A stretch of DNA of 64,000 bases from assembly GCF_025950095.1 (NCBI RefSeq), contig NZ_JAPDDR010000002.1:558001-622000 (forward strand), read 5' to 3'. The stretch is from Luteolibacter rhizosphaerae. Its GTDB lineage: Bacteria; Verrucomicrobiota; Verrucomicrobiia; Verrucomicrobiales; Akkermansiaceae. Both the position numbers and the translations under genes were made by a program. The notes beneath the pieces are model-generated. The model saw only the letters and a list, made by a program, of their open reading frames with translations. It searched no databases and had not been told where the DNA came from. Shown one piece after another: positions 1-64,000 of the stretch (position 1 is its first letter; every line of letters begins with the position of its first letter).

Positions 1-11
1 AGGCTTCGTTC

Positions 12-1250
12 GTGAGCGCTGGCCTTGAGAAAGGAATGCTTTCGACGGGGACTGATCACGCAGTCGCGGTGTTTAACGGCATCGGGGATGTGGGCAAAGA
101 GGTCGCGGTTCTTATAAGGGACATCGCCCTCGGTTCGTACAAGTTGGCACTGGATCCCCAATACCGAGCGAAGTTCATGAATTCCATGGCGGAGGTTCTC
201 GCACGCCTCGGCCGAAAGATTGACGAGCTTACATGGAGCAGTGTGTGGGAAGTCATTCGAAGACTGGATCCGTCCCAGATAGACGACGCCATACAGGGGA
301 TTGCCCACTTGTATTGGGAGGACAAACGGGAGCTTGAAGCCAAAGAAGCTGGTTTTGGGACAGAATCAATCCGGCTTGGGGAGGCAACGTGGCAATTGCT
401 TGATTCCAGAACCGGCGCGCGGGTGGCTGGCAGCTTCGCACCTGACGTCGCCATTATCACCGTGTCCATCGCTCTTGCGCCAGCAAGTGGAGGATCGTCC
501 CTCTCACTCTCCTCGGTTGGAACGTTTGGCCGCACCATCGGAACCAAGGTGGCGGGAAAGGTCGGTAGATCCGAGGTCCTTCGCCTGGCTTCGCCGGATG
601 ACATGGCTGAGCTGACTTCTCTCTTCGCGCATTCCGGGACGTTGTCCGCGCGTGCCCGAAAAGCACTGGAGGTGTCGCATGCGGCCAGCGCAGCAAAATC
701 TTCTAGGCTCCTGAGCCTCACCTCGCTCGTTGATCCAGCCAAGATCTCAACGCTCGCGTCTAACCGTGCGATGAATGCTCGGCTTAAGAAGCTGCTGTAT
801 CAGCTCCATTCCGTCGAAGGCGCAGGCGTCAAACCAGGTGATGCTCTAGGCGAAGTCTACCGAGGGTTGCTCGGCAAACCAGTTCCCCCCGGCTACTTTC
901 ACTCGGCCTCATTGGAGGGCAGCAACATCGAGGCCAACTACCGACTGGCCCGCGAATGGGGGCTGTTCGACTCGCCTGAGAACCTCGATGCGCTTCGGCA
1001 CGGTCGTTCTCCGAAGATCCTAAATGGCCCTCACGCTGGAGAGTTGGTGGATATCGACCATCGAATTCCCGTGAAGTTCGCGCCCGAACTGTCGAACTCT
1101 CCAGGTAATCTCATTCTCTCGCCCTCGTCTGCCAACCGCAGCAGAGGGGCGGCAATCGACCACCGTATGAAGTCGGCGGTAGAGGCTTTTGAAAAGGAGA
1201 CGAATTGGCGAGCTGGGCCCGAACTTCGCAGCATGCTCCTGGCTCCCTAA
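12..1250 (+). CDS. Polymorphic-toxin-like protein with C-terminal HNH-type nuclease region (5' end open)
   Basis: The reading frame is open to the left edge of the window and the first usable start is a GTG at 12, so the true start is probably outside. The N-terminal two thirds match no family I recognise. A hydrophobic, Ser/Gly-rich stretch lies near residues 140-175. The last ~70 residues carry an HNH-like signature: an Asp-His-Arg-Ile-Pro segment (VDIDHRIPVKF), then SPGNLILSP and an Asn-Arg-Ser-Arg-Gly segment. This resembles the nuclease tips of bacterial polymorphic toxins, which cut nucleic acid. No immunity gene is obvious: the next gene is a protease on the same strand. The nuclease role is inferred from motif layout only. 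Confidence 0.65.
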   Translation: MSAGLEKGMLSTGTDHAVAVFNGIGDVGKEVAVLIRDIALGSYKLALDPQYRAKFMNSMAEVLARLGRKIDELTWSSVWEVIRRLDPSQIDDAIQGIAHLYWEDKRELEAKEAGFGTESIRLGEATWQLLDSRTGARVAGSFAPDVAIITVSIALAPASGGSSLSLSSVGTFGRTIGTKVAGKVGRSEVLRLASPDDMAELTSLFAHSGTLSARARKALEVSHAASAAKSSRLLSLTSLVDPAKISTLASNRAMNARLKKLLYQLHSVEGAGVKPGDALGEVYRGLLGKPVPPGYFHSASLEGSNIEANYRLAREWGLFDSPENLDALRHGRSPKILNGPHAGELVDIDHRIPVKFAPELSNSPGNLILSPSSANRSRGAAIDHRMKSAVEAFEKETNWRAGPELRSMLLAP

Positions 1251-1321
1251 GTTCACGGCTCTCTGGTGAAATCAATGAATTCGCCTCGATTCCACACGCT
1301 CCCATCGCTATCCATAGACCC

Positions 1322-2445
1322 ATGTGGAGATTCTTTAGCTGCGTTGCCTTTCTCATTTCGGGCTTGGCAGCCTGTGCTGTTGAGCAAGATCTCCCTCAGC
1401 TGGTGGAGAAAATCTCACCTTCCGTTGTTTCCATCCAGGTGTTGACTGCAGAAGGTGGAGAGCGTCTTGGCAGCGGGTTCTTTGTGGGGCCAAACGGCGA
1501 AGTCGCCACGAACTACCATGTGGTAGAGGGAGGGCGAAGAGTGACGGCCAAGACATCAACTGGCGTTCAGCTTTTTAGCTCCGGCGTTCTGACGCTCGAT
1601 GAGAAAACTGACCTGGCCATCCTGAAATTTGGAGCAAAGGATGTTCCTCCCGTAGTCCTCGCCGACCCTGCGAAGATCCGTAAGGGCGAGCCGGTGATGG
1701 TGACAGGGAGTCCCCAAGGGTTCGATCAAAGCGTATCGAACGGCATTGTCTCAGCTGTCAGAACTGAAGGGGCATGGGAGCAAATCCAGATCACCGCCCC
1801 CATTTCACCTGGCTCCAGCGGATCACCCGTGGTCAACATGTCCGGTGAGGTCGTTGGCATTGCGACCTTCATGCGGATCGATGGTCAGTCGCTCAACTTC
1901 GCTAGCTCAGTGAAGCACTTGAAGTCATTGGTAGACGGCTTGAAGAACTTGGAAGTGACGCCGCTCGCCGCGGCGCTCCCCGCACGGGAGAGGGCGAGAG
2001 GCACTACCGATCGCCCGACGGCTACTTCCCAGCCACGGCCCGATCCCGCGCCCGCTTCCGACAAGGCGGCCGGCATCGATAACTTCTGGAAGAGCTACTG
2101 GGCATCCCAAACCGCCAACGATGCCGGAGTATGGGCGAGTCATTTCACCGCATCGTCAGACTACCAGTATATCAAAGGGGCGAAGGCCACTCGGCGCGAC
2201 CTCACCAAGAGCGCAGAAAAGTTTCACCAACGCTATCCGAGTCGGAAGCTGACGTTGATTGGTCAACCTCAAGTCGTGGAAATCGAGGGAGCTACTACCC
2301 GCGTTGGTTTCGATTTCTCCTACCGCTACGTTTACCAGGGCGAAGGTCGTCTGCATCAGGAGTGGCCAATGTGGAACTGGCACTCCAGTGGACCAGCGAC
2401 GGCTGGAAGATCTACAAGTTCCGAGAGAAGATCGAGCGCCGCTAG
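1322..2445 (+). CDS. Secreted trypsin-like (Do/HtrA-type) serine protease, apparent frameshift near its 3' end
   Basis: Chosen start is the ATG at 1322, which gives a signal peptide ending in a lipobox-like GLAAC. A chymotrypsin-fold protease domain follows, with His in TNYHVVEGG, Asp in EKTDLAILKF and the nucleophile Ser in SPGSSGSPVVN. No PDZ domain is seen. After a Pro/Ala-rich linker, a C-terminal domain resembles the SnoaL/Cif-like tails common in secreted proteins. At about 2348 the frame must shift: the original frame runs on into unrelated sequence up to 2731, while the next frame supplies a sensible end (ALQWTSDGWKIYKFREKI) stopping at 2445. One base appears to be missing. The protease domain is complete upstream of the shift. 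The enzyme would act in the periplasm or at the outer membrane. Confidence 0.75.
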
Positions 2446-2537
2446 AATGGCAGGAGCCGAATCGATTGGAAGTCGACGGCGCAGTTGCGAGTTCCTCGCT
2501 CGGTCGATGGTGCCCCTGGCGGCCTTTCGGCCGGTCA

Positions 2538-3290
2538 TTAGATCGCCAGCGCTTGATTCACGATTTCGTTCAAGCTCCGGCCGCGGAAGTCAAGGTCGGA
2601 GGTCTGGATGCACCGCATCAGCCGGGGAAGTGCCTGGTCGCCGGGTACCAGATCATCGGGCCGATAGACCCCGGAATGCGTCAGTTGCATTCGGATCTCC
2701 GGTGCGTCGAGTTGCTCCAGCAGCCTGCTGAGGATCGCGTCCTCCGAGGACTGCCCCGCGATGGCAGCTAGCTGATCTGGGGTAAGTGCTTCGATGCTTC
2801 TGGCGAACGCAAACTGTCGCGCGGTTTCGGGTTCACTACCGGCCTCCTCAATCAGCGTCAGGCCTTCATCGTGCGGGAGGCCAATCCGAACGAGCAACGA
2901 AGCGGCGACTGTTCCGGTCCGGCCGACCCCGGCGGCACAGTGGATGGCGAGGACGGTTGTCGGGCGGTGAAGAAGGCCGATCAGTCTATCCAGTAGACCG
3001 AGGAACGCCTGGAGATCCCTCGGGACAGACCGATCACGAATCGGGAACTCCAGCCAGCGTTCGCCAAGCTTCGCGGCCTCCAGGAACTCCCGGTAGTCGG
3101 GAGCCTTGCGCTTCCTCTCAGCTTCTCCGGCCAGGCAGAGGACCCAGCCTTCTGCACTGCCCTCGGTCAGCGGTTGCCAGAAGCGGGCGTGATACCCCGC
3201 GGTTCGCCAGTAGCCGGGCATCTCGGTCAGGTATAGTCGGCCGGGGTAACGGGAGGGAAGGGCTACGGGTCGGAATGGAGAACCAAGCAT
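2538..3290 (-). CDS. Cysteine-based protein tyrosine/dual-specificity phosphatase
   Basis: The protein carries the CX5R phosphatase loop HCAAGVGRTGT, the active-site signature of cysteine protein phosphatases. An upstream Asp-containing segment (IRDRSVP) could supply the general acid. Length (~250 residues) suits a single-domain bacterial PTP with a short extra C-terminal region. I chose the ATG at 3290 because a conserved intergenic repeat begins at 3299; an ATG at 3302 would lie inside that repeat. The substrate is unknown. The gene is alone on its strand and its promoter would lie in or beyond the repeat. Confidence 0.8.
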   Translation of the reverse strand: MLGSPFRPVALPSRYPGRLYLTEMPGYWRTAGYHARFWQPLTEGSAEGWVLCLAGEAERKRKAPDYREFLEAAKLGERWLEFPIRDRSVPRDLQAFLGLLDRLIGLLHRPTTVLAIHCAAGVGRTGTVAASLLVRIGLPHDEGLTLIEEAGSEPETARQFAFARSIEALTPDQLAAIAGQSSEDAILSRLLEQLDAPEIRMQLTHSGVYRPDDLVPGDQALPRLMRCIQTSDLDFRGRSLNEIVNQALAI

Positions 3291-3298
3291 GGGAACGT

Positions 3299-3481
3299 CC
3301 ATTCCATCATGGGGCGCAAGCCTGGCTCCGGGGCTTTCCGCAAAGCGGGCGCGCCGTAGGCCAGCCGCTTTGATATACCCAAAGGGAACTTTTACGGAAC
3401 GCGGCGGAAGTCCCGTCGTTCCGGGCTTTTCGGACCTTCTGGAGAGAGCTGGGGCTACGAAAAGCTACTCGGGTTTCGTAG
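3299..3481 (+). repeat. Island repeat element 1: TATACC-N12-TTACGG with flanking hairpins
   Basis: The core motif is at 3374-3397. Arms GCCGC (3364-3368) and GCGGC (3401-3405) bracket it. Immediately after comes CGGAACG...CGTTCCG, and a terminal hairpin CTACGAAA/TTTCGTAG lies at 3455-3481 with an 11-base loop. The left boundary is inferred from homology to element 2, starting at CCATTCCATCATGGGGCGCA (3299). This element fills the gap between the phosphatase (minus) and radC (plus). No gene is seen in 3303-3635. Confidence 0.8.
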
Positions 3482-3635
3482 GCTCCGGCAGTCTTTCGGC
3501 GGGGGAGGGATGCACTGGCGCTACAGCTTGGAATCGCGCTGGGGAGGGGGATTGTCAGATTATTGCCGGGTGTGCTGTAATCGTCAGGTTCGGGCTAGGA
3601 CTTCGGTGGCTGGAGTCGGCCCGACGAACCACAGC

Positions 3636-4100
3636 ATGCGTTTCATCATCCGCGAACATCGTGTGGTCCGTATCGGCGAACCACGACCGTCCAGCCAAGG
3701 CGACAACCCCGAAGCGATCTACCGCTACTTCAACGAGGTCGTCGCTGCCGACCCGGCCCACGAGCCGGACAAGGAGCACCTGGTTGTGCTGTTCCTGAAC
3801 ACCCGGCTGGAGATCTTCGGATGGCACCTGGCCGGCCTCGGAACTCTAAACGAGGTGTCGTTCCATCCAAGGGAGGTCCTTCGGCCAGCGATCATGAGCG
3901 GTGCGTATGGCTTCGTGCTCACCCACAATCACCCATCAGGTGATCCAAGTCCGAGCATCAGTGATGACCGATGCACCAGACGCTTGGTGGAGGCGTCCGA
4001 CGTGTTGCAGATTCGGTTCTTGGATCATCTGATCGTCGGTGACCCCCTGGCCGGGCGGAAGCCTTGGTTCTCGTTCCGAGAGAGCGGGATCATCGTGTGA
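3636..4100 (+). CDS. radC: RadC-like JAB/JAMM domain protein
   Basis: The 154-residue protein contains the JAMM metal-binding motif HNHPSGDPSPSISD followed by a conserved LDHLIVGD segment, typical of RadC-family proteins (DUF2466). Full-length chromosomal RadC has an N-terminal helix-hairpin-helix region; this one lacks it and starts at the ATG at 3636, just before the JAB fold. Short RadC proteins of this kind are common on mobile elements, where a role in DNA repair or in antagonising host defence has been suggested but not settled. An upstream extension to 3510 is open but has no recognisable content. Confidence 0.85.
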   Translation: MRFIIREHRVVRIGEPRPSSQGDNPEAIYRYFNEVVAADPAHEPDKEHLVVLFLNTRLEIFGWHLAGLGTLNEVSFHPREVLRPAIMSGAYGFVLTHNHPSGDPSPSISDDRCTRRLVEASDVLQIRFLDHLIVGDPLAGRKPWFSFRESGIIV

Positions 4101-4131
4101 TGCCCAGCGACTTGGTCTGTCTGGGCAAGTC

Positions 4132-4986
4132 CTACTCGTCGAAGTCCCTGACGGCCATCGCGGCACGGTTGGCATCGAGGTAACAGAGCCAAATGGCGTT
4201 CCAGACTCCCGGTTGGTAGCTACCGGCCAGGTTGTCGCTGAAAACCACCTCAAACCCTGACGAATGATTCGCGGCGAGACTTCGGCGGACAACTTCCGCC
4301 CCCATGTAAGGGACCGCGTTGTTTGCACCATGGAAGACCACCGCTGCTGGCTTAATAAGGGCGATCAGGTCCAGAATGTACTGGTGGGGATCACTGTAAC
4401 CACAGCAGGAAACCAAGGCGGCTTCTTCGATGCTGTTGAAGTTGTAAGACGACCACGGCTCTGACGTGATCCAGGGAAAGAAGTTCGCGGCTACCAGATG
4501 GAACGGTTCATCGAGGCCTCGGGCCTCACAGTTCTGACTGGCGAGAAGTTGAGCGGGTTTTTGCAGCTTCGAGCGCATTCCTGTCCGATCCACGGTGGGG
4601 ACAGGCGAATTCAAATATCCTTTGCCCTGGCCGTAGTTGATGCCAACTGCCAGCACGACCGGGAGATCGTCGTCGCTGCTTCCGGTAGTGTCGTCCATCA
4701 CCGCTCCAACGGCGACTGATCCCACCGCTACCTGGCTGGCTGCGGCGTTGGGGTCCGTGAGCGTGAGGCAGGTATCGACGAAATTCCGAGCGGACTTGTA
4801 GCCTTTCGGAGTTTTCCCGCAGAAACAATCGCAGCGGTTGGTGTCAGCAGCCTCGAGTGGGCGAGTGACGGAGGCTGTGCCCGGTGGTAGAATTTCAGGG
4901 CCAAGTGATCCTTCGGCTCCCAGTGGCTTGGCGAGCGTCTCCCTGTTGAATTGATCAATGATTCTTTTGAGGTCGGCGGCCTTCAT
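4132..4986 (-). CDS. Conserved-looking hypothetical protein, 284 residues
   Basis: I do not recognise a family with confidence. The protein starts MKAADLKRIIDQFN at 4986; the frame is open further upstream but that part overlaps the next plus-strand gene and looks like shadow coding. It has a Cys-containing segment near residue 55 (CDCFCGK), then VVLAVGINYGQG, later VAANFFPWITSEPWSSYNF and ALIKPAAVVFHGANNAVPY. The alternating hydrophobic strands and the 'I.P..V.FHG' segment are compatible with an alpha/beta fold such as a DNA glycosylase, but no diagnostic catalytic motif is visible, so no function is assigned. It is divergent from the signal-peptide protein at 5099. Confidence 0.6.
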   Translation of the reverse strand: MKAADLKRIIDQFNRETLAKPLGAEGSLGPEILPPGTASVTRPLEAADTNRCDCFCGKTPKGYKSARNFVDTCLTLTDPNAAASQVAVGSVAVGAVMDDTTGSSDDDLPVVLAVGINYGQGKGYLNSPVPTVDRTGMRSKLQKPAQLLASQNCEARGLDEPFHLVAANFFPWITSEPWSSYNFNSIEEAALVSCCGYSDPHQYILDLIALIKPAAVVFHGANNAVPYMGAEVVRRSLAANHSSGFEVVFSDNLAGSYQPGVWNAIWLCYLDANRAAMAVRDFDE

Positions 4987-5098
4987 TCGTCTGTTAGACA
5001 GATTTACGAATCTTATGTCAACGGACGGGAATGGAGGGCGAGACAAAGAAATCTGCGAGATGCCAACTACCGGCTTTCCGCATCTGCCCGGTTGCCCT

Positions 5099-5680
5099 AT
5101 GAACGGTATCACAGTGCGAGTCCCGATCCTTCTATTTCTCCTGGCTACCGCTGCGTGCGGCCAGGCCAATGTCTCGAAGCTCCTGGAACAGGGGCTGAAG
5201 GGCGCAGTCGCCACGCTGGCTCCCGTCCCGGACTCTGAGAAGCGGGACGTGCTGACAGCGACCGCGACGCTGCTAGCGAAGCACGTGATTTTCCGCCCGG
5301 ATGGTTCGGCTTCCTCGACCTATCACGAGAAGTCGCAGTGGCCTATAGAGTGGCGGAAACTTGTGGTCAGAACAATCACCAAGCAGCCCGTTTCTGACGC
5401 CGACCGACTTAACGGAGTGACGAGGCGATATTACGCAGGCTTGGCCTGTGACGCCTGCCGAGATTGGAAGCCAGGCACTACCTCTTGGTCGGAATGGAGG
5501 CAGACGGGCTTCATCTATTTTCCGTCCGCTATCACGTTGGAGGAGAAGAACGGTGTTCTGACCGCCACGGGGAATTCTCAGCTGCCGAGTTTCTCGCCCG
5601 GCCCCGGCCCTTCAATCATGGACAGGCATGCACCAGCCAAGAACGACGGGCTTCCGCCCGGAATGACCCGAATGAAATGA
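5099..5680 (+). CDS. Secreted or lipid-anchored hypothetical protein
   Basis: The start ATG at 5099 gives an immediate signal sequence (MNGITVRVPILLFLLATAAC) with a Cys directly after a small-residue stretch, so either lipidation or signal peptidase I cleavage is possible. The mature part contains a CDACRDW segment and an aromatic-rich central region (TTSWSEWRQTGFIYF). The last residues are Pro/Gly-rich. No family was recognised. Its stop overlaps the start of the next gene (ATGA at 5677-5680), so the two are very probably translationally coupled. Confidence 0.65.
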   Translation: MNGITVRVPILLFLLATAACGQANVSKLLEQGLKGAVATLAPVPDSEKRDVLTATATLLAKHVIFRPDGSASSTYHEKSQWPIEWRKLVVRTITKQPVSDADRLNGVTRRYYAGLACDACRDWKPGTTSWSEWRQTGFIYFPSAITLEEKNGVLTATGNSQLPSFSPGPGPSIMDRHAPAKNDGLPPGMTRMK

Positions 5681-6261
5681 CTGCCCAGGCCGATGTGATC
5701 GACGCCCCTCGCTACAGGCACCTGAATCAGGAAGAGCGAATGGAGCTTTGTCGCTTCATACGCCGCTACGTCCCAATCGCGAACGACACGAAGAACGCGT
5801 TCAGGAAGTTCGCCCGGTGGCAGATCTCTCTTTTACTCTGGCGTTGGACCGCCGACGCCTACTGCAGGCATGAAGGCGTAATCCGCCCGGACGCTATCAA
5901 ATACGACGTTGAAATGCTACCGGCGACCAAAAATGCGCGGGAGCTTCGCAAGAAATCGATTCGCGGTCTCCGCCACGAGCACACGGTTCCCCGAATCGCA
6001 CTCGCCCAGAGGATCATTGATAGCGATCTCTGCGTTGACGGCATCTACGCATTGCTGACTAGGCACTGCCGGGCAGTGATCGTGACGTTGGAGGAGGACC
6101 AGATTCTTTCGAAGCACGGGAAGAAGAGCATGGGGGGCGAGTGGGAATGGGAAACCGGCTGTCCGTATGCCCGCTACAAATCCGCAGGCCTCCTTGAAGT
6201 CCTCGATTGGAATGGATCGCGCCACGACTGCCCGGACGACGCGGCATGCCGCAAGGCCTAG
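5677..6261 (+). CDS. Hypothetical cytoplasmic protein coupled to the preceding secreted protein
   Basis: The 194-residue frame starts at the ATG inside the ATGA overlap with the upstream gene. It is rich in charged and aromatic residues, with an internal HEHTVPRIALAQ segment and a C-terminal part containing several Cys and Trp residues. The His-Glu-His-Thr-Val-Pro-Arg string is reminiscent of a metal-binding or HNH-like site, but the remaining HNH residues are not evident. No signal peptide or membrane segment is seen. Its stop codon shares the palindrome CTAG (6258-6261) with the stop of the convergent remnant on the minus strand. Confidence 0.6.
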   Translation: MTAQADVIDAPRYRHLNQEERMELCRFIRRYVPIANDTKNAFRKFARWQISLLLWRWTADAYCRHEGVIRPDAIKYDVEMLPATKNARELRKKSIRGLRHEHTVPRIALAQRIIDSDLCVDGIYALLTRHCRAVIVTLEEDQILSKHGKKSMGGEWEWETGCPYARYKSAGLLEVLDWNGSRHDCPDDAACRKA

Positions 6262-6413
6262 ACTGTGACTCTCTCGGCGTTCAGGACTTTCAGCGCGTAG
6301 TCAGTGACGCTCTTCGTGGCCTCGAAGTGGAGATCCCGCTCGACCGGTAGGCCCACGGGTCCGGCGTGGATCGTCCAGCGAAACAGCCCCGACCTCCGGG
6401 CATAGGCAGCCAT
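6258..6413 (-). pseudogene. Truncated DUF2958-like gene (C-terminal remnant, ~51 codons)
   Basis: The frame reads MAAYARRSGLFRWTIHAGPV, then GLPVERDLHFEATKSV. The 'GP.GLP.ERDL.FE' part matches the conserved C-terminal end of DUF2958 proteins, which normally have about 110 residues. The N-terminal half is missing. The break falls exactly at the left border of repeat element 2 (6410-6413), which supplies the present ATG. I therefore read this as a gene cut by the arrival of, or recombination at, that element. A fuller DUF2958 gene lies at 9472-9828. Confidence 0.55.
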
Positions 6414-6687
6414 TCCATCATGGGGCGCAAGCCGGGCTCCTGCTCTTTGGACGAAGGGGCTCCGCCGCCAGCCGTTGGTCCGGCGCTTTGATATACCCAA
6501 AGAGAACTTTTACGGAGCGCGCCCGGAAGCCCGTCCTTCCGGGCTACTCGGGCTACTCGGGCTACTCGGGCTACTCGGGCTACTCGGGCTACTCGGGCTA
6601 CTCGGGCTACTCGGGCTACTCGGGCTACTCGGGCTACTCGGGCTACTCGGGCTACTCGGGCTACGAAAAGACGCCCGAGTTTCGTAG
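6410..6687 (+). repeat. Island repeat element 2: TATACC-N12-TTACGG with hairpins and internal tandem array
   Basis: The core is at 6492-6515. Bracketing arms are GGCGC and GCGCC, which differ from element 1 but still pair, a compensatory change. Next comes a strong hairpin GCCCGGAAG/CTTCCGGGC (6522-6544 region), then the 9-base array, then CTACGAAA/TTTCGTAG at 6661-6687. The left part (CCATTCCATCATGGGGCGCA) is shared with element 1. The stretch 6414-6793 contains no convincing gene. Confidence 0.8.
6541..6664. repeat. 9-bp tandem repeat, unit GGGCTACTC, about 13.8 copies
   Basis: Thirteen uninterrupted copies plus seven bases, all identical by eye. Because the unit is three codons long, all frames stay open and yield spurious repeat peptides. 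Element 1 has only a single imperfect counterpart of the unit at the same place, so this looks like local expansion by slippage. The 9-base array should be unstable in copy number. Confidence 0.95.
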
Positions 6688-6793
6688 CCACCAGAGACTC
6701 CGGGCGAGGGCGAAAAGCACAGTTGCTCCGGGCGCAGAAGCCAGCTCCGGCATTGATTTGGCGACTTCGCGGCCGACCACTCCTCAGATTCTC

Positions 6794-7042
6794 TTACTCC
6801 AGCTCCTCCATCAGCTTTTCAGCGCGCTTCACCAGACGACTGAGCGGAACTCCCAGCGCATCGGCTAGAGCTTTGCAAATGTGAATCGACGGCATCCTGT
6901 CGCCGCGCTCAAAGAGAACGATTCCCGCCCGAGCTACACCTGCCATTTCCGAAAGACGAGTCTTCGAGAGCTTCTTGCGTTCGCGTTCCGCCAAGAAAAC
7001 ACCGCCAAGTTTCTTCCCAAATTCAACTGGTTCCGCTTTCAC
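6794..7042 (-). CDS. XRE-family helix-turn-helix regulator
   Basis: The 82-residue protein is a single XRE/Cro-type HTH: LAERERKKLSKTRLSEMAGV, ARAGIVLFERGDRMPSI, HICKALADALGVPLSRL, ending in a short charged helix. Length is typical of small phage-type repressors. The gene is divergent from the zinc-ribbon operon starting at 7140, with under 100 bases between. The simplest inference is that it represses its own promoter and that of the divergent operon; no clear operator palindrome was identified. Confidence 0.85.
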   Translation of the reverse strand: MKAEPVEFGKKLGGVFLAERERKKLSKTRLSEMAGVARAGIVLFERGDRMPSIHICKALADALGVPLSRLVKRAEKLMEELE

Positions 7043-7139
7043 CAGCGATCCAGCTATCAGTCTTCAGGAAGACAACGGGCCGTCATAATTGTGACGGGTA
7101 ATATTGACCTGAATCCTTCGGGGTGCTGTAGTTTCGACG

Positions 7140-8390
7140 ATGGCAGCCACTCCCTCCTCGACGAAATTCGCCTGTCCCTCATGCCGCAAACAGCTTTCCG
7201 CGCCTTTGGAGGCCATAGGCTCTCAGGTTGCCTGCCCCGGCTGTTCGACCCCAATTCTGGTTCCCGCCGCTAGGGCGAAGAAGGCCTCGGCGCTCCCGAA
7301 ACTGGCAGCGGTTGCGGTGGTCGTCGTCTTGGGCGTAGGTGTGGTCTCGGTCCTCAGCGGCGGCAGCGGGCCAAGCGGAACAGGAAAGGCCTCCTCGGCT
7401 TCGGAGGGGGCGTTTTCCCAAGGAGGGAACTCCCGAGCTACCAATCTCGCGGATCAGATCTACGGGAAGCCGATAAAGCGCTCCGGGTCGGCGGACTGGG
7501 AGGTGGTGTTCGCCTACTATGCGAAGGCGCTCGGAGCCAGTCAGATCATGTTTTCGGCGCAGGAGCGGAAAGGGAAGCTGGCAATCCTCCCGGGGCGGTT
7601 GGTGGTCGATCAGGTCGGCGACGGTTTCATCATGGCGTCCCATACTGCGAGCCGCGAGCAGTGGGTGCTTCATCCGGACAATCCGCGGGCATTGGATGAG
7701 ATCGCGCTGACCGAGGGAACTTCGATCGCGCAACTGGTCGGCGTTTATGCAGGGCCTGAGCAGATGGAGACCGTCGACGGCGCGCCCCGCCGGATTCCCG
7801 CGATGATCGTGTTCGGGATGCTGACCAGTAAGGGCTACCTGGACTTCGAAGCGCCGGGAGCGGCCCGCGCTTCCGCCGAGGAGCTGAAGCCCTACGTAGA
7901 CGCCCAGGCTAGCCGCGAAGCGCAAGAGAAGGCCAAGGAAAAGGCAGAAGAGGCCGCGCGAGAGGCGGAGCGGCAGGCCCAGCGGGCCAAGGACATCGCG
8001 GAGCTGGAGCAGGACCCGTCGTGGAACCCGAAAGCGAAGCCAGCCGAAAGTAAGCCGGCGCCGACTTCGAAGCCCAGTGAACGGCCCGAGGAAACCCCGA
8101 AGCAGCCCAGTCCCGCGAACAATGATCTCGCGAAGGCCCGTGCCGATCTCGCGGCGGTAAAGTCGAAGATCGAGGGCGAACGGAAGCGGCACGCCGATGC
8201 GCTGAACGTTATCAACACACTCACTCTCAATAAGACCAAGCCGGTCAAAGAAGGCTCTCCTGCCTACCACCGCTGCATGGAGGCGTCCCGAATCATCGCG
8301 GAGGTGGAAAAGGGCGCGCCCGATCTGAAGGCCGAGAAGGCGCGGCTGGAGACGCTCGTAGCTGAGCTTGATCCCGAAATCCAGGAGTGA
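7140..8390 (+). CDS. Membrane-anchored zinc-ribbon protein with long C-terminal coiled coil
   Basis: The N-terminus has two CxxC knuckles (CPSCRKQ and CPGCSTP), a zinc ribbon of the kind found in many predicted inner-membrane proteins of PVC bacteria. A single transmembrane segment follows (residues ~53-72, AAVAVVVVLGVGVVSVL). A globular region follows, then a long Ala/Glu/Lys-rich helix from about residue 245, then a Pro-rich linker and a second helical segment. This looks like a scaffold or signalling protein rather than an enzyme. It is first in a three-gene operon with the GYF-domain and membrane proteins; its stop overlaps the next ATG by one base. Confidence 0.75.
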   Translation: MAATPSSTKFACPSCRKQLSAPLEAIGSQVACPGCSTPILVPAARAKKASALPKLAAVAVVVVLGVGVVSVLSGGSGPSGTGKASSASEGAFSQGGNSRATNLADQIYGKPIKRSGSADWEVVFAYYAKALGASQIMFSAQERKGKLAILPGRLVVDQVGDGFIMASHTASREQWVLHPDNPRALDEIALTEGTSIAQLVGVYAGPEQMETVDGAPRRIPAMIVFGMLTSKGYLDFEAPGAARASAEELKPYVDAQASREAQEKAKEKAEEAAREAERQAQRAKDIAELEQDPSWNPKAKPAESKPAPTSKPSERPEETPKQPSPANNDLAKARADLAAVKSKIEGERKRHADALNVINTLTLNKTKPVKEGSPAYHRCMEASRIIAEVEKGAPDLKAEKARLETLVAELDPEIQE

Positions 8391-8803
8391 TGGACGCGGC
8401 GATCACAATCCGGCGCGGAGACCGCCTCTACGGTCCGTATTCGCCCGACCAGATCCGGGAGATGCTAGGGACCGGCTCAGCGGTTCTCGATGATGAAGCC
8501 TGGAGCGAGACCCATGGGCAATGGACGACGCTTCGTCATCTGCTCGCTGCCGTCCCCAATCCTACGGGCCACGGCCCGCCCGATGCGCTCGACTCCCTGC
8601 TGGGTGATCCGACCGAGGGCGGTTCGCGCCCCCTCGCGCAGGAAGCGGATTCTGGGATGGAAGACCGCATTGCTACCGTCCTGATGGCGGTCGGACTCAT
8701 CGCGATAGTCCTGGGTACCGTCACTATCGTCCAGCACATGGACGCGATGAAGGCGCGACAAGCGCAGAGTTCCTCGCAAAGCCCCGCGTCCCACTCTCCT
8801 TGA
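8390..8803 (+). CDS. GYF_2-domain protein with C-terminal transmembrane segment
   Basis: Residues ~5-55 match the bacterial GYF_2 domain (RGDRLYGPYSPDQIREMLGT, then DDEAWSETHGQWTTLRHLL), a presumed peptide-binding module. A single hydrophobic segment near the C-terminus (MAVGLIAIVLGTVTIVQHM) would anchor it as a tail-anchored inner-membrane protein. The ATG at 8390 overlaps the upstream TGA by one base, indicating coupling. A GTG one codon earlier is possible. GYF_2 plus zinc-ribbon membrane neighbours suggest a membrane scaffold of unknown purpose. Confidence 0.8.
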   Translation: MDAAITIRRGDRLYGPYSPDQIREMLGTGSAVLDDEAWSETHGQWTTLRHLLAAVPNPTGHGPPDALDSLLGDPTEGGSRPLAQEADSGMEDRIATVLMAVGLIAIVLGTVTIVQHMDAMKARQAQSSSQSPASHSP

Positions 8804-8816
8804 AACGGAACGGGGC

Positions 8817-9263
8817 ATGTCGCCCAAACAACCGAAATTGATTCACCAAGCTCCCCTAATCATGCTGCTCGCCTGTCTGCTCATCGAAATCGTGGTGCTG
8901 GTCATACTGGCGATCCTGCAACGGCTGCCTCAGTACGTCGCGAACGTCGGCGCGGGACTTGTCGCGGGGTGTTTCCTAGCCTTCTACCAAGGAAAAGAAT
9001 CCCTGGGGGTGAATCTGGGCGTTTGCGGCCTCATCAGCTTCTTCATCGTTATGGGCGCGATCATCCTGTGGCATGGAGTCCGCGTTGCGGTTCTCTCGAT
9101 CGGCAATCTCCCAGCTCTTGCCCAGGCGATCGATATCGTGGCGATGCAAAGCGCGGTCGCCAAATCCTTGGCGGGAAAGCGTAGCAACCCTAACAGCTAC
9201 GGAAATCGACGGGTTGCGGAGGAGGTGGTGCGCGCGCTGACCAACAGCAAGCCAGAGGAGTGA
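8817..9263 (+). CDS. Small multi-pass membrane protein
   Basis: The 148-residue protein has three hydrophobic segments at roughly residues 12-35, 40-58 and 64-92, followed by a soluble tail with 'AKSLAGKRSNPNSYGNRRVAEEVV'-type charged content. It begins 13 bases after the GYF gene and is third in the operon led by the zinc-ribbon protein. No family was recognised. An inner-membrane partner of the two preceding proteins is the simplest reading. Confidence 0.7.
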   Translation: MSPKQPKLIHQAPLIMLLACLLIEIVVLVILAILQRLPQYVANVGAGLVAGCFLAFYQGKESLGVNLGVCGLISFFIVMGAIILWHGVRVAVLSIGNLPALAQAIDIVAMQSAVAKSLAGKRSNPNSYGNRRVAEEVVRALTNSKPEE

Positions 9264-9471
9264 GTTGCGTCGAACTTGCCAACAGCGCCTGCATCAAAAT
9301 GAAGACACAAGCACGAGCCTTTGTGAAGTAGGTGTGCGCGGTTGAAAACGGGAGCAGTACTGCTCGTCAAGTTCCCCCGTTCTGTTCACGGCTTCGAAAG
9401 CCGTCGATGGCTGGCCTAGAATCGTTCCGCGACTTACCTAACAGGAATTCGTATCTGCGTTATCCCTTGGG

Positions 9472-9828
9472 TCACCAGTCTTCAATTCGACCGGCAGTCT
9501 TTGCCAACTCGGCATACTTCGAAAGCGGCGTGTGGGTGTCGAACTCAAGGTCCACCTGGATCTCAAATCCATCGGTGGCAGCGAGCGCCTCCAACTCATT
9601 TAGATCCACGTAACCAAGCTCCGGCTGTCCAAGTCCCAGGTCGCAGAGGCCAAAGGCTACATTCGTGTCCGGGTTCAGCTCCGTAAGCAGCCAAATTGCG
9701 CACCCTTTTGGCGCGAATAGTTTCACCTCAGGATAAAGGTCCGGACATACTCCTGCTTCGGGCGCGACGATCATGAGTTCCCAGTTTACGATGAGGCTTT
9801 GACGGAGATGTTCGGGGAGCAAGGACAT
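9472..9828 (-). CDS. DUF2958 family protein
   Basis: The 118-residue protein shows the DUF2958 pattern: N-terminal LLPEHLRQSL, then VKLFAPKGCAIWLLTELNPD, GLCDLGLGQPELGYVDLNELE, and a C-terminal FEIQVDLEFD segment. DUF2958 genes are frequent on plasmids, conjugative elements and islands, with unknown function. It is last in a minus-strand run with the two genes upstream (9944-10747 and 10792-11088). Confidence 0.8.
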   Translation of the reverse strand: MSLLPEHLRQSLIVNWELMIVAPEAGVCPDLYPEVKLFAPKGCAIWLLTELNPDTNVAFGLCDLGLGQPELGYVDLNELEALAATDGFEIQVDLEFDTHTPLSKYAELAKTAGRIEDW

Positions 9829-9943
9829 GGGAAAAATGGCCCGAATTGAAACTCACGAGAAAGTTCCCGTCAAGTAGACCACCCCTCTTGCCCGCGGCGA
9901 TAGGCGCGCACGATCGCTCCCAATCGAGCGTGCGTGCCATTGG

Positions 9944-10747
9944 TCACATCAGGTCGTCGCGGTAGTACGGAGGCGTGTGGCAGAGGACCGGGTGGCTGTT
10001 TTTCTCCGCAACGTGAGCGAGCACGTGACAGAGGCAATCGTCGTCCGAAACGTCGTCCCCGGTAGTCTGATTCTCCCAGTCGATTGGCAGGGGACGGGAC
10101 GCGCACGAACCAAGACCACCGATCAGCGCCATCAGACGGTGTTCGATGGCCTCTGCCAGTGAACGGGCGCCTGGATTCGATCGCTTGAGGATGTTCCCAT
10201 CGGGACACATGAATTTGGACAGGGGCTTTCCATCGACCGTGAAGCGATGGTCCGCGAGCGTTTTCCAGAACGACGCATCCAGCACGATCGGCTGTTGGCC
10301 GATGTAACCGTTCAAGTGTGTGCCTCGTACGACCGAGTCGCGAATCAGGTGATACAGAGCGACGCGATCTTCCAAGGCAAGCTTCCAGAAGCCTTCACGA
10401 GCATGCTCGTCCATGGTGACGGAGGGAAGGAACCATTTGTCGCCAGCACCCCGCAGTCTGAGAACCTGTAGGTTCCGGCGTCCGAGCGCCGCACCGATCT
10501 GGCGTGCCGCGTTGGTCCCGTTCTCGTCCAATTCGCCTAGCAAGCCGGTTCGTCGACCAATCTCGCACATCTCACGGGTCGTGAACATGAGCCTTCCTGT
10601 GCGCCGGATGATCTCGGTGCCGTTGAGGGTGAGGTTCGCGATGATTGCCGCGACATTGTCGGAGAACCCAGTGCCGACGACTTTCTTTGGTTTGTGAGTC
10701 TCGTCAGCAGGGCCGGACATTTTCTGGGAAGTAATCTGTGGTTTCAT
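9944..10747 (-). CDS. Hypothetical protein, possible DNA-binding plasmid/island function
   Basis: The 267-residue protein has a central 'TTREMCEIGRRTGLL..LDENGTNAARQIGAALGRRNL' stretch that could form a helix-turn-helix, followed by RLRGAGDKWFLPS. The C-terminal part is rich in Cys/His (DDCLCHVLAHVAEKNSHP, VLCHTPPYYRDD). No named family was recognised. It sits 44 bases after the small upstream gene on the same strand. A nearby ATG (~10720) is an alternative start. Confidence 0.6.
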   Translation of the reverse strand: MKPQITSQKMSGPADETHKPKKVVGTGFSDNVAAIIANLTLNGTEIIRRTGRLMFTTREMCEIGRRTGLLGELDENGTNAARQIGAALGRRNLQVLRLRGAGDKWFLPSVTMDEHAREGFWKLALEDRVALYHLIRDSVVRGTHLNGYIGQQPIVLDASFWKTLADHRFTVDGKPLSKFMCPDGNILKRSNPGARSLAEAIEHRLMALIGGLGSCASRPLPIDWENQTTGDDVSDDDCLCHVLAHVAEKNSHPVLCHTPPYYRDDLM

Positions 10748-10791
10748 GGAGCGTTGATTGAGTGGGAGATGAGATCAGTGGTAGTGGGCAT

Positions 10792-11088
10792 TCAGGGTGC
10801 GAACGCTTCTGGTGACAGGCTCAAGTGCCGCAGTTCTTCGGAGGGCACGAAGCCCTGCAAACTCCTCATCCGGACCGCGCGAGCAGGGTTGCCGAGATAA
10901 AATGCGAGCTTCCCATCAAGACGAACGACCGGGAGGTCGAGACGCTCCAACAAGGCTCGCACCTCGGGTTGCGGCAGACGGTTCAGGCTGGCGATTTCTT
11001 CGATGGTCGCCCAGGAGCGGCCCAGGATCGGGACCAATTCCTGAAGCTTGAGATTTGGGGCTGACGGATTCTTTTGATTTGAGTTCAT
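10792..11088 (-). CDS. Small winged-helix-like hypothetical protein
   Basis: Starting at the ATG at 11088, the 98-residue protein reads as a compact helical domain: LQELVPILGRSWATIEEIAS, LNRLPQPEVRALLERLDLP, VVRLDGKLAFYLGNPARAV. The pattern of short helices then a beta-hairpin is consistent with a winged helix. The frame stays open upstream to 11313, but that part is Arg/Ala-rich and unconvincing. It would be first in the three-gene minus-strand run ending with DUF2958. Confidence 0.55.
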   Translation of the reverse strand: MNSNQKNPSAPNLKLQELVPILGRSWATIEEIASLNRLPQPEVRALLERLDLPVVRLDGKLAFYLGNPARAVRMRSLQGFVPSEELRHLSLSPEAFAP

Positions 11089-11515
11089 CGCTTTGGCGTT
11101 TATTGCGCCCGCAACCGCGGATGCGTTGCCCCAGTGAGCCTCGCTGTCGGCAGCCATGCACCGGGCCATCAGGAGTCCGGTTCCCATAATGGCTGCGGCC
11201 CCGCAGGGTTCCCGAACGGAAGAGGCGAATGGGTGTGACCGGAGTGCCACTCCCGGCGGGGACTTCGGGTATCGGCGGCGGGCAGGGCAGCGGAGTTCAA
11301 GTGTGATGTTCATCGGGTTGGTCCGAGCGGATTGTCTCGTTCGGGGGGCGGGAGAATCGCGTTTCCAATCGCTCCGGTCACCAGGCTTGGATCGAAGTCG
11401 CTCCCATCAAGGCTTCTCGCGCTAACGGGTTCTCCGCCCAAACTGAGTGGGGGCCTTGTTACCGGGCGAATGGACATTCGTGCGGTAACCTTGTGGCTTA
11501 TGTTGAAATGCCAGC
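11089..11515. other. 427-base non-coding stretch upstream of the small recombinase
   Basis: No convincing gene on either strand; short open frames here have no recognisable content. It should hold the promoter of the minus-strand run starting at 11088 and that of the recombinase at 11516. Its clearest feature is the dyad at 11458-11489. Confidence 0.5.
11458..11489. promoter_or_regulatory. 32-bp interrupted dyad upstream of the serine recombinase
   Basis: The two arms read GTTACCG..CGAATG and CATTCG..CGGTAAC, separated by GA, with one mismatched 2-bp step in each arm. It lies 26 bases before the recombinase start. The size and symmetry fit a dimeric recombinase or repressor binding site, such as one res-type subsite or an operator. 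It is not followed by a T-run, so a terminator is unlikely. Confidence 0.55.
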
Positions 11516-12167
11516 ATGCAGACATCCGCCGCGACCAACTGGGTTTGTTACTACCGGTGCAGCACAGAAGGCCAGGGACGCTCGGGCCTCGGCCTGGAAG
11601 CCCAGCGCTCTACCGTCGCTCACTTTCTGGCCAGCCATCCGGGCGAGGTGATTGCTGAATTCACCGAAGTCGAATCAGGCCGGAAGGCCAATCGTCCGAA
11701 GCTCAAGGAGGCGCTCGGTCTTTGCAGGAAGCGCAAGGCGCACCTTGTGATTGCGAAACTGGACCGTCTGGCGCGCAGCGTCGCAATGATCAGCAGCCTG
11801 ATGGATAGCGGGGTTCTCGGCAGCCGACATGCCGAACGCAACCCGCTTCATGCTGCACGTCTACTCCGCCATGGCAGAGGAAGAGGCCAGATTGATCTCC
11901 GAGCGCACGAAGGCTTCTCTCGCGGCAGCAAAAGCCAGAGGAGTGGTGCTTGGGGAAACCGGCCGCGTTCTCGCGAAGCGACACCATGAGCAAGCGATTG
12001 CCAAAGCCGAGCAATACCGGGAAGTCGTGGAACTCGCCAAGGCTTCCGGGGCCAAGACTACGCGTGATTTGAAGGATTACCTCAATCAGCACGGGATTCC
12101 TTCACCAGGCGACGGCTTGTGGCACATCCCGAACACCCATCGACTGTTGAAGCGGCTGGGCTACTAG
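11516..12167 (+). pseudogene. Small serine recombinase (resolvase/invertase family), frameshifted
   Basis: The N-terminal half is a standard resolvase catalytic domain: nucleophile Ser in YYRCSTEGQ, then GLGLEAQR, and the LVIAKLDRLARSV helix. At about 11810 the frame is lost. The rest continues one frame over with ADMPNATRFMLHVYSAMAEEEARLISERTKASL and a C-terminal helical region ending at 12167. Two or five bases seem to be missing between MDSGV and FSAADMPNA. Either the gene is inactivated or the assembly has an error. Total length (~217 residues) fits a small serine recombinase. A copy of the island motif lies 28 bases downstream. Confidence 0.75.
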
Positions 12168-12194
12168 ATGCTCACCGTAAAATCGGTAAGAGGG

Positions 12195-12257
12195 TATACC
12201 AAGCCTGTGGAATTACGGGGGGCAACGCGTGCGAGATTACTACAGAACACGTAGTAA
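12195..12257 (+). repeat. Island motif copy 3 (TATACC-N12-TTACGG) plus hairpin
   Basis: The core is 12195-12218, preceded by GAGGG. A hairpin TTACTAC/GTAGTAA with a 7-base loop follows at 12237-12257. It lies directly downstream of the small recombinase and upstream of the DUF2637 gene. Its sequence around the core is closest to copy 5 (19135): both read GG-TATACC-A...GGAA-TTACGG. Confidence 0.75.
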
Positions 12258-12320
12258 GGTGGGAAAACAGCTTGGGCCATTCCTGTCAATCGGCGGGTAT
12301 CTTGTAAAGGAGGCCGGTCT

Positions 12321-12962
12321 GTGTTGGAATGCATGCTGATGAATTCCCTCGATCCCGTCCCTGAAGCAATTGGAGCCGTTGAAGCCCGCGAGGAACAGGC
12401 GCTGAAATTGATCGGGCGTACCACCGCTGTGTTGGTTGCATTGCTCGCGGTGAGCGCGTTCGTTCTGAGCTTCGAAGCTCTTCGTGAGCTGGCGGAGCGC
12501 GAGGGAGGGCTTGTGGGACCGGCCTCACTGATGTTTCCGGTAATCGTTGACGGAGCCATCTGCATTTTCAGCCTCTCCGCGCTGCGTGCCGAGCTTGCCG
12601 GTGACCATCGAGACGTCCGCTGGATCAAGGGGCTGGTGCTTGCCGTTACCCTGTCGTCGGTGGGACTGAACACGCTTCACGCTCACGGACGTCCGCTTGC
12701 GATGGTGATTGCAGCAGTCCCCCCGTTGCTGCTCTACGGCTCCCTTGAGGTGCTCCTCCTTCAGGCGCGCCGCCGCTTTGTCCCTGCTGAGGCGAAAGCG
12801 AGGCCGCGCGTTCCGAAGTCGATCCCGAGCCAGTCTGACGTTGAGGAGCGGCGCGAAAAGGCTCTGTCCCTCGCCAAGAAGGGACAGAGCCGTCGTGAGA
12901 TCGCACAAACGCTCGGCGTTTCGGCTGCGACCGTCAGCAAGTATCTTCGGGAATCCGCCTAG
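12321..12962 (+). CDS. DUF2637-type membrane protein with C-terminal helix-turn-helix
   Basis: The GTG start at 12321 is favoured by a perfect AAAGGAGG (12306-12313) seven bases upstream. Residues ~30-150 hold four hydrophobic segments (AVLVALLAVSAFVLSF; ASLMFPVIVDGAICIF; GLVLAVTLSSVGL; AMVIAAVPPLLLYGS), the arrangement of DUF2637/Spd-like proteins of plasmid transfer loci. The tail (REKALSLAKKGQSRREIAQT, LGVSAATVSKYL) is a resolvase-type HTH that closely resembles the protein at 21053-21304. The gene is convergent with the polymerase and shares a CTAG with its stop. A 12-bp perfect inverted repeat lies inside the coding sequence (12860-12891). Confidence 0.75.
   Translation: MLECMLMNSLDPVPEAIGAVEAREEQALKLIGRTTAVLVALLAVSAFVLSFEALRELAEREGGLVGPASLMFPVIVDGAICIFSLSALRAELAGDHRDVRWIKGLVLAVTLSSVGLNTLHAHGRPLAMVIAAVPPLLLYGSLEVLLLQARRRFVPAEAKARPRVPKSIPSQSDVEERREKALSLAKKGQSRREIAQTLGVSAATVSKYLRESA
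12860..12891. other. Perfect 12-bp inverted repeat within the DUF2637-HTH gene
   Basis: GGCTCTGTCCCT and AGGGACAGAGCC are separated by eight bases. In RNA or single-stranded DNA this would be a very stable hairpin. It lies between the membrane and HTH parts of the protein. Confidence 0.8.
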
Positions 12963-15457
12963 ATCCCCGGCATCAGCAGTTGGCCTTCCGGGGCCTCCGC
13001 CTTGTTCGCGGCATATTCGAATAGATCCCCGGCCTTGGAGATCAGCCGATCAGCCTCGAAGGTAGGGAAGAGTCTCTGAAGCCTCTCCAGAAGCCCGGTA
13101 ACCGCCGGGGTAGGTCGTAGACAATGAAGCTTGAGCTGGGATTTAGCCCGCTTGGCGTTCTCCACGTCCGTGAGCTTGAGCGAGAAGCCCGCCGATTCCA
13201 AGCAGTCGAGCAACTGGCGGTTCGCAAGCACTCGCTTGAGCCCGAGTTCCTCGTGTGCATACGCACGAAGGAACAACTTGAGCACTGCATTCTGTTCGGG
13301 GTCCTTTTTCCGGGATCTCTTCAAGCCCGCGGTTCGCTCGATTGCCATGTATCCCTCGAAGTCAGCGAGATCAGATTCGCTCTTCAGCACCCGCTGGTTC
13401 TCCCTTGTGAACGCATGCCAGCTGTCCCTCAGGCGCTGATAGACGGCCGCATTCGGGAGCGGCTGCGTGCGGAACCAGACGTGATCGATACCAAGGATAG
13501 GAGAGGTTCCGCGCTCACTGGTCGGCAAACGCTTCCAATCGAAATCCATCCGGTAGGCGATATGCTGCTTGTACTTCCCCACGTCGAGAGCGCCATCAGC
13601 ATCATGGATTTGACGAAGCGTCCGGAATAGCTCGATCTCATAGCGGTCGTTGCCCTCCCGCTCGATGAAAGTCTTCACGATGAATTCGTTCTGCTCCTCT
13701 TTGTCGGAAGTCGGCGCGCTGATGCCAGCCTTCGCGAGGATGATCCGGAAGCCATCGTAGCCCTCTAGGGTGGCCTGCCCCCGGGTTCGCCAAGCGAGCA
13801 CTTGCATGGCTCGGTGCTTCAGCTTGAGGACTGCATGATCGTCCGCGGAAATGCTGTGCCGGAAGTCACGGAACTTCAGGCCCAGTGGTCCCAGCGCCGC
13901 CGCCATCACCTCCGCTTCGGTCGCATTGCTGATGAACCCGTCTGTGGTTGCCGAAATGACCATTCGGGTTCTCGGCAGGCGATTGATCAGTTCGCCTAGG
14001 AACGCGCGGACCATGCCCGTCACCATGTTGGCGAGGAACGCATTGGTGATCTTGGATGGCGGAAGGTCTTTCATCTGCCCTTCCCGGGTATCGAACACCC
14101 GCTTTCGCTGGAGCCCTTGGCAGAGCTTGCCGTAGATGGAATTCCCGACGGTCTTGCAAAGATGCTCGAAGCACTCGTTCCCGGAAACGCTGTATCGTTC
14201 GCGCAGCCCCGCGATCTCACGCGCCAGCCCGAGAAAGGGGCGTTCCTCCCGCATCGGCATCAGGTAGGCGGTGTCGTTGACGATCTCCATCGCTGCTCCC
14301 AGCCGCCGAGCCAGCTCAATCTCCGGGCTGGTCGCAAAGCTCTCCCCTTGCAGAGGGAAGATCAGCGAAGTCCGGGTTCTGACGGGCAGGCAAGGGAACC
14401 TGACATCATCGGGAAAGCGGAATCTCACCAGCGCCACCCCATAGTGATCCGAGGTGAACTCATCGACCGACCGGGGCACTCGGATTCGATCCCAGTCCGG
14501 CGTCCCTAGGGCACACAACGCAGTCACGTAAGCTCCGTTGATGTCCCAGTCACCCCACTCGTCGATCGGCGAGGCTCCGTAGAAGTAGGTCTCGTTTCGT
14601 CCCCCGTGGAATCCCTCGGTAGCCAATGTGAGGTAATGATGATGCGATTGCATCGGAACCGACTTCCGCGATCCCTTGAAGTTGACGGTCTCCTCGGTTC
14701 CAAGGACCTCGTGGTGAGAAATGCCTGCGGGCTTCCAGCGGGTCTGGACAAACTCGGTCGCAATCTGGCCTAGCGTGAGTGGCAAGTCAGGTGAACCAGT
14801 GAGACTCTTCCGGAATTCGCCCATGCGCTGCAACCAGCGCGCTGCAATCTCCGCATCCCGGATTCCATACGCTTGAAATCGCACTGGGTCGTTCGCAAAA
14901 AATTCGCGCACATTGGAGATTTCCTCCTGCGACACTTCGAGTTTCTTGAGGCCCAGCAAATCCCCCAAGGCCTGAAGCTTGCGGTGCTTATCGGGAGCCA
15001 GAAGGGTGGTGTCGAATACCGACACCTCGATCTTGCGCCGCTTTCCATCCTTGCCCTTGAAGCTGGAGCGAAACGCCTTTCCCAGTGTCACGTAGGTATT
15101 GCGGATCCCGTCGAACTGCGACTTGAGTTTCCTGAAGTCTTGCAGCGAGGTCAGTTCCGCCAGGGACCAATGGATCGCGAGGACGACCCGGGCCGGGCAT
15201 CGCTCCAGAAATCCTTCGTCGAGTCCCTTCTGGATGATCCGGCCCACAACCTCTGCAAGCGTGAGGCGTCGGCCCGGCTCCATGATCTCGATCCATTCGT
15301 AAGGGTTCGGGTTGCTCAGCACGTAGCCCTGATAGGATACGACATCATTCTTCTCTGCTCCGGTGACATACTCCGAATCGAGCCCGCAGATCAGGTCGTC
15401 TCCCAGGAGATCGTTAAGTGTGTAGCTGCGGGACGGCTTGCGTGTGGTTGGTTTCAT
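12959..15457 (-). CDS. Stand-alone family B DNA polymerase (DNA_pol_B_2-like) with 3'-5' exonuclease motifs
   Basis: The 832-residue protein has the family B motifs in order. Exo I is LDSEY near residue 27 and Exo III is YGIRDAE near 200. Polymerase motif A is DINGAYVTAL near 305, motif B is KTVGNSIYGKLCQG near 440, and motif C is SATTDGFI near 504. A KLKHRAMQVLAW segment after motif C fits the KxY region. The layout resembles protein-primed or primer-independent polymerases of mobile elements and organellar/viral polymerases rather than chromosomal Pol II. Start is the ATG at 15457; a TTG at 15466 is possible. It is divergent from the 482-residue gene and convergent with DUF2637. Which PolB subgroup it belongs to cannot be settled by eye. 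Confidence 0.85.
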   Translation of the reverse strand: MKPTTRKPSRSYTLNDLLGDDLICGLDSEYVTGAEKNDVVSYQGYVLSNPNPYEWIEIMEPGRRLTLAEVVGRIIQKGLDEGFLERCPARVVLAIHWSLAELTSLQDFRKLKSQFDGIRNTYVTLGKAFRSSFKGKDGKRRKIEVSVFDTTLLAPDKHRKLQALGDLLGLKKLEVSQEEISNVREFFANDPVRFQAYGIRDAEIAARWLQRMGEFRKSLTGSPDLPLTLGQIATEFVQTRWKPAGISHHEVLGTEETVNFKGSRKSVPMQSHHHYLTLATEGFHGGRNETYFYGASPIDEWGDWDINGAYVTALCALGTPDWDRIRVPRSVDEFTSDHYGVALVRFRFPDDVRFPCLPVRTRTSLIFPLQGESFATSPEIELARRLGAAMEIVNDTAYLMPMREERPFLGLAREIAGLRERYSVSGNECFEHLCKTVGNSIYGKLCQGLQRKRVFDTREGQMKDLPPSKITNAFLANMVTGMVRAFLGELINRLPRTRMVISATTDGFISNATEAEVMAAALGPLGLKFRDFRHSISADDHAVLKLKHRAMQVLAWRTRGQATLEGYDGFRIILAKAGISAPTSDKEEQNEFIVKTFIEREGNDRYEIELFRTLRQIHDADGALDVGKYKQHIAYRMDFDWKRLPTSERGTSPILGIDHVWFRTQPLPNAAVYQRLRDSWHAFTRENQRVLKSESDLADFEGYMAIERTAGLKRSRKKDPEQNAVLKLFLRAYAHEELGLKRVLANRQLLDCLESAGFSLKLTDVENAKRAKSQLKLHCLRPTPAVTGLLERLQRLFPTFEADRLISKAGDLFEYAANKAEAPEGQLLMPGI

Positions 15458-15570
15458 CGACGCCAACGCACCCGTTTCCGCGTTGCACGGCGACGGGCCC
15501 TTACCGGCAGGTCCGCCCGAAATGGCCTATGTTAGACTTCAATCACTTATGAAGATTCCGAAAGCCCGAT

Positions 15571-15607
15571 TTGGTTAGGGCTTGACAAGCTAATATAATG
15601 CAGCCCT
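15571..15607 (+). promoter_or_regulatory. Sigma70-type promoter with overlapping 6-bp dyad, near-leaderless transcript
   Basis: TTGGTT (15571-15576), a 17-base spacer and a perfect TATAAT (15594-15599) place the transcript start near 15606, about five bases before the ATG at 15611. No Shine-Dalgarno sequence could fit. AGGGCT (15577-15582) and AGCCCT (15602-15607) form an inverted repeat around the -10 box and could be an operator. Confidence 0.6.
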
Positions 15608-15610
15608 ATT

Positions 15611-17059
15611 ATGCTTGATTATTCCCAATTCGTTCCGCGCAAGCCCTCCTCCGAAATCTCCACCCCCGCGCTGCTTCTCCCCCAACGTTTCGAGGTCGTG
15701 GGCGGGTTCAATCCTGACGGATTCGACATGGCCGCTGCCGAATGGCATCTCCGGAAGACTTTCGTCCAAAACGGACTGGTCGGGATCATCCATGGTCTGT
15801 TCGGGATCATGCCCAGCAATGCGGATGTTCTGAAGAACCGTGAATTCGTGGAGAAGCTCGATGAGATGGAACCTGCCACCGACGATGAAAACGATCGTCT
15901 TGCCGGGGGTGAGCCTGACAAGTGCGACGGCGACGACGGCCCGACTCGCAAACAGGTTCCGTATGGGTTGTCTCACAGTTCCTTGCCTCTCCCGCTCCAG
16001 GGAGTGGACTTCGACGAAGCATTCCTCCTCGCGGCGCGCGCTATCCACGAACAATACAAGGCTGCTCTCAACTCCACGATCCTTGCCCGCCAGAATAAGG
16101 CGCGCAATGCGAAGGGAAGCGGACTCATTGAATTCGCGAACCGCTACGGCTTCCTTGGGGGCGAGAAGGCACTCAACCGCGATTCGCTCTTCTACAATTT
16201 CGCGGTAATTCGCGCGGTCGATGCGATTCGTATCCTCCGCAAGGCCGGCCGCCTCACGCTCAGCGCCAATGCGAACAAGGCGATCGATGGACTCATCGCA
16301 AAGGACGAGGAGGCCCTTTCCCCACAGGCTTTCGAGTCGTCGACCCGCGAATGGAACTACGTGGCGTTGGAGCAGATCGTCCAGTCTTTCGGAATCCCGG
16401 TTCTCGTCCTTCTGGAGAAGTGTGGCACGCCCGGACGGAAGAAGCGCGGCACCGGTGATCTGAAGGGCCCGGTCATGGAGGGCCTCAACCGCCTTCTCAT
16501 TGATTCGCTCCAGCCCTGCTCCAAGGAAGCCGTCGCCAAGTATCAGATCGAGGGGGTCGTGGACAAGTTGCTCGATGGCTCGCGCTCCGAAACCGAGGAG
16601 GAACGCATCCGCCGGGAGGCTGCTGCCACCAAGTTTGAAGAGCTGCGCAAGAAGGGCTTCGTGTTGAACGTGAAGGAGGACGCAGCACGCGAAGAGCGCA
16701 TCGAACGTCGCAACGCGGTCGAGAACCTCAAGGAGTTGGTTCTGCTTGTTGGCTGGCAGCTCAGCGATCCGGCGCTCGACGGAATTGGTTTCGGCGAATG
16801 CGACGAGTTCTGGGCTCGCGAAAGCAAAAACAACAAGCCGAACGAGGAGTCCCTCCTTCCCAGTTTCCTCAAGGGCCTCAAGCGCAGCTACGTGAAGCTC
16901 GCATCCAAGGCGGACGATGTGTTCGCCGGCCCGCCCGAAAGCCCCCAAGAATCGAAGCCGGTCTTCTACAATGACTTCTTGATCGCGGATGCATGGCTTC
17001 GCGACCTCAAGGATTTCGAGGTCGAATCGAGCTTCTGGAACAAGGAGCCTGCCGCATAA
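15611..17059 (+). CDS. Hypothetical 482-residue protein divergent from the DNA polymerase
   Basis: No family recognised. The N-terminal ~50 residues are followed by an acidic linker (EPATDDENDRLAGG) and then a mostly helical protein with charged segments (for example EEERIRREAAATKFEELRKK). No signal peptide or membrane segment is seen. It sits between the polymerase and the large serine recombinase, has its own strong promoter and terminator, and by position is a candidate replication or accessory protein of the element. A protein-priming or DNA-binding role is possible but nothing in the sequence proves it. The 512-codon antisense frame over the same region is a shadow. Confidence 0.7.
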   Translation: MLDYSQFVPRKPSSEISTPALLLPQRFEVVGGFNPDGFDMAAAEWHLRKTFVQNGLVGIIHGLFGIMPSNADVLKNREFVEKLDEMEPATDDENDRLAGGEPDKCDGDDGPTRKQVPYGLSHSSLPLPLQGVDFDEAFLLAARAIHEQYKAALNSTILARQNKARNAKGSGLIEFANRYGFLGGEKALNRDSLFYNFAVIRAVDAIRILRKAGRLTLSANANKAIDGLIAKDEEALSPQAFESSTREWNYVALEQIVQSFGIPVLVLLEKCGTPGRKKRGTGDLKGPVMEGLNRLLIDSLQPCSKEAVAKYQIEGVVDKLLDGSRSETEEERIRREAAATKFEELRKKGFVLNVKEDAAREERIERRNAVENLKELVLLVGWQLSDPALDGIGFGECDEFWARESKNNKPNEESLLPSFLKGLKRSYVKLASKADDVFAGPPESPQESKPVFYNDFLIADAWLRDLKDFEVESSFWNKEPAA

Positions 17060-17073
17060 GCGCCAGAGGTCCA

Positions 17074-17120
17074 ACAGAGGCCAAATCGGGCGTACGGTCC
17101 GGTTTGGCCTCTGTCGTTTT
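17074..17120 (+). terminator. Rho-independent terminator of the 482-residue gene
   Basis: ACAGAGGCCAAA (17074-17085) pairs perfectly with TTTGGCCTCTGT (17103-17114). The 17-base loop can pair further, and CGTTTT follows. It begins 15 bases after the stop codon. Confidence 0.85.
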
Positions 17121-17231
17121 CGAGACACATCCTCTTCAAGCTTGGGGGTGAAATTGACAGCAATTCCCTCTTCATGTTGCGATGTCGGGTTGATCCCGCA
17201 TCAAAGCCCCCTCATTCAGAGCCCCGCGAGG

Positions 17232-19013
17232 GTGCTCCGTTGCGCGACCCTCGTCCGAGTCTCCACCCAGGAACAGGCCGGATCTGATCGTGCAGGCCTC
17301 GACCGCCAGCGGCAGGCTATCGCGCGCGTCGTTGCCGATAAACGCTACGAGGTTGTTTCGGCAATCGAGCTGATCGATGTGAGCGGCACCTCGATCCTCC
17401 ATGCTCCGGAGGTAACACACCTGATCGAGAGGATCGAGAACCGCGAGATTGACGTGTTGTTGGCGAGCGAGATGTCGAGAATCATCCGCCCGGATGACCT
17501 CTCGTCATTCGGGTTCCTGGAGACCTGCCGCCGACACGGCGTGGTGGTCGATCTCGGAGGCACGGTCCACGACTTCGATTCGCCCGAAGGCTTCCTCAGC
17601 GGAGGGATCCTGGCGCTCCTCGGAGGTCATGAGCGCATGCAGATGCTCCGCAGGATGATGGCGAGTAAGGAAGCCAAGAGAGCCCGCGGAGAGAATCCAC
17701 AGAGTCGCATCACACTGCCACTCGGAATCGACTATGACCGCGCCGCAGCGAAATACGGCTATAACGAGCGGATCATTAGCGTGATCGAGGCGTTCCGTCT
17801 GGTGGACGAAGAGGGAATCCGGAACTTGTCTGAGGTCGGACGTCGCTGCGGGATTCATCAATGCAACGTGAGGAACATCCTGCGGAACGAAATCTACCGC
17901 GGTGAACGGGTCTATTCAAAGTTCCGAGACCAGTCCCGCAAGGGAATCAAGGCCACGGGTCGGCAGGGTGATCGTCCCAAGATCGCCCGACCACCCGACC
18001 GGGTGATCCGCGTCCGCGTCTTCACCGTCGAGGAGCAGGCCGTATCGGATGAACGGTTCGAGCGAGTCCAACAGGTCCTCCGCGGAATCCGCGAGAACCA
18101 TGAGGTGTTCGTGGCCGAGCGGCACGAAGGGAACCTGCTTTCCGGTGTCGGGAGGTGCGGGTTCTGTGCCGAGCGCCTCTATGCCAAGCGGCGGACTCCG
18201 CGGCTTGCAAACAAGTCTCCCACGAAGGGCCATTACATCTGCCGGTCCGCCCATGAATCGACCAAGGGCAAGCTTGGCCACGGCAAATGCAAACAGGGCT
18301 GGGTGCGGAAGGAGGAACTCGATGAGCTGACGGAAGCGTTCATCACGAAGTTCCTCGCCGATCCCGGCTTTGTGAAGGCGGTCCTTCAGCAAGCACGCGA
18401 GAAGCAGGCGGGCAAGGTTCTGCGTATCGACCTTGGGGCGTCGGTGAAGGATCGACTCGCTGACATTGAGCGCCGCGACAAGCGGGTCCTTGAGGCAATG
18501 GAGGAAGGCTTGCTTTCGATCGCGGAGGCGAAACAGCGGCGGCAGAGGCTTGCGGATGAGCGCGCGGGCTTGATCAAGGCGCAGCAAGTGAATCGCGAAG
18601 ATCAGCCCGAGGTCCGGGAACTGGAGGGGATTGCAGGGGCGGTGTCCAAAGGACTCGAAGGATGGCCTGTGGAAGGAACGGTGAAGGAGAAGAAGGCGTT
18701 CCTCGCAAAGATCTTCTCGGAGATCTACTTCCAGCGGGGAGCTATTACCGCATTCCGTCTGGCTCCAGGGCTCATCGGAAGCGCCTCGGGGGCGTGGAGC
18801 TTCGCCGCCGACATGCCCGTCGCGATTGATCCGCCGGTCTGCCTCAAGGTTCCAGAACCGGAAGTCGAAGTGCCAGAAGGAATGAAGCGATGCTCCAGGT
18901 GCCGGGAGGTGAAATCGGTGAGCGACTACTATGGGAAGTGGGCAGCATGCAAACGCTGCACCAACAAGGCGTCCGCAGCCCGCTACCGAAAGAAGCGGGC
19001 TGAACGGGGGTAA
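17232..19013 (+). CDS. Large serine recombinase (site-specific integrase)
   Basis: About 593 residues from a GTG at 17232. The catalytic Ser is in ATLVRVSTQEQ near residue 10, followed by AGLDRQRQAI and an SRIIRPDDLSSFGF helix. The 'recombinase' DNA-binding domain includes NVRNILRNEIYRGERVYSK. A zinc-ribbon domain has CGFCAERLY near residue 310 and further Cys. A coiled-coil stretch spans roughly 400-480. The C-terminus adds an unusual second metal-type cluster (CSRCREVKSVSDYY, CKRC). An upstream GTG at 17148 is an alternative start. Large serine recombinases integrate and excise elements between attP and attB sites, usually next to the gene; two island motif copies lie 25 and 122 bases beyond its stop. 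Confidence 0.9.
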   Translation: MLRCATLVRVSTQEQAGSDRAGLDRQRQAIARVVADKRYEVVSAIELIDVSGTSILHAPEVTHLIERIENREIDVLLASEMSRIIRPDDLSSFGFLETCRRHGVVVDLGGTVHDFDSPEGFLSGGILALLGGHERMQMLRRMMASKEAKRARGENPQSRITLPLGIDYDRAAAKYGYNERIISVIEAFRLVDEEGIRNLSEVGRRCGIHQCNVRNILRNEIYRGERVYSKFRDQSRKGIKATGRQGDRPKIARPPDRVIRVRVFTVEEQAVSDERFERVQQVLRGIRENHEVFVAERHEGNLLSGVGRCGFCAERLYAKRRTPRLANKSPTKGHYICRSAHESTKGKLGHGKCKQGWVRKEELDELTEAFITKFLADPGFVKAVLQQAREKQAGKVLRIDLGASVKDRLADIERRDKRVLEAMEEGLLSIAEAKQRRQRLADERAGLIKAQQVNREDQPEVRELEGIAGAVSKGLEGWPVEGTVKEKKAFLAKIFSEIYFQRGAITAFRLAPGLIGSASGAWSFAADMPVAIDPPVCLKVPEPEVEVPEGMKRCSRCREVKSVSDYYGKWAACKRCTNKASAARYRKKRAERG

Positions 19014-19037
19014 GACTCCGTCGGTCCCCGTCATTGG

Positions 19038-19120
19038 TATACCCTTTGTACGATTTTACGGCGAGGTGGCTTCTTCGGCAGATGAACCCGGTCAAAAACC
19101 TCCTACGGTGCGCACCGTAG
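19038..19120 (+). repeat. Island motif copy 4 plus perfect 18-bp palindrome
   Basis: Core TATACC-N12-TTACGG at 19038-19061, starting 25 bases after the serine recombinase stop. At 19103-19120 lies the perfect palindrome CTACGGTGCGCACCGTAG, matching the CTACG/CGTAG hairpin arms of other copies. The palindrome could also act as the recombinase gene's terminator, although it lacks a T-run. Confidence 0.75.
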
Positions 19121-19134
19121 AACCCCGGTAAGGG

Positions 19135-19158
19135 TATACCATGGAGACGGAATTACGG
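19135..19158 (+). repeat. Island motif copy 5 (TATACC-N12-TTACGG)
   Basis: Exact core spacing, 97 bases after copy 4 in the same orientation. Flanks (GGTAAGGG before, GGAA before TTACGG) resemble copy 3 at 12195. No CTACG-type hairpin was found downstream. Confidence 0.7.
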
Positions 19159-19280
19159 AGTGCAGCCTGATCCCGGTCTGCCAGGACAAACTCTCCGGGG
19201 TACGCGGAGGCGGTTGTGCAATCGACCTCCATCGCTCTCCGCTGTGTTCGCAGCAATCCTGACGCGCTTAGCCGCCGAAA

Positions 19281-19315
19281 TGAAAAGCCCCCTCTCCAGT
19301 GACCGGAGAGGGGGC
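19281..19315 (-). terminator. Rho-independent terminator for the minus-strand gene at 19323
   Basis: On the minus strand, GCCCCCTCTCC pairs with GGAGAGGGGGC around a 7-base loop and is followed by TTTTCATTT. It starts seven bases past the stop codon. Confidence 0.9.
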
Positions 19316-19322
19316 CATTGCG

Positions 19323-19901
19323 CTAGTCGAGGATCGAGACCTCGATCCTGGCGTAGCCGACGGGATCGTAGGGCTCGTATTGGTACGGTGGCTTGTGCGA
19401 GACATCCAGCGTTTCCACCTTGTGGCCGTTGGCGGGTTCCTTGACTCCTAAGACGATCTGGAGAGGTCTGCCCTCGCTATCGCGGAATTCGTCGAACGGA
19501 ATCCCGAACATCGGGTCATCGATTGTAACCCACACGATGTTCTCGGCAGATGGAGAGACCGGCAGCGAGTCAATCAGCCCGGGGTCTCCTGGCACAATCG
19601 CAATCGTACCACACGCATGCGGCTGGAACTCCCACCATCCGTGGAGGTAGGTGATGATGTAAGTTGCCATCGTGGAGAGTTCCAGCGGACCATCTCCGAC
19701 CCACCAGACGCTGGATGGCTCCTGCGCCTTCTTGGCCGCCTCAGCCCTAGCCTTGTATTCGGCGACGCCGAGCCGGCCGAGCGATTCAGACTGGTCATCA
19801 AGAAGGCTTTTCCAGTCGTTTCTCTCATAAAGGAGGATCCAGAATTCGGTCGGGCTGAGTGGCTTGGGGGCCCGCGTCTTGCGGGGATATTTTCTTTTCA
19901 T
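19323..19901 (-). CDS. Hypothetical protein, tandem paralogue A
   Basis: The 192-residue protein starts with a basic segment (MKRKYPRKTRAPK) and continues PTEFWILLYERNDWKSLL. It shares an aligned core with the protein at 20187-20789: a Trp-rich segment before 'FQPHACGTIAIVPGD', then 'LPVSPSAENIVWVTIDDP', then 'EGRPLQIVLGV' and a Tyr/Pro-rich C-terminus. I recognise no named family. It has its own terminator and about 245 bases separate it from the upstream paralogue, so the two are probably separate transcription units made by duplication. Confidence 0.7.
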   Translation of the reverse strand: MKRKYPRKTRAPKPLSPTEFWILLYERNDWKSLLDDQSESLGRLGVAEYKARAEAAKKAQEPSSVWWVGDGPLELSTMATYIITYLHGWWEFQPHACGTIAIVPGDPGLIDSLPVSPSAENIVWVTIDDPMFGIPFDEFRDSEGRPLQIVLGVKEPANGHKVETLDVSHKPPYQYEPYDPVGYARIEVSILD

Positions 19902-20141
19902 GTCTTACATTTCGATTTGAAGATCCGTCTGGCCCGGCGTCGTGCCGGGTTGCAGGGCGGAGTTGGGCGCAAATACAGGGGAGAGCTCCTGGTATCCAAA
20001 GGGGCCTAAATGGCGGTGCTGCCGCTTTTGGCATCTCCCATTTCACGGGGAACCTCCGTCGGTGGAGGCAAGTCATCGGCCTGAGTTTACGAGGCCCGGA
20101 TACCTCGCTCCGCGAGGAGGATCGCCCATTTCCTCTCCTCC

Positions 20142-20175
20142 AAAAATGCCCCCGCTCCGAAGTCGGAGCGGGGGC
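20142..20175 (-). terminator. Rho-independent terminator for the minus-strand gene at 20187
   Basis: On the minus strand, a 13-bp stem GCCCCCGCTCCGA with its complement closes a two-base loop and is followed by ATTTTT. It starts 11 bases past the stop codon. Its design is very similar to the terminator of the paralogue. Confidence 0.9.
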
Positions 20176-20186
20176 CGAGGCTCCTG

Positions 20187-20789
20187 CTACAGCGAGGTAA
20201 ACTTCACCTTCTCGTAGCTCATCGGCCGGTAGAGAGGAAAGCCTTTCACGACCTCGTCAAAAGGATTCCAAACCGGATCGCCCGCATGGCCGTCCTCCTC
20301 TCCCACTACTCCGAACAGGACCTGGAGCGGGAAGCCCTCGTCATCGACGTAACGCTCCACAAGCGGAGCCGTCTTAGGGAGGTCGTCGCTCGTAATCCAC
20401 ACGAGATTTTCCGTACACGGGGAGATCGGAAGATCGGCGATGTCGGTGACGTTGCTGCGCACTACTGCGATTCCTCCGCACGCGTAGGGCTGATAGTTCC
20501 ACCAGGCGTCGAGAAAATCGATCGCAGTCGCCACGTCTCCCGAAATGCTCAGTGGAGGACCGAAGGACGGATAGAACACCCCGGAACGTCCCTGCTTCTT
20601 CTTCGCCTTTTTGGTGTGCTCTTTCACCTTCTGGTTGCCGTGCTGCGCCAAGCGTCCCTCCTGCATGATCATCACTCCCTGCCAGTCCTCCCGGGTATAC
20701 ATGAGGAAGAGGAACTTCGCTGGATGATGCATTCCGAGTGCGGTCTTGGGGTCGTACTTTGCGAACAGATTATGAGTCCTGTTTTTCAT
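20187..20789 (-). CDS. Hypothetical protein, tandem paralogue B
   Basis: The 200-residue protein aligns with the gene at 19323: HPAKFLFLMYTREDWQGVM, then WWNYQPYACGGIAVVRSN, LPISPCTENLVWITSDDLP, and EGFPLQVLFGVVGEEDG. A lysine-rich helix (HTKKAKKKQGR) sits between the first and second blocks. Divergence of the pair is substantial, so the duplication is not recent or the two arrived separately. Function unknown. Both genes sit between island motif copies 5 and 6, with nothing else in that interval, so they may form a cassette. Confidence 0.7.
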   Translation of the reverse strand: MKNRTHNLFAKYDPKTALGMHHPAKFLFLMYTREDWQGVMIMQEGRLAQHGNQKVKEHTKKAKKKQGRSGVFYPSFGPPLSISGDVATAIDFLDAWWNYQPYACGGIAVVRSNVTDIADLPISPCTENLVWITSDDLPKTAPLVERYVDDEGFPLQVLFGVVGEEDGHAGDPVWNPFDEVVKGFPLYRPMSYEKVKFTSL

Positions 20790-20931
20790 TATTGTGGTAT
20801 TTAAGTTGGTCCGCCCGGGTCACCTGACGCTCGCGAACGGCTGGCATGAAGCGTCCTATCGACCGAGAAAGCCACGGGCCTACTTGGCGCTCACTCCCGA
20901 TATGGCTGCTTGCACCGGAACCTGAGGTAGC

Positions 20932-20941
20932 GGGGGGGGGG
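20932..20941. repeat. Poly-G tract of 10
   Basis: Ten consecutive G bases in the gap between the minus-strand paralogue B start and motif copy 6. Tracts of this length slip readily, but no gene is obviously controlled by it. Confidence 0.8.
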
Positions 20942-20999
20942 AGGGGCTCGTTCCCAATGTGCCGAGCGAATGACCGGCTCAGTCGATCCGTGCCTATGG

Positions 21000-21023
21000 T
21001 ATACCCTTATGCCGATGTTACGG
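21000..21023 (+). repeat. Island motif copy 6 (TATACC-N12-TTACGG)
   Basis: Exact core spacing. The spacer reads CTTATGCCGATG and is closest to copy 4 (CTTTGTACGATT). It lies 30 bases before the small HTH gene. No clear CTACG hairpin follows. Confidence 0.7.
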
Positions 21024-21052
21024 AGCCTTGGTCGGAGCCACCTGAGGAAGGA

Positions 21053-21304
21053 ATGCGGTTAGAAACCATAGTGAACTCACGGGCACGACCGGCAACCCCG
21101 GCAACGCGGAAGCCGCAGCCGAAGGTACTTCCTTTGGCAAGGAAGGCCCTTCCCTTGGCCTCGAACACCGAAGCCGGGGCAAAGCGCGCGAAAGCCCTGG
21201 AGCTGGCCGGGGAAGGGCTCTCGCAAGCACGTATCGCGCGAGAGTTGGGCGTCTCGGCCGCGACCGTTTCCCGCTGGCTCGGGAAGGGCTCGAAAGCCGC
21301 CTGA
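21053..21304 (+). CDS. Small helix-turn-helix protein
   Basis: The ATG at 21053 follows GAGGAAGGA at ribosome-binding distance and gives 83 residues. The N-terminal half is basic and Pro/Ala-rich; the C-terminal half is an HTH (AKALELAGEGLSQARIAREL, GVSAATVSRWL) of the resolvase/Hin type. It closely resembles the HTH tail of the DUF2637 protein at 12321, suggesting a shared ancestor or shared operator. The longer upstream frame (from 20846) crosses the motif copy and poly-G tract and is not credible. Confidence 0.65.
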   Translation: MRLETIVNSRARPATPATRKPQPKVLPLARKALPLASNTEAGAKRAKALELAGEGLSQARIARELGVSAATVSRWLGKGSKAA

Positions 21305-21351
21305 ACGCGTTGATTCGTTGACGGCGTGCCGTGGTTTGTTAGAGCGCGGCC

Positions 21352-21699
21352 GTGAACACGATTGTAGTGAGGCCGAGCGAACGACCAAAGGTGCTGGAAC
21401 AGGGCAAGCTGTCCTACGAGCAGATCAAAGCGGAAAGGGTTGCTCCCGGATTCATCGCCTCAATTTCACGGGCCAACTCCTGCGGGCAGATCATCGTGGT
21501 CAAAAGCGACGGCACCCAGGCGTTCGCCGCACCAATCGAGTCGGTAGTCGCGTCCGACATGAAGGGAGCCGCCACCCGGGCTTCGATCTCGTTCGGTAAG
21601 CCAACGCCGATTAAGGAAGGAAGCATCCCCGGGGTGGTGTCAGGCATTCGTTGGAACCAGAAGAACCTTCGGTACCTGGACGTAGAGCAGCTCTTCTGA
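21352..21699 (+). CDS. Hypothetical protein, 115 residues
   Basis: It starts with GTG at 21352, 47 bases after the small HTH gene on the same strand. The sequence is soluble, with alternating strands (SCGQIIVVKSDGTQAFAAPIE, SVVASDMKGA) that suggest a small beta-rich fold. No family was recognised. It lies just before motif copy 7 and probably forms a two-gene cassette with the HTH protein. Confidence 0.5.
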   Translation: MNTIVVRPSERPKVLEQGKLSYEQIKAERVAPGFIASISRANSCGQIIVVKSDGTQAFAAPIESVVASDMKGAATRASISFGKPTPIKEGSIPGVVSGIRWNQKNLRYLDVEQLF

Positions 21700-21780
21700 G
21701 GGAGCCCCTCCCGCTGCGGAGGTCTGCGGGGGAGCCGGGAGAGCGACCGGCTTTTCCCGGCCGCAGCTACGCCCCTCTGA

Positions 21781-21867
21781 TATACCCAAAGGGAAAGGTT
21801 ACGGAGGCTCAAACCACGGGGCTTCTCGGCCCTTCAGAGCTACGAAAGCAGCCCTTTTCTTCGTAGC
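21781..21867 (+). repeat. Island repeat element 7: TATACC-N12-TTACGG plus hairpin
   Basis: Core 21781-21804. The hairpin CTACGAA (21841-21847) / TTCGTAG (21861-21867) follows. It belongs to the same subfamily as elements 1, 2, 8 and 9 (TGATATACCCAA before the spacer). It lies between two plus-strand genes. Confidence 0.8.
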
Positions 21868-21954
21868 GTCGCCCGCCACTCGCTCGGGCAGCAGCGCGGA
21901 CTTGTCGCCGATTTGACTGCTGTGTTACTTCCGGGTTATCCCTAAATTTTCCAC

Positions 21955-22752
21955 ATGCCTTCCCCAATCTACGTCTCACTTGCAGGCTCGGACAAAGCCA
22001 ACGGCGACTTCTCACTCCTGAAGGAGCTGGCCGCTTCCGGTGAGAGCGCCCGTTGGTCATCGCTCAAGGACGTGCAGCCGGGCGAAAGGGTTCTGATTTA
22101 CTGCCAACGCCCACACAGCGCGATAGTTGCGACTGCTGAGACAGCCGCTGCCTCCAAGGTCGGAAAGCGATGGCCTTATGAGACCGCGATCCGCAGTGTG
22201 GCGATGCTTGAGAGGCCGATCACGCGGGCCGAGATCGCGAAGCGTTTTCCGGAGTGGAAGTGGGCCAAGACGACGCGTGGCGGAACGCGGCCTCCGGTGA
22301 AGGTTGCCGAATGGCTTTGGAACCGGGCGGGGACCAACGATGCGGAGACTGACTGCGAAGTGGTCTTCAAGGCCGGCGCGGGCTTCGGCGACCCCGTGAA
22401 CAACCGGAAGGTTGAAGTCGCTGCCGTAAAGTTCGCCACTGCCCAACTCGAAGCGGAGGGCTACAAGATTACGTCTCGTGAGAGCGAGAAGGTCGGCTAC
22501 GATCTTGAGGCGAAGAAACGGGGATCGGTCCTCCATGTTGAAGTGAAGGGTGTGTCGGGCAGCCTCGTGCAGTTCCCGATCACCGCTAACGAAGTTCGGT
22601 GTGGGGGATCCAACCCGACGTTTCGGTTGTTCGTTGTGACCGGTGCCACCACAAAGTCGCCGACTCTCCATCGCTTCACTTGGCCGGAGTTTGTCGCAGG
22701 GTTTGCGCGGACCCCACTCTCCTTCATGGCGAAGCAGACTACAAAGGGATGA
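21955..22752 (+). CDS. DUF3883 (PD-(D/E)xK-type) nuclease-like protein
   Basis: The C-terminal ~120 residues match DUF3883: KVEVAAVKFATAQLEAEGYK, then SEKVGYDLEAKKRGSVLHVEVKGV. The GYD...EVKG arrangement is the Asp...Glu-x-Lys core of restriction-type nucleases. The N-terminal ~120 residues (PIYVSLAGSDKANGDFSLL, RVLIYCQRPHSAIVATAE) look like an EVE/PUA-type modified-base reader, but this is a weaker call. Such reader-plus-nuclease fusions are typical of modification-dependent restriction. It stands first in a plus-strand series leading to HIT, HNH and Zorya genes. Confidence 0.7.
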   Translation: MPSPIYVSLAGSDKANGDFSLLKELAASGESARWSSLKDVQPGERVLIYCQRPHSAIVATAETAAASKVGKRWPYETAIRSVAMLERPITRAEIAKRFPEWKWAKTTRGGTRPPVKVAEWLWNRAGTNDAETDCEVVFKAGAGFGDPVNNRKVEVAAVKFATAQLEAEGYKITSRESEKVGYDLEAKKRGSVLHVEVKGVSGSLVQFPITANEVRCGGSNPTFRLFVVTGATTKSPTLHRFTWPEFVAGFARTPLSFMAKQTTKG

Positions 22753-22788
22753 CTTTCGGCTCCGACGCTCGCAGTACCAGCCCCACCG

Positions 22789-23184
22789 ATGACGGACGAT
22801 CCAGCCCCTTGCCCCTTCTGCCACCCCGTAGCGGACTCGGTCCTTCTGGAGACCTCCCTGGTCCGGGGACTCTGGGACGGCTTCCCGGTGTCGCCTGGCC
22901 ACGCTCTGATCGTTCCGCGCCGACACATCGCGAGATGGAGCGATGCCACGGGAGCTGAACGCCAGGAACTTACCGCGGCGATTGCGGAGGTACAGCGGAT
23001 CGTTCAGGGAATGCACCACCCGGCAGGCTTCAACGTCGGGTTCAACGACGGCCCAGCTGCCGGCCAGACCGTTGGCCATCTCCATATCCACGTAATTCCT
23101 CGCTACGATGGCGACGTGCCAGATCCGCGGGGAGGCATTCGGTTGGTGATCCCGGACAAGGCGCGATATTGGGAGCAAGAATGA
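22789..23184 (+). CDS. HIT family hydrolase
   Basis: The 131-residue protein carries the histidine triad GHLHIHVIPRY near residue 97 and an N-terminal CPFCHP zinc-type segment. It contains the common 'GHALIVPRRH' strand. HIT proteins hydrolyse nucleotide conjugates such as AMP derivatives. Its stop overlaps the next ATG (ATGA at 23181-23184), so it is translationally coupled to the HNH gene. HIT-HNH pairs recur in defence islands, so a joint nucleotide-signal/nuclease role is a reasonable inference. Confidence 0.9.
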   Translation: MTDDPAPCPFCHPVADSVLLETSLVRGLWDGFPVSPGHALIVPRRHIARWSDATGAERQELTAAIAEVQRIVQGMHHPAGFNVGFNDGPAAGQTVGHLHIHVIPRYDGDVPDPRGGIRLVIPDKARYWEQE

Positions 23185-24110
23185 GCGCCGCGTCAGAGGT
23201 CCAGTTCCTCCGGAACATCCAGAGGCTGCTCGACGAGGGCGACTTCGTGGCGACCTACAAGTTCGCGTTGCTCCAGGCCTTGGCGGATGTCTCGGTTGAA
23301 GGAGCGCCAGATAGTGGAGGAGAACTGGTGGTCCCGCTGGACCGGATCGCCGAGAAGTTCATCGGGTATTACTGGCCGCAGGTGGTACCATTCCGACCAT
23401 TCAACGGTTCTGACGGGATTCTCCAACAGAACACCGGTCAGCAGGCCTCGATTCTCCGTGAACTCGTCCAGCTCCGGTTGGCATTTGGAGGGAAGCTGCA
23501 ACTGGCTCGCCAGAACGGGCGGCTGTGGCAGCAGACCGTACGGAAGGTCTCGTCCGTCGTGCGCGAAATGCCGCTCTGGAAGCTCCAGGTCGTTGCCGGC
23601 AAGCCCGAGGAATTCCTGTATCGGCAAGCCGACTTCAAGGATGGCGCGATAATCCTTCTTCCCGGGGTGGCCTCGCACTTCCGGAGCTTTCACGGGCTGG
23701 TCCTGAGGCTCGTCCGCGGCCGGTGGCTGGAGCGAGAGCGGACCGTGAAATCTAACCAGCCGATCATCGGCGCGGAAGCGGACCTGGAAGGCTTCCTGTT
23801 CGGCACCGGCCGCAAAGCCCTGGATGGATTCCGAGAAGTTCTGCGGGAGGTCGATGGGCTGAATTGCTTCTACTGTGACCGCCGCATGAACGGCGTGCCC
23901 GAGGTGGATCGCTTCATTTCCAGGTCACGGTATCCGATCGATCTCGGGCACAATTTCGTGCTCGCGCACCCCCAGTGCAACAACCAGAAGCGCGACTTCC
24001 TTGCGGACCTCCGGCACCTCCAGCGGTGGGGCCACCGTAACCGCCACGCGGGTATGGCTCTCGCAGATAAAGCACGCCAAGCCAAACGGCATCAATCCTA
24101 CGCGATCTAG
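23181..24110 (+). CDS. HNH endonuclease coupled to the HIT protein
   Basis: The 309-residue protein has a C-terminal HNH-type zinc site: CFYCDRRMNG, then DRFISRSRYPIDLGHNFVLA, then HPQCNNQKRDFLAD. The N-terminal part (VQFLRNIQRLLDEGDFVATY, KFALLQALADVSVE) is a conserved-looking helical domain. It begins at the ATG within the HIT stop (ATGA). Substrate and trigger are unknown. The three genes 21955-24110 probably form one defence-type module, with Zorya starting 140 bases later. Confidence 0.85.
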   Translation: MSAASEVQFLRNIQRLLDEGDFVATYKFALLQALADVSVEGAPDSGGELVVPLDRIAEKFIGYYWPQVVPFRPFNGSDGILQQNTGQQASILRELVQLRLAFGGKLQLARQNGRLWQQTVRKVSSVVREMPLWKLQVVAGKPEEFLYRQADFKDGAIILLPGVASHFRSFHGLVLRLVRGRWLERERTVKSNQPIIGAEADLEGFLFGTGRKALDGFREVLREVDGLNCFYCDRRMNGVPEVDRFISRSRYPIDLGHNFVLAHPQCNNQKRDFLADLRHLQRWGHRNRHAGMALADKARQAKRHQSYAI

Positions 24111-24250
24111 GGATTGTGTTCCCTCGGCGGATGTGGCATCAAACATCCCCCGAACCGTGACCCAAATGCGAGCGCTCCGAAGCTCCAATTCGTCCAATCC
24201 GAAGAGGGAATCTCGGTTTCAGGTCGCAACCTCCCCAGTCACTCCTCCCC

Positions 24251-25495
24251 ATGGACGCAGTTTATAAGGTATGGCAAACCCTGTGGATCCCCCTCAGTTG
24301 GCCCTTCACCGTTGCTATCATCATCCTCTGCCTCGCCGACCTGACAACCCACTACGTCAAGGAGGGCCGCCACCATAGGCAATTCACGGGCCTCATGACA
24401 GGACTGGGAATCCTGGGAACATTCTTCGGCGTGGTAGTGGGTCTTCAAGATTTTGACACCTCGAACATCGGCCGGAGTATTGGGCCGCTTCTGGAGGGGC
24501 TGAAGGTCTCATTTGCCACGTCGGTAGCTGGTATCCTCGCTTCTGTATTCACCGAAGTGGTAGAGCGGGCCTTTCCCGCTAAGCGTGCAAAGCTGGGCGA
24601 CCCGGTGGCAGACTCCATCAACCAGCACATGCTGGATCTTTCGGAGCTAATCGCCGCGGCAAAGACTGCCAACGAAAGTGTTGCCAACAATGTCGCGGGC
24701 CTTCGTACTGAGATGCGGGACGAAGCCCGCGCCGTCCGCCAAGTAATGGAGAGTGCGCTTGAGAAGCTTTCGAAGGGGGCGACCGAGGAGATTATCAAAG
24801 CGCTAGAGGATGTGATCCGGGACTTCAACCGCAACCTTACTGAGCAGTTTGGAGAGAATTTCAAGCAACTCAACGAGGCTTGCTTGCAGCTGGTTGTGTG
24901 GCAGAAGGACTTCCGAGACTCGGTGATCTCTGCAACCCAAGCCATAGATGCATCGCGATCGGCGATTGTAGCTTGTCGTGAGCAATTCGAGGCCGCCCTT
25001 CCAAAACAGCAAGAGTTTCTCGGGGTGGTCGAAAACGTAGGGCTGAGCGTCAAGGCGCTGGCTGCACTCAACGACCGCCTTGCCTCTATTTCAAGCCAGC
25101 AGGAATTCGTGATCGAGAAGCTTCACGCAGGCTTGGTTCAGATTCAGGGGGAAGTTACCAAAGCTGGCGAACACGTGAGATCGGAGGCTAGTGCCGTATC
25201 AGCCAAGAATCAGGAAATGCTAGGCGCATACGCGCAGTTGTCAGCAAAGGTTGAAGAATCGCGCAGAGGGGTAGAAGCTATGTTGCTTGAACACGCCCGC
25301 GGTCACAAGGCGGTGTCGGAGAACATTGATGACGTTGTCCGCAAGCTGGGATCCGGCAACACCGAGCTGCAGGGGCATCTCGGTCAGTCTCTACGCCAGC
25401 TTGAAACTGCGCTTACGTCCCTCACCGCGGATTTCGGACGAGCTTACAGGTCCTACCTTGACGGCATGAGGAAGCTCACTGGCGCATCGAACTAA
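24251..25495 (+). CDS. zorA: Zorya ZorA: MotA/ExbB-like inner-membrane motor subunit with long coiled-coil tail
   Basis: The N-terminus has transmembrane segments at residues ~12-30, ~48-68 and ~90-108, with the MotA/TolQ-like signatures TGLGILGTFFGVVVGLQDF and LLEGLKVSFATSVAGILAS. From about residue 130 to 400 the protein is a long helical, Glu/Ala/Gln-rich tail, as in ZorA, where the tail projects into the cytoplasm. ZorA and ZorB form a proton-driven motor in the inner membrane that senses phage infection and activates cytoplasmic effectors. The ATG at 24251 is five bases after a CTCCCC stretch; the gap to zorB is five bases. Confidence 0.85.
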   Translation: MDAVYKVWQTLWIPLSWPFTVAIIILCLADLTTHYVKEGRHHRQFTGLMTGLGILGTFFGVVVGLQDFDTSNIGRSIGPLLEGLKVSFATSVAGILASVFTEVVERAFPAKRAKLGDPVADSINQHMLDLSELIAAAKTANESVANNVAGLRTEMRDEARAVRQVMESALEKLSKGATEEIIKALEDVIRDFNRNLTEQFGENFKQLNEACLQLVVWQKDFRDSVISATQAIDASRSAIVACREQFEAALPKQQEFLGVVENVGLSVKALAALNDRLASISSQQEFVIEKLHAGLVQIQGEVTKAGEHVRSEASAVSAKNQEMLGAYAQLSAKVEESRRGVEAMLLEHARGHKAVSENIDDVVRKLGSGNTELQGHLGQSLRQLETALTSLTADFGRAYRSYLDGMRKLTGASN

Positions 25496-25500
25496 TCGGT

Positions 25501-26325
25501 ATGTCGAGGCAAAGCAGCTACCTCAGCAGCGTGTCTGATCTCATGGCAGGTCTGATGATTGTGTTTCTCTTCATAGCGGTCAGCTATATGATCGAGGTTC
25601 GCTCTGGGCAGGCAGTGGCAGAGAAGAGAGCCGACGATCTCCAAGTCGCCCTAACCTCCGTGTCAGAAGAACGCCAGCGTTCTGAAGATCTGAACCGCCA
25701 GCTCGAAGAGCAAAAGGGCGAACTGCTCCGCACCAACGAGAAGATAAAGGAGATCGCGGCTACCTACTCCGAGATCCAGAATTCCCTCTATACCGACCTT
25801 CAGGCGGAGTTTCGTGCGGATCTACCCCGCTGGAATGCCACTTTGGAAAGAGACAACACCATTCGGTTTAATGAACCCGAAGTTCTATTCCAAACCGGTC
25901 AAGCCGACATTCGCCCCCGATTCCAGACCATCCTGAAGGACTTCTTTCCGCGCTACCTCAAGATCATTTACAAGGGACAGTTCCGAGACGAGATCGACGA
26001 GATCCGAATCGAAGGACATACCAGCTCTGTTTGGAAGGACGCGACGTCGAAGCAGGATCGTTACCTAAAGAACGCGCAGCTGTCGCAGTCTCGCGCCCTA
26101 CAGGTCTTGGATTTCTGCTTCGGCCTAGATCAATCGACGGACCAACGCGACTTGCTGATTCGGGACCTTCGCGCAAATGGATTGTCGTTCGCTCGTCCGA
26201 TATTCAATCCACAAGGCAAGGAAGAGGAAGATCGGTCTCAGCGAGTTGAGTTTAGGGTCGTTACCAAGACGCGGGACCGGATCCTCAAGATCCTTGAGGC
26301 TGGCGACGAGCAGCCTGAGAAATGA
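25501..26325 (+). CDS. zorB: Zorya ZorB: MotB/OmpA-like peptidoglycan-binding stator subunit
   Basis: The single N-terminal transmembrane helix carries the proton-conducting Asp (SVSDLMAGLMIVFLFIAVSY). A coiled-coil stretch follows (residues ~40-100). The periplasmic OmpA-like domain has FQTGQADIRPRF, EIRIEGHTSS, NAQLSQSRALQVLDF and SQRVEFRVV. Length of 274 residues fits ZorB. Its stop overlaps the next start (ATGA at 26322-26325). Together with ZorA it forms the membrane sensor of the Zorya anti-phage system. Confidence 0.88.
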   Translation: MSRQSSYLSSVSDLMAGLMIVFLFIAVSYMIEVRSGQAVAEKRADDLQVALTSVSEERQRSEDLNRQLEEQKGELLRTNEKIKEIAATYSEIQNSLYTDLQAEFRADLPRWNATLERDNTIRFNEPEVLFQTGQADIRPRFQTILKDFFPRYLKIIYKGQFRDEIDEIRIEGHTSSVWKDATSKQDRYLKNAQLSQSRALQVLDFCFGLDQSTDQRDLLIRDLRANGLSFARPIFNPQGKEEEDRSQRVEFRVVTKTRDRILKILEAGDEQPEK

Positions 26326-27164
26326 GCAGCTCGCTGACAGACTTTGCGAAGCTGCGTCTCGTCGTGGAGCAGCTTGGTGTCGACTGGGACGAACAGACCC
26401 GAGATCGGCTCTCGGTATTGTGGGACGGTGAAATTATCAGCAGCCGAGCGGAACTGATTGTCACGCCAGGCGGTCTTCTCGACATCCTGCCCGACGGCAA
26501 TGTCATCAGGGTAGTGGTCCATGCTCCACAAGGGCCCTATCAAGGCAGGGGCATTGCCGAAGCGCTCCTGATGGAAGACCCTGTCAGCGGATGGCACAAG
26601 ATCCATGTGCTGTGGTGCAAGACCGTTGATCAATGGCAGAAGAGGCTTCGAAAGACTAACCGCAACGACGGCAAGTTTACCTATCCTCTTTTTTGGCGTG
26701 ACGGCCGGGAGTTTCGTCCTGAGCTGCGCGACGGAGGCAGGCCCCTGCACCTCTGCCGAGTCTGCGCCAAAATGCTTTCAGCGATTGGAGTGGTCGCCGA
26801 ACCGAGCCGCTTTGATGTTCGCGAGTTCCTTGCCTCGCACACTGTTGGCGGGCTCTTCCGTGGCGTCTCGACAACCTCGGATTTTGACCTGGTTCCGAAT
26901 GTCTACAGCGCCGCCTGGCCCCAGATCAGTGCCAGCTTCAAGTCGCTCAGGGGGTGGACCTGCGAACGTTGCTACCGGAACCTATCAGATCACAAGCATT
27001 TGCTTCACGCGCATCACCGGGACCATCACAAGGCAAATAACAGTATCTTCAACCTCCAAGCCCTTTGCATCCGCTGCCACTACCTGATGCATCCGGAGAA
27101 CGCAGCTTTTGGGGCTTCGGCCGATCTGGCCCAGTTCGAAGCGTTGTTTCCAGGATGGTCTTGA
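26322..27164 (+). CDS. zorE: Zorya type II-like effector: HNH nuclease (ZorE-type)
   Basis: The 280-residue protein ends in a clear HNH zinc-nuclease domain: WTCERCYRNLSDHKHLLHAH, HRDHHKANNSIFNLQALCIR and CHYLMHP. The N-terminal 190 residues are of no recognised family and include LCRVCAKML. In type II Zorya the motor genes are followed by a single HNH gene (zorE) instead of zorC/zorD, and this gene order matches. It overlaps zorB by four bases, so stoichiometric co-translation is likely. I assign the type by gene order and effector class, not by alignment. Confidence 0.8.
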   Translation: MSSSLTDFAKLRLVVEQLGVDWDEQTRDRLSVLWDGEIISSRAELIVTPGGLLDILPDGNVIRVVVHAPQGPYQGRGIAEALLMEDPVSGWHKIHVLWCKTVDQWQKRLRKTNRNDGKFTYPLFWRDGREFRPELRDGGRPLHLCRVCAKMLSAIGVVAEPSRFDVREFLASHTVGGLFRGVSTTSDFDLVPNVYSAAWPQISASFKSLRGWTCERCYRNLSDHKHLLHAHHRDHHKANNSIFNLQALCIRCHYLMHPENAAFGASADLAQFEALFPGWS

Positions 27165-27178
27165 TAGGCCACGTGGGA

Positions 27179-27766
27179 TCATCTGGCGGTGCTGTAGGTG
27201 ACCTGGTCTTTCTCCCCGATCGTAAGGACCTTGGCGTGAACTAGCCGGTCGACGAGGTATTGAAGTTCTTCGTCGTCGAGAGTCCGCGCGAAGAGAGCCT
27301 GAAGAGCGTTCTCCAGGGCTTTGCGCTTCCCGGGTCTAGCCGAATTGACGGAACGGAAGTGAGATACAACGTAAGAAGCCCGCTCGCTTCGGTTCATGAA
27401 TAGCGGAATCTCAGCAAGGGACGCTCTCCTAGAAGCATGGATCTTCCGGCTCTTTAGGTGGAGTAGAAGGGCGTCATAGCCTCCATCCTTGGCAATGATG
27501 TGGAAGTAGCCGCTCGGATCCTGTTCGGCTCGGCGGCCGATTTCGTAGGCGAGGATGAAGTCCAGGGCGTTCTTCCCCTGGACGGGAGTTTCGATAATCT
27601 CGATCCGCTCGGCGTGATCCCGAATGAGCCGGACCACTGGTAACGGAACCGACTTCTGATTCGGGCCGAATAGGATGGTGAGGTAGGCGGGCTTTCCTCC
27701 GATGCGATCAAACTCCTCTTCGCGGACGTTCTCCCGGTCTATAAAAATGTAGTTCTTCCGGACCAC
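27179..27766 (-). CDS. NYN/PIN-like RNase domain protein
   Basis: The N-terminal ~120 residues follow the PIN/NYN pattern with spaced acidic residues: NYIFIDRENV at the first strand, VQGKNALDFILAYEIG in the middle, and YFHIIAKDGGYDALLLHLK. These Asp residues would bind metal for RNA cleavage. A C-terminal helical domain (LENALQALFARTLDDEELQY) may be a winged helix. It is convergent with zorE with a 14-base gap. Whether it belongs to the Zorya module or is a separate stress or toxin gene is unknown. Confidence 0.75.
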   Translation of the reverse strand: MVRKNYIFIDRENVREEEFDRIGGKPAYLTILFGPNQKSVPLPVVRLIRDHAERIEIIETPVQGKNALDFILAYEIGRRAEQDPSGYFHIIAKDGGYDALLLHLKSRKIHASRRASLAEIPLFMNRSERASYVVSHFRSVNSARPGKRKALENALQALFARTLDDEELQYLVDRLVHAKVLTIGEKDQVTYSTAR

Positions 27767-28059
27767 ACTTGTTTATCTAACACTGGTGGATTCTGGTCAA
27801 TTCGAGAGAGGGGGAAGGCTACCACGGCCCCTTTCACTAGACTACTTCTCTCGCGGCCTCCGAGAGCCCTTCTTGCCTGTTACGGCCCAGGCGGCGACCT
27901 GAGACCCTTCTCCTTCGTCGGAAGCGCTCGGAGAGACCACCGAAAGCAAAGGAAACCTCTACGACAACAGAACCGAGCCAGCGGCAGCCTCGGTCGAGAA
28001 CCCCGGCCTGGGCGAAGAAGGGGGGCGAGCGCTGCCTCTCCGTCGCTCCGCGCCCCTGA

Positions 28060-28145
28060 TATACCCAAGTGGCAAAGTTACGGAAGCCTCGCGGGAGGAG
28101 GTGGAGAAGCCTCTGGAGGTTACGAACGCACAGGTGTGCTTCGTA
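28060..28145 (+). repeat. Island repeat element 8: TATACC-N12-TTACGG plus hairpin
   Basis: Core 28060-28083; hairpin TACGAA-C-GCACA / TGTGC-TTCGTA at 28121-28145. It sits in an 850-base stretch (27767-28618) that otherwise holds only one doubtful short frame (28261-28461) and the promoter region of the OLD gene. Confidence 0.8.
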
Positions 28146-28260
28146 GGGGTTGCCTCCGCACCAAAGCGGCCGGAGACGAGCCTTGCTTCAGGCCAAGGGG
28201 GGTGGAATTGGCAACGGGGTGTTTGATGCGAGGACCCGGGCATGAAATGGCGACACGCTG

Positions 28261-28461
28261 GTGAGGAAAGTGCTCCTGGAATGTCCGGAGACCACTAACT
28301 CGGTGCGGCAGGAATACACGACTCTCGCAGTAACCGTGATCATCCGGATCGAATTCACCGGGAATACTTCGCGGATGCACGTAGATAACATAGCGGTGGT
28401 TTCTCCTGAGACAGCAAGAGCGTGCTTGGCGGGGTTCGAATGGAGATCCCTGCTGGCATGA
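28261..28461 (+). CDS. Doubtful small ORF, 66 codons
   Basis: It starts with GTG at 28261. The middle part (TTLAVTVIIRIEFTGNTSRM) has protein-like alternation, but there is no family match, no good ribosome binding site and no neighbour on which it could depend. It could be a remnant of a longer gene broken by element 8. Confidence 0.25.
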   Translation: MRKVLLECPETTNSVRQEYTTLAVTVIIRIEFTGNTSRMHVDNIAVVSPETARACLAGFEWRSLLA

Positions 28462-28618
28462 GGAAGCGGGAGAAATGAAACGGCGAAGGGTCCTCGACCG
28501 ACTTCACAAGCGGTGGGAAGCCTAGGCTCAAGGATATTTCAAGAGATTCCTGAAGATAAGCCTGATCTTGACGTAGTATCTGCCTAGAACAGTCTACGCG
28601 TCAACCCAGCATCCTCCC

Positions 28619-30400
28619 ATGCCCGCCAAAAAAGCAGCGAAGAAGGCAGCCAAGAAAGCCGCAGCCCAACCCGAGGTGATAGAGACCCGGGAAAACCGTG
28701 CCCGGCTACACAAGCTAGTCATCAGGAACTTCCGTTGTATCGGAAGTAGGCCTGTTGAGATCGAACTTGACGACATCGTGATTCTCGTTGGTGCGAACAA
28801 TGCGGGAAAGTCCTCCATTCTCAGGGCCTATGAGGTGATCATGTCGGCCGGCAAGGCGGAGCTTGCCATAGACGATTTCCCAGGACGCCGGATTGACGAA
28901 GCCAATCTTCCGGAGATCGAGCTCCACACATACGTTACGGTCAATGCACCCGGAGAAGAATGGGTCGACGAAACAGGTCTAGTGAAGGAGCGTTGGGTTT
29001 GGGAGCAGCCGGGGAAAGGCGAGAGGGTCGGATTCCTTCACGCACAGAATCGTTGGGCTAACAACAATGATCCCGAGAGAGGACCGTGGGGGGTCGTGGC
29101 AAGCTCCCGCCGTCCTCAGGTGCATAGTGTGGGGGCTTTCGCATCCCCGAAAGATAGCGCGTCCGAGATCATCGCATTGCTTGAACAGATCGTTAAGGAT
29201 CGGCTAGCAGCGGAACAGGCTGTTGCCCGTGATGACCAACAGCCTAATGCCTACCAGAAGCTCCTCGCTTCAATAGGTGAATTGCAACGGCGCGTTGCCA
29301 CGGAAACGAGGGACAGTATTGCCGCCGTCGAGGCGGAGTTTTCGGAGCAGATCGCGAAAGTGTTCCCTGGATACGTCGTGGAGTTCGATGCTCAGCCCGA
29401 GACCGCTCTGGAGAAAGCACTCACGTTCTTCAAAGCGGGCTCCCAGCTTCTTATCGGGCCCTCTGATGGCCACAAATCCGGGATCGAGCGACAAGGAGGC
29501 GGGGCTTGCCGCACGCTTCTGTGGACGGCGCTTAGACTGCTAAAGGACCGGAAATCGAGGACCGGATCCCCCCAAGTGCTCCTACTCGATGAGCCGGAGA
29601 TTTGTCTCCACCCGAACGCGGTTCGGGGCGCACGCGACCTTCTCTACGACCTTCCAGCGCGGACGGGAAACTGGCAGGTGATGGTGACTACCCATTCACC
29701 GTGCTTCATTGATTTTGAGAAGCCCCACACCAAGATTGCCCGCGTGTTTCGCGGAGAAGACGGGCAAGTTTACGGAACCACGATTTTCCGACCGCAAGCG
29801 GACCAGTTCACACCGGATGAGAAGGAGGCATTAAAGCTCTCAAATCTGTGCGATCCTTACTTGGCCGAGTTCTTTTTTGGAGGCCGGACAATCTTGGTAG
29901 AGGGCGATACTGAACACGCCGCATTCAACTACGTCATGTCGGCTTTCCCCGAGGAGTTCCGGAACTTGCATGTTGTCCGAGCGAGAGGAAAGGCTGCCAT
30001 CTCGGGCCTCGCAAAAATCCTCAACCAGTTTGGTAAACCATACGCCGTCTTACACGACAGCGATCGCCCTACCTGCAAGCGGAGGGACGGCACAACAATG
30101 GCCAATGGGGCGTGGACCTACAACCAGACGATTCGTGACACTATAAGTGCCGCGCCCGACGGTGTTGCAGTCCGTCTATTCGCATCGGTGCCCAACTTTG
30201 AGGAGGCATACCTGGATTATGTCTCCAAGGGAGAAAAGCCCTTCAGCGCGGTAGCCCGGCTGAGAACGGACCAAGTATCTCTCCGTCGGGTGAAGGATTT
30301 GTTGGCAGCTCTGTCAAGCGACGCAGCAGCCCCTACCGGCGCGCTAGAGTGGACCGACCTTGATCAGCTGGCGGCAGCCCTTCCGGCCGAGCCGGGCTAG
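28619..30400 (+). CDS. OLD-family ATPase with C-terminal TOPRIM nuclease domain
   Basis: After a Lys/Ala-rich leader (MPAKKAAKKAAKKAAA), an AAA/ABC-type ATPase starts at IRNFRCIG. Walker A is GANNAGKSS (residue ~62) and Walker B is VLLLDEPEICLHP (~325), followed by the H-loop TTHSP. From about residue 420 the TOPRIM domain begins with ILVEGDTEH and later HDSDRPT. OLD proteins cut DNA using the TOPRIM site under ATPase control and serve in phage defence. No UvrD-like helicase (GajB) is adjacent, so this is not a standard Gabija pair. It is convergent with the small gene at 30397, sharing a CTAG stop. Confidence 0.88.
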   Translation: MPAKKAAKKAAKKAAAQPEVIETRENRARLHKLVIRNFRCIGSRPVEIELDDIVILVGANNAGKSSILRAYEVIMSAGKAELAIDDFPGRRIDEANLPEIELHTYVTVNAPGEEWVDETGLVKERWVWEQPGKGERVGFLHAQNRWANNNDPERGPWGVVASSRRPQVHSVGAFASPKDSASEIIALLEQIVKDRLAAEQAVARDDQQPNAYQKLLASIGELQRRVATETRDSIAAVEAEFSEQIAKVFPGYVVEFDAQPETALEKALTFFKAGSQLLIGPSDGHKSGIERQGGGACRTLLWTALRLLKDRKSRTGSPQVLLLDEPEICLHPNAVRGARDLLYDLPARTGNWQVMVTTHSPCFIDFEKPHTKIARVFRGEDGQVYGTTIFRPQADQFTPDEKEALKLSNLCDPYLAEFFFGGRTILVEGDTEHAAFNYVMSAFPEEFRNLHVVRARGKAAISGLAKILNQFGKPYAVLHDSDRPTCKRRDGTTMANGAWTYNQTIRDTISAAPDGVAVRLFASVPNFEEAYLDYVSKGEKPFSAVARLRTDQVSLRRVKDLLAALSSDAAAPTGALEWTDLDQLAAALPAEPG

Positions 30401-30732
30401 AGGCTTGCCTTCAGCTTTTGAAACCGAGCTTCGAAAGCATCCAGTTCCTTCCGCTTAGCTGCGATAACCCCATCGAGCTTCGACAGCTCCGCCAGGACTC
30501 CGCTTCGCCCGCCAGCCGCGGACTTAGCTCCCTTGCGGCCGTTGCCCACTGAAGCTCCGCCGCTGCTCTTTACCCATGCGGAGATCGTGAGGGCACTTGT
30601 TCCAAACTTCTTTACCGCGGCGGTCACTCCTCCGCGGCCGTTCGCTTCGTTGTGAGAATTCACGAAGTCGACAACGGATTGCTTTTCTTCAGCAGTGTAC
30701 CGTTTCCCTTTGGTTGTTTTCTTGGCGGCCAT
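30397..30732 (-). CDS. Small basic protein with transposase-like HTH and coiled coil
   Basis: The ATG at 30732 gives 111 residues. The first half reads KGKRYTAEEKQSVVDFVNSH, then GGVTAAVKKFGTSALTISAW, an HTH pattern like that of IS3-type transposase OrfA or related DNA-binding proteins. A Gly/Ser/Lys linker follows, then a heptad-rich helix (LAELSKLDGVIAAKRKELDA). It could be a regulator of the neighbouring defence genes. It overlaps the OLD stop by four bases on the opposite strand. Confidence 0.6.
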   Translation of the reverse strand: MAAKKTTKGKRYTAEEKQSVVDFVNSHNEANGRGGVTAAVKKFGTSALTISAWVKSSGGASVGNGRKGAKSAAGGRSGVLAELSKLDGVIAAKRKELDAFEARFQKLKASL

Positions 30733-30866
30733 GAGGTGAGTCTGTCGCCCCTTTCTGTAATTATACAAGTAAGCGTTTCCGATTGGCAACCGGGCTGGAG
30801 GCAAAAGACTTCAATGCTATTGGCTGGGGTTAAGGGTCGGGTGTCCTCGAATCTTTGGCAGCGGGA

Positions 30867-33146
30867 TCAGCGCCTTAGGATAGCGGTTGCGGCTTCGGCT
30901 GCGTCATCAATCGAAATCGTCCGGAGGGCGTTCGATGCGTCCAGCAAGTCAGCAGGAACGAACTCATCAAACTTGTCGCAGTGTCGGGTCTTCAGCACAG
31001 CCGCGAGCGAGATCGAATCAAACATCCGTTCCGCCACTCGGGTGAGATGTACTTCCAGCGCATCACTATCGGCGTGGTAGAGGATGCTGAGGGCACCGGC
31101 CTCGAACTCGATCCCGTCTTGCTCGGCGCAAAGTTTGAGCGCTTTCATTCCATTCGTTCCGGTCCAGGGAAAGGCCAGGCAGTTGCCTCCGATGTTGAGC
31201 CATGGCTTGCTGAAGATGCCTGCTTTCGTGGCGTAGTTCCGGGCAGCCTCCAGAAGCTTCGCAGCGTCCTGGTGCAGGTAAGGTGGGTACTGGTCCCCGG
31301 ACAACACGTCCCGCATCTTCCCGACGATCCTCGCGTGGATGGACCCACCGCTACCGAGGAACACCGGCTTCTTTCGGCCCTTTGCAGGAGAGACCTCCAC
31401 GGTCATCGAACGGGCGTCGATCAGCTCCACCTTCCACCTTCGCCCGTTTAGAAGAAGATGTTCACCCTCGGGCGGAACCGATTCAATGGGCAGCTTGCCC
31501 AACGCGTCCTGATTATAGCGGATCAGGTAGTCGGCGCTCCCAGCGAAAGCCGCATAGAAATCCTTCCCATGCGTTACAGCCTCACCGGCCGGAGCGAGGA
31601 TCAACTCGCCAGTTGGGATCTGCTCGATCAGTTGTTCGGCTGACAAGCTACGGAGAACCGATCCGAGCTGGCGCACGCTGATCGTCGGGAATGCGCCTTT
31701 GGTGACGAGCGTCTCATGTATCCGTTCAGCCGAAGTTCCTCCGGTTTGGCGGAGCAGACTCAGGATCTGGTGAATGAACGTGCTGAAGTGGAACGGATCG
31801 TTGTCGAAGGGCTCCAGCCATCGCTCCAGCATCAGCTCGACCAAGGCAATCGAGCGAAGCAACTGGGGGCAAAGCAGATCCTCGATCTTGGAATCCGGCC
31901 CTGGAGGTGAGTCCAGGGCGTAGAGGCGGAGAATCGAGGATTCGCCCTCGCGCCGTCCGGAACGCCCCAGACGTTGGACCAAGGACGCCACGCTCCAAGG
32001 CGGTGAGAGCTGGCCGACGGAATGAACGCTGCCGATATCAATACCCATTTCCAAGGTGCTCGTGCAGAACACCGAGAGCGGCTCCTTGCTCTTCAAGCGT
32101 TGTTCAACATCCTCGCGGACGTCCTTCGATAGCGATCCGTGGTGAAGAAGGAATGGGTTTCTTGGCCAATGCTGCTCGCCTGCGATCTGGTTCAGTTCGT
32201 CCGCCAACATTTCGGCGAGCCCCCGGCTGTTGGTGAAGATCAAGTTGGCCTTGCTTCGAAAGACCGATGCCAAATCGAGGGCGAGGTTCCGGAGTGCCGT
32301 CATTTCATCGACGTCCGTTCCGGACTGCTGCCATTGGGCAACTCCTTCGGTGATCGCCATCAGATCCCGGTGCGCTTCCAAAGCTGTTGTCGCCAGACGA
32401 GGCGAGGGCTTGGAGTCGTTGTCCTCCATTGGTTCGGACGAACTCGGGCGAGGGAATGCACGCACGCCGATTCGGATCGACCTGGTAGCTTCCTCATCGG
32501 CAATCACCTTTACCCGCTCCGGCTCACCGCGATCGAGGAAGCGTTTGGCAGAATCGAAGTCGGCGAGGGTCGCCGAAAGCCCTAGGAGCCGTGGAGTCTT
32601 CCCGATCACCAGGGACAAGCGTGCAAGGAGGCTCTTAAGGTGAACGCCACGCACGTCCGCAACGAACGAGTGAAGTTCGTCGATCACCACGTGTTCCAGT
32701 CCTCCGAAGATCCGGGGGATCTGGTTGCCGTAATTGATGAAGGCTGATTCAAGGGACTCGGGTGTGATGAGTAGCACTCCGCCCGGGGACTCCCGGAACT
32801 GCTTCTTGGCCGTGCCAGTCACATCGCCGTGCCAGCGATGAACGGGAATGTCCGCATGGCGGCACAAATCCTCCAACCGAATGAACTGATCGTTGATCAA
32901 GGCCTTCAGGGGGCCGACATACATGGCACGAACGGAACCTTCCGGCACCCCCGCAATCGCGGAAAGGACCGGAAGGAATGCCGCCTCCGTCTTGCCCGAA
33001 GCCGTGGATGCGGAGAGGATCAGTGGTGCATCAGAAGTGAAGAAGGCGTTGATCGCCTCAACCTGAAGCGTCCGAAGCTCTTTCCAGCGCATGTCCCAGA
33101 GCGCCCGCTGGATTCCGGGATGCAAACGTTCGAACGCGCTGCTCAT
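30867..33146 (-). CDS. sngC: Shango-type DEAD/DEAH (Lhr-like) helicase
   Basis: The 759-residue superfamily 2 helicase has motif I STASGKTEAAF (residue ~48), motif Ib-like TPESLES, motif II VIDELHSF (~155), motif III GLSATLAD, and motif VI QRLGRSGRR (~395). A long C-terminal region follows, as in Lhr-like helicases. It ends a three-gene minus-strand operon with a DUF2791 ATPase and a TerB protein, the composition of the Shango anti-phage system. The letter assignment (sngC) is from memory. BrxHI of BREX is a relative, but no other BREX gene is near. Confidence 0.8.
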   Translation of the reverse strand: MSSAFERLHPGIQRALWDMRWKELRTLQVEAINAFFTSDAPLILSASTASGKTEAAFLPVLSAIAGVPEGSVRAMYVGPLKALINDQFIRLEDLCRHADIPVHRWHGDVTGTAKKQFRESPGGVLLITPESLESAFINYGNQIPRIFGGLEHVVIDELHSFVADVRGVHLKSLLARLSLVIGKTPRLLGLSATLADFDSAKRFLDRGEPERVKVIADEEATRSIRIGVRAFPRPSSSEPMEDNDSKPSPRLATTALEAHRDLMAITEGVAQWQQSGTDVDEMTALRNLALDLASVFRSKANLIFTNSRGLAEMLADELNQIAGEQHWPRNPFLLHHGSLSKDVREDVEQRLKSKEPLSVFCTSTLEMGIDIGSVHSVGQLSPPWSVASLVQRLGRSGRREGESSILRLYALDSPPGPDSKIEDLLCPQLLRSIALVELMLERWLEPFDNDPFHFSTFIHQILSLLRQTGGTSAERIHETLVTKGAFPTISVRQLGSVLRSLSAEQLIEQIPTGELILAPAGEAVTHGKDFYAAFAGSADYLIRYNQDALGKLPIESVPPEGEHLLLNGRRWKVELIDARSMTVEVSPAKGRKKPVFLGSGGSIHARIVGKMRDVLSGDQYPPYLHQDAAKLLEAARNYATKAGIFSKPWLNIGGNCLAFPWTGTNGMKALKLCAEQDGIEFEAGALSILYHADSDALEVHLTRVAERMFDSISLAAVLKTRHCDKFDEFVPADLLDASNALRTISIDDAAEAATAILRR

Positions 33147-33157
33147 TCTGGTCCGGG

Positions 33158-34492
33158 CTAGAGCTTGAAGCTGGCGAGGTCGTCGTCTTCCTCGCTCGTG
33201 GCGGCTGGGTTTACGGCAATCTCCTCCTCAACCGACATCGGGGACGCTGGCTTGCTGAGGATTCCGTCGAGTCCAAGGATGTCGTTCCAAGTCTTGCCGG
33301 GATTCTGTTCAATCAAGTTCAAGAGCCCGACGAACGAACGGATTACGTCACGAGGTGTCCGGAAGAAGTCGGCCCCGAGGGTGTCGTTCGCCTTGTGGAG
33401 CAGCGCCGCAATGCCTTCGTCCGGGACCAGGCGAGCAGCCTGATCACCACTGGCGTGAACGACCGAAATGTTCCTCAGGAGGACGAACAGGTCCTCAGGC
33501 GAAAGCGCCTGGAGGCGGACAACAGGGCCGGACAGGTCCACGAGTCCGCCAGTGGCGAGCTGGTTCTCGGCGAGGCGCGAGCGGAGCGCCTCATAGGAGA
33601 AGAGGCCTCGGCGGCGGTCTTCGAGGCTCTCGTCGGTGCCGGCAAATACGAAGCCCACTCCCTGGGCACTTCCTTGCACCGCGTCATTGAGGATTGTCAG
33701 GATTGCCTCGAAGTTTGCGACTCGTGAGCGGGAACTGGGGAGCCGGTGGCTGAGGACGACCAGTTCGTCGAACAGCACGAGCATGCCATCGAACCCGGCC
33801 TTGCGGCAGAACCCGGCCATCAGCTTCAGGCTGTCGTAGAAGGTGTCGTCATCAATGATGCGCCTCACACCGAGATCCTGACGGGCCTCGGTCTTGGTCT
33901 GATATTCTCCCCGAAGCCACCGGAGGGCCGCGGCCTTCTCGGCTTCGTTGCCATTGACCGTGCCCCTGTAGTAGGCGCGAAGGACTTGAGCGAACTCGAA
34001 TCCCCCGACGTATTCCTGAAGATCGCGGAGATCCTCGGTGATCCGTGCCTCGACATCCGCAGTGTCACCTCCGGATCCCACAATCTCTTGCTGGAGACCG
34101 CTGATCCATTTTGTGCAGACCGAAGCGAGAGCGCCGCCTTCGGGTTTCGCGCGGGTTGCCATGTTTCGCATCAGCTCCGAGTAGAGGGATCGGGCTTCTC
34201 CTCCCGTGGCCTGAAGCCGGCGTTCCATCGTGAAGTCCGCCTGGACGATCACGAGATTCTGCTGGAGCGCAACGTGCCGGACGAGGTTGAGGAAGAAACT
34301 CTTCCCGCTACCAAATCGTCCGACCACCAATCGGAACGACGAGCCCCCGTCGCGGATTCTGGAAATGTCCTGCAGAAGGGCCTCGGTCTCCGACTTGCGT
34401 CCGACTTGGATGAGGTGCAACCCCTGCCGTGGGACGAGTCCGGCCTGGAGAGATTGAAGAACGGAGTCTCGTTCGCGTCGCTTGATCTGCAT
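33158..34492 (-). CDS. sngB: DUF2791/BrxD-like P-loop ATPase of the Shango-type module
   Basis: The 444-residue protein has Walker A VGRFGSGKSFF near residue 58 and Walker B MLVLFDELVVL near residue 240, followed by an arginine-rich sensor region. The family (DUF2791) also supplies BrxD in some BREX types. Here the neighbours are a TerB-domain protein upstream (six-base gap) and an Lhr-like helicase downstream (11-base gap), which matches Shango. The N-terminal RRERDSVLQSLQAGLVPRQG segment is typical of the family. An acidic tail ends the protein. Confidence 0.82.
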   Translation of the reverse strand: MQIKRRERDSVLQSLQAGLVPRQGLHLIQVGRKSETEALLQDISRIRDGGSSFRLVVGRFGSGKSFFLNLVRHVALQQNLVIVQADFTMERRLQATGGEARSLYSELMRNMATRAKPEGGALASVCTKWISGLQQEIVGSGGDTADVEARITEDLRDLQEYVGGFEFAQVLRAYYRGTVNGNEAEKAAALRWLRGEYQTKTEARQDLGVRRIIDDDTFYDSLKLMAGFCRKAGFDGMLVLFDELVVLSHRLPSSRSRVANFEAILTILNDAVQGSAQGVGFVFAGTDESLEDRRRGLFSYEALRSRLAENQLATGGLVDLSGPVVRLQALSPEDLFVLLRNISVVHASGDQAARLVPDEGIAALLHKANDTLGADFFRTPRDVIRSFVGLLNLIEQNPGKTWNDILGLDGILSKPASPMSVEEEIAVNPAATSEEDDDLASFKL

Positions 34493-34498
34493 GGTCGT

Positions 34499-37400
34499 TC
34501 AGTTGGTGGGAAGTAGTTCGCGTTGAATCGTTGCCTGGCCGTCTTCCGCCACTTCGAGCAGGAAGTCCCCGAGTGCCTCGTCGGACCACGCGTTGATTCC
34601 GTCGGCAAGGTCGTCGGCCATCAGATGATGTTTCGCGGCAATCGCGCTCAAATCGACGGGATGGCCGTTGGCGGCAGCGATGATCTCCAGAAGCGCAGGC
34701 TGGTAGCGGGATTCCAGTGCCTCCATCCATTCCGGTACCGATGATGGTACAGACGCTGGCGACTCGACGGCGACGGGAACCGGGTCTTCGTGGGATTCCT
34801 CCGCCAAGGCTTTCGACAGGATCGAAACAACCTCTGCTGTCTCGGCTGTCAGCGCCGCGATCCGATTCATGTCGAGGGAGAAGCCCGGTGAAGTGTCCTG
34901 TGCCCGCTGCGGAATGGCTTCGCCGCCGGTTCGGGTCTTCCCGCGTGAAACGGTCACCGTCTGGAAGGTCGAGTCTTCGGACAACACGTCGTCGAGTGCT
35001 TCGTCTCCGAGCTGGAATGCCTTGGCGATCCGGCGTAGCAACCGGTTCTCGTCACTCGATAGCACCTCGTCGGAACAGGCGATGTGAACGAGTAGCTTGA
35101 AGACCGGCATTCGCTCGCCCTGATGAACGGATTTTGCGATCCGTTGGAGCTGCTTGGTCGCAACATGCGTGTCTCGCGTAAGCGCCGCTTCCGTAGCCAT
35201 CACTTGGACGCGGGCGTATCCGTCGTTGATGCCGGACGCCCGGTGGAAGACCTCAAGCTCCGTTTCGTCCACGACTCCGTCGGCAGAGGCCACTAGCACC
35301 GCAAGATAGAGGAGCCGAAGAAGTCCTCCGAGGTCGTTTGAGGCTTGGCTGCTTTCCTGGCATGCGGCAAGAGCCACTTCCTGGCCCCAAGCAAGCGGCA
35401 GGTTCAGAATCTGCGGATGGGGAGCCATCGTGTAGCCCAAGCTTTCGACTAGCGATGCAAGGTCCTCGCTCTGACCCTGGGTCAGGGTCGCGCGCTCTCC
35501 AATACCTAGCAAACCGGCCAGGACCGCAACCGGCATGAAACGAACGCCGTTGGCTTCCGGACAAGCTTGCAGGGCTTCCGCGAAAATCTCGGCCAGCGGG
35601 TGTGCATGGTCCCTGCGGATCTCGGCGGGTAGCGCCAGGTGGGCTTTCAGCCTGTCCTGATTCGAAACCGAAGCGGATGAAAGCTTCGCAACGGCTCGCG
35701 AATAACCCGAGAGGTCTTCAATGCACTGGTTCCAGATTGCGGACAGGTCCTTGAACTGGCTTTTGATCCCCATCACGCCCGGCACCTTGAGCATCTTCGC
35801 GGCATTCGTGCTAAGCGTGATGTTGCCTGTCTGATACTGGACGGTTTGATCGCGCTTCGATGCCTTGAGCACCAGGCCTTCGGGGTGGAGGGCTTCGAAT
35901 CGTTTCCTGAACATTCCCTTGAACGCGTCGCCCGTGCGCTCGGTCACCACGCTCCGCCTCGAATCTTCGAGGTTCATCGCAACCAGATGCCCGATTGCCC
36001 AATCAATCGGTTTACCCATCCTGTAATGGTTGGCGAGTGTGAGGGTGAGAGCCAGTTCGCTGATCCGCCGACCCTGCAAGTCCAGGAGAGTCTGGCTGAC
36101 GTTCGAATATCCAGCCGGTCCCTGCGAGTAGGAGGTGAAATGGAGGAAGTCTCCAAAGTATGAAACCAGCGAACGGCTTTTGCGGGTGAGCCCGTAAATC
36201 CGCAGCAACTCGAAAACCTCGAACCACAAGGCGGGGTCGAAGTCGCCTTCGGCCAGCATTCTTCGCTCGATCCCGTAGAAGAACAGGAACAGGTAGCCTG
36301 TTGGAAGGTGCTCCGGGTTCGCGTCCCGCCGACCCCGGGCAAGCCAGTCGAGGTAGAACGCTCGTTGTGATGGTGTGAGCGTCGAATAGCTGGGATAGTA
36401 GGAGAGATCCTCGCGGTCAGATGGTCGGTGATCCACGCTTGCGGTCCTGCAAATCGCTGAAGGCTCGCTGCCCCAACCAAGTGCCGTGTCCGTAATGTAG
36501 ACCATTCCTTGTAGGGTTCGCCCGGAGACCTGAACCGGTGTCCCGGGAATGACCCATTGCATCCGCTCGCCCTTTGGTGGACGTGCAGACGAAACAACGT
36601 CCGGTCGCCGTGGCGGAGGCTCCGGAGTAGGCGTCGGAGCCGGTTTCGGCTGAAGTGGAGGCGGGGTGACGGCCGGCGGCGGCTGAGGAAGGCGAGCCTC
36701 AGCCGGAGGCGGCTTTGGCATCCAGAGTGGCGTGAAGACTTCGTCTCTCCCGTACAACTCGGCTGTCGGCTCTGGTGGTGGAGGTGGAGGTGGAGCTTTC
36801 GGAACCGGAGGAGGGCTTGCTGGAACGGGAGGCGGAGAGACGAAACCTTGCGCAAAGCGCTGTTCCATCGGTGAGCGTTCCGGATGCGCGGCAGCAGGAG
36901 CCGGTTGAGCAGCCTTCGCGCTCGGATTTCGAGTCGGAGTCGCCGCGCCATTGTTCGGCCCACTCTGTCGGGCGACCCTGCCGAACGACTGGATCGCTTC
37001 AGAGAATGAAATCCCAGTGCCGCATTGGGAGGTTTGGATGATTTCGTTCAGGCCGGACGAGCTGCTGAAATGGATCTCATCATAGAGGCAGATTGGAAGC
37101 TGCGTTTTGTTGGCGAACCGTTTGTCCGGCGTGCCGTTCTTGTTCACGTAACGCCACGTGTGATCGACAATGCGGGCGTCGCGTGGGGGCGTGGTGTCTT
37201 CGATGAAACGCGTCTGTTTCACTTGAACGTTGATGGCGTCGTAACCGACTGCTCCGATTCGTCCCTCGTCATAGACCAGCAAGCGGTCCGGGAAAAAGTA
37301 GAGGGTTTGCCTACCCACATCGATGGCGATGGTCTCGATGTTGGTTTTCAGGAAATCAGGCAACTTGGCCTTGATCGTGGTGTCCTTACGGCTGACGAGG

Positions 37401-38077
37401 CTCGATGCACCGGCGTGGTAACGCCCGTCGTGAACCTTACCTGAAGCCGAGATGTGCCAGCATGCCGAACACTTCGAAAGGATGGATGCGGCCCGGTGAA
37501 GATCTCCGTAAGCCTGTTCCAAGGCAGGGTCGAAGTCGTATAGTAGGACAACCGTCTTTCTCAGCACGTCGCGCCTGTAAGCCCAAATGACGGCAGCAAT
37601 TGAAAGCAGGAACCAAAGGAATGAAAAGACGGGTGAAATGCCCCCGACCATCATGGCAAGCAGCAACACCGTGCAGCCGATCCCGACCCCCGGCCACCAC
37701 CGGGCGAGAGCCTTCTTGGTGTTCAGTTCTTCGAGCAGTTCCGCCGAGGAACTGTGCACCATTTGCGAAACGTCCGCAGATTCGATCTCGGCAATCCGCA
37801 CCGGCGGAATCTCGGGTGGCATGCCGCCTCCTGGTCCGGGGACCGGACGGGGAATTGCTCCTCCCGATCCCGATAGCCCGTTGGTTCCCTTGGGGCGTCC
37901 CCCGAGAGGAAGGGTTTTCCGGTAGTAGATCCCGCCAGCGCCCATGTGGACGTAGTTACCACGGGGACCGGTTCCGATGCGGAAGCCCTTGAAACCGGTT
38001 GAAACGCCGATGCCTGACTTCGAGACGTTGAACCTTATCGGGCCAACCTTGACGCTTTTCCTGAGGTAGAAACTCAT
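34499..38077 (-). CDS. sngA: Shango-type TerB-domain protein with N-terminal DUF4236 and membrane segments
   Basis: The 1192-residue protein begins with DUF4236 (MSFYLRKSVKVGPIRFNVSK, SGIGVSTG, residues 3-52). Two hydrophobic helices follow at ~125-165, then a beta-rich domain, then a Pro-rich linker at ~400-515. The TerB_N domain follows (WVIPGTPVQVSGRTLQGMVY, then EDLSYYPSYSTLTPSQRAFY), then TerB (LLRLLYLAVLVASADGVVDE, near ~940, then CSDEVLSSDENRLLR) and a TerB_C-like tail. TerB domains are linked to membrane-associated stress and defence complexes. It is the largest and first gene of the operon. The DUF4236 start gives this protein a second anchor-type domain at its N-terminus. Confidence 0.8.
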   Translation of the reverse strand: MSFYLRKSVKVGPIRFNVSKSGIGVSTGFKGFRIGTGPRGNYVHMGAGGIYYRKTLPLGGRPKGTNGLSGSGGAIPRPVPGPGGGMPPEIPPVRIAEIESADVSQMVHSSSAELLEELNTKKALARWWPGVGIGCTVLLLAMMVGGISPVFSFLWFLLSIAAVIWAYRRDVLRKTVVLLYDFDPALEQAYGDLHRAASILSKCSACWHISASGKVHDGRYHAGASSLVSRKDTTIKAKLPDFLKTNIETIAIDVGRQTLYFFPDRLLVYDEGRIGAVGYDAINVQVKQTRFIEDTTPPRDARIVDHTWRYVNKNGTPDKRFANKTQLPICLYDEIHFSSSSGLNEIIQTSQCGTGISFSEAIQSFGRVARQSGPNNGAATPTRNPSAKAAQPAPAAAHPERSPMEQRFAQGFVSPPPVPASPPPVPKAPPPPPPPEPTAELYGRDEVFTPLWMPKPPPAEARLPQPPPAVTPPPLQPKPAPTPTPEPPPRRPDVVSSARPPKGERMQWVIPGTPVQVSGRTLQGMVYITDTALGWGSEPSAICRTASVDHRPSDREDLSYYPSYSTLTPSQRAFYLDWLARGRRDANPEHLPTGYLFLFFYGIERRMLAEGDFDPALWFEVFELLRIYGLTRKSRSLVSYFGDFLHFTSYSQGPAGYSNVSQTLLDLQGRRISELALTLTLANHYRMGKPIDWAIGHLVAMNLEDSRRSVVTERTGDAFKGMFRKRFEALHPEGLVLKASKRDQTVQYQTGNITLSTNAAKMLKVPGVMGIKSQFKDLSAIWNQCIEDLSGYSRAVAKLSSASVSNQDRLKAHLALPAEIRRDHAHPLAEIFAEALQACPEANGVRFMPVAVLAGLLGIGERATLTQGQSEDLASLVESLGYTMAPHPQILNLPLAWGQEVALAACQESSQASNDLGGLLRLLYLAVLVASADGVVDETELEVFHRASGINDGYARVQVMATEAALTRDTHVATKQLQRIAKSVHQGERMPVFKLLVHIACSDEVLSSDENRLLRRIAKAFQLGDEALDDVLSEDSTFQTVTVSRGKTRTGGEAIPQRAQDTSPGFSLDMNRIAALTAETAEVVSILSKALAEESHEDPVPVAVESPASVPSSVPEWMEALESRYQPALLEIIAAANGHPVDLSAIAAKHHLMADDLADGINAWSDEALGDFLLEVAEDGQATIQRELLPTN

Positions 38078-38099
38078 GCCGGGGAGGGAAGAGTTTGGA

Positions 38100-38360
38100 T
38101 TATCCGCCGTGCTGGTAGCAACGGCCGTTGGCGGAAGTGGTCATCCGCTGGCATCTGTTACCTTTCTTGGTGTAAGCAGAGCACTGTACGGAGGTGCGGC
38201 TGTAGCTGGAGCGAGCCGAGTAAGACGAGCCAGACGTGCTGCCGGTCGAAGAAGACGAATCCGAGGTGCGGCCGGAACTGAAATCAATTGGTTTTTGTGG
38301 CGCACAGGACGGCAGCAGGGCGAGAAGGCCCAAGCAGGCGATTGCTAAGTAGCGAGGCAT
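38100..38360 (-). CDS. Small lipoprotein with Cys/His zinc-type C-terminus
   Basis: From the ATG at 38360, a signal peptide (YLAIACLGLLALLPSC) with lipobox LPSC gives an 86-residue lipoprotein. A Ser/Thr-rich spacer leads to a C-terminal CSAYTKKGNRCQR, then GRCYQHGG, the C-x3-T-x2-G-x2-C ... C-x2-H pattern of small predicted zinc modules often found attached to secreted nucleases. It lies 14 bases after the EEP gene and is probably co-transcribed with it. Confidence 0.75.
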   Translation of the reverse strand: MPRYLAIACLGLLALLPSCAPQKPIDFSSGRTSDSSSSTGSTSGSSYSARSSYSRTSVQCSAYTKKGNRCQRMTTSANGRCYQHGG

Positions 38361-38374
38361 GTTAGGGAGGGTGA

Positions 38375-39217
38375 TTACAGTGAGATTTCGATCCCGGCCG
38401 GTAGATGGTCCGAACCTTTCGAAGATTTCACCGATGATAGTGGCTTTCCGAGCCCCTTCGTCCAGAAGTAGTCGAAGCAGGCGGCGGGATATCGCCCCTT
38501 GGCAGGGCAGGTGATCCGGTTCTGGTGCTCGATGCACTCGAAGCTCCAGTAGAAGCCGGCTTTCCGGAGGAAGCTGAACGTCCGCTCGCTAGGTGACTGG
38601 GCGGCTGGCGTGTCCGGATCATCGGTGTTGAAATCACCGCCAACTACCATTGCGTCGGGCTTCACCACGCGCCCGTCCTTGGATTCAGTATGGGCGATCA
38701 GTTGCTCAATCGCGTCCTCGCGCTTGGACGTGTTCTCGGGTGGGTTGCCGAGGTTGGATTTGAGGTGAAGGCAATAGACCCCGAGCCGCTTCTGGCCGAT
38801 CAGGAACGACGCGAAGGCGTAGCCGCGAGGAGCGCCAGCCCAGCCTCGTTGCCAAGGCTCCGACCAAGCCGCATCCGCGGGAATCTTCGCTGCTATCGCA
38901 AGCTGCTGGCCGGACAAGAAGTTGCCCTGCATGAACCGCGAGACCACAGCGACCTTCCATTCCTTCCCGAGCGGCTGAAGCGTCTCTTCCAGCGCTGCCT
39001 GCGAGCCGACCTCCTGAAGCAGCAGGATGTCCGGGTTGAGCTTCCGGATCTCTTCTCGGACCAGTTCGATGTGCTTGGTCTGCTCGTCTTTCGGCGCACC
39101 CATCCGACCGCCCGAGAACCACTGGAGGTTCCAGGTCACGACCCGGAGCGTCTGGGCTGGCTCCGCCATCAGCGGGCAGGCCCAACCGAGCAGGGCGAAT
39201 AACAGGAGCGTCCTCAT
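38375..39217 (-). CDS. Secreted endonuclease/exonuclease/phosphatase (EEP) family protein
   Basis: A signal peptide (LLLFALLGWACPLMA) precedes the EEP fold: VVTWNLQWFSG (Asn), ILLLQEVGS (catalytic Glu), VVGGDFNTDDPDTP (Asp-x-Asn) and the terminal SDHLPAGIEI (Asp-His pair). Length of 280 residues fits a single-domain DNase I-like enzyme. It would act in the periplasm or outside the cell on nucleic acid or a phosphodiester. Its ATG overlaps the upstream stop (ATGA at 39214-39217), so it is coupled to the secreted coiled-coil protein. Confidence 0.85.
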   Translation of the reverse strand: MRTLLLFALLGWACPLMAEPAQTLRVVTWNLQWFSGGRMGAPKDEQTKHIELVREEIRKLNPDILLLQEVGSQAALEETLQPLGKEWKVAVVSRFMQGNFLSGQQLAIAAKIPADAAWSEPWQRGWAGAPRGYAFASFLIGQKRLGVYCLHLKSNLGNPPENTSKREDAIEQLIAHTESKDGRVVKPDAMVVGGDFNTDDPDTPAAQSPSERTFSFLRKAGFYWSFECIEHQNRITCPAKGRYPAACFDYFWTKGLGKPLSSVKSSKGSDHLPAGIEISL

Positions 39218-39759
39218 CCGCCGCAGACCTTACACGCCACGCCGTCGGATGCCGAGCCTGATCGCCCCTTGCTGGTAGCGTAGAACCTACACCGAGCATT
39301 ATGGCGTTTGCCGGTCGAGCTGATCCAGTAGCCGCCCGCCTGTGCCGGCTGGCTCGGGGTGACCTTGTTCGTTCCCCCGCCGGTCAGGGGCTGGACCTGG
39401 GTTGGTGTAGGGGTGGGTAGGGGCTGGCGGCGAAGTTGTGCGTTCTCGGCCCGGAGCCGTTCCACGAGAGCCTCCAGCTCGGCGACCCGCTTCTCTAGCT
39501 GGGCGACATTCGCATCGGCCGAGATCCCGAGCTTCTTGCGGGAATCCTCGGTCAGCTTGGCAACCGGGACCCGGATCACCCCGTAGTCGGTGATTAGGCT
39601 GAGTTCCCCGCCCTTCACGCCGCTCACCGTGCCAGTGATCGAGTCGCCACTGACCAGCGAAAGCTTCACCGGCTCGCGCTTAGCCTCGGCGGGTTGCTGG
39701 GCGGCGAGTGGACAGAGCGCCGCCAGAGCAGCGGCAAGGAGGAGGGGGAGGTGTTTCAC
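39214..39759 (-). CDS. Secreted protein with coiled coil and C-terminal Cys/His domain
   Basis: The signal peptide (LPLLLAAALAALCPLAAQ) is followed by a short beta domain (VKLSLVSGDSITGTVSGVKG), a leucine-zipper-like coiled coil (VAQLEKRVAELEALVERLRA) and a Pro/Thr linker. The C-terminus is YWISSTGKRHNARCRFY, then GVACKVCGG, a His/Cys module common on secreted nucleases and thought to bind metal. It heads a three-gene operon with the EEP enzyme and the small lipoprotein. Confidence 0.78.
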   Translation of the reverse strand: MKHLPLLLAAALAALCPLAAQQPAEAKREPVKLSLVSGDSITGTVSGVKGGELSLITDYGVIRVPVAKLTEDSRKKLGISADANVAQLEKRVAELEALVERLRAENAQLRRQPLPTPTPTQVQPLTGGGTNKVTPSQPAQAGGYWISSTGKRHNARCRFYATSKGRSGSASDGVACKVCGG

Positions 39760-39840
39760 CTCGCGAGATTACGTCATCGCGTGCGCCAGTTTCAAGGAAT
39801 CTCATGGACGGGGCTAACCGATCTCAATAGACTTCTGCCG

Positions 39841-40047
39841 ATGAAGTCCCTCCTCATTTTTGCTTCAGTTGTGGTGATTGGAACCGCTGGATTCGGAATT
39901 CAGCGAGCTACCGCTTCGTCCAGCGGGTCATGCTGCGGTGACGCCGAATCGGCAGCTTGCTCGGGTGCTACACCCTGCAAGGTGTGCACCAATTGCAGCC
40001 GGTGTGGACACTGCAAGTCCGGTGGCAAGTGCGGGACCTGCAAGTGA
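39841..40047 (+). CDS. Small secreted Cys-rich protein
   Basis: The 68-residue protein has an N-terminal hydrophobic signal (SLLIFASVVVIGTAGFG) and then 12 Cys in about 40 residues (SCCGDAESAACSGATPCKVC, TNCSRCGHCKSGGKCGTC). Such density suggests metal binding or disulphide bonding in the periplasm. No family name is offered. It is alone upstream of a small basic gene. Confidence 0.65.
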   Translation: MKSLLIFASVVVIGTAGFGIQRATASSSGSCCGDAESAACSGATPCKVCTNCSRCGHCKSGGKCGTCK

Positions 40048-40066
40048 GACCTCAGAGCAGCCCCCC

Positions 40067-40267
40067 ATGCGCTACCGCAGACCAAGTCTGAATTCGCTTC
40101 TCGGAATCACGAAAGCGAAGAGGCGGATCAAACGAGATCTCGGCATTTACGAGGTAACAAAGATCCTCAATGCACCCAAGAATGCAAAGACGCGCCTCAA
40201 ACGGAAGGCCGGTTACTACTCTGAGCCGATGAAGCTGTTTCGCTTCATCATGCGACTCTTCAAGTAA
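40067..40267 (+). CDS. Small basic conserved-type protein, 66 residues
   Basis: From the ATG at 40067 the protein is strongly basic: LLGITKAKRRIKRDLGIYEV, then NAKTRLKRKAGYYSEPMKL. The GITKAKRRI segment occurs in small hypothetical proteins of islands and phages. No function can be assigned; DNA or RNA binding is possible from charge alone. It lies 19 bases after the Cys-rich gene. Confidence 0.55.
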   Translation: MRYRRPSLNSLLGITKAKRRIKRDLGIYEVTKILNAPKNAKTRLKRKAGYYSEPMKLFRFIMRLFK

Positions 40268-40316
40268 TCAAAGGCCTCGGCGAAACTGAACACTTTCCAC
40301 AACCCCACAATCGCCC

Positions 40317-41000
40317 ATGACAAACGAATTTGAGCAGGTTCCATTCAACGCAGCTGCTGATTTTGCGGAGAATCCCGAGAACCGGTGTCCATGCCTACTT
40401 CTTCTGGATACTTCCGGATCGATGCATGGCGCTCCAATCAACGAACTCAATGCGGGGCTTTCCCAGTTCAAAGACGAACTCACTGCTGACTCGATGGCGG
40501 CAAAGCGGGTGGAGGTTGGCATCGTGACGTTTGGTCCAGTTCAAGTCGCCACGGAGTTTACGACCGCCGACGCATTCTTTCCTCCCAAGCTTACAACAAC
40601 CGGGGACACTCCTATGGGTGCGGCGATCAAGAAGGGGCTCGAAATGATTCGCCAGCGGAAGGAAGTATACAGACAGAATGGCATAGCCTATTACAGACCG
40701 TGGGTCTTCCTCATCACGGATGGAGCCCCAACGGATTCCTGGGAGCAAGCTGCCCAACTCGTTCGCGAGGGCGAAACGACGAAGAGCTTTCAGTTCTTTG
40801 CCGTTGGGGTGGAAGGCGCGAACATGGACATCCTCGGCCAAATTTCGGCCCGTTCTCCGCTCAAACTGAAGGGACTCCAGTTTCGAGAGTTGTTTCAGTG
40901 GCTTTCGAATTCAATGGGAGCGGTTTCTCGATCTTCTCCAGGTGATGCGATCCCACTTGCGAACCCGACTGCACCGGAGGGCTGGGCAACCGTGGGATGA
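40317..41000 (+). CDS. TerY-like von Willebrand factor A domain protein
   Basis: The 227-residue protein is a single vWA domain with a complete metal-ion-dependent adhesion site: DTSGSM near residue 32, the Thr in [11 protein letters not shown] near 100, and Asp in LITDGAPTD near 140. This matches TerY. It starts a TerY-P triad with a PP2C phosphatase and a protein kinase, a gene set described for Ter-linked stress and defence signalling. Its stop overlaps the phosphatase ATG (ATGA at 40997-41000). Confidence 0.88.
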
Positions 41001-41815
41001 ATTCCGTCTGGCGAATCGCAGCGGCTTCCGTAGCAGGAACGTCCCACGAACGGACAGGTGCGCCGTGCCAAGATTCTCATCTGGCAGCTCTAGTCGGCGA
41101 TGGTGGATCTACGCTTGTACTGATTGCTTCGGATGGCGCGGGCAGCGCATCGCATTCTGAGATTGGCTCCTCGTTGGCTTGTAGTCGGCTCATGGAAGAG
41201 CTGAGGCGCGCGATTGATCAGGGGCTGGAGGTAGCTCAAATTACAAAGGAGGTGGCGCTCGGATGGCTTTCGGAGGTGCGAGCAGCCCTTCAAACAGCCG
41301 CCGACGAACACAATCTGGGTCTACGCGAATTCGCGTGCACGCTTCTTGCCGCGGTTGTCTCACCCACTCATTCCGCATTTTTCCAAGTGGGGGACGGAGC
41401 AATGGTTGTCCGACCCAATGGTGATTCCTGGAGCTACGTGTTTTGGCCTCAGCATGGTCAGTTCATCAACACGACCTATTTCATCACCGACGCGACGGCC
41501 GCGGATGTCCTCGAATGCGACGTGGTCGAGGGGAGGATTGAAGAAGTCGCCGTGTTCACCGATGGAATCGAACCATTGGTCCTTCACTACGCCTCGCAGT
41601 CCGTTCACTCTCCATTCTTCGACCGGATCTTCCAGCCAGTTCGAAATCTTGAATCGATTGGGCTAAGCGAAGAGCTTTCCGCGAAGCTCCAGAGCTATCT
41701 TGCTTTGCCGTTGGTGTGCGAGCGTACAGACGACGACAAAACATTGCTCTTGGCGACCAAGGCAGAGCCTGTTGCCGAGGAGCCCGTTGCATTTGCTGAG
41801 AAGTCACACCTATAG
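40997..41815 (+). CDS. PP2C-like protein phosphatase of a TerY-P triad
   Basis: The 272-residue protein shows PP2C motifs: [17 protein letters not shown] (the DGxGG-like metal site), [10 protein letters not shown] (GDS-like), VFTDGIEPL (SDG-like) and a final [11 protein letters not shown] (the DN-type Asp). It would remove phosphate from Ser/Thr residues, opposing the kinase encoded seven bases downstream. It is translationally coupled to the vWA gene. The substrate is presumably the vWA or kinase protein or a Ter-linked partner; this is inferred from family context. Confidence 0.85.
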
Positions 41816-41822
41816 ATCCACC

Positions 41823-43742
41823 ATGGCTTTGCGAGGTCGAAACGGAACGATCCGTCTCGGGAGCCTGCTCGGAAAGGGCGGCGAGGGGGAGGTTTATACT
41901 CTCGCCGGAGACTCAAATACTGTCGCCAAAGTCTACCTTGCTGAGGTTAGCAAGGAGCGGGAGGACAAACTCAAAATCATGCCGGGTCTGCTGACGCCGG
42001 AGATCGCTCGGCTGACTGCATGGCCAAAGGAGATTCTTTACAAGGACAACGGACGCATCGGGGGATTCCTGATGGACAGGATGGGCACCTCAAAGGACAT
42101 CCATTCCCTCTATGGGCCTAAGAGCAGGTTGACTGAGTTCCCGCACGCCGATTGGCGATTACTGGTAAGATCAGCGCTGAATCTTTCGAGGGCATTTCAC
42201 GTTCTTCACCAGGCCGGTTGCTTGGTCGCCGATGTGAACCATGGAGGCATACGTGTCGCCGCAGACGGAACGATCAAGATCATTGATTGCGACAGCTTCC
42301 AAATCACGCGCGGTGGCAGGGTCTATCTTTGCGAGGTGGGGACAGATCAGTTCACGCCACCAGAACTCCAGCAGAGGTCATTTCGGCAAACGGCACGCAC
42401 CCCCAATCATGACAATTTTGGATTGGCAGTATTGATTTTTTATTTGCTGCAAATGGGAAGACATCCCTTTGCCGGGCGATATCGGGGGCCGGAGGAGATG
42501 CCCATTCCGAAGGCTATTGGTCAGTTTCGCTACGCCTATTCTAGTAACACCTCGCTCACCAACATGGAGCCGCCGCCCCACACGGCAAAGCCGCATGCTG
42601 CGTCTCCAGAGCTGGCCAAACTTTGGGAGCAGGCATTTGGGCGTTCAGGCGCAGCGGTTAATGGCCGGCCAGTTGCAGCTGACTGGGTTGCCGCGCTGTC
42701 GCGACTAGAGAAGAGTTTCTCCCAGTGCTCAGCGAACCCGACTCATTTCTTCTTCCAGGGAAATGGAAGTTGCCCATGGTGCCCAATCGAGAGCATCGGC
42801 ATTATTCTCTTCGGCGTTTCGATCAATGGAAATGGTGGGGGCGGGGTAAATGTTGAGGCCCTTTGGAAGCAAATTCAAGGGGTGCAAAATCCAGGATTCT
42901 CGTCGTGGTCGTGGTCTGGGCCGACGATCGGAATCAAGCCGTCGTCAAAAGCAACGACAGCAAAAGGAAAGCGAAACGAGCGGCGCTCAGTTGGATTGGT
43001 TGTTGGTGTGGTAGTGTTCTTTGCCGGTGCTTCGGTCGCCGGTTCGATGTGGCTGCTTTGGATTATTGTCGCATCGATTGCTGGGTTCTGGATCGCGAAC
43101 TCGGCTAACGGAGGCATCGAGCAGTTTCTTGAGGTTCACGCACAGCTCGCAAATCGGAAGGCCGAGCTGATTGAACAGTATACCGCGAAAGGTGAAGTGG
43201 GTGCGTTCGACTCTAAGGTGAACGAACTCACCCGAGTCCACATGGAGCATGGAGACTTGGCTTCTGAGCGGCAGCGTCGGTATCAGGAATTGGTCAAAAA
43301 CCGCGAGAAACATGCCTTGGATCGGCACTTGGATAAGCATCGGATTGACCGTGCTGGGATCTCAGGAATTGGACCGGTGCGGACTGACATGCTTGAGTCT
43401 TACGGGATCGAGACTGCCGCAGACGTAAATCTTCAGGCTGTTCTACAGGTTCCGGGTTTCGGTATCGCACTGGCATCGCAGCTGATGGAATGGCGACACG
43501 AAGTGGCACGAAGATTCCGGTTCAACCCGGCTTCCGAGGTTGATCGAGGAGAAGTGTTGGCACTTGATCGGGCGATTGCGATCAAACGTACGGAATTGGA
43601 GAAGAAACTTCGTGTAGGACCCGCTATTCTTCAGCAAATCCGGCAATCCATTTTGAGCCGCCGGGCTGCACTTGCTGGCGAACTGGAGAAGATCTCCACT
43701 GAGTTGGCGCAAGCTAAGATGGATCTGGATCTCCTCCAGTAG
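41823..43742 (+). CDS. TerY-P-type protein kinase with transmembrane and helix-hairpin-helix segments
   Basis: The ATG at 41823 gives 639 residues. The Gly-rich loop is GKGGEGEVY (residue ~15) and the ATP-binding Lys is in VAKVY. The catalytic loop reads LVADVNHGGIRV near 137 instead of the canonical HRDxKxxN: the His is absent and the second metal ligand Asn is replaced by Gly. The DFG equivalent is IIDCDSF. Two hydrophobic helices lie at ~390-430, then a coiled coil, then a helix-hairpin-helix (ISGIGPVRTDMLESYGIETA) near 520. Domain order fits TerY-P kinases. The missing Asn may mean weak or altered activity, which is my inference. Confidence 0.82.
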   Translation: MALRGRNGTIRLGSLLGKGGEGEVYTLAGDSNTVAKVYLAEVSKEREDKLKIMPGLLTPEIARLTAWPKEILYKDNGRIGGFLMDRMGTSKDIHSLYGPKSRLTEFPHADWRLLVRSALNLSRAFHVLHQAGCLVADVNHGGIRVAADGTIKIIDCDSFQITRGGRVYLCEVGTDQFTPPELQQRSFRQTARTPNHDNFGLAVLIFYLLQMGRHPFAGRYRGPEEMPIPKAIGQFRYAYSSNTSLTNMEPPPHTAKPHAASPELAKLWEQAFGRSGAAVNGRPVAADWVAALSRLEKSFSQCSANPTHFFFQGNGSCPWCPIESIGIILFGVSINGNGGGGVNVEALWKQIQGVQNPGFSSWSWSGPTIGIKPSSKATTAKGKRNERRSVGLVVGVVVFFAGASVAGSMWLLWIIVASIAGFWIANSANGGIEQFLEVHAQLANRKAELIEQYTAKGEVGAFDSKVNELTRVHMEHGDLASERQRRYQELVKNREKHALDRHLDKHRIDRAGISGIGPVRTDMLESYGIETAADVNLQAVLQVPGFGIALASQLMEWRHEVARRFRFNPASEVDRGEVLALDRAIAIKRTELEKKLRVGPAILQQIRQSILSRRAALAGELEKISTELAQAKMDLDLLQ

Positions 43743-43812
43743 CAGCATGGCCGCAGCCTCGAAACCCCGCCGCTGCCGGAGAACTTGCAAGCGGACCTTG
43801 TGACGTCGCAGT

Positions 43813-44433
43813 ATGTGGCTCGTGAACCTCCCCCCTCGCGCTCTCGTGTTCATCGCGATCTTCTCCACCGCATGCTCCAACCAGCCTGGACAACAGTCCG
43901 TAGGGAAACGGGCCAGCGAGATTCAAGTGGCTTCATCACACCCTGTCAGAGAGCGCAAGACCGGGACAGACACCTTCTCGATCGGATCTTCAAATGATGC
44001 GGTCATATTGGCGATGGGACAACCGGACAACGTGCGAACGAAGTCGGGCGGGGAGATCGAAATTTGGAACTACAGGTTTTCCACCGTGGCATTTCGCGGT
44101 GGTAAGGTCACCGGGTGGGAGGACCACAGCAATGTGCTGAAATCTCGCGGGAGTGGAGACACCCGGCTCGCCGAAAGCGACGAGAAGGCACGCGGCGGCC
44201 AATCGGATTCCGTTTCGGTATCGCCCGAACTTGCGGCAAGAATGGGGGCACGCACTACGCCACCCCCTTCAGGCGCAACCAACCCTTCGGTCCAATACGT
44301 CGAAGGCCATCAGCGTAGTAACGGATCGGCTGTTCAAGGCTACTACCGAACGACCGGTGATGCGAGCAGGACGAACAACTTCAGTTCCAGCGGAAACGTG
44401 AACCCGTTTACACGGAAGCGGGGCTCACGGTAA
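43813..44433 (+). CDS. Lipoprotein with SmpA-like N-terminal region
   Basis: The 206-residue protein has a signal with lipobox-like STAC (LVFIAIFSTACSNQ). The mature part has TFSIGSSNDAVILAMGQPDN, then IWNYRFSTVAFRGGKVTGWE, the arrangement of SmpA/OmlA-type domains found in small outer-membrane-associated lipoproteins. The remaining half is low-complexity Ser/Asn/Gly-rich. It follows the TerY-P kinase by 70 bases on the same strand, but nothing ties it to that system. Confidence 0.65.
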   Translation: MWLVNLPPRALVFIAIFSTACSNQPGQQSVGKRASEIQVASSHPVRERKTGTDTFSIGSSNDAVILAMGQPDNVRTKSGGEIEIWNYRFSTVAFRGGKVTGWEDHSNVLKSRGSGDTRLAESDEKARGGQSDSVSVSPELAARMGARTTPPPSGATNPSVQYVEGHQRSNGSAVQGYYRTTGDASRTNNFSSSGNVNPFTRKRGSR

Positions 44434-44463
44434 GGACAACGGCAAGTCGTGAAGGAGTGAGGA

Positions 44464-44982
44464 ATGAATGAGCAAGCAACAGCATCTTTTGATTGGTTTG
44501 CCAGGCACAGTAGCCGTCTATTCGACATGATCGGCGTGCCTGCTGGCTCAGAGGAAGCGTCCGTTTTCCGCGAGGAGGCGGCCCGGCGGATCATCCAGCG
44601 GTTGGCCTGCCGATCGGACAGCGACGAACAAGGTGGCAGGGGCATGGAGCGACCCCGTTTCACCGATGAAATGCTATCCTACGCCGATGCTGCCGGCATC
44701 AATCCGCGTAAAACCGTTGATGAACTCTGGTGGATCTGGGATTTGGCGGTTGGCCTTTCGTTCGGTTACGTCCAGTGGAATAACGGCATGGATCCAGATA
44801 TCCGGGAAGCCTATCCGGCGCTCAAGATGAGCAGGTTTTCAGGCAGCCTTCCGGCAAGCTTGCGCAAAAAATGGAAGGAAGCCGGCGGGCGAATATTCAG
44901 AGGGAGCGCAATCGCGTCCAAGGGAGATCTAGCTTGGGTGGCGGTAAGTGAATTCGGGCTTCCATGGCCTCCATTCGGTTGA
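44464..44982 (+). CDS. Hypothetical cytoplasmic protein, 172 residues
   Basis: The protein starts MNEQATASFDWFARHSSRLF. It is helical and soluble with a conserved-looking central part (NPRKTVDELWWIWDLAVGLS, FGYVQWNNGMD). No membrane segment, signal or catalytic motif was recognised. It follows the lipoprotein gene by 30 bases in the same direction. Confidence 0.55.
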   Translation: MNEQATASFDWFARHSSRLFDMIGVPAGSEEASVFREEAARRIIQRLACRSDSDEQGGRGMERPRFTDEMLSYADAAGINPRKTVDELWWIWDLAVGLSFGYVQWNNGMDPDIREAYPALKMSRFSGSLPASLRKKWKEAGGRIFRGSAIASKGDLAWVAVSEFGLPWPPFG

Positions 44983-45122
44983 AATTGCGACATCGACCTT
45001 GATGACGTCAGGCGGGCCGACGCGCTGGCTTTGGGTATCGACGTCAATTCGACCGACAGGCTCACGGGCTGGTGGTCGTAGTCGCTACCGACGAGTGACG
45101 GGCCGGTGGAGCAAGCAGGACC

Positions 45123-45455
45123 TCACTTTTCATACGTCCGGCCGCCAGTGGACCAGAGGTAGAGCGTTTCGGAATATCCGAGCTTCACGATCTTTCTTTC
45201 CATGATCGGCTCGGCAACGCCAGCGATCACCACGGCTCTTCCCAGAAGAGATACCCCAGCTTCGGATTCGCCGAGAATTCCATCCGCCGACGCAATGAAT
45301 GGAAGATTCAAGCCGTTGCGCCAATACACGATGGTTGCACCTTCCGGAAGTGCCCCAATTGGCTGGATCACGAAGATTCCGCAAAAGCTGCGAACGAAAA
45401 CGAAACACACCGTGAAAGCGAGTAGCGCCAAGAGAATGATCCGTCGCTTTTTCAT
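45123..45455 (-). CDS. Small membrane-anchored or secreted hypothetical protein
   Basis: From the ATG at 45455, a basic start (MKKRRII) and a long hydrophobic segment (LLALLAFTVCFVFVRSFCGI) act as signal or anchor. The remaining ~80 residues are beta-rich (VYWRNGLNLPFIASADGILG). No family was recognised. It may be co-transcribed with the secreted protein upstream (45503-45919). Confidence 0.55.
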   Translation of the reverse strand: MKKRRIILLALLAFTVCFVFVRSFCGIFVIQPIGALPEGATIVYWRNGLNLPFIASADGILGESEAGVSLLGRAVVIAGVAEPIMERKIVKLGYSETLYLWSTGGRTYEK

Positions 45456-45502
45456 GAAATCGTTCGTGGTGGAAGGGCTGAACGAACCTTGCGTCTGATG
45501 TC

Positions 45503-45919
45503 CTACTTCGTCGCGACCTTCACGTACGCGTAATCGACCTTTCCTTCGAGTTCGAAGACGGCGACGGAGGTCAGCTTTCCGGCCGGCTCCCACCGGATCA
45601 CCGTTGGCCCCTTGAAGGTCGGCTTGGCGGCATCGATTCCGAGCGCCTTGGTTGCAGTTTCGTCGAAGGTCACGTCCTTCAGGTCGTTGATCGTGATCCA
45701 GTCAGCCTCCCCCTTGATGTAGACGATCTCAACCTTGCCCTTCTGATAGACGAGCGTCTTGCCGTACTTGGTTTTCTCTCCTTCGGTCGGCTTGCCGAGG
45801 AGCTTCTCCACCGCGGCAGGCTCTTTGCCGGCGATTTTCGGGATATCCGCTACCGGGTCGGCGAATAGAGGTTGGACGAACGACAGGACGGCGACAGTGG
45901 CGAAGGCGAAAAGTCTCAT
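45503..45919 (-). CDS. Periplasmic hypothetical protein
   Basis: The 138-residue protein has a signal peptide (LFAFATVAVLSFVQPLFA) and a mature domain with KEPAAVEKLLGKPTEGEKTK and KVEIVYIKGEADWITINDL, the pattern of small SmpA-like or DUF-type periplasmic domains with an unassigned ligand. It lies 47 bases upstream of the 45455 gene on the same strand. Function unknown. Confidence 0.65.
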   Translation of the reverse strand: MRLFAFATVAVLSFVQPLFADPVADIPKIAGKEPAAVEKLLGKPTEGEKTKYGKTLVYQKGKVEIVYIKGEADWITINDLKDVTFDETATKALGIDAAKPTFKGPTVIRWEPAGKLTSVAVFELEGKVDYAYVKVATK

Positions 45920-46193
45920 TCGGCAAGATTGGGAGTGCGTGACTCTAACGACTTTCAGCGACCGAACTCAAGGCATTGATCGACCTGCCTGCTAGCGCTT
46001 CGGCGGCCAGGCGGTAGCCCGCTGGACTCCTGGCGCTCCTATGGGCTCTCCCGCTTCGAAAGCGTTCCTCTGGCATCAGAAGGCCACTACGGGTGCCGAC
46101 GAAGGTGGGCAGAGGCGGCCGAGCGCGGGTGGCTTTTTCGCAGGCGAGCAGAGCGCGATCGGCTGGGAGCGCTCCGCTCCCGCGCTCCTTTGA

Positions 46194-46217
46194 TATACCC
46201 AAGTGGAAGAGTTACGG
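46194..46217 (+). repeat. Island motif copy 9 (TATACC-N12-TTACGG)
   Basis: The last copy in the window, preceded by CTTTGA and with spacer CAAGTGGAAGAG, almost the same as copy 8. The downstream hairpin is degenerate: a CTTACGAAG at 46253-46262 lacks a clear partner. The gap 45920-46372 otherwise contains no gene. Confidence 0.75.
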
Positions 46218-46372
46218 AAGCGGCGAGCGAGCGGGCTTCTTAAATGGGCGGCCTTACGAAGTGGAGGCCCCGACTCGTCGCCCGGCGACCCTAATATTCC
46301 AGCGGCGGCGCGCGAAGTTTCTGGAACGACGGTGTGTCCCTGGGAAGGTGAAGAGGGAATTCACCATATGCG

Positions 46373-47020
46373 TCACCGCGTTGCCACAGCGAAAATTCCA
46401 AACACGATCGGCGGCAAAGAGATGCACAGGTAGTAGAAGAGGTATTGACCGACTAGGAGTCGAACTTGAATGCAAAAGAGGTCCCACTTTTTCAGATTGT
46501 GATCTTCATACTTGGGTTTCGACGCCCGAAAGCATGCGAAGTCAATATCCTCATGGTTCTCAGAGCGCTTGAGGATGTCGTCATACCGTTTTGCGATCTC
46601 CTCCACCTTTCCGATGAATTCCTCGCCCTTCTTGTCGGCAAAGCGAGTCTTGAGAGCCCTGAGTTCGTTGTATAGCTCGGCTATCTGAAGTCCGCTTTGA
46701 TGGTAGGTGTGCGCCCTCAGTCCGTAATTCTGGGAGGCTTCAAGTTGGCTGACGACAAGGATGATGATCGATAGCGCCGAGCTGATAAACAAGATGATCT
46801 GGCTCGTTCCCTGGGTAGAGAATTGCGGCAACATCGTCGTAATCAGCGAGAAGATCATGACGTACGCGGAAAGGATGGCCACTGCACGAGTGGACAATTC
46901 GTTCTTTCGTCGGTTTCTCGCCGCCGCGTTGAATCGGCTCTTGTAGGTCGACCAAAGTTTGTAATTCAGCTCCCGGTCGTAAGAGCCCTGCGCATAAAGT
47001 GGAATGTTGCTGCTTCCCAT
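46373..47020 (-). CDS. SLATT-domain two-helix membrane protein
   Basis: The ATG at 47020 gives 215 residues. Two hydrophobic segments at ~48-70 (TRAVAILSAYVMIFSLI) and ~78-100 (IILFISSALSIIILVVS) follow a KSRFNAAARNRRKNEL helix, the layout of SLATT domains, which are predicted pore-forming effectors in nucleotide-signal and reverse-transcriptase conflict systems. A soluble helical region and a third hydrophobic stretch at the C-terminus follow. It is downstream of the DUF2779 gene by 59 bases on the same strand. No nucleotide cyclase or reverse transcriptase is in the window. Confidence 0.72.
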   Translation of the reverse strand: MGSSNIPLYAQGSYDRELNYKLWSTYKSRFNAAARNRRKNELSTRAVAILSAYVMIFSLITTMLPQFSTQGTSQIILFISSALSIIILVVSQLEASQNYGLRAHTYHQSGLQIAELYNELRALKTRFADKKGEEFIGKVEEIAKRYDDILKRSENHEDIDFACFRASKPKYEDHNLKKWDLFCIQVRLLVGQYLFYYLCISLPPIVFGIFAVATR

Positions 47021-47079
47021 AGGGATTATTTGCGCTAGTCGTCGATAAAAGCTTCTCCCAAAGGTGCCTAGAGCGATTT

Positions 47080-48909
47080 TCAGCAGCCCCCTTGAGCGGA
47101 TCCGGTCCAATGCATCCAGATCATAACCATCGCGGCTGTATCGAGTTCGCAGTATTGAAGCAACTGCTGCTTTAGGGCGTTCCTGGCGTCATCGTTCTCG
47201 GCCCCTCGTCCAAAAACCAAATCCTGGTAAGCTCGGACCGCTGCGGTGCCCTCTTGCACCAAATCAAAATCCTCTCCTGAATCCGAATCAGAGAAGGCCT
47301 CCAGCGTTTTGTAAGGGTCAATCGGTTTGCCGTTCTTGTCTTGCCGGAAATACTTCGCAAAGAGGGGATGTTCCCAAAGGGCTGAATTATTTTCCCATAC
47401 GGCAGGAAGCACGACCTTGATGGACGTGCGTCCGCCCATTCGTGGATGAAAGTGGTAGTCCTTAGTCAGCTTTTCCATGTCAACCACACGAGGATTGTCT
47501 CGGTCGCCGAGGTCCCTTAGCCACTGCGCGAGATCGGGATCATCTTCGCCCATAGCGTCAAGATGCTCGCGGATATCTCTCAAGGCTGTCTGCTCGAAGG
47601 AGGACCAGACGTAAACCGTTCCGCTAGTGCCGATGACATCCCGCAAAGAGCGGGCGAATTGAAAATTGCTGAAGGCCTGTTCGACGTTGATCCACTCCGT
47701 ATGGATTACTTCCCCACCCGGCTCGGCAATTGTATGGCAGCTCCACTGGAACGCCGCTTGCTGATACGGGTGCATTCCTTCATGGTATGGCAAGGCTGCC
47801 CTGCTCGCTTCGAAATCGATGAAGTGCAGAGGGTATTGATGGGACCTCAGAACCTCCCTGATTTGGGCGTTAAGGTATTCTTGTGGAGGGTCGGTGTGCT
47901 CAAGCTGGATCTTCTGCCGGGGCGCATACGAGCCTGACAGCCAGGATTCCGGGATATCCAGGAGGCCAGCCTTACCCTGGTTGACAAGGAATGTGACTGG
48001 ATCAGCACCAGCAGGCGGACGAAGATTTCCCAATCGGTAGAAGTCCAATACGTGAGGCTCGACCTCGGCGAGAGGTCCCCAGCATTCCCTGAAGCCATTC
48101 CGTTGCTCGGATCGGGCGACGCGGTACTCGCAGTCCTTGCATCCCTTGCGCAGAAGGGGTGCGATCCTAACGGGTGCCTCAGAGTCCACCGACGAGGCAA
48201 GTTCATCTGCCGCGGTTGTAATCTCGGGCAAGAGTTGGCCTACTTCTGTGGCAACATCCACAAGCGCGAGGACATGCTCTGAGCCGAGTGCCTCGGGAAT
48301 TCCGGTGTAAACGACGTCAGACGCCATTCGCGAACCACCTTGCTTCTCCAAGTGGAACTTGTCGGTAGTGGAATTCTCGGTGGCGAGCCTAGCCTTGTCG
48401 ACGACACAGAGGACGGGCGATATTTGCCAGTCCGGAAAGGCGCGTTGAAAAACCATTACCTGGAAGGTGACGTCTTCTAGATACGACCTTTTATCCGCTT
48501 TGATTCGACCTTGACTCCCTCGGAAAGGGTTCGGCCCGTCCGCAGCGGTATCCACTGACGTAGACTTAACTTCAATGAGTCGGACGACGTTTCCGCGCTT
48601 CTCAAGGATGTCAATGCGGGCTGAAAGCCTGCCGGCCAATATCGTGGGCTCAAACAAGACGACATTCTCCGCTTCTTCGAGGATTCTCTTTGCAGCACTA
48701 AACGCCTCTTCAGGGTTGGCTCCGCTGCATTCCATCTCCCGACCATCGGGAAAGAGCAGCTTGGCCATCTTTTCCACCATGTAACCGCCGTCGGCCAAGA
48801 ACTCCATAAACGGGTTTTCGTTTAGGAGAGACGGGTATCGGAGCTTCTTGTAGTAGAGCTTTGTCGGACACTCTCGCGCCACATTGAAGTCGGATTTCGT
48901 GAGATACAT
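47080..48909 (-). CDS. DUF2779 protein with N-terminal Cas4-like (PD-(D/E)xK) nuclease domain
   Basis: The ATG at 48909 gives 609 residues. It starts YLTKSDFNVARECPTKLYYK, the RecB/Cas4-type opening with a Cys, followed by GRLSARIDILEKRGNVVRLI, then EVKSTS, the Asp...Glu-x-Lys nuclease core. GCKDCEYRV and further Cys near residue 270 could complete an iron-sulphur or zinc site. The C-terminal half is DUF2779 with RNase H-like acidic motifs: HFIDFEASRAALPYH, WSSFEQTALRD and the final QYCELDTAAMVMIW. It pairs with the SLATT gene and may be a nuclease with a membrane effector, a combination I do not know as a named system. Confidence 0.75.
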   Translation of the reverse strand: MYLTKSDFNVARECPTKLYYKKLRYPSLLNENPFMEFLADGGYMVEKMAKLLFPDGREMECSGANPEEAFSAAKRILEEAENVVLFEPTILAGRLSARIDILEKRGNVVRLIEVKSTSVDTAADGPNPFRGSQGRIKADKRSYLEDVTFQVMVFQRAFPDWQISPVLCVVDKARLATENSTTDKFHLEKQGGSRMASDVVYTGIPEALGSEHVLALVDVATEVGQLLPEITTAADELASSVDSEAPVRIAPLLRKGCKDCEYRVARSEQRNGFRECWGPLAEVEPHVLDFYRLGNLRPPAGADPVTFLVNQGKAGLLDIPESWLSGSYAPRQKIQLEHTDPPQEYLNAQIREVLRSHQYPLHFIDFEASRAALPYHEGMHPYQQAAFQWSCHTIAEPGGEVIHTEWINVEQAFSNFQFARSLRDVIGTSGTVYVWSSFEQTALRDIREHLDAMGEDDPDLAQWLRDLGDRDNPRVVDMEKLTKDYHFHPRMGGRTSIKVVLPAVWENNSALWEHPLFAKYFRQDKNGKPIDPYKTLEAFSDSDSGEDFDLVQEGTAAVRAYQDLVFGRGAENDDARNALKQQLLQYCELDTAAMVMIWMHWTGSAQGGC

Positions 48910-49064
48910 GGAGGTTGAGGAGGATTGATACTGAAGGTGACCTACTAACAGGCGGCTAGTCTCAAGTCGATTACAGCAACGAGCCGATATTGGAAATCGA
49001 CCGGCCGGCCCAAATGTTCTCCACCCCAATTGGCCCCGGGGTGCCCTACCGTTCGCGTTTCAGA

Positions 49065-49466
49065 TTAGCCATGAGAGCGGATGCGAATGACAATCTCGAT
49101 TGCGACCGCGACAAACCCGGCTAGCAGAAATGCAACCTTCGCGAGGAACAGCGAGAATGCAGGTCTGACCAACGAACGGGGCACTTCAATTTCGCCGTTG
49201 AGGGACCGGGTTTCAGCCCACATCCTCCCCTCTTGCTCCTCGGTGAAGGACTTGATCTGAATTGCCCCGACGAATCCATGGAGAAGATCGAGTACAAAGT
49301 AGCCGACGAACAGCGCAAGTGCCCAGAGGATTGCGGGTGGGAAGGTGAAGCTTGAGTCACGGAAGAACCAACAAATGGCAGCACCCGCAAAACCCAGTTT
49401 CCTCCCGTGCTCGGTGATGTCACGCGTATGATGCTGGTATTGTCTCCAAAGCTCCTGACCTTTCAT
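49065..49466 (-). CDS. Small membrane protein
   Basis: The ATG at 49466 gives 133 residues: MKGQELWRQYQHHTRDITEH, then a hydrophobic pair (GAAICWFFRDSSFTFPPAIL, ALALFVGYFVLDLLHGFVG) and a third near the C-terminus (LAKVAFLLAGFVAVAIEIVI). It resembles small accessory membrane proteins often found with toxin or defence genes. Immediate upstream minus-strand neighbours are two overlapping small conserved genes. Confidence 0.6.
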   Translation of the reverse strand: MKGQELWRQYQHHTRDITEHGRKLGFAGAAICWFFRDSSFTFPPAILWALALFVGYFVLDLLHGFVGAIQIKSFTEEQEGRMWAETRSLNGEIEVPRSLVRPAFSLFLAKVAFLLAGFVAVAIEIVIRIRSHG

Positions 49467-49551
49467 GGGGGCACCTAAGGGTAGCTGCGGGTTCCCGGAT
49501 TGTTCGTCGGGGGCGGAGGGGGACGCGGCGGTGTAGGCTGTGGTTTTTCGT

Positions 49552-49797
49552 TCACTTCCGTTTCTCCTTTCGAACTCCCTTGAATGGATTGTTGTCGGAC
49601 TTCTGATCGATGAATCGGCCGGAGTCGGTATCGCGCTTCGTCCAGCGCTCGGTTTGAGGGTTGAAGGTCTGAGAACGGTTCCGCACCGCACCTTTGCGCG
49701 CTCCGTCACCGGTTGGTGGATTTGTGGCCATAGTCGATTTCGGTTCGCTAGAGGGTTCAGGAGGTGTGACAGGGTTTACAACAATGGTAGCAGCCAT
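49552..49797 (-). CDS. Small conserved basic protein (NPQTERWTKRDTDSGRF type)
   Basis: The 81-residue protein has a low-complexity Pro/Ser/Thr N-terminus and a conserved C-terminus: RSQTFNPQTERWTKRDTDSG, then RFIDQKSDNNPFKGVRKEK. This ending is shared by a widespread family of small hypothetical proteins usually near the next gene. Its reading frame overlaps that gene by 41 bases in a different frame. Confidence 0.65.
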   Translation of the reverse strand: MAATIVVNPVTPPEPSSEPKSTMATNPPTGDGARKGAVRNRSQTFNPQTERWTKRDTDSGRFIDQKSDNNPFKGVRKEKRK

Positions 49798-49975
49798 TGA
49801 TTCTTTCCTTAGGCCAGCGCTTCTTCGCCTCCGCTACCGCGCCGTGACAAGAGGCATGATAGCCCAGGTCGATCTGGTTCTCCGTTTTCGGCATGTAGGT
49901 GCAACCATTGGTCTTATCATGAACTTCATAATCCCCATTGGGTTGCTGGTTCTTGTTGATGATGTATTGAGGCAT
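49757..49975 (-). CDS. Small conserved Cys-containing protein
   Basis: The 72-residue protein reads MPQYIINKNQQPNGDYEVHD, later LGYHASCHGAVAEAKKRW, and ends GCYHCCKPCHTS. The conserved opening and the C-terminal Cys/His cluster match a family of short proteins common in many phyla and often next to the preceding type. Metal binding is likely. It overlaps the 49552-49797 gene by 41 bases. Confidence 0.68.
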   Translation of the reverse strand: MPQYIINKNQQPNGDYEVHDKTNGCTYMPKTENQIDLGYHASCHGAVAEAKKRWPKERINGCYHCCKPCHTS

Positions 49976-50132
49976 GATTTTGATGTGGTGGCGTGATCGG
50001 GCATTTTCGAATCACCATGGCGGCGGACTGATGAGAGGTGCTGGAGGGAGGGGCAGCCCAGGTCCGCATTCTTGTTCAACCTGGCTGACCGAGCGAGTGG
50101 GGGCTTGGCCCAGCACCGTATCCGGGGTTACC

Positions 50133-50339
50133 TCAGCCGAGATTGTCGCCTTCGCTTGCGTTCGGGTTCGAACAGGGCGTCTTGAGCCCATTGATTTCCC
50201 GGACATGGTAGTCAGGGTAGTTCCCCCGTTCGATTTCCCTGACGAATTGAGGACGGGTCATTTCCGCTCCGCGATTGGGATCGAGGAATCGCTGATTACG
50301 TCCGGAATCCGACTCATCGGTTACTTTCACTGGCTTCAT
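50133..50339 (-). CDS. DUF3892-like small protein
   Basis: The 68-residue protein ends with TRPQFVREIERGNYPDYHVR, then EINGLKTPCSNPNASEGDNL, which matches the DUF3892 pattern (VREI..G.YP.YH..EING..TP.SNP). These short proteins have unknown function and occur near the two small families found just downstream. Probably part of the same minus-strand transcript. Confidence 0.68.
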   Translation of the reverse strand: MKPVKVTDESDSGRNQRFLDPNRGAEMTRPQFVREIERGNYPDYHVREINGLKTPCSNPNASEGDNLG

Positions 50340-50544
50340 AATTCTATGGTTACGGTTGGCGTTAAGATTCCCCAGAAATGCTGGAAGCCATTGGAGGCCT
50401 CAGAATCGGCCGCTTTCCGCAACCGATGCCCGCAGAATACCAGTTCAACAATAATGATCAAGCGAAAAAGTAGATGCACCATGGAAAATGATGACAAAGT
50501 AGATCCTGGATGGTAGATAATCAGGAAATCAGAACTAAATTCCA

Positions 50545-51375
50545 ATGTCTTTCCTGACCAATGATGAAAACTGGGCCACGCGCGAGCGCCTACGACGCGT
50601 GGAGTTCCTGCTCTGGTGGCGGGGGTGGATAGGCAGGCAAGATTTGTTGGAATCCTTCGGAATCTCACCGGCTCAAGCGTCGGGGGATTTACAACGTTAC
50701 GCCGGGCTGAACCCGGGCGCGATGATCTACCAGACAAGCCGGAAGCGTTATGAATCGGCTGAGGGAATGACCTGTATCCTGCATGAGCCTTCATTCGAAG
50801 AAGCTGTGAGGATGTTCCTCGGAAATGGGCAGTTCAGCGGCAGCATGCCCCAGAGAGAGGTGTCAGACTCTCGACTATCGATGATCCAGCTCCCACTGAG
50901 GCGATTGGACATAGGAATTGCTCGTCGCGTTCTCATCGCTCTGCTGGAACGGCGAACTCTCCAAGTGCGATACCATTCGCTGAGTTCTGGGAGCGTTGGA
51001 TTGCGGGAACTGTCTCCAACCGGGTTGGCCTGGGATGGTACCCGTTGGCATGTGAGGGCTTGGTGTGGAGCGAGAGAGGATTGGCGCGACTTCGTGTTGG
51101 GTCGGATGTCCGAAGCTACCTGGCCCGCGAAAAGCTTTGGAGATTTACCGGCGGATCAAGACTGGGACACTTTCGAGTCGGTGACGCTTCGGATCAATCC
51201 AGAGCTAAGTGACGCCCGGCGCGAGGCCCTGCGTATGGATTATTACCTGGCTGGAGACACCTTGGAACTCCGGGTGCGTCGCTCGATGAAAAGATACCTC
51301 CTGGCCTCCTTGTTCATCGACCACCAGAGTCATCTCGAACTTCCAAGGCACTTCGTGGAGAAACAAACTATGTGA
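50545..51375 (+). CDS. WYL-domain transcription regulator (BrxR/CapW-like)
   Basis: The 276-residue protein has an N-terminal winged helix (ERLRRVEFLLWWRGWIGRQD) and a central WYL-like domain with RTLQVRYHSLSSGSVGLREL, SPTGLAWDGTRWHVRAWCG. A C-terminal WCX-like extension follows (LRVRRSMKRYLLASLF). Length and order match the small WYL regulators that repress defence operons such as BREX and CBASS and respond to nucleic acid signals. It is divergent from the SLATT/DUF2779 and small-gene minus-strand run, so it may control that set. Confidence 0.82.
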   Translation: MSFLTNDENWATRERLRRVEFLLWWRGWIGRQDLLESFGISPAQASGDLQRYAGLNPGAMIYQTSRKRYESAEGMTCILHEPSFEEAVRMFLGNGQFSGSMPQREVSDSRLSMIQLPLRRLDIGIARRVLIALLERRTLQVRYHSLSSGSVGLRELSPTGLAWDGTRWHVRAWCGAREDWRDFVLGRMSEATWPAKSFGDLPADQDWDTFESVTLRINPELSDARREALRMDYYLAGDTLELRVRRSMKRYLLASLFIDHQSHLELPRHFVEKQTM

Positions 51376-51488
51376 ACGCACGCTTGGTGCGTCCCAGGCT
51401 CCAGTCGGTCCAGCCCGACAAGTGAAACCGGGGGTAGAAATCCCTCACGGCTATTAATGCTTAGATTGTTGTAACATCATGCTGAGGA

Positions 51489-51534
51489 TCTCCCCAAGCG
51501 GAATCCGCATCCGCAGGGATTCGCTTTGGGGAGA
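51489..51534. other. Long near-perfect hairpin between the island and the ABC operon
   Basis: TCTCCCCAAGCGGAATCC pairs with GGGATTCGCTTTGGGGAGA apart from small bulges, with an ~8-base loop. It lies 114 bases after the WYL stop and could be a terminator or structured RNA, but no T-run follows. The remaining part of 51376-51838 (463 bases) has no convincing gene. It may contain the island boundary. Confidence 0.6.
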
Positions 51535-51838
51535 CGGGCAGCATGACGTTCTCCGGTCATGGGAGCAGCAGACGAAGTCGATGCCGGTCCCGTCCCACCA
51601 GAAGCTCGGAAGCGTCTAGGGGCGCGTCGCGCTGGTCCGTTGCCACCAGCACCCCTCTTACCAAACAGCCGAACCGTCAAAATACCCGCTAGCCTTCGCA
51701 AAGATCGCCGCTTATTTGGATTGTATGCTTGGCATTTGGATTGTTTGTCTGATGCCGATTTTCTTGCGGAGATCTCTCTCCGTTAGATCGGTTTTGAACT
51801 CTTCTACCGCACACCCCGTGGCGAGAGCCTTCGGCGCT

Positions 51839-52633
51839 TTAGAGACCCTGTTGGTCCTTCGCAAAGTGTAACATTTTCAAGATCCGCCCACGCAACGCGA
51901 GGAATGCTTCGGAGCTACGATCACGCGGTCGGTCCAGCTCCACCGGAATGATCTCCTCGATTTTCCCCGGACACGGCGTCATGATTACGATCGAGTCGCT
52001 CATGTAGATCGCCTCGTCGATGTCGTGGGTCACGAACAGCATGGTCGTGCCGCGGGCTCGCCAGAGACGCAGCACTTCATCCTGCATGCGCATCCGCGTG
52101 AAGGCATCGAGAGCGCCGAGGGGTTCGTCGAGCAGCAGGATCTCCGGGTGATTGATCAGCGCGCGGGCCAGGGCGACGCGTTGCGCCATGCCGCCGGAGA
52201 GGTGATGGGGAAAGGCATCCGCGAAGTTCTCCAGCCCGACGAGATGGAGGAATTCCTCCACTTCCTTGCGGCTCTCGCCCAGCACTCCACGGGCGAGCGG
52301 CCCGGCCTGGATGTTCTTCCGGACGGTCAGCCAAGGGAAGAGATTGGGATCCTGGAAAACCAAACCACGGCTCGCGCAGGGTGCCGTGATCTTTTTCGTG
52401 CCCACCAGCAGCTCGCCGCTGTCCGGGGTTTCAAGACCCGCGATCATCCGCAGCAGGGTGGACTTCCCACAGCCGCTGGGACCCACCAGCGAGATCAGTT
52501 CGCCCGCTTTCACCGATAGGGAAACGGACTCCAGCGCCGTGAACTCGCTGCGGTCCGGCGAGATGAAGCGCTTGCTCACGCCATTGACACGCAGCGCGGC
52601 ACCCTCCGCGAGTTGATTGGGCCTGCTTACCAT
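51839..52633 (-). CDS. ABC transporter ATP-binding protein (nitrate/sulfonate/taurine type)
   Basis: The ATG at 52633 gives 264 residues. Walker A is GPSGCGKST, the Q-loop is in VFQDPNLFPWL, the ABC signature is LSGGMAQRVALARAL, Walker B is EILLLDEPLGALD, and the switch His is in FVTHDIDEA. Family: SsuB/TauB/NrtD importers, which use ATP to take up anionic substrates. It overlaps the permease stop by several bases and ends a three-gene operon with permease and binding protein. The precise substrate cannot be read from sequence. Confidence 0.93.
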   Translation of the reverse strand: MVSRPNQLAEGAALRVNGVSKRFISPDRSEFTALESVSLSVKAGELISLVGPSGCGKSTLLRMIAGLETPDSGELLVGTKKITAPCASRGLVFQDPNLFPWLTVRKNIQAGPLARGVLGESRKEVEEFLHLVGLENFADAFPHHLSGGMAQRVALARALINHPEILLLDEPLGALDAFTRMRMQDEVLRLWRARGTTMLFVTHDIDEAIYMSDSIVIMTPCPGKIEEIIPVELDRPRDRSSEAFLALRGRILKMLHFAKDQQGL

Positions 52634-53634
52634 TTGATCGTTCCTTTCTGCCACACCAGCACCCGGTCGCGCAGCGCGAAGAGGCCGGTCATGATCGTCG
52701 AGAAGAAGATCGCCATGATCCCCAGCGCGGCGAAGACCTTGCCATACTCGGCCCACTCCCGCGACCAGCCGAGATACCACCCGAGACCGGACTTCACACC
52801 GACCGTTTCCGCCACCACCAGGGTCAGGAAGGCGGCACCCAGGCCCATGAAGAGGCCGAGGAAAATGTTCGGCATCGCCGCCGGGATCGCCACCCGGAAG
52901 ATCAGGTAGGAAGGCTTCGCGCCCAGGGTCTTCGCCACGTCCAGATATGAGGCGCGGGTGTTCGCGATGCCGGAGGAGGTCAGCATCGTCACCGGGAACC
53001 ACACCGCGATCGCGATCAGGCCGATCGCCGAGAGCGTGGCCGAGGGCGAGACGATCAGGGCCAGCGGAATCCACGCGGTGGCGGGGATTGGGCCAACGAT
53101 CTTCATCACCGGCATGCCCCAGTAGCGGGCAGTGCGGAACCAGCCGATGCAGACGCCGGTCACGAGTCCGGCCAGCACGCCCAGCAGGTATCCGCGGGCG
53201 AGCAGGAACAGCGAGTGGTAGGTGCTCTCCCAGATCAGCACGCGGTCATCGATCGCGCTTTGCAGGATCTTCGGCGGGCTGGGAAAGTAGGGCATGGGCA
53301 ACAGCCGCAGGCCGGTGGTGATGACTTCGAGCCCGGCGAACAGGAGCACGGCCGCGGACAGGATCGGCCACATGTCATGCATCCAGCGGCGGAGGCCGCC
53401 CAGGAAGAACTGCAAGACCGCGGCCATGAGACCGAGCCCGCCGAGCCCGGCCAGCATGATCGAGTAATGGCGCGTCTCCAGCGCCGGCTCCTCGTGGGAG
53501 AGGGCGGCATGGATGCCGTAGGCGATGGCCACGGCGAGGGGGAAACCGAGCTTCACCAGCCAGCCCCTGCGAAAAGCGGGCTGGGCTGTGGTCGGTTCGG
53601 AGCTGGCGGCGGCGACAGGAACGGGCGAAGCCAT
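52627..53634 (-). CDS. ABC transporter permease (nitrate/sulfonate/taurine type)
   Basis: The ATG at 53634 gives 335 residues. After a short soluble start, hydrophobic helices occupy most of the protein. The BPD permease loop is recognisable as DVAKTLGAKPSYLIFRVAIP, AAMPNIFLGLFMGLGAAFLT, which contacts the ATPase. It begins two bases after the binding-protein stop. An extra N-terminal hydrophobic region (RRGWLVKLGFPLAVAIAYGI, residues ~20-130) makes it longer than the usual ~260 residues of the family. Confidence 0.9.
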   Translation of the reverse strand: MASPVPVAAASSEPTTAQPAFRRGWLVKLGFPLAVAIAYGIHAALSHEEPALETRHYSIMLAGLGGLGLMAAVLQFFLGGLRRWMHDMWPILSAAVLLFAGLEVITTGLRLLPMPYFPSPPKILQSAIDDRVLIWESTYHSLFLLARGYLLGVLAGLVTGVCIGWFRTARYWGMPVMKIVGPIPATAWIPLALIVSPSATLSAIGLIAIAVWFPVTMLTSSGIANTRASYLDVAKTLGAKPSYLIFRVAIPAAMPNIFLGLFMGLGAAFLTLVVAETVGVKSGLGWYLGWSREWAEYGKVFAALGIMAIFFSTIMTGLFALRDRVLVWQKGTIKW

Positions 53635-53636
53635 TT

Positions 53637-54806
53637 TCAAGGAGTGCTCACGGCTGCCACTGCTGCCTTGCTGCTTGCGGAGCAGCAGGTCTTGATTTCC
53701 GTCGGCCGACCGATCGTGGCCAGTTCCTGTTGGATGAGGTCCCATTGGTTATTCTGGATCTGGCCCATCGCGACGTGCTCGATTTCCTGGCTTTTCAGCC
53801 ACTCGTCGTTCACACCGGGATACTCGCGGTAGATCTTCTTGATCGACTGGTCGATGTCCATGTCCGGCTTGAGGATGCCGGCACGCTTCATGCCTTCAGC
53901 GGCACCGCGGATCGCCTCCTTGCCCCCGGCGATGCTCGGGATGTAGCGCAGGCGACCGAGCGCCTCGGCATTCAGTTCCGGGTTGGAAAGGATGTATTTC
54001 TTCTCGACCGAAAGGATGGCGGCGGCACGGGGATTCGTCTCGACCCACTTGGCTCCCTTCATGATTGCCTTGGTTACTGCCGCCGTCGCATCAGGATTCG
54101 CCTCGGCATACTTGCCGTTGACGATCACACCGCAGCAGTACTCCGAGGCATAGGGCTCATCGAGGGTTTGGTCGGAGATATTCTGGACCTTCTTGTCCGC
54201 CAGCAGCAGCAGGCCGATCGGCTCGGAGTTCGCGATCGCGTCCACTTCGCCCTTCTCAAGGGCCAAGCCGAGTTCGGAGGAGGGGAAAACCTTCCACTGG
54301 ACGTCATTGCGGGGATCAATCCCGTTGTCCCCCAGCACGCGGTTTGCGAAGATGAAGGGGGGCGTGCCCATGCCGGGCACGCCGATCCGCTTGCCCTTGA
54401 GATCCTGCACGGTCTTGAGATTGCCGCCCAGCGGAGCTTGAATGCGCAGGCACCCGCGGTGGATGCCGGCGGTGAGCTTCACATCCAGCCCCTCTTCGAT
54501 AGGCTTGAGGAAGGCCATTATCGGCTGGTGCACCACGTGGATCGTTCCGAGACCGACCAGATCCTTGAATTGGCCCCACTCGCATTTGACCATCTCCACG
54601 TCCAGACCCTGCTCCTTGAAATAGCCCTTCTCCTTGGCGATGTAGAGCGGTGCCTCGCAGGTCAGGCCGATGTAGCCGACCTTGATCTTGGTAAGCCCGT
54701 CGGCGGTTTTCTCCGCCTGGGTCGTCTTCTGCTTGCAGCCAGCCAGCAGCAAGGTGCCGAAGGCGGCGGTCCTCAAGAATCGCAAAAGCGAGGGGATGTT
54801 CCTCAT
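53637..54806 (-). CDS. ABC transporter substrate-binding lipoprotein (SsuA/TauA/NrtA-like)
   Basis: The ATG at 54806 gives 389 residues with a lipobox LLAGC. The NMT1/SsuA-type fold is seen in TKIKVGYIGLTCEAPLYIAK, EKGYFKEQGLDVEMV, then GKRIGVPGMGTPPFIFANRV and GEVDAIANSEPIGLLLLA. It binds the transported anion in the periplasm and hands it to the permease. It is first in the operon. The C-terminus is unusual, with a CC pair in TEIKTCCSASSKAAV. No riboswitch was recognised upstream. Confidence 0.9.
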   Translation of the reverse strand: MRNIPSLLRFLRTAAFGTLLLAGCKQKTTQAEKTADGLTKIKVGYIGLTCEAPLYIAKEKGYFKEQGLDVEMVKCEWGQFKDLVGLGTIHVVHQPIMAFLKPIEEGLDVKLTAGIHRGCLRIQAPLGGNLKTVQDLKGKRIGVPGMGTPPFIFANRVLGDNGIDPRNDVQWKVFPSSELGLALEKGEVDAIANSEPIGLLLLADKKVQNISDQTLDEPYASEYCCGVIVNGKYAEANPDATAAVTKAIMKGAKWVETNPRAAAILSVEKKYILSNPELNAEALGRLRYIPSIAGGKEAIRGAAEGMKRAGILKPDMDIDQSIKKIYREYPGVNDEWLKSQEIEHVAMGQIQNNQWDLIQQELATIGRPTEIKTCCSASSKAAVAAVSTP

Positions 54807-55257
54807 GTCGGAAAATAATCCAAGTCGACGGGGTCTTTTGCAATTCCTTTGTATCGCCAAGCGTAGCGATGAATTGCACTTCTGAAGCCCCTCGATTCGG
54901 TAGTTGTGTAAGTGTCGTGGTTCGGGGGGCTCAGAGGGAAGCCCCCTATCCCCTTCGACCTTCAAGAATTAAGGTCTCGGTGAACCGCATTCTCCAATCA
55001 GGTCATCACAGACCCTAGAGAAAACATTTTCGATCCGGGACGATTTTCTGGCGGATGGTCATCTCAGGCTTCTGGCGGCAAACGGGGCTCGCCTCCAGGT
55101 CGGTTGCATCGCGGCGTTGATACACCTACAATGCCAAGGTCAACCGGATGGCTTTGAATGCCACTTACGCCGTCGTTGGCTTTCGGCCATGATTTTGAAT
55201 TATCTTCGCAAAGGTTGCATTAGCGTACGAGACAGCAGGCGTAGGTCTAGCTGGGCT
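54807..55257. other. 451-base non-coding stretch upstream of the ABC operon
   Basis: It holds the ABC promoter region and lies downstream of the kinase gene (minus strand). One hairpin, GGGGGCT/AGCCCCC (54925-54946), could terminate the upstream transcription unit or act in regulation. No gene or known riboswitch was seen. Confidence 0.45.
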
Positions 55258-58026
55258 TCAAGATGACCGCCCTGCCAGAATTGGCACCAAAATGGATTCC
55301 AACTCTTCGAGCTTTACCGGCTTCACCACGTGGCCGTCAGCTCCTGCCGCATCGCTCGCCTCGCGGTCCTCCAAGCGTCCCCAGCCTGTCAGAGCGATTA
55401 TAATCGGCCTCTTGTCGACGGGCTGCTTCCGGATTTCCCTCGTCGCTTGAAGCCCGTCGCAATCCGGCATGCCGATATCCATAAGTATTACATCGGGCCG
55501 GGCTTCTGTAGCTGCGGCGATGGCGGCTTCCCCACCCACTGCTTCGACAACTCGGGCACCTATCGTCTCCAAAAGCAAGGACAGGGCTTCCAAGGCATCA
55601 GCATTGTCATCGGCCACCAAGATCTTCAAACCACTTAGAGCGGACTTGCTAGATGCCCGATCGGTGGCTGTGCTTGCTGGCGCGTCCACCGCCCCCAGCA
55701 ATGGCATTGTCACCGAGAAAGTGCTGCCACGGCCCACGCCCTCGCTCGACGCCTCTATGCTACCGCCTTGCAATTCCATGAGAGATCTTGCCAGGTGTAG
55801 GCCCAGGCCCAGGCCCCCTTTCGACGCCGAAAGCGAGCGCTCCGCCTGCGCGAAAATGTTGAAGACTTTCGGAAGTTCCGCGGCGGCAATACCGACACCA
55901 TGATCTTCGACCGATACCCTGACGTGCGGGCCTTCAACGCGGCTTGTGATTTCAATCGACGATCCCTGGGGGGAGAATTTCGAGGCGTTTGCAAGAAGGT
56001 TGCCAAAAACCTGGCTTAACCGCGTGAAGTCACCCCATACAAGAAGACTTTCGTCAGGGATTCGCACGCTCACCCGCTGGTTCAAAGCTTGCAACATCGG
56101 GCTTACCGATTCCAGCGCAAGATCAAGGGCCTTCGATATCTCTACCGGACCAATATCCAGCGCGAGTTTGTTCCGGGTAATTCTGGATACATCCAGCAGG
56201 TCGTCCACCAGCCTCACCATGTGATTGAGCTGCCTCTCCATCATACCCCGCACCTTCTCTACGCCCTCGGAATTTTTGGGGCCGATTCGCATCAGTTCCA
56301 AACCCGTCCGGATTGGGGCCAGCGGGTTGCGAAGCTCATGTGCCAGTAATGCGATGAAGTCGTCCTTCTGGCGATCGGCGGCTGCGAGCTCATTCGCCTT
56401 GTGCTCCAAGGCGGCCTCCAATTCTTTTTTCGCCGTGACATCCTGCACTACGCCGAACATCCCTCTGGCGTTTCCCGCCTCGTCGTGGGTGGCCCGGCCT
56501 TTGGCAGCGACCCACACTTCACGCTCCCCATTCCTCACGCGGTATTCGGCGTCGTATTGTGTGCCGTCTTCCGCAGCGCTATCTACCTTGCGCTTGGCCA
56601 TGCCGGCGTCTTCGGGATTCAAGAAGTTCCGAAGAGTCGCCCACGTAATCTGCTGGCCTGATGGTACTCCAAAGATTTCCGCAGCGCGGGGTGATAAATC
56701 GACGAGGTCGGTGGTCTTGTCCCAGCTCCAGTCGCCAAGTTGTGCTGCAGCTAGTGCCAGGGTGAGCCTCTCGGCGGTCGTCTTTTGCTTCCGGTTCGAT
56801 CTCGCGCGTTCAAGAGATTCCCAACAACGGTTCACAACGATGCGGACCACGTCGACCTCATCCGGTGTCCACTGGCGGGGAGTTCGCTGGTGTACCGCCA
56901 TCGCAGCGGTGAAGTTGCCATCCTTATGCAATGGCACGCAAACAACGGCGCGAATGTCAGTGGCCCGGTAGGCCGGGAGAAAACCTTCCACCCGTGAATC
57001 CACGTCAACATCGTCGACCACAAAGGGTTCGTTTGCGAGCATCTGCCGCACACACTGAGGGCCGAACGCGGCAACCTCCCACCGGCCTACGATGCTTTGA
57101 GCCTCGGGGCCATAGTCGCCGGTGATATCGAAGATCGACTCGTCTTCCACCACCGCGTACGCGCATCGGTCGACAGCGAGGAACTGCGCCAGCATGCGGG
57201 CGTTTGCTGCCATGATTTCTTCAGCGTCCGACAGATGCTGTGTTGCCATGGCCAGTTCGGCGAGGAACCGATGCCTGCGTTCACTCTCCAAGAGCTGCGC
57301 CTCAGTCTTGCGACGCGGGGAGATGTCGCGGAAAATGAGCACTCCCCCGAGCAATCTCCCCCCTCCATCCATAATGGGAGCGGCGCTGTCATCGATAGCA
57401 GTTTCGCAACCTGTGCGGGAGATCAAGACCGTGTGGTTCGCGAGGCCCACCACCAGATTTTCGGCCAATGCCCTCAGTACCGGGTTCGCAACCTCGCTAC
57501 GCGAGGTCTCGTTCACAATATTGAACACCTCAGTAACAGATCGTCCCCGCGCGTCTTCCAAAGTCCAACCTGTTAGGTTCGAAGCAACGCCGTTCAGATC
57601 GGTTACCATTCCTTTAGCGTCCGTGGTAATAACTCCGTCTCCGATGCTACGCAGTGTAACCAGCAAGAGGTTTTTCCGGGCTTCGGCCAAAGCCCGGTGA
57701 CGCCGCATGGACTCTCCTGCCGCGATAACAAAGCCGACCGCGACGGCAAAAGTGATTAAAGATACAAGTCGCGGTGCGCTGGTCCACCCGTCGCTCATGA
57801 AGAGTGCAGAGCAGATCAAATAGCCCAGGACAGCGGGAATGAGGCCGGCTCGATAACCAGCCATCCACACAGCAGCCGCCGCGGCGGGGAACAGGGTGAC
57901 CAAAGTCAGGCGGTCCTCAAGCCATGGATGTAGCAGCCAGCGGCAAGCGATTGCGAGCGCTGTTAGGAAGAGGCCCACAAGAAGGCTGCGAGGGAGAGGG
58001 GCCGCAGCCCGGGGCTTCAAGCTCAT
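55258..58026 (-). CDS. Hybrid sensor histidine kinase (DUF4118-PAS-GAF-PAS-HisKA-HATPase-REC)
   Basis: The ATG at 58026 gives 922 residues. Hydrophobic helices at ~18-95 resemble the DUF4118 sensor. A PAS domain (GDGVITTDAKGMVTDLNGV), a GAF domain (~290-440) and a second PAS (LGDWSWDKTTDLVDLSPRAA) follow. The phospho-acceptor His is in LLAHELRNPLAPI. The N-box is LANASKFS and the G-boxes DHGVGIAA and GGLGLGLHLA. A C-terminal receiver has VADDNADA and the phospho-Asp in LMDIGMPD. An upstream extension crosses an 18-G tract and is discarded. It follows a related kinase on the same strand. Confidence 0.9.
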   Translation of the reverse strand: MSLKPRAAAPLPRSLLVGLFLTALAIACRWLLHPWLEDRLTLVTLFPAAAAAVWMAGYRAGLIPAVLGYLICSALFMSDGWTSAPRLVSLITFAVAVGFVIAAGESMRRHRALAEARKNLLLVTLRSIGDGVITTDAKGMVTDLNGVASNLTGWTLEDARGRSVTEVFNIVNETSRSEVANPVLRALAENLVVGLANHTVLISRTGCETAIDDSAAPIMDGGGRLLGGVLIFRDISPRRKTEAQLLESERRHRFLAELAMATQHLSDAEEIMAANARMLAQFLAVDRCAYAVVEDESIFDITGDYGPEAQSIVGRWEVAAFGPQCVRQMLANEPFVVDDVDVDSRVEGFLPAYRATDIRAVVCVPLHKDGNFTAAMAVHQRTPRQWTPDEVDVVRIVVNRCWESLERARSNRKQKTTAERLTLALAAAQLGDWSWDKTTDLVDLSPRAAEIFGVPSGQQITWATLRNFLNPEDAGMAKRKVDSAAEDGTQYDAEYRVRNGEREVWVAAKGRATHDEAGNARGMFGVVQDVTAKKELEAALEHKANELAAADRQKDDFIALLAHELRNPLAPIRTGLELMRIGPKNSEGVEKVRGMMERQLNHMVRLVDDLLDVSRITRNKLALDIGPVEISKALDLALESVSPMLQALNQRVSVRIPDESLLVWGDFTRLSQVFGNLLANASKFSPQGSSIEITSRVEGPHVRVSVEDHGVGIAAAELPKVFNIFAQAERSLSASKGGLGLGLHLARSLMELQGGSIEASSEGVGRGSTFSVTMPLLGAVDAPASTATDRASSKSALSGLKILVADDNADALEALSLLLETIGARVVEAVGGEAAIAAATEARPDVILMDIGMPDCDGLQATREIRKQPVDKRPIIIALTGWGRLEDREASDAAGADGHVVKPVKLEELESILVPILAGRSS

Positions 58027-58078
58027 GAGTTTCTGAGATAGTGTACCTTCAACCCAGATTTGCAACGGATGTCGATGC

Positions 58079-58096
58079 GGGGGGGGGGGGGGGGGG
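58079..58096. repeat. Poly-G tract of 18 upstream of a hybrid kinase gene
   Basis: Eighteen consecutive G on the plus strand (C on the transcribed direction), 53 to 70 bases before the kinase start at 58026. Tracts of this length change size by slippage and, placed between promoter and start, could alter promoter spacing or leader structure. Assembly of the tract length may also be inexact. Confidence 0.85.
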
Positions 58097-58268
58097 CGCG
58101 ATTCGACCGGTAGCCTCCACCCCACGCCAAGAATGAAGGCCTACGGCGCTGGAAATTGCGATTTAGCTGAACCGCCACGCAACCAATCTGGCCAAGATTC
58201 GCGAGCGAGCACCCGAAATTGAACCGGCGGTTCCGAAGGATTGGTCGTCCCAATAGATTGGAGAGCTG

Positions 58269-60191
58269 TCAACCGTAGCACTTGGGAAACCTCTTCATGA
58301 TCGCAGCGTTCAGATCCTCGATGCGGACGGGTTTTACCAAATGAAGATCGAAGCCGGCGAGGCGCGTTTTGGATCGGTCTTCCTCTGTCCCCCACCCGGT
58401 AATGGCAATTATAAATGCGTCTGGTGCGATCTTACGGATCTCAGAAGCTGCTTCAATTCCATTCATCACAGGCATTCCAATGTCCAGGCAGACCACCTGG
58501 GGCACCGTTTCCTTGGCCACTTCAATCGCCTGCTTCCCATCGTAAGCAACGGCTGAATCAAAACCTTCCGACTCGAACCAAAGGGCGAGGGTGTCGGCAC
58601 TGGTCGTGGAGTCATCAGCAACCAAAACGCGGCACCGCTCTTTAATTATGGGCGTAAGGGTAGCGGCCAGCTGAGCGACAGACGAATTCGCTACGATAGG
58701 CAGGCGTATCCGGAACTCGCTACCCTGATTTTCCCCCGCGCTGCGTGCAACGACACTGCCGCCATGTAGTTCAACGATCGTGCGCACCAGAGTAAGCCCG
58801 ATACCCAGGCCGTCGGTAGAAGCGAGCCCTCCTTGGTCAAACAAATCGAATATGGATTCCAGGCGATGTCCAGGAATTCCGCTGCCGTTATCGCGAACCA
58901 CAAGTTCTAGAAGCCGGTCGCCCGTTGCTTCTGCTGCAAGCTCAACCTGTCCGTTTGGAGGTGTATATTTCGCGGCGTTCGTGAGAAGGTTTACAACTGC
59001 CTGTACCAATCGATGCAGGTCGCCATCGATCTCCACCAATGTCGGCGGCAACCGGAGTATCAGGCGGTGGCCTTTCGATTCAAGAAGAGGGCGCGTGGAC
59101 TCGATGGCTGTTTCGAGCACTTCGGGCAACGCGAGCCGGTCCCGTCGGAGATGTATTTTGCCTGTGGTGATGCGGGATAGATCAACGAGATCTTCGATCA
59201 GCCGCGACATCAAACCGACCTGCCGCCGCAGCATGGAGGCAATTTGAATGACGCGACCCGTGTCATGCGGTGACTTGAGAATCATCTCGACCCCGGGTGC
59301 CATGGGAGCCAATGGGTTCCTAAGCTCATGGGCAAGCATCGCGAGGAACGTGTCTTTTCTCTCACTCGCCTGGATAAGCTCCAGACTTTTTCTCCGCTCG
59401 GTTAGGTCCCGCGTGATTTTGACAAACCCCCGATGCTCCCCTACTTCGTCGGTAACAGGAGTGATCAGGACGCTGGCCCAGAACCGCTCACCAGACTTTT
59501 TAATCCGCCAGCCTTCATCTTCGGCGCTGCCTTCCTTCAAGGCCCGCTGGAGCAGACCCCTTGGTATTCCAGAAGCGACAGCATCGTCGGGGTAAAAACG
59601 GGAGAAGTGTTGCCCTAAGATCTCCTCCGCTTCATAACCTTTGATTTTTCGCGCGCCCGTATTCCAACTAACCACGGTGCCACTTGGGTCAAGCATGAAG
59701 ATGGCGTAATCAGCTACACTTTCGATTAGCAGCCTAAGCCGCTCTTCACTCTGGCGAAGAGCCTCCGTCTTCTCCTGACGCTCGGTAAGATCACGGGTGA
59801 TTTTGAGGAAGCCCGCGACATGCTTGGCCGGCGTTTTGATTGCGGTGATCGTCACGCTGGCCCAGAACTTTCCGCCGCCTTTTCGCACGCGCCATCCTTC
59901 CGTCGCGAATTTTCCATGCGCGGCAGCGACTTCGAGCTCCTCTTCCGGAATTCTGGCAGCGACCTCTTCGTCGGAATAGAAGTTGGAAAAGGATTTTCCA
60001 ACAATCTCCTCCGGCTTGTAGCCTTTGAGGATCTCCGCGCCGCAGTTCCAATCGAGGATCGTGCCGTCTTTCGACATCATAAAGATCGCATAATCTTCGA
60101 CCCCGCCAACAAGCTCGTCGAAGTGCTGCCGACGTTCCAGCAGCCAAGTCAGATCTTCATCCCCGGTTTCAGAGATTTGTTCAGCGGTCAT
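58269..60191 (-). CDS. Hybrid sensor histidine kinase (PAS-PAS-HisKA-HATPase-REC), soluble
   Basis: The 640-residue protein has two tandem PAS domains (GGVEDYAIFMMSKDGTILDW; ESVADYAIFMLDPSGTVVSW), each ending in 'KITRDLTER'. The HisKA is FLAMLAHELRNPLAPM, the HATPase has NLLTNAAKYT and DNGSGIPG, and the C-terminal receiver has VADDSTTS and CLDIGMPVM. No membrane helix is seen, so it senses a cytoplasmic cue. The two kinases share their ending design and probably arose by duplication; they lie 242 bases apart with the poly-G tract between. Confidence 0.92.
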   Translation of the reverse strand: MTAEQISETGDEDLTWLLERRQHFDELVGGVEDYAIFMMSKDGTILDWNCGAEILKGYKPEEIVGKSFSNFYSDEEVAARIPEEELEVAAAHGKFATEGWRVRKGGGKFWASVTITAIKTPAKHVAGFLKITRDLTERQEKTEALRQSEERLRLLIESVADYAIFMLDPSGTVVSWNTGARKIKGYEAEEILGQHFSRFYPDDAVASGIPRGLLQRALKEGSAEDEGWRIKKSGERFWASVLITPVTDEVGEHRGFVKITRDLTERRKSLELIQASERKDTFLAMLAHELRNPLAPMAPGVEMILKSPHDTGRVIQIASMLRRQVGLMSRLIEDLVDLSRITTGKIHLRRDRLALPEVLETAIESTRPLLESKGHRLILRLPPTLVEIDGDLHRLVQAVVNLLTNAAKYTPPNGQVELAAEATGDRLLELVVRDNGSGIPGHRLESIFDLFDQGGLASTDGLGIGLTLVRTIVELHGGSVVARSAGENQGSEFRIRLPIVANSSVAQLAATLTPIIKERCRVLVADDSTTSADTLALWFESEGFDSAVAYDGKQAIEVAKETVPQVVCLDIGMPVMNGIEAASEIRKIAPDAFIIAITGWGTEEDRSKTRLAGFDLHLVKPVRIEDLNAAIMKRFPKCYG

Positions 60192-60273
60192 ACTCGTAAC
60201 TGCATCGCGGGGTGCAGGGGCGAGAACCCCTCTGAACCCCGTGAAATCCTGATTGCTCTAGAGAGTCTGACTG

Positions 60274-60780
60274 CTATTCCGCGGAGGCAGCCTCGATAGC
60301 CGAGGGCGTCAGAGCCTCCGCAAGTGAAGTAAGGATCTTATCGGTGTTGCCCTCCTCGTCCAGTGTGGTTTGGAGTATCTCTACGACTTCTTGCAGGCCG
60401 AGGGCTTCCGCCAATGCCCTAGCGGTTCCGTAGCTGGCGATCTCATAGTGTTCGACCTTCTGAGCGGCACCGATCAGCGCCAGATCTTTCACCGTTACAT
60501 CACCCTCTTCATCGATCACCTCTGAACCTTCCTCGACCAAGCCTTGCATGGCCTTGCAGACTTTTCCCTTGGGGGTGATTTCCAGTAATCTGGCTACCTC
60601 TTCCAGTCGCCCCGCATGACCCTTGGTTTCTTCGAGATGCGTTTGAAAGGCCTCCTTGAGTTCAGTGGTTGCCGAAGCTTTAGCCATTTTGGGTAAAGCT
60701 TTGATCAGTTGATTTTCGGCGCTGTAGAGGTCCTTGATTTCTTGGGCGAGTAGGACGTTGAGTGAAACGAGTTTCGGCAT
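60274..60780 (-). CDS. DUF892 (YciE-like) ferritin-fold stress protein
   Basis: The 168-residue protein follows the DUF892 pattern: LNVLLAQEIKDLYSAENQLI, KALPKMAKAS, then HLEETKGHAGRLEEV, and AAQKVEHYEIASYGTARALA. These Glu/His residues form the four-helix ferritin-like site. The family is linked to general stress response, biochemical role unclear. It lies upstream of the hybrid kinase on the same strand. Confidence 0.92.
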   Translation of the reverse strand: MPKLVSLNVLLAQEIKDLYSAENQLIKALPKMAKASATTELKEAFQTHLEETKGHAGRLEEVARLLEITPKGKVCKAMQGLVEEGSEVIDEEGDVTVKDLALIGAAQKVEHYEIASYGTARALAEALGLQEVVEILQTTLDEEGNTDKILTSLAEALTPSAIEAASAE

Positions 60781-61025
60781 GGTTCTGATTGGTTGGCGAT
60801 GTCATCTTTCGCAGGAGGCATGCCGCATTGGATGGGTGGGTTTTCTTGCTGCCATTGGCAAATGCCTCTCGTAAAAGGACTTCGATGTTTGCAATTTGAC
60901 AGCGCGGCAAGGCAATTTGCAAAGCTTGCTCGCCGTCTACCCCCGCGTGAATGTTTCCTATTCAACCCGTGGGCCAAGTCTGACCATAGGGTTCATGGCA
61001 CACCGCGTGCAATTGCGCTCAACAT

Positions 61026-61523
61026 ATGACCATCGCAAGTTCGACCGACATTTTCTTCGATCAGCTCAAAGATCTGAAAAGCGCCACCGAACAGAGGATC
61101 GATACGTTGCCCGACCTGATTGGCTGGGCAAGCGACAGCCAGTTGCGGGAAACGTTACAGGACTGCCTGCACGACGCGCTGAGCAGCCTGCAGATCATCC
61201 TAACAATCTTCCAGGAACATTCCAAGCCGGCCGGGGACGACGTGTGCAAGGCCGTGGCAGGGTTGATTGATGGCGGCAACAATCACATCGAAATGGCCTC
61301 CAACGCTTCCGTGCGCGATCACCTGCTGATAGCGCACAATCTAAGGCTTGGCCATTACCTCCTGGCGGCAACTAGCTTCACGCTGGGGATGGCAAAGAGT
61401 TGCGGCTTCCCGGAAGAAGCCGAGCGGTTGGGCGAAATCCTTCAGCAGGAGGTGGCCTTCACCGCAAAGCTCGGCGATATCGCTTCCGGGTCGTTTGGCG
61501 TAGAACTTGGAGATGAGGCATGA
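61026..61523 (+). CDS. Second DUF892-type ferritin-fold protein, divergent
   Basis: The 165-residue protein has the DUF892 layout (IFFDQLKDLKSATEQRIDTL, later IAHNLRLGHYLLAATSFTLG) but several of the metal-ligand Glu/His positions seen in the neighbouring copy are changed, so it may have lost metal binding. It is divergent from the 60274 gene and overlaps the DUF6766 start by four bases (ATGA at 61520-61523). Confidence 0.75.
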   Translation: MTIASSTDIFFDQLKDLKSATEQRIDTLPDLIGWASDSQLRETLQDCLHDALSSLQIILTIFQEHSKPAGDDVCKAVAGLIDGGNNHIEMASNASVRDHLLIAHNLRLGHYLLAATSFTLGMAKSCGFPEEAERLGEILQQEVAFTAKLGDIASGSFGVELGDEA

Positions 61524-62140
61524 AGCGCCTTTTCAAGAACAACGGCCTTTCGATCGTCCTGTTGTTCCTGTTTGTGGTGTTTTGGATTGCCCAATCGGTT
61601 GCGGGTTTTCACGTTTATAATAATGAGCAGGAACTCCACGGCGGCCCGCTCCTGTCTTACAACAAATATCTTTCCAGTGGGCATTTCTGGCAGGCGACCG
61701 GCGAAAACTGGGAGAGCGAGTTCCTTCAGATGGGGTTCTACGTTATCCTCACAACCTTTCTGTTCCAAAGGGGCTCGGCAGAGTCCAACGACCCTGACGA
61801 AGCGGAGGAGCTTGCTGCAAAACGCCGGAGAAGGCGCGGCAGCTGGCTCTACCGTAACTCGCTCTCGCTGGCATTCCTCGGGCTGTTTATGTTGGCGTTC
61901 ATTGTCCACGCCCTGGGCGGCCTCCGGGAGAGCAACCAAGAGAGGTCGGAGCACGGTCAGCCAGCTGAAAGCATGGGTGAATTCCTCAGCGGGTCAGAGT
62001 TCTGGTTCCAATCCTTCCAGAACTGGCAGAGCGAGTTCCTCGCCGTGCTCTCAATAGTCGTGCTCAGTATCTTCCTGCGCCAGGAAGGGTCGCCCGAGAG
62101 CAAGGACGTGGAGGAGCCCAACTCCAAGACCGGTTCATGA
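61520..62140 (+). CDS. DUF6766 membrane protein
   Basis: The 206-residue protein is built of two similar halves, each a hydrophobic helix, then a WQ-S-EF loop and a second helix: NNGLSIVLLFLFVVFWIAQS with ENWESEFLQMGFYVIL, and NSLSLAFLGLFMLAFIVHAL with QNWQSEFLAVLSIVVL. That duplicated layout is typical of DUF6766. It is translationally coupled to the second DUF892 gene and probably part of a general stress cluster. Confidence 0.85.
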   Translation: MKRLFKNNGLSIVLLFLFVVFWIAQSVAGFHVYNNEQELHGGPLLSYNKYLSSGHFWQATGENWESEFLQMGFYVILTTFLFQRGSAESNDPDEAEELAAKRRRRRGSWLYRNSLSLAFLGLFMLAFIVHALGGLRESNQERSEHGQPAESMGEFLSGSEFWFQSFQNWQSEFLAVLSIVVLSIFLRQEGSPESKDVEEPNSKTGS

Positions 62141-62153
62141 AAGGAGGCTTGAA

Positions 62154-62855
62154 ATGCTCGACGTGATCATCATCGGCGGGGGGCCAGCAGGATTGAGCGC
62201 GGCGCTTCTCCTGGGGCGATGCCGGCGTAGTGTGGCCATTTGCGATGAAGGAAGGCCTAGGAACGAGATGTCCCGAAGGGTGAACGGGTTTCTCGGGGCC
62301 CGGAAGGTTGCCCCCCGGGAGTTGCTTGCCATCGGACGGCTTCAGCTATCGGATTATCCGAACGTCACCTTTTTTGATCAGCGGGTGGAGGAGGCTTCCC
62401 GCGACGACCGCTACTTCAACATTGTTCTGAAATCAGGCCAAGAGTTGCGGTCACGCTCACTGATTGTTGCCACTGGCTTGATCGACCGGCTTCCGGACAT
62501 TCCAGGCTTGGCTCCTTTATACGGTAAGAGCGTTTTCCCGTGTCCCTACTGCGACGGCTGGGAAAACACAGGACGCAAGCTCGGCGCATACGGTTCCGGG
62601 AGGGAGGGCGCTAACCTCGCGCTGGAACTCGGACTTTGGAGTGGGGACGTGTCGGCCTTCCTAACAGAACCCCTCGCCGATGAGAAACTGGCCCGGGACC
62701 TTGATCATCGCGGCGTTCAAGTCTATGAGACCGCTGTAACCGGGCTAATTACGGACGGAGGTTGCCTAACAGGAGTACACCTGATCGACGGCAGCACGGT
62801 GTCAGCGGAGTGGCAACGGGGCCTTTGCTGTTCTAGCATGGGAGGTGACCCTTGA
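62154..62855 (+). pseudogene. Thioredoxin reductase-like flavoprotein, C-terminally truncated
   Basis: A strong AAAGGAGG sits seven bases before the ATG at 62154. The protein has the FAD-binding GGGPAGLSAALLLGR, the CPYCDGWE redox-type CxxC, and the NAD-binding YGSGREGANLALEL. It stops at 233 residues after RGLCCSSMGGDP, just where family members continue with RGLF and a further ~65 residues ending in the GD motif that completes the FAD site. No continuation was found in other frames. Such truncation should abolish or weaken FAD binding. Confidence 0.7.
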
Positions 62856-63248
62856 AGAATTACACGCCTGCGACGGTATTTGTGTTGAACTCCACGTGGG
62901 ACGTGAGGTGTGGCTTTCGACCCTTGAAGTCAGCAAGGACGCCCAGTTGAGGGATTTCCGGCCAACCAACGAAGACCCTTTCGAGACGGCACCTTCTTCT
63001 CCGCTCGCTGTGGATAGTTACCTTCGGTAGCCTGAGACCGGCGGTCGCGGGTGTTCTACTGTCGGCCGGAGAAGGTGTCCCCGGGCCAGCGACTGGAAGT
63101 TGTCGGCAACACCCTACCCCCCCCTACTCCGCCTCCGGCGGCGCAGTGTATGGCTACCATGGTTGCCCGGTTGCGTTTGGGTCGATCTGCGTTCCTGTTG
63201 CACGTAGCGGTCAGGGCGTCTGGCCCGCGCACCTTCCACACAAGGCAG
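62856..63248. other. 393-base stretch without a convincing gene
   Basis: The region after the truncated reductase contains only short frames of no recognisable content. It may be the eroded 3' part of the reductase plus the promoter of the DUF4112 gene. Confidence 0.4.
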
Positions 63249-63773
63249 ATGAGAAACATCACTCCAGGCCAAATTGACAAGGATGAAGCCAAGACGGGCG
63301 ACAACGAGCGCTCCACCTCTGGATTTGTCGCATCCCTGATGGACGATTTCATCAGGATTCCGGGGACCGACATCAGGATCGGCCTAGACCCGATCTTGGG
63401 ACTTTTTCCGGGTCTGGGAGATACGGTCGCCTCGCTTGTAGGCCTAGCCATTATCAATGAAGCCGGTCGGCGGGGCGTCTCCCGGAAGATTCTGATCGCG
63501 ATGGCACTCAACATTCTCGCGAATGCGGCAGTTGGTTCTGTTCCGGTGGTTGGCGACCTCTTTTCGGTCTGGTTCAAATCCAACCGCAGGAATCACGACC
63601 TGCTCCAGAAAGCCATATCAGCCCAAATGTCGCCTGCCGAGCGCGAGAAGGCTATTCGACACGCAGGCAGCTTCGCGATTCTCCTGATTGGTGGGGTGAT
63701 TCTTGGAGTCGTCCTCATCATCATTGGCTGCCTCGCGCTGTTAAAGCTGATCATTGACTGGATGTCTGCCTGA
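63249..63773 (+). CDS. DUF4112 membrane protein
   Basis: The ATG at 63249 gives 174 residues with the DUF4112 pattern: LMDDFIRIPGTDIRIGLDPI, LGLFPGLGDTVASLVGLAII, then AVGSVPVVGDLFSVWFKSNR. A final hydrophobic helix (AILLIGGVILGVVLIIIGCL) is present. The family is membrane-associated and of unknown function. The longer frame upstream to 63051 is low-complexity and not credible. Confidence 0.85.
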   Translation: MRNITPGQIDKDEAKTGDNERSTSGFVASLMDDFIRIPGTDIRIGLDPILGLFPGLGDTVASLVGLAIINEAGRRGVSRKILIAMALNILANAAVGSVPVVGDLFSVWFKSNRRNHDLLQKAISAQMSPAEREKAIRHAGSFAILLIGGVILGVVLIIIGCLALLKLIIDWMSA

Positions 63774-63969
63774 GGCCGATATGATCTTTCCGGACAAGTT
63801 CTAGCTGCCGCGCGGTTTCCGGCTCACTACCAGCATGCCTAAGCTGTCCGAGGCCGTAAACCCGACGGTTCGCAGCCATCTGTGCATGGAATTCACCTGC
63901 ATGATGCGACGCATGGGTTTGCAGAGAGCACATGCGGTCGTTCAAGTGCGGATCTTTTAATCGGCGCAC
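63751..63969 (-). pseudogene. Possible remnant with phosphatase-like GSEPETARQ segment
   Basis: The 72-codon minus-strand frame contains AGSEPETARQ, identical to a segment of the tyrosine phosphatase at 2538 (residues just after its active site). The rest does not match. It may be a decayed C-terminal fragment or coincidence; the frame runs close to the window edge. Confidence 0.25.
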
Positions 63970-64000
63970 GCCAACTTTATCGCCGGTCGCTCACCAAATC

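Follow-up and report, generated by a model that had tools for sequence, protein, structure and literature searches.

A family of 44-bp dyads as probable attachment sites of a large serine recombinase in a pipolin-like defence island of Luteolibacter rhizosphaerae

The region analysed here, a window of 64,000 nucleotides from Luteolibacter rhizosphaerae (C2:558001-622000; the genome, of 6.23 Mb, is called G000), raises the question of why one short pattern, TATACC-N12-TTACGG, recurs between the genes of a single island, and whether it serves a recombinase. The original prediction listed nine copies on the plus strand, at 3374, 6492, 12195, 19038, 19135, 21000, 21781, 28060 and 46194; all of them are exact, and their excess over chance was upheld by 100 dinucleotide shuffles, from which 0 matches were expected. 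A tenth exact match lies on the minus strand (12175-12198) and overlaps that of 12195, because the true site is a dyad of 44 bp centred on TATA; it was from this overlap that the motif was recognised as half of a dyad. The whole genome contains 15 exact matches (13 plus and 2 minus), and a backwards-pattern control gave 1. Every exact match is confined to one island of 94 kb (C2:550830-645027); with a weight matrix, two further type A copies (see below), weaker than the rest, are picked up at C2:547785 and C2:650637. As had been claimed, the copies avoid genes, given that 0 of 16 dyads overlap a called gene in a region where the intergenic share is approximately 24%.

The full site reads CCGTA(A/G)-N12-G(G/A)-TATA-CC-N12-TTACGG, and the 24-base motif is one half of it. 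G000 contains 10 dyads of this grammar and the congeneric genome G006 contains 7, against 0 in all 16 remaining genomes of the genus; its control gave 0 throughout the same genomes. The copies had been treated as a single class, but they split into two. In type A, with the core GA-TATA-CC, the arms are unlike: a GC-rich arm, X, lies on the left and a conserved arm, Y (CCCAARNGGNA..TTACGG), on the right. The type A matches of the window are those at 3374, 6492, 21781, 28060 and 46194, which correspond to plus-strand dyads at 3354..3397 (CCGTAGGCCAGCCGCTTTGATATACCCAAAGGGAACTTTTACGG, X arm left and Y arm right), 6472..6515, 21761..21804, 28040..28083 (between the PIN7 and Old genes) and 46174..46217 (with a degenerate left arm). 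Type B, with the core GG-TATA-CC, comprises the matches at 12195, 19038, 19135 and 21000, i.e., four unstranded dyads: B1 (12175..12218, CCGTAAAATCGGTAAGAGGGTATACCAAGCCTGTGGAATTACGG), B2 (19018..19061), which is the inverted partner of B1, B3 (19115..19158) and its inverted partner B4 (20980..21023). The claim that all copies share one orientation holds for 11 of the 12 type A sites; the exceptions are dyad B1 and site C2:634612, a type A copy (C2:634587) that lies outside the window on the minus strand.

Nearly every type A site is accompanied by a second dyad, CTACGAA-N13-TTCGTAG, which is always 27 bp long and which we refer to as dyad II. In nearly all copies it follows dyad I after 35-36 or 57-59 bp, two spacings set 22 bp apart, or roughly two turns of the helix; the exceptions are C2:550828 (54 bp) and the site at 6492 (145 bp), and no recognisable dyad II exists at C2:650637. 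Within the window, unstranded copies of dyad II are located at 3455..3481 (57 bp past dyad I), 6661..6687 (spacer of 145 bp), 21840..21866 (35 bp), 28120..28146 (36 bp) and 46254..46280 (36 bp; degenerate, TTACGAAGTGGAGGCCCCGACTCGTCG). At 6516-6660 a short tandem repeat of ctactcggg units widens the spacer of the 6492 site from approximately 57 to 145 bp. A whole-genome search for the exact dyad II gave 8 copies in G000 and 4 in G006, each adjoining a type A dyad I, and none in the remaining 16 genomes of the genus. Its inner stem shows 43 pairs against 30.5 expected (p ~0.002), somewhat above expectation, so that a hairpin role is possible. This covariation, together with the confinement of the copies to one island, would agree with a passive mobile intergenic repeat, MITE- or REP-like, whose hairpins would make the dyads structural only. 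We consider such an origin very improbable, since constant outer ends and target duplications are absent, the middle 12 bases of the dyad I arms are not self-complementary, and a lone copy stands beside a large serine recombinase (LSR) gene in another genus. A search for known RNA elements gave none.

The four type B dyads lie around genes for a recombinase and a polymerase. B1 and B2 enclose an LSR/PolB element (12.2-19.1 kb), with B1 at its left end, that codes for a DUF2637 and HTH protein (12321..12962, plus), a family-B DNA polymerase with relatives of the pipolin type on plasmids (12959..15466, minus), a conserved element protein of 482 residues with no function assigned (15611..17059, plus) and an LSR of 593 residues with Resolvase, Recombinase and zinc-ribbon domains (17232..19013, plus; its longest ORF starts at 16989). 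The polymerase shares PolB motifs and 24% identity with those of small Staphylococcus and Fusobacterium plasmids; the LSR matches the XisF and CcrC models weakly, far under their cut-offs (33.6 bits versus 900 for CcrC). B3 and B4 enclose a neighbour of 1.9 kb (19.1-21.0 kb), with B3 at its left end, that contains two paralogous genes without assigned function on the minus strand (19323..19901 and 20187..20789, 38% identical). The reported position of two copies just after serine recombinase genes was also borne out: B2 starts 5 bp past the stop codon of the intact LSR, and another copy lies 8 bp past the remnant of a small serine recombinase of the resolvase/invertase family (11648..12167, plus), which is broken relative to the copy at C2:636583-637302. 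Further to the right is a gene for a 115-aa element protein (21352..21699, plus), 94% identical to the copy before C2:645002. With regard to the history of this segment (11648-21304), the first PolB/LSR core looks older, with the broken small recombinase on its left and a C-terminal fragment of DUF2637 on its right; its interior has apparently been replaced by the B1-B2 and B3-B4 units, in a gene order inverted relative to the second core. The cargo of the island includes Zorya II, Old and Shango.

A second LSR/polymerase core, at C2:634587-645027, is bounded by type A sites in inverted orientation. It codes for a small serine recombinase (complete from approximately 636583), a 561-aa LSR, a 558-aa protein, a polymerase, a DUF2637 protein and a 115-aa protein; the LSR and the polymerase are 51% and 48% identical to their counterparts in the element of the window, and the paralogue of the DUF2637/HTH protein in this second element matches a PHROG excisionase family. 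The flanking inverted repeat agrees at 37/44 positions, its copies lying 10.4 kb apart with X inside and Y outside. A long near-perfect palindrome (C2:643807-643852) is located between the polymerase and DUF2637 genes of this core.

The inverted pairs allow the arms to be compared between the two ends of an element. Mean agreement is 15.6/22 for X with X and 17.8/22 for Y with Y, and only 11.4 for X with Y. If the arms of the second core are swapped, the inside arms (XX') agree at 19/22 positions and the outside arms (YY') at 18/22, versus 10 and 14 within each site; the same exchange gives 14 and 18 for B1/B2 (11 and 10 within sites), and 15 and 15 for B3/B4 (12 and 10). Read from the sequence, near-palindromes that appear when arms are swapped between element ends are the signature of attL and attR. 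Every dyad found in G000 and G006 carries two unlike arms, and no homotypic (XX' or YY') type A dyad was found in either genome. As for products of recombination, neither a circle nor an empty site nor an XX' or YY' junction came to light, the genus having been searched for an empty site; the sole candidate for an intact YY' target in genus mates, in G009, was discarded as a chance core without the outer motifs.

Since the core dinucleotide is palindromic, these arm data are also compatible with a single asymmetric site present in inverted copies. According to this alternative, which we regard as unlikely, an asymmetric X|Y site would be used against itself by the small serine recombinase or an LSR, in a resolvase/invertase- or integron-cassette-like manner; recombination between direct copies would add or remove circular cassettes, and that between inverted copies would flip the core. 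It agrees with the polarity common to 11 of the 12 type A sites, with the fact that all of these are of the X|Y type, XX' and YY' being absent, with the small serine recombinase gene that adjoins site C2:634612, with the phased spacing of the accessory dyad, which recalls resolvase accessory sites, and with the switching of flanks described below. However, a dyad of 44 bp exceeds the site of a small serine recombinase, which is approximately 28 bp long, the type B arms obey the attL/attR logic of integrases, and a symmetric intact copy adjoins an LSR in the genome G241. We favour attachment sites of an LSR, and the relatives of the island are considered below with this reading in mind.

Among 57 relatives, the exact 24-base pattern occurs in G006 alone, of the same genus, and a stricter type A pattern, searched for in 384 genomes of the class, in G000 and G006 only. 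In G006, the left flanks of sites C17 and C25 are unrelated, but their right flanks are 99% identical over 140 bp, and the change from one to the other falls within dyad I. C2:550828 and C19 have the right flank alone in common, and a left flank is common to C2:561372, 628364, 547785 and C21/C22 of G006. For C2:579779 and 645002 the break is displaced leftward from the site by approximately 60-80 bp, and hence some breakpoints fall elsewhere than at the dyad. When the genes between copies were checked for constancy, the outcome was mixed: flanks switch at the sites just described, and three sites (C2:628364, 634612 and 645002) keep their genes in G006, which retains the order A1, trio, A2, core, A3 of C2:628364-645027. 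Phosphatase-like genes (tyrosine/dual-specificity), 75-77% alike, are present at 2538-3302 of the window, C2:547158-547709 and C2:627739-628212; their starts lie 58-134 bp to the left of three type A sites, and they occur also near two G006 sites and are represented elsewhere by fragments without sites. A three-gene set (zinc-ribbon-like, GYF_2, 133 aa) occurs twice in the island with approximately 86% DNA identity (window 7206-9263 and C2:628926-631052), and is kept near the recombinase in the genome G015. A non-coding repeat of approximately 440 bp with a hairpin at its end (C2:550898-551334) follows the type A site on the uvrA side, and recurs at several contig ends of G006 and partly at C2:609500 and C2:653200.

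Other genomes were reached through the proteins. Related LSRs in G015 (59%) and G004 (58%) belong to genomes without type A sites; beside them, type-B-like sites appeared only as matches with 3 mismatches, at background level, and no inverted 44-bp pair was found to enclose the G015 LSR. A further search with the LSR gave only Corynebacterium recombinases, which are distant. The complete genome of G241, from another genus and reached through the polymerase, contains a single perfect homotypic dyad (CCGTAAAGGTTCTCATTT-GGTATACC-AAATAACCATACTTACGG), the sole perfect match in 4.9 Mb, which sits between a gene like that of the 558-aa protein and the orthologous LSR, approximately 455 bp upstream of the latter; the left arm of this dyad resembles Y, with a mean agreement of 16.9/22. 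Around this single attP-like dyad there is also an inverted repeat of 43/44 (G241:C1 4013182 and 4013741). In G486, from another family, an inverted dyad pair with the same grammar and an AAAG core flanks a PolB gene near a tyrosine integrase, and the contig that carries these dyads has no LSR. This PolB element (G486:C194 5765-10480) shows a GC-rich inverted repeat (37/44) placed tightly around the polymerase gene; the pair is suggestive only, because the left copy lies within the first codons of PolB and the core is a GC hairpin. Site copies in phages or plasmids were searched for in IMG/VR, with none found.

The G486 pair is a caution that PolB, rather than the LSR, could be the protein that uses the sites. 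A role as regulatory, partition or replication sites of the PolB element (operators, stoperators, origin- or centromere-like sequences) would be consistent with the intergenic position of every copy, with the presence of several copies per element that keep the same neighbours in G000 and G006, and with PolB as the constant neighbour, even where the contig lacks an LSR. Nevertheless, the polarity of the sites is independent of transcription, as is seen at 46194, C2:547785 and C2:550828, where both neighbouring genes are on the minus strand, and this sets the operator and stoperator reading aside; furthermore, unrelated left flanks meet near-identical right flanks inside the dyad, and the arms pair across elements and not within a site. 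Such a role is, in our view, improbable.

The dyads are probably attachment sites of the LSRs encoded by the island's own PolB elements, in a composite, pipolin-like defence island, as judged by sequence comparison. The suggestion of an attachment-like site family is supported by what is observed: the anatomy of the dyad, its restriction to the island, its adjacency to the LSR, arms that rebuild palindromes, switching flanks, and the recurrence of an intact copy beside the orthologous LSR of G241. The LSR would bind dyad I as a dimer, with one subunit on each 22-bp arm, and would cleave within the central palindrome, TATA. The LSR/PolB element of the window and its small neighbour are flanked by type B sites; type A sites flank the second LSR/PolB core and split the remaining island, so that cargo such as Zorya II, Old and Shango lies between them. 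Dyad II, helically phased from the Y arm, may bind an accessory factor, either the small serine recombinase or the DUF2637/HTH protein. The composite island would have been assembled and rearranged by recurrent recombination at these sites, to which homologous exchange between copies would have contributed in part. The proposal that cassettes accumulated through the sites is plausible given that flanks switch there, and it is weakened by the three sites that keep the same genes in G006; cassette gain may be the cause of the array. The most interesting point is that the prevailing polarity of the type A array is left unaccounted for by standard integrase chemistry: from standard LSR logic one would not expect hybrid sites of the same polarity in a long series. 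Little is settled about the way in which defence islands acquire and exchange complete systems, and the defined site and candidate recombinases found here make module exchange directly testable. The site also adds a new candidate to the integrase specificities considered for genome engineering, one with an accessory dyad and a palindromic core that is unusual.

The statement that the pattern matches no known site family was too strong, since its architecture is that of LSR att sites. As in those of the Listeria phage A118 (PMC3556126, PMC3783163), there is an imperfect dyad of approximately 44 bp with a short core, an adjacent LSR and hybrid ends that rebuild palindromes; the A118 integrase needs attP sequence over 44 bp, and when the core dinucleotide is symmetric both deletion and inversion result (PMC3556126). 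In contrast, the island dyads have a palindromic TATA core, TTACGG equidistant in both arm types, a phased second dyad on the Y side, and more than 10 hybrids of the same type in one island, and integrases normally do not recombine hybrid sites with one another (PMC3783163). The shift of approximately 5 bp in the zinc-ribbon motif between attP and attB, known for A118 only, is absent here, as TACGG is equidistant in the X and Y arms. SCCmec/ECC islands (PMC6222049) are also driven by LSRs and have att sites of approximately 50 bp, variable cargo and, in many cases, several attR-type sites, and the island LSR weakly matches CcrC. Unlike them, this LSR scores far below the CcrC cut-off and does not classify as ccrA, ccrB or ccrC, the site core is TATCAAAG-like and not TATCATAA, and the island carries a family-B DNA polymerase. 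A family-B polymerase as the hallmark of the element, here with a distant plasmid match, and variable cargo are shared with pipolins (piPolB elements; PMC7385651, PMC9710591), a name that has also been given to small plasmids of the Staphylococcus/Fusobacterium type (PMC9710591). Integrated pipolins are reported with a tyrosine recombinase, in contrast to the LSR, the internal site array and the lack of a detected tRNA target here (no tRNA gene in 142 kb); the island shows neither the tyrosine recombinase of the E. coli type nor its att-like direct repeats next to a tRNA gene, and the G486 relative does have a tyrosine integrase. Integron attI/attC arrays differ from the island in their tyrosine recombinase, whereas the recombinase here is of the serine type, the dyads are double-stranded and the modules measure 3-24 kb rather than single genes; no integron integrase was detected among the window proteins scanned, which cover part of the island's proteins. 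The likeness is that modules are parted by same-polarity sites next to a recombinase. As a tentative idea, the island could be a serine counterpart of the integron, in which a resident PolB/LSR core with a bipartite att site, made up of the 44-bp dyad and the phased 27-bp dyad, would capture and exchange multi-gene defence cassettes in one polarity, giving rise to an ordered array.

Follow-up and report, generated by a model that had tools for sequence, protein, structure and literature searches.

The block at positions 12197-19039 of the window (64,000 nucleotides, bases 558001-622000 of contig C2 in a 6.2-Mb draft genome, G000, from the phylum Verrucomicrobiota) is very probably an integrated pipolin-type element that is moved by its large serine recombinase (LSR), copied as a circle by its piPolB and capable of reintegration. 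Since its DNA polymerase (PolB) belongs by homology to the piPolB family and the att sites are hybrid in all four units bounded by inverted site pairs, the element is an LSR-integrated, serine-integrase variant of the pipolins and not a new kind of self-replicating element. An integrative unit of ~6.8 kb, bounded and equipped with PolB and LSR, is what the initial annotation had described, and this description stands, the third and fourth copies of its motif being structured like the ends of such a unit.

Organization of the element

Only four genes, all open, lie between the two 44-bp site copies, in agreement with the initial annotation in number, coordinates and content, whereas the orientation has to be corrected, as PolB runs opposite to the other three. 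Specifically, a protein with a DUF2637 membrane domain and a helix-turn-helix (DUF2637-HTH; 12321..12962, + strand) is encoded convergently with PolB (12959..15466, - strand), which is divergent from the gene of a 482-aa protein of unknown function (15611..17059, + strand), and the latter is followed by the LSR (17190..19013, + strand), whose ORF opens at 16989 and whose start is likely the TTG at 17190. The LSR, the integrase of the element, has Resolvase, Recombinase and zinc-ribbon domains, with the catalytic serine in VRVST, and its relatives in viral contigs are only ~24-34% identical. Neither a tyrosine recombinase nor Cas1 is found among the four genes.

The search for the same block in other genomes, suggested in the initial annotation, recovers the module made of PolB, the divergent 482-aa homologue and LSR in four copies in three related genomes, with the same internal order: the unit in the window (S6), a second copy on the same contig (S14, C2:634587-645027) and one copy each in G006 (C18:30415-41238) and G050 (C1:4009108-4017150). 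The DUF2637-HTH gene accompanies the module in S6, S14 and G006, and an intact small resolvase in S14, G006 and G050. The window unit has DUF2637 inverted relative to PolB and the resolvase outside, which counts against the proposed explanation. The same is true of the G050 copy, for which a flanking site pair was not found; it has a single palindromic site (L105:8538-8581, that is, G050:C1:4013537-4013580; symmetry 16/22) between the 482-aa homologue and the LSR, which is like an unrecombined attP in a chromosome.

DUF2637-HTH matches Pfam DUF2637 (8.3e-18) and the excisionase family phrog_733 (5.9e-22) and stays next to the LSR in a relative that lacks piPolB. Because it tracks the LSR and not the polymerase, and because of the excisionase match, it is the best candidate for a recombination directionality factor, or may be a regulator. 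In each of the four copies the gene of the 482-aa protein precedes that of the LSR and diverges from PolB, and the protein is a possible replication partner. A profile search detects no relative of it in the piPolB loci of other bacteria or in the genomes of the other relatives, and its AlphaFold model is meaningless (pLDDT 38).

The polymerase, its recombinase partners and their proposed exchange

PolB (835 aa) has intact exonuclease and polymerase motifs, with TTDG in motif C, and its catalytic motifs align with those of its relatives, including GGRNE and TTDG, both common to the whole relative set. Its Pfam match is weak (DNA_pol_B_2, E 0.26), its PHROGs match is a DNA polymerase (1.5e-10), and searches of PDB sequences with PolB and LSR were uninformative. 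The protein can be aligned with the pipolin enzyme of E. coli over its entire length. The E. coli homologue occurs in 292 of 5426 complete genomes, chromosomal in every case, lies near tRNA-Leu with two tyrosine recombinases in the one genome examined, and is matched internally by both published piPolB PCR primers (PMC7385651), with one and zero mismatches. Full-length homology, the match of the published primers to the E. coli gene and the aligned motifs identify PolB, at the level of homology, as a member of the piPolB family, for which primer-independent synthesis is predicted.

When an alignment of five relatives was used as query, 89 relatives in 80+ genomes were confirmed, with 27-40% identity over most of the length, whereas a single-protein scan of genome contigs gave no match. 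The best 80 of the 89, which were kept, are mostly from Pseudomonadota, including E. coli, Aeromonas, Vibrio and Ruegeria. Plasmid matches come from Staphylococcus, Fusobacterium and Pseudosulfitobacter, and no relatives were detected among viral contigs or phage records. Moreover, a homologue is present in a relative of the same order (G127) and in a Verrucomicrobiia MAG contig (L088), presumably one and the same contig.

Integrated pipolins encode tyrosine recombinases (PMC7385651), and among 82 piPolB rows 50 have only tyrosine recombinases nearby, eight only an LSR, two both and 22 neither, where neither refers to the stretch covered, some contigs being short. In the PolB phylogeny, the check that had been proposed for the polymerase, the window protein falls inside the piPolB family in a Verrucomicrobiota clade of six (SH-aLRT 98), composed of the window PolB, the second copy in the same genome, those of G006 and G050 and two from Spartobacteria, and an LSR is present in 6/6. 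The claim of a type distinct from pipolins is not supported, since PolB is nested in a family with tyrosine-recombinase neighbours in 50/82 rows; nesting in a known mobile family with another integrase, named in the initial annotation as a refuting outcome, is half true of it. The PolB-LSR pairing is kept in the four module copies and the two Spartobacteria loci, and two other Verrucomicrobiota relatives (L023 and L025) have tyrosine recombinases. The association of piPolB with tyrosine recombinases is, hence, not obligatory, and the polymerase can be part of a serine-integrase chassis.

LSRs also lie near piPolB in Mesorhizobium erdmanii (L102:5354-7198) and in a Methylotenera MAG (L066:10013-11641); these and a few betaproteobacterial-type loci are probably separate recruitments. 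Small serine resolvases homologous to that of the element are found near piPolB in many alphaproteobacterial pipolins (L026, L027, L031, L037, L038, L039, L043, L048, L049, L059 and L068).

The replication genes vary as well. LSRs 56-59% identical to that of the window occur without piPolB in G015 and G004 (L135, L137), where two other proteins take its place in both genomes, a primase (phrog_2597, 2.9e-22 and 1e-19) and a putative helicase, the G015 version of which has a match to the helicase-like domain DUF5906 (2.5e-12); G015 also has DUF2637-HTH (63%) and the resolvase. These loci strongly suggest the same LSR chassis with exchanged replication genes. A weaker case is G114, of the same order (L136:2455-10329), in which a distant LSR (31%), a small resolvase and a family A DNA polymerase may represent the same chassis with another polymerase in place. 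Among relatives, the serine-integrase chassis has a primase-helicase, and possibly a family A polymerase, where piPolB stands here, an exchange that supports the view that mobile-element polymerases serve one common step, the copying or completing of excised or incoming DNA.

Attachment sites and proposed mechanism

The motif of the initial annotation proves real, with 17 half-site matches in the window vs 0.14 expected (pattern GGTATACC-N7-CG-N3-TTACGG, up to 3 mismatches), and a two-armed 44-bp site, CCGTA(A)-N-GGTA/TACC-N-TTACGG, made of two 22-base halves about GGTA/TACC or GATA/TACC, describes it better. Genome-wide there are 18 half-site matches, all within C2:547785-650662. Among the 145 genomes scanned, zero-mismatch half-sites occur only in G000, G006 and G050, the three PolB-bearing genomes of the family, and none in the other ~140, which do not rise above the reversed-pattern control.

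The left site of the element is at 12175..12218 (+ strand; CCGTAAAATCGGTAAGAGGGTA/TACCAAGCCTGTGGAATTACGG, with the predicted crossover AT at 12196-12197) and the right one at 19018..19061 (+ strand; CCGTCGGTCCCCGTCATTGGTA/TACCCTTTGTACGATTTTACGG). In units bounded by inverted pairs the outer halves are alike and the inner halves are alike, but outer and inner halves are unlike, so that, the halves being of two kinds, the sites are no longer interpreted as simple inverted repeats. When reassorted, the halves give a near-palindromic attB and attP in 4/4 units: the symmetry of attB and attP (of 22) is 18 and 14 in S6 vs 11 and 10 for the sites as found, 15 and 15 vs 12 and 10 in the mini-element S8 (see below), 18 and 19 vs 10 and 14 in S14, and 14 and 16 vs 11 and 11 in G006. 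Over the 26 inner bases, parental vs hybrid half-site pairing in the four units is 15 v 4, 14 v 6, 19 v 8 and 15 v 7, and the summed difference of 38 exceeds the largest null value of 23 (sd 6.25), the null being random-DNA half-sites that ignore the common family of all sites, for which reason the count excludes arms and core. Because of this reassortment into near-palindromes, the sites match the expectation for the attL and attR of a serine integrase and, judged by their letters, look like such hybrids. The reconstructed attB (5'-CCGTAAAATCGGTAAGAGGGTATACCCTTTGTACGATTTTACGG) and attP (5'-CCGTCGGTCCCCGTCATTGGTATACCAAGCCTGTGGAATTACGG) are ready-made substrates that make the mechanism directly testable.

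In the mechanism proposed, crossover by the LSR between attL (12175-12218) and attR (19018-19061) would take place at the central AT, with the likely help of an element-coded directionality factor, for which DUF2637-HTH is the best candidate. Excision would restore a near-palindromic attB in the chromosome and yield a 6.84-kb circle with attP beside the LSR gene, on which piPolB would start primer-free DNA synthesis and copy the element, perhaps with the help of the 482-aa protein, before the circle enters a further attB-like site. The 100-kb region would have received such insertions repeatedly, from related LSR elements as well as from non-autonomous passengers and defence cargo.

Surrounding array and alternative explanations

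Over ~100 kb, twelve further sites are P/B' hybrids, eleven of them in one orientation and bracketing defence systems; the one in the odd orientation, at 634587, forms the left end of S14, whose right end is at 644984. In the window, sites of this type (all + strand) are at 3354..3397, 6472..6515, 21761..21804, 28040..28083 and 46174..46217. A complete Zorya type II system (ZorA2, ZorB2 and ZorE2; 24251-27164) lies between the sites at 21761 and 28040, the latter forming the right boundary of its segment, and an OLD-family nuclease with Shango-like SngC, SngB and SngA (28619-38077) between those at 28040 and 46174, while a PDC-S06 candidate is just past the last array site. The array offers a natural record of the collection of defence systems at one chromosomal place. 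As side observations, three paralogues (~75% identical) are each directly left of an array site (window 2538-3302; C2:547158-547778; C2:627739-628374), and a short in-frame tandem repeat (GLLGLLGLLG) is just right of the site at 6472 (window 6475-6687).

It is conceivable, but only tentatively so, that the array is integron-like, with one kind of site whose segments excise as one-site circles and reinsert in the same orientation, PolB-LSR being the engine and the defence systems the cassettes. The eleven same-orientation sites and the defence systems between neighbouring sites are consistent with this, as is a UvrA-like gene that forms a whole segment ending at an array site (G000:C2:547964-550627, L015) and has a 96% identical counterpart that also ends at a site in G006 (C25, L111). 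Moreover, two left segments that differ from each other precede one and the same right flank (38/38) in G006, the change occurring at the core; these junctions are contig ends at which, in an assembly check, the contigs fork after a 93-95-base overlap. The same junctions also support the proposed LSR-based mechanism. The prevailing order of the array sites is direct and not inverted, an arrangement that attL x attR excision of the ordinary kind leaves unexplained and that counts against that mechanism. Against an integron-like array, all its sites are P/B' hybrids, pairs of which serine integrases normally do not recombine, the array partly resembles ordinary tandem duplication and divergence, and only LSRs and small resolvases, and no other recombinase, are linked to the sites. 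A similarly tentative reading is an integron-like defence island run by an LSR element family of the Verrucomicrobiota, in which the replication module (piPolB, primase plus helicase, or family A polymerase) can be swapped and defence cassettes are assembled and rearranged between the sites. The UvrA-like gene is an odd repeated passenger, with a relative, 65% identical to that of the array, also beside the LSR in G114 (L136:10532-13075).

A once mobile remnant, now dead or domesticated and accumulating by duplication only, is rather unlikely. Such a remnant would explain the frame-shifted small serine resolvase just left of the third site (11516..12167, + strand), which is intact and within the element elsewhere and is left from an older element of the same family, and the truncation of that element, whose right end consists of a DUF2637 C-terminus and a 115-aa gene (21096..21699, + strand) and the array site at 21761. 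It would also agree with the unchanged neighbours of the S14 and G006 copies and with the failure to find an excised circle of the window element; an empty site was likewise not found, the neighbour-gene search giving no clean one, nor a second close copy, the nearest PolB being 48% identical; these negative results also weigh against the main explanation. However, the window unit retains an intact PolB, an intact LSR and intact sites, and it is nested inside the remains of the older, S14-like element together with the adjoining 1.9-kb mini-element S8, which has a left site (19115..19158, + strand), two paralogous orphan genes (192 aa and 200 aa; 19323..20789, - strand) without a recombinase, and a right site (20980..21023, + strand). 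With unit and mini-element inside it, mobility therefore outlived the older element.

Lastly, it is most improbable that the sites bind a replication, partition or regulatory protein and that PolB and LSR are neighbours by chance, a reading that suits the palindromic core and arms and the many copies in one region, but not hybrid halves that reassort into palindromes, segments that break at the core, or the conserved PolB-LSR pairing.

Comparison with known systems

The LSR-moved element shares with pipolins (PMC7385651, PMC9710591) the whole-length piPolB homology, an integrase gene, att-like sites and defence or restriction cargo nearby. It differs from the published descriptions in having an LSR and not a tyrosine recombinase, an earlier report of an LSR-bearing pipolin being possible, and in having no tRNA target, no tRNA gene being present in the window. 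Where pipolins have terminal direct repeats, often in a tRNA gene, its att-like sites are two-armed palindromic hybrids in inverted order, and its host belongs to the Verrucomicrobiota, outside the Actinobacteria, Firmicutes and Proteobacteria named in PMC7385651.

With SCC/SCCmec islands (PMC10061031), which follow the same chassis design with exchangeable replication genes and have an enterococcal counterpart (PMC6222049), the element has in common an LSR with flanking att sites, an own polymerase or primase that varies by member, degenerate terminal inverted repeats and composite tandem islands; it differs in phylum and in the use of piPolB in place of the PolA-SSB primase. Casposons (PMC4046053) are likewise integrated elements with their own family B polymerase, but are integrated by Cas1, whereas a serine recombinase is present here and the PolB is of the piPolB group.
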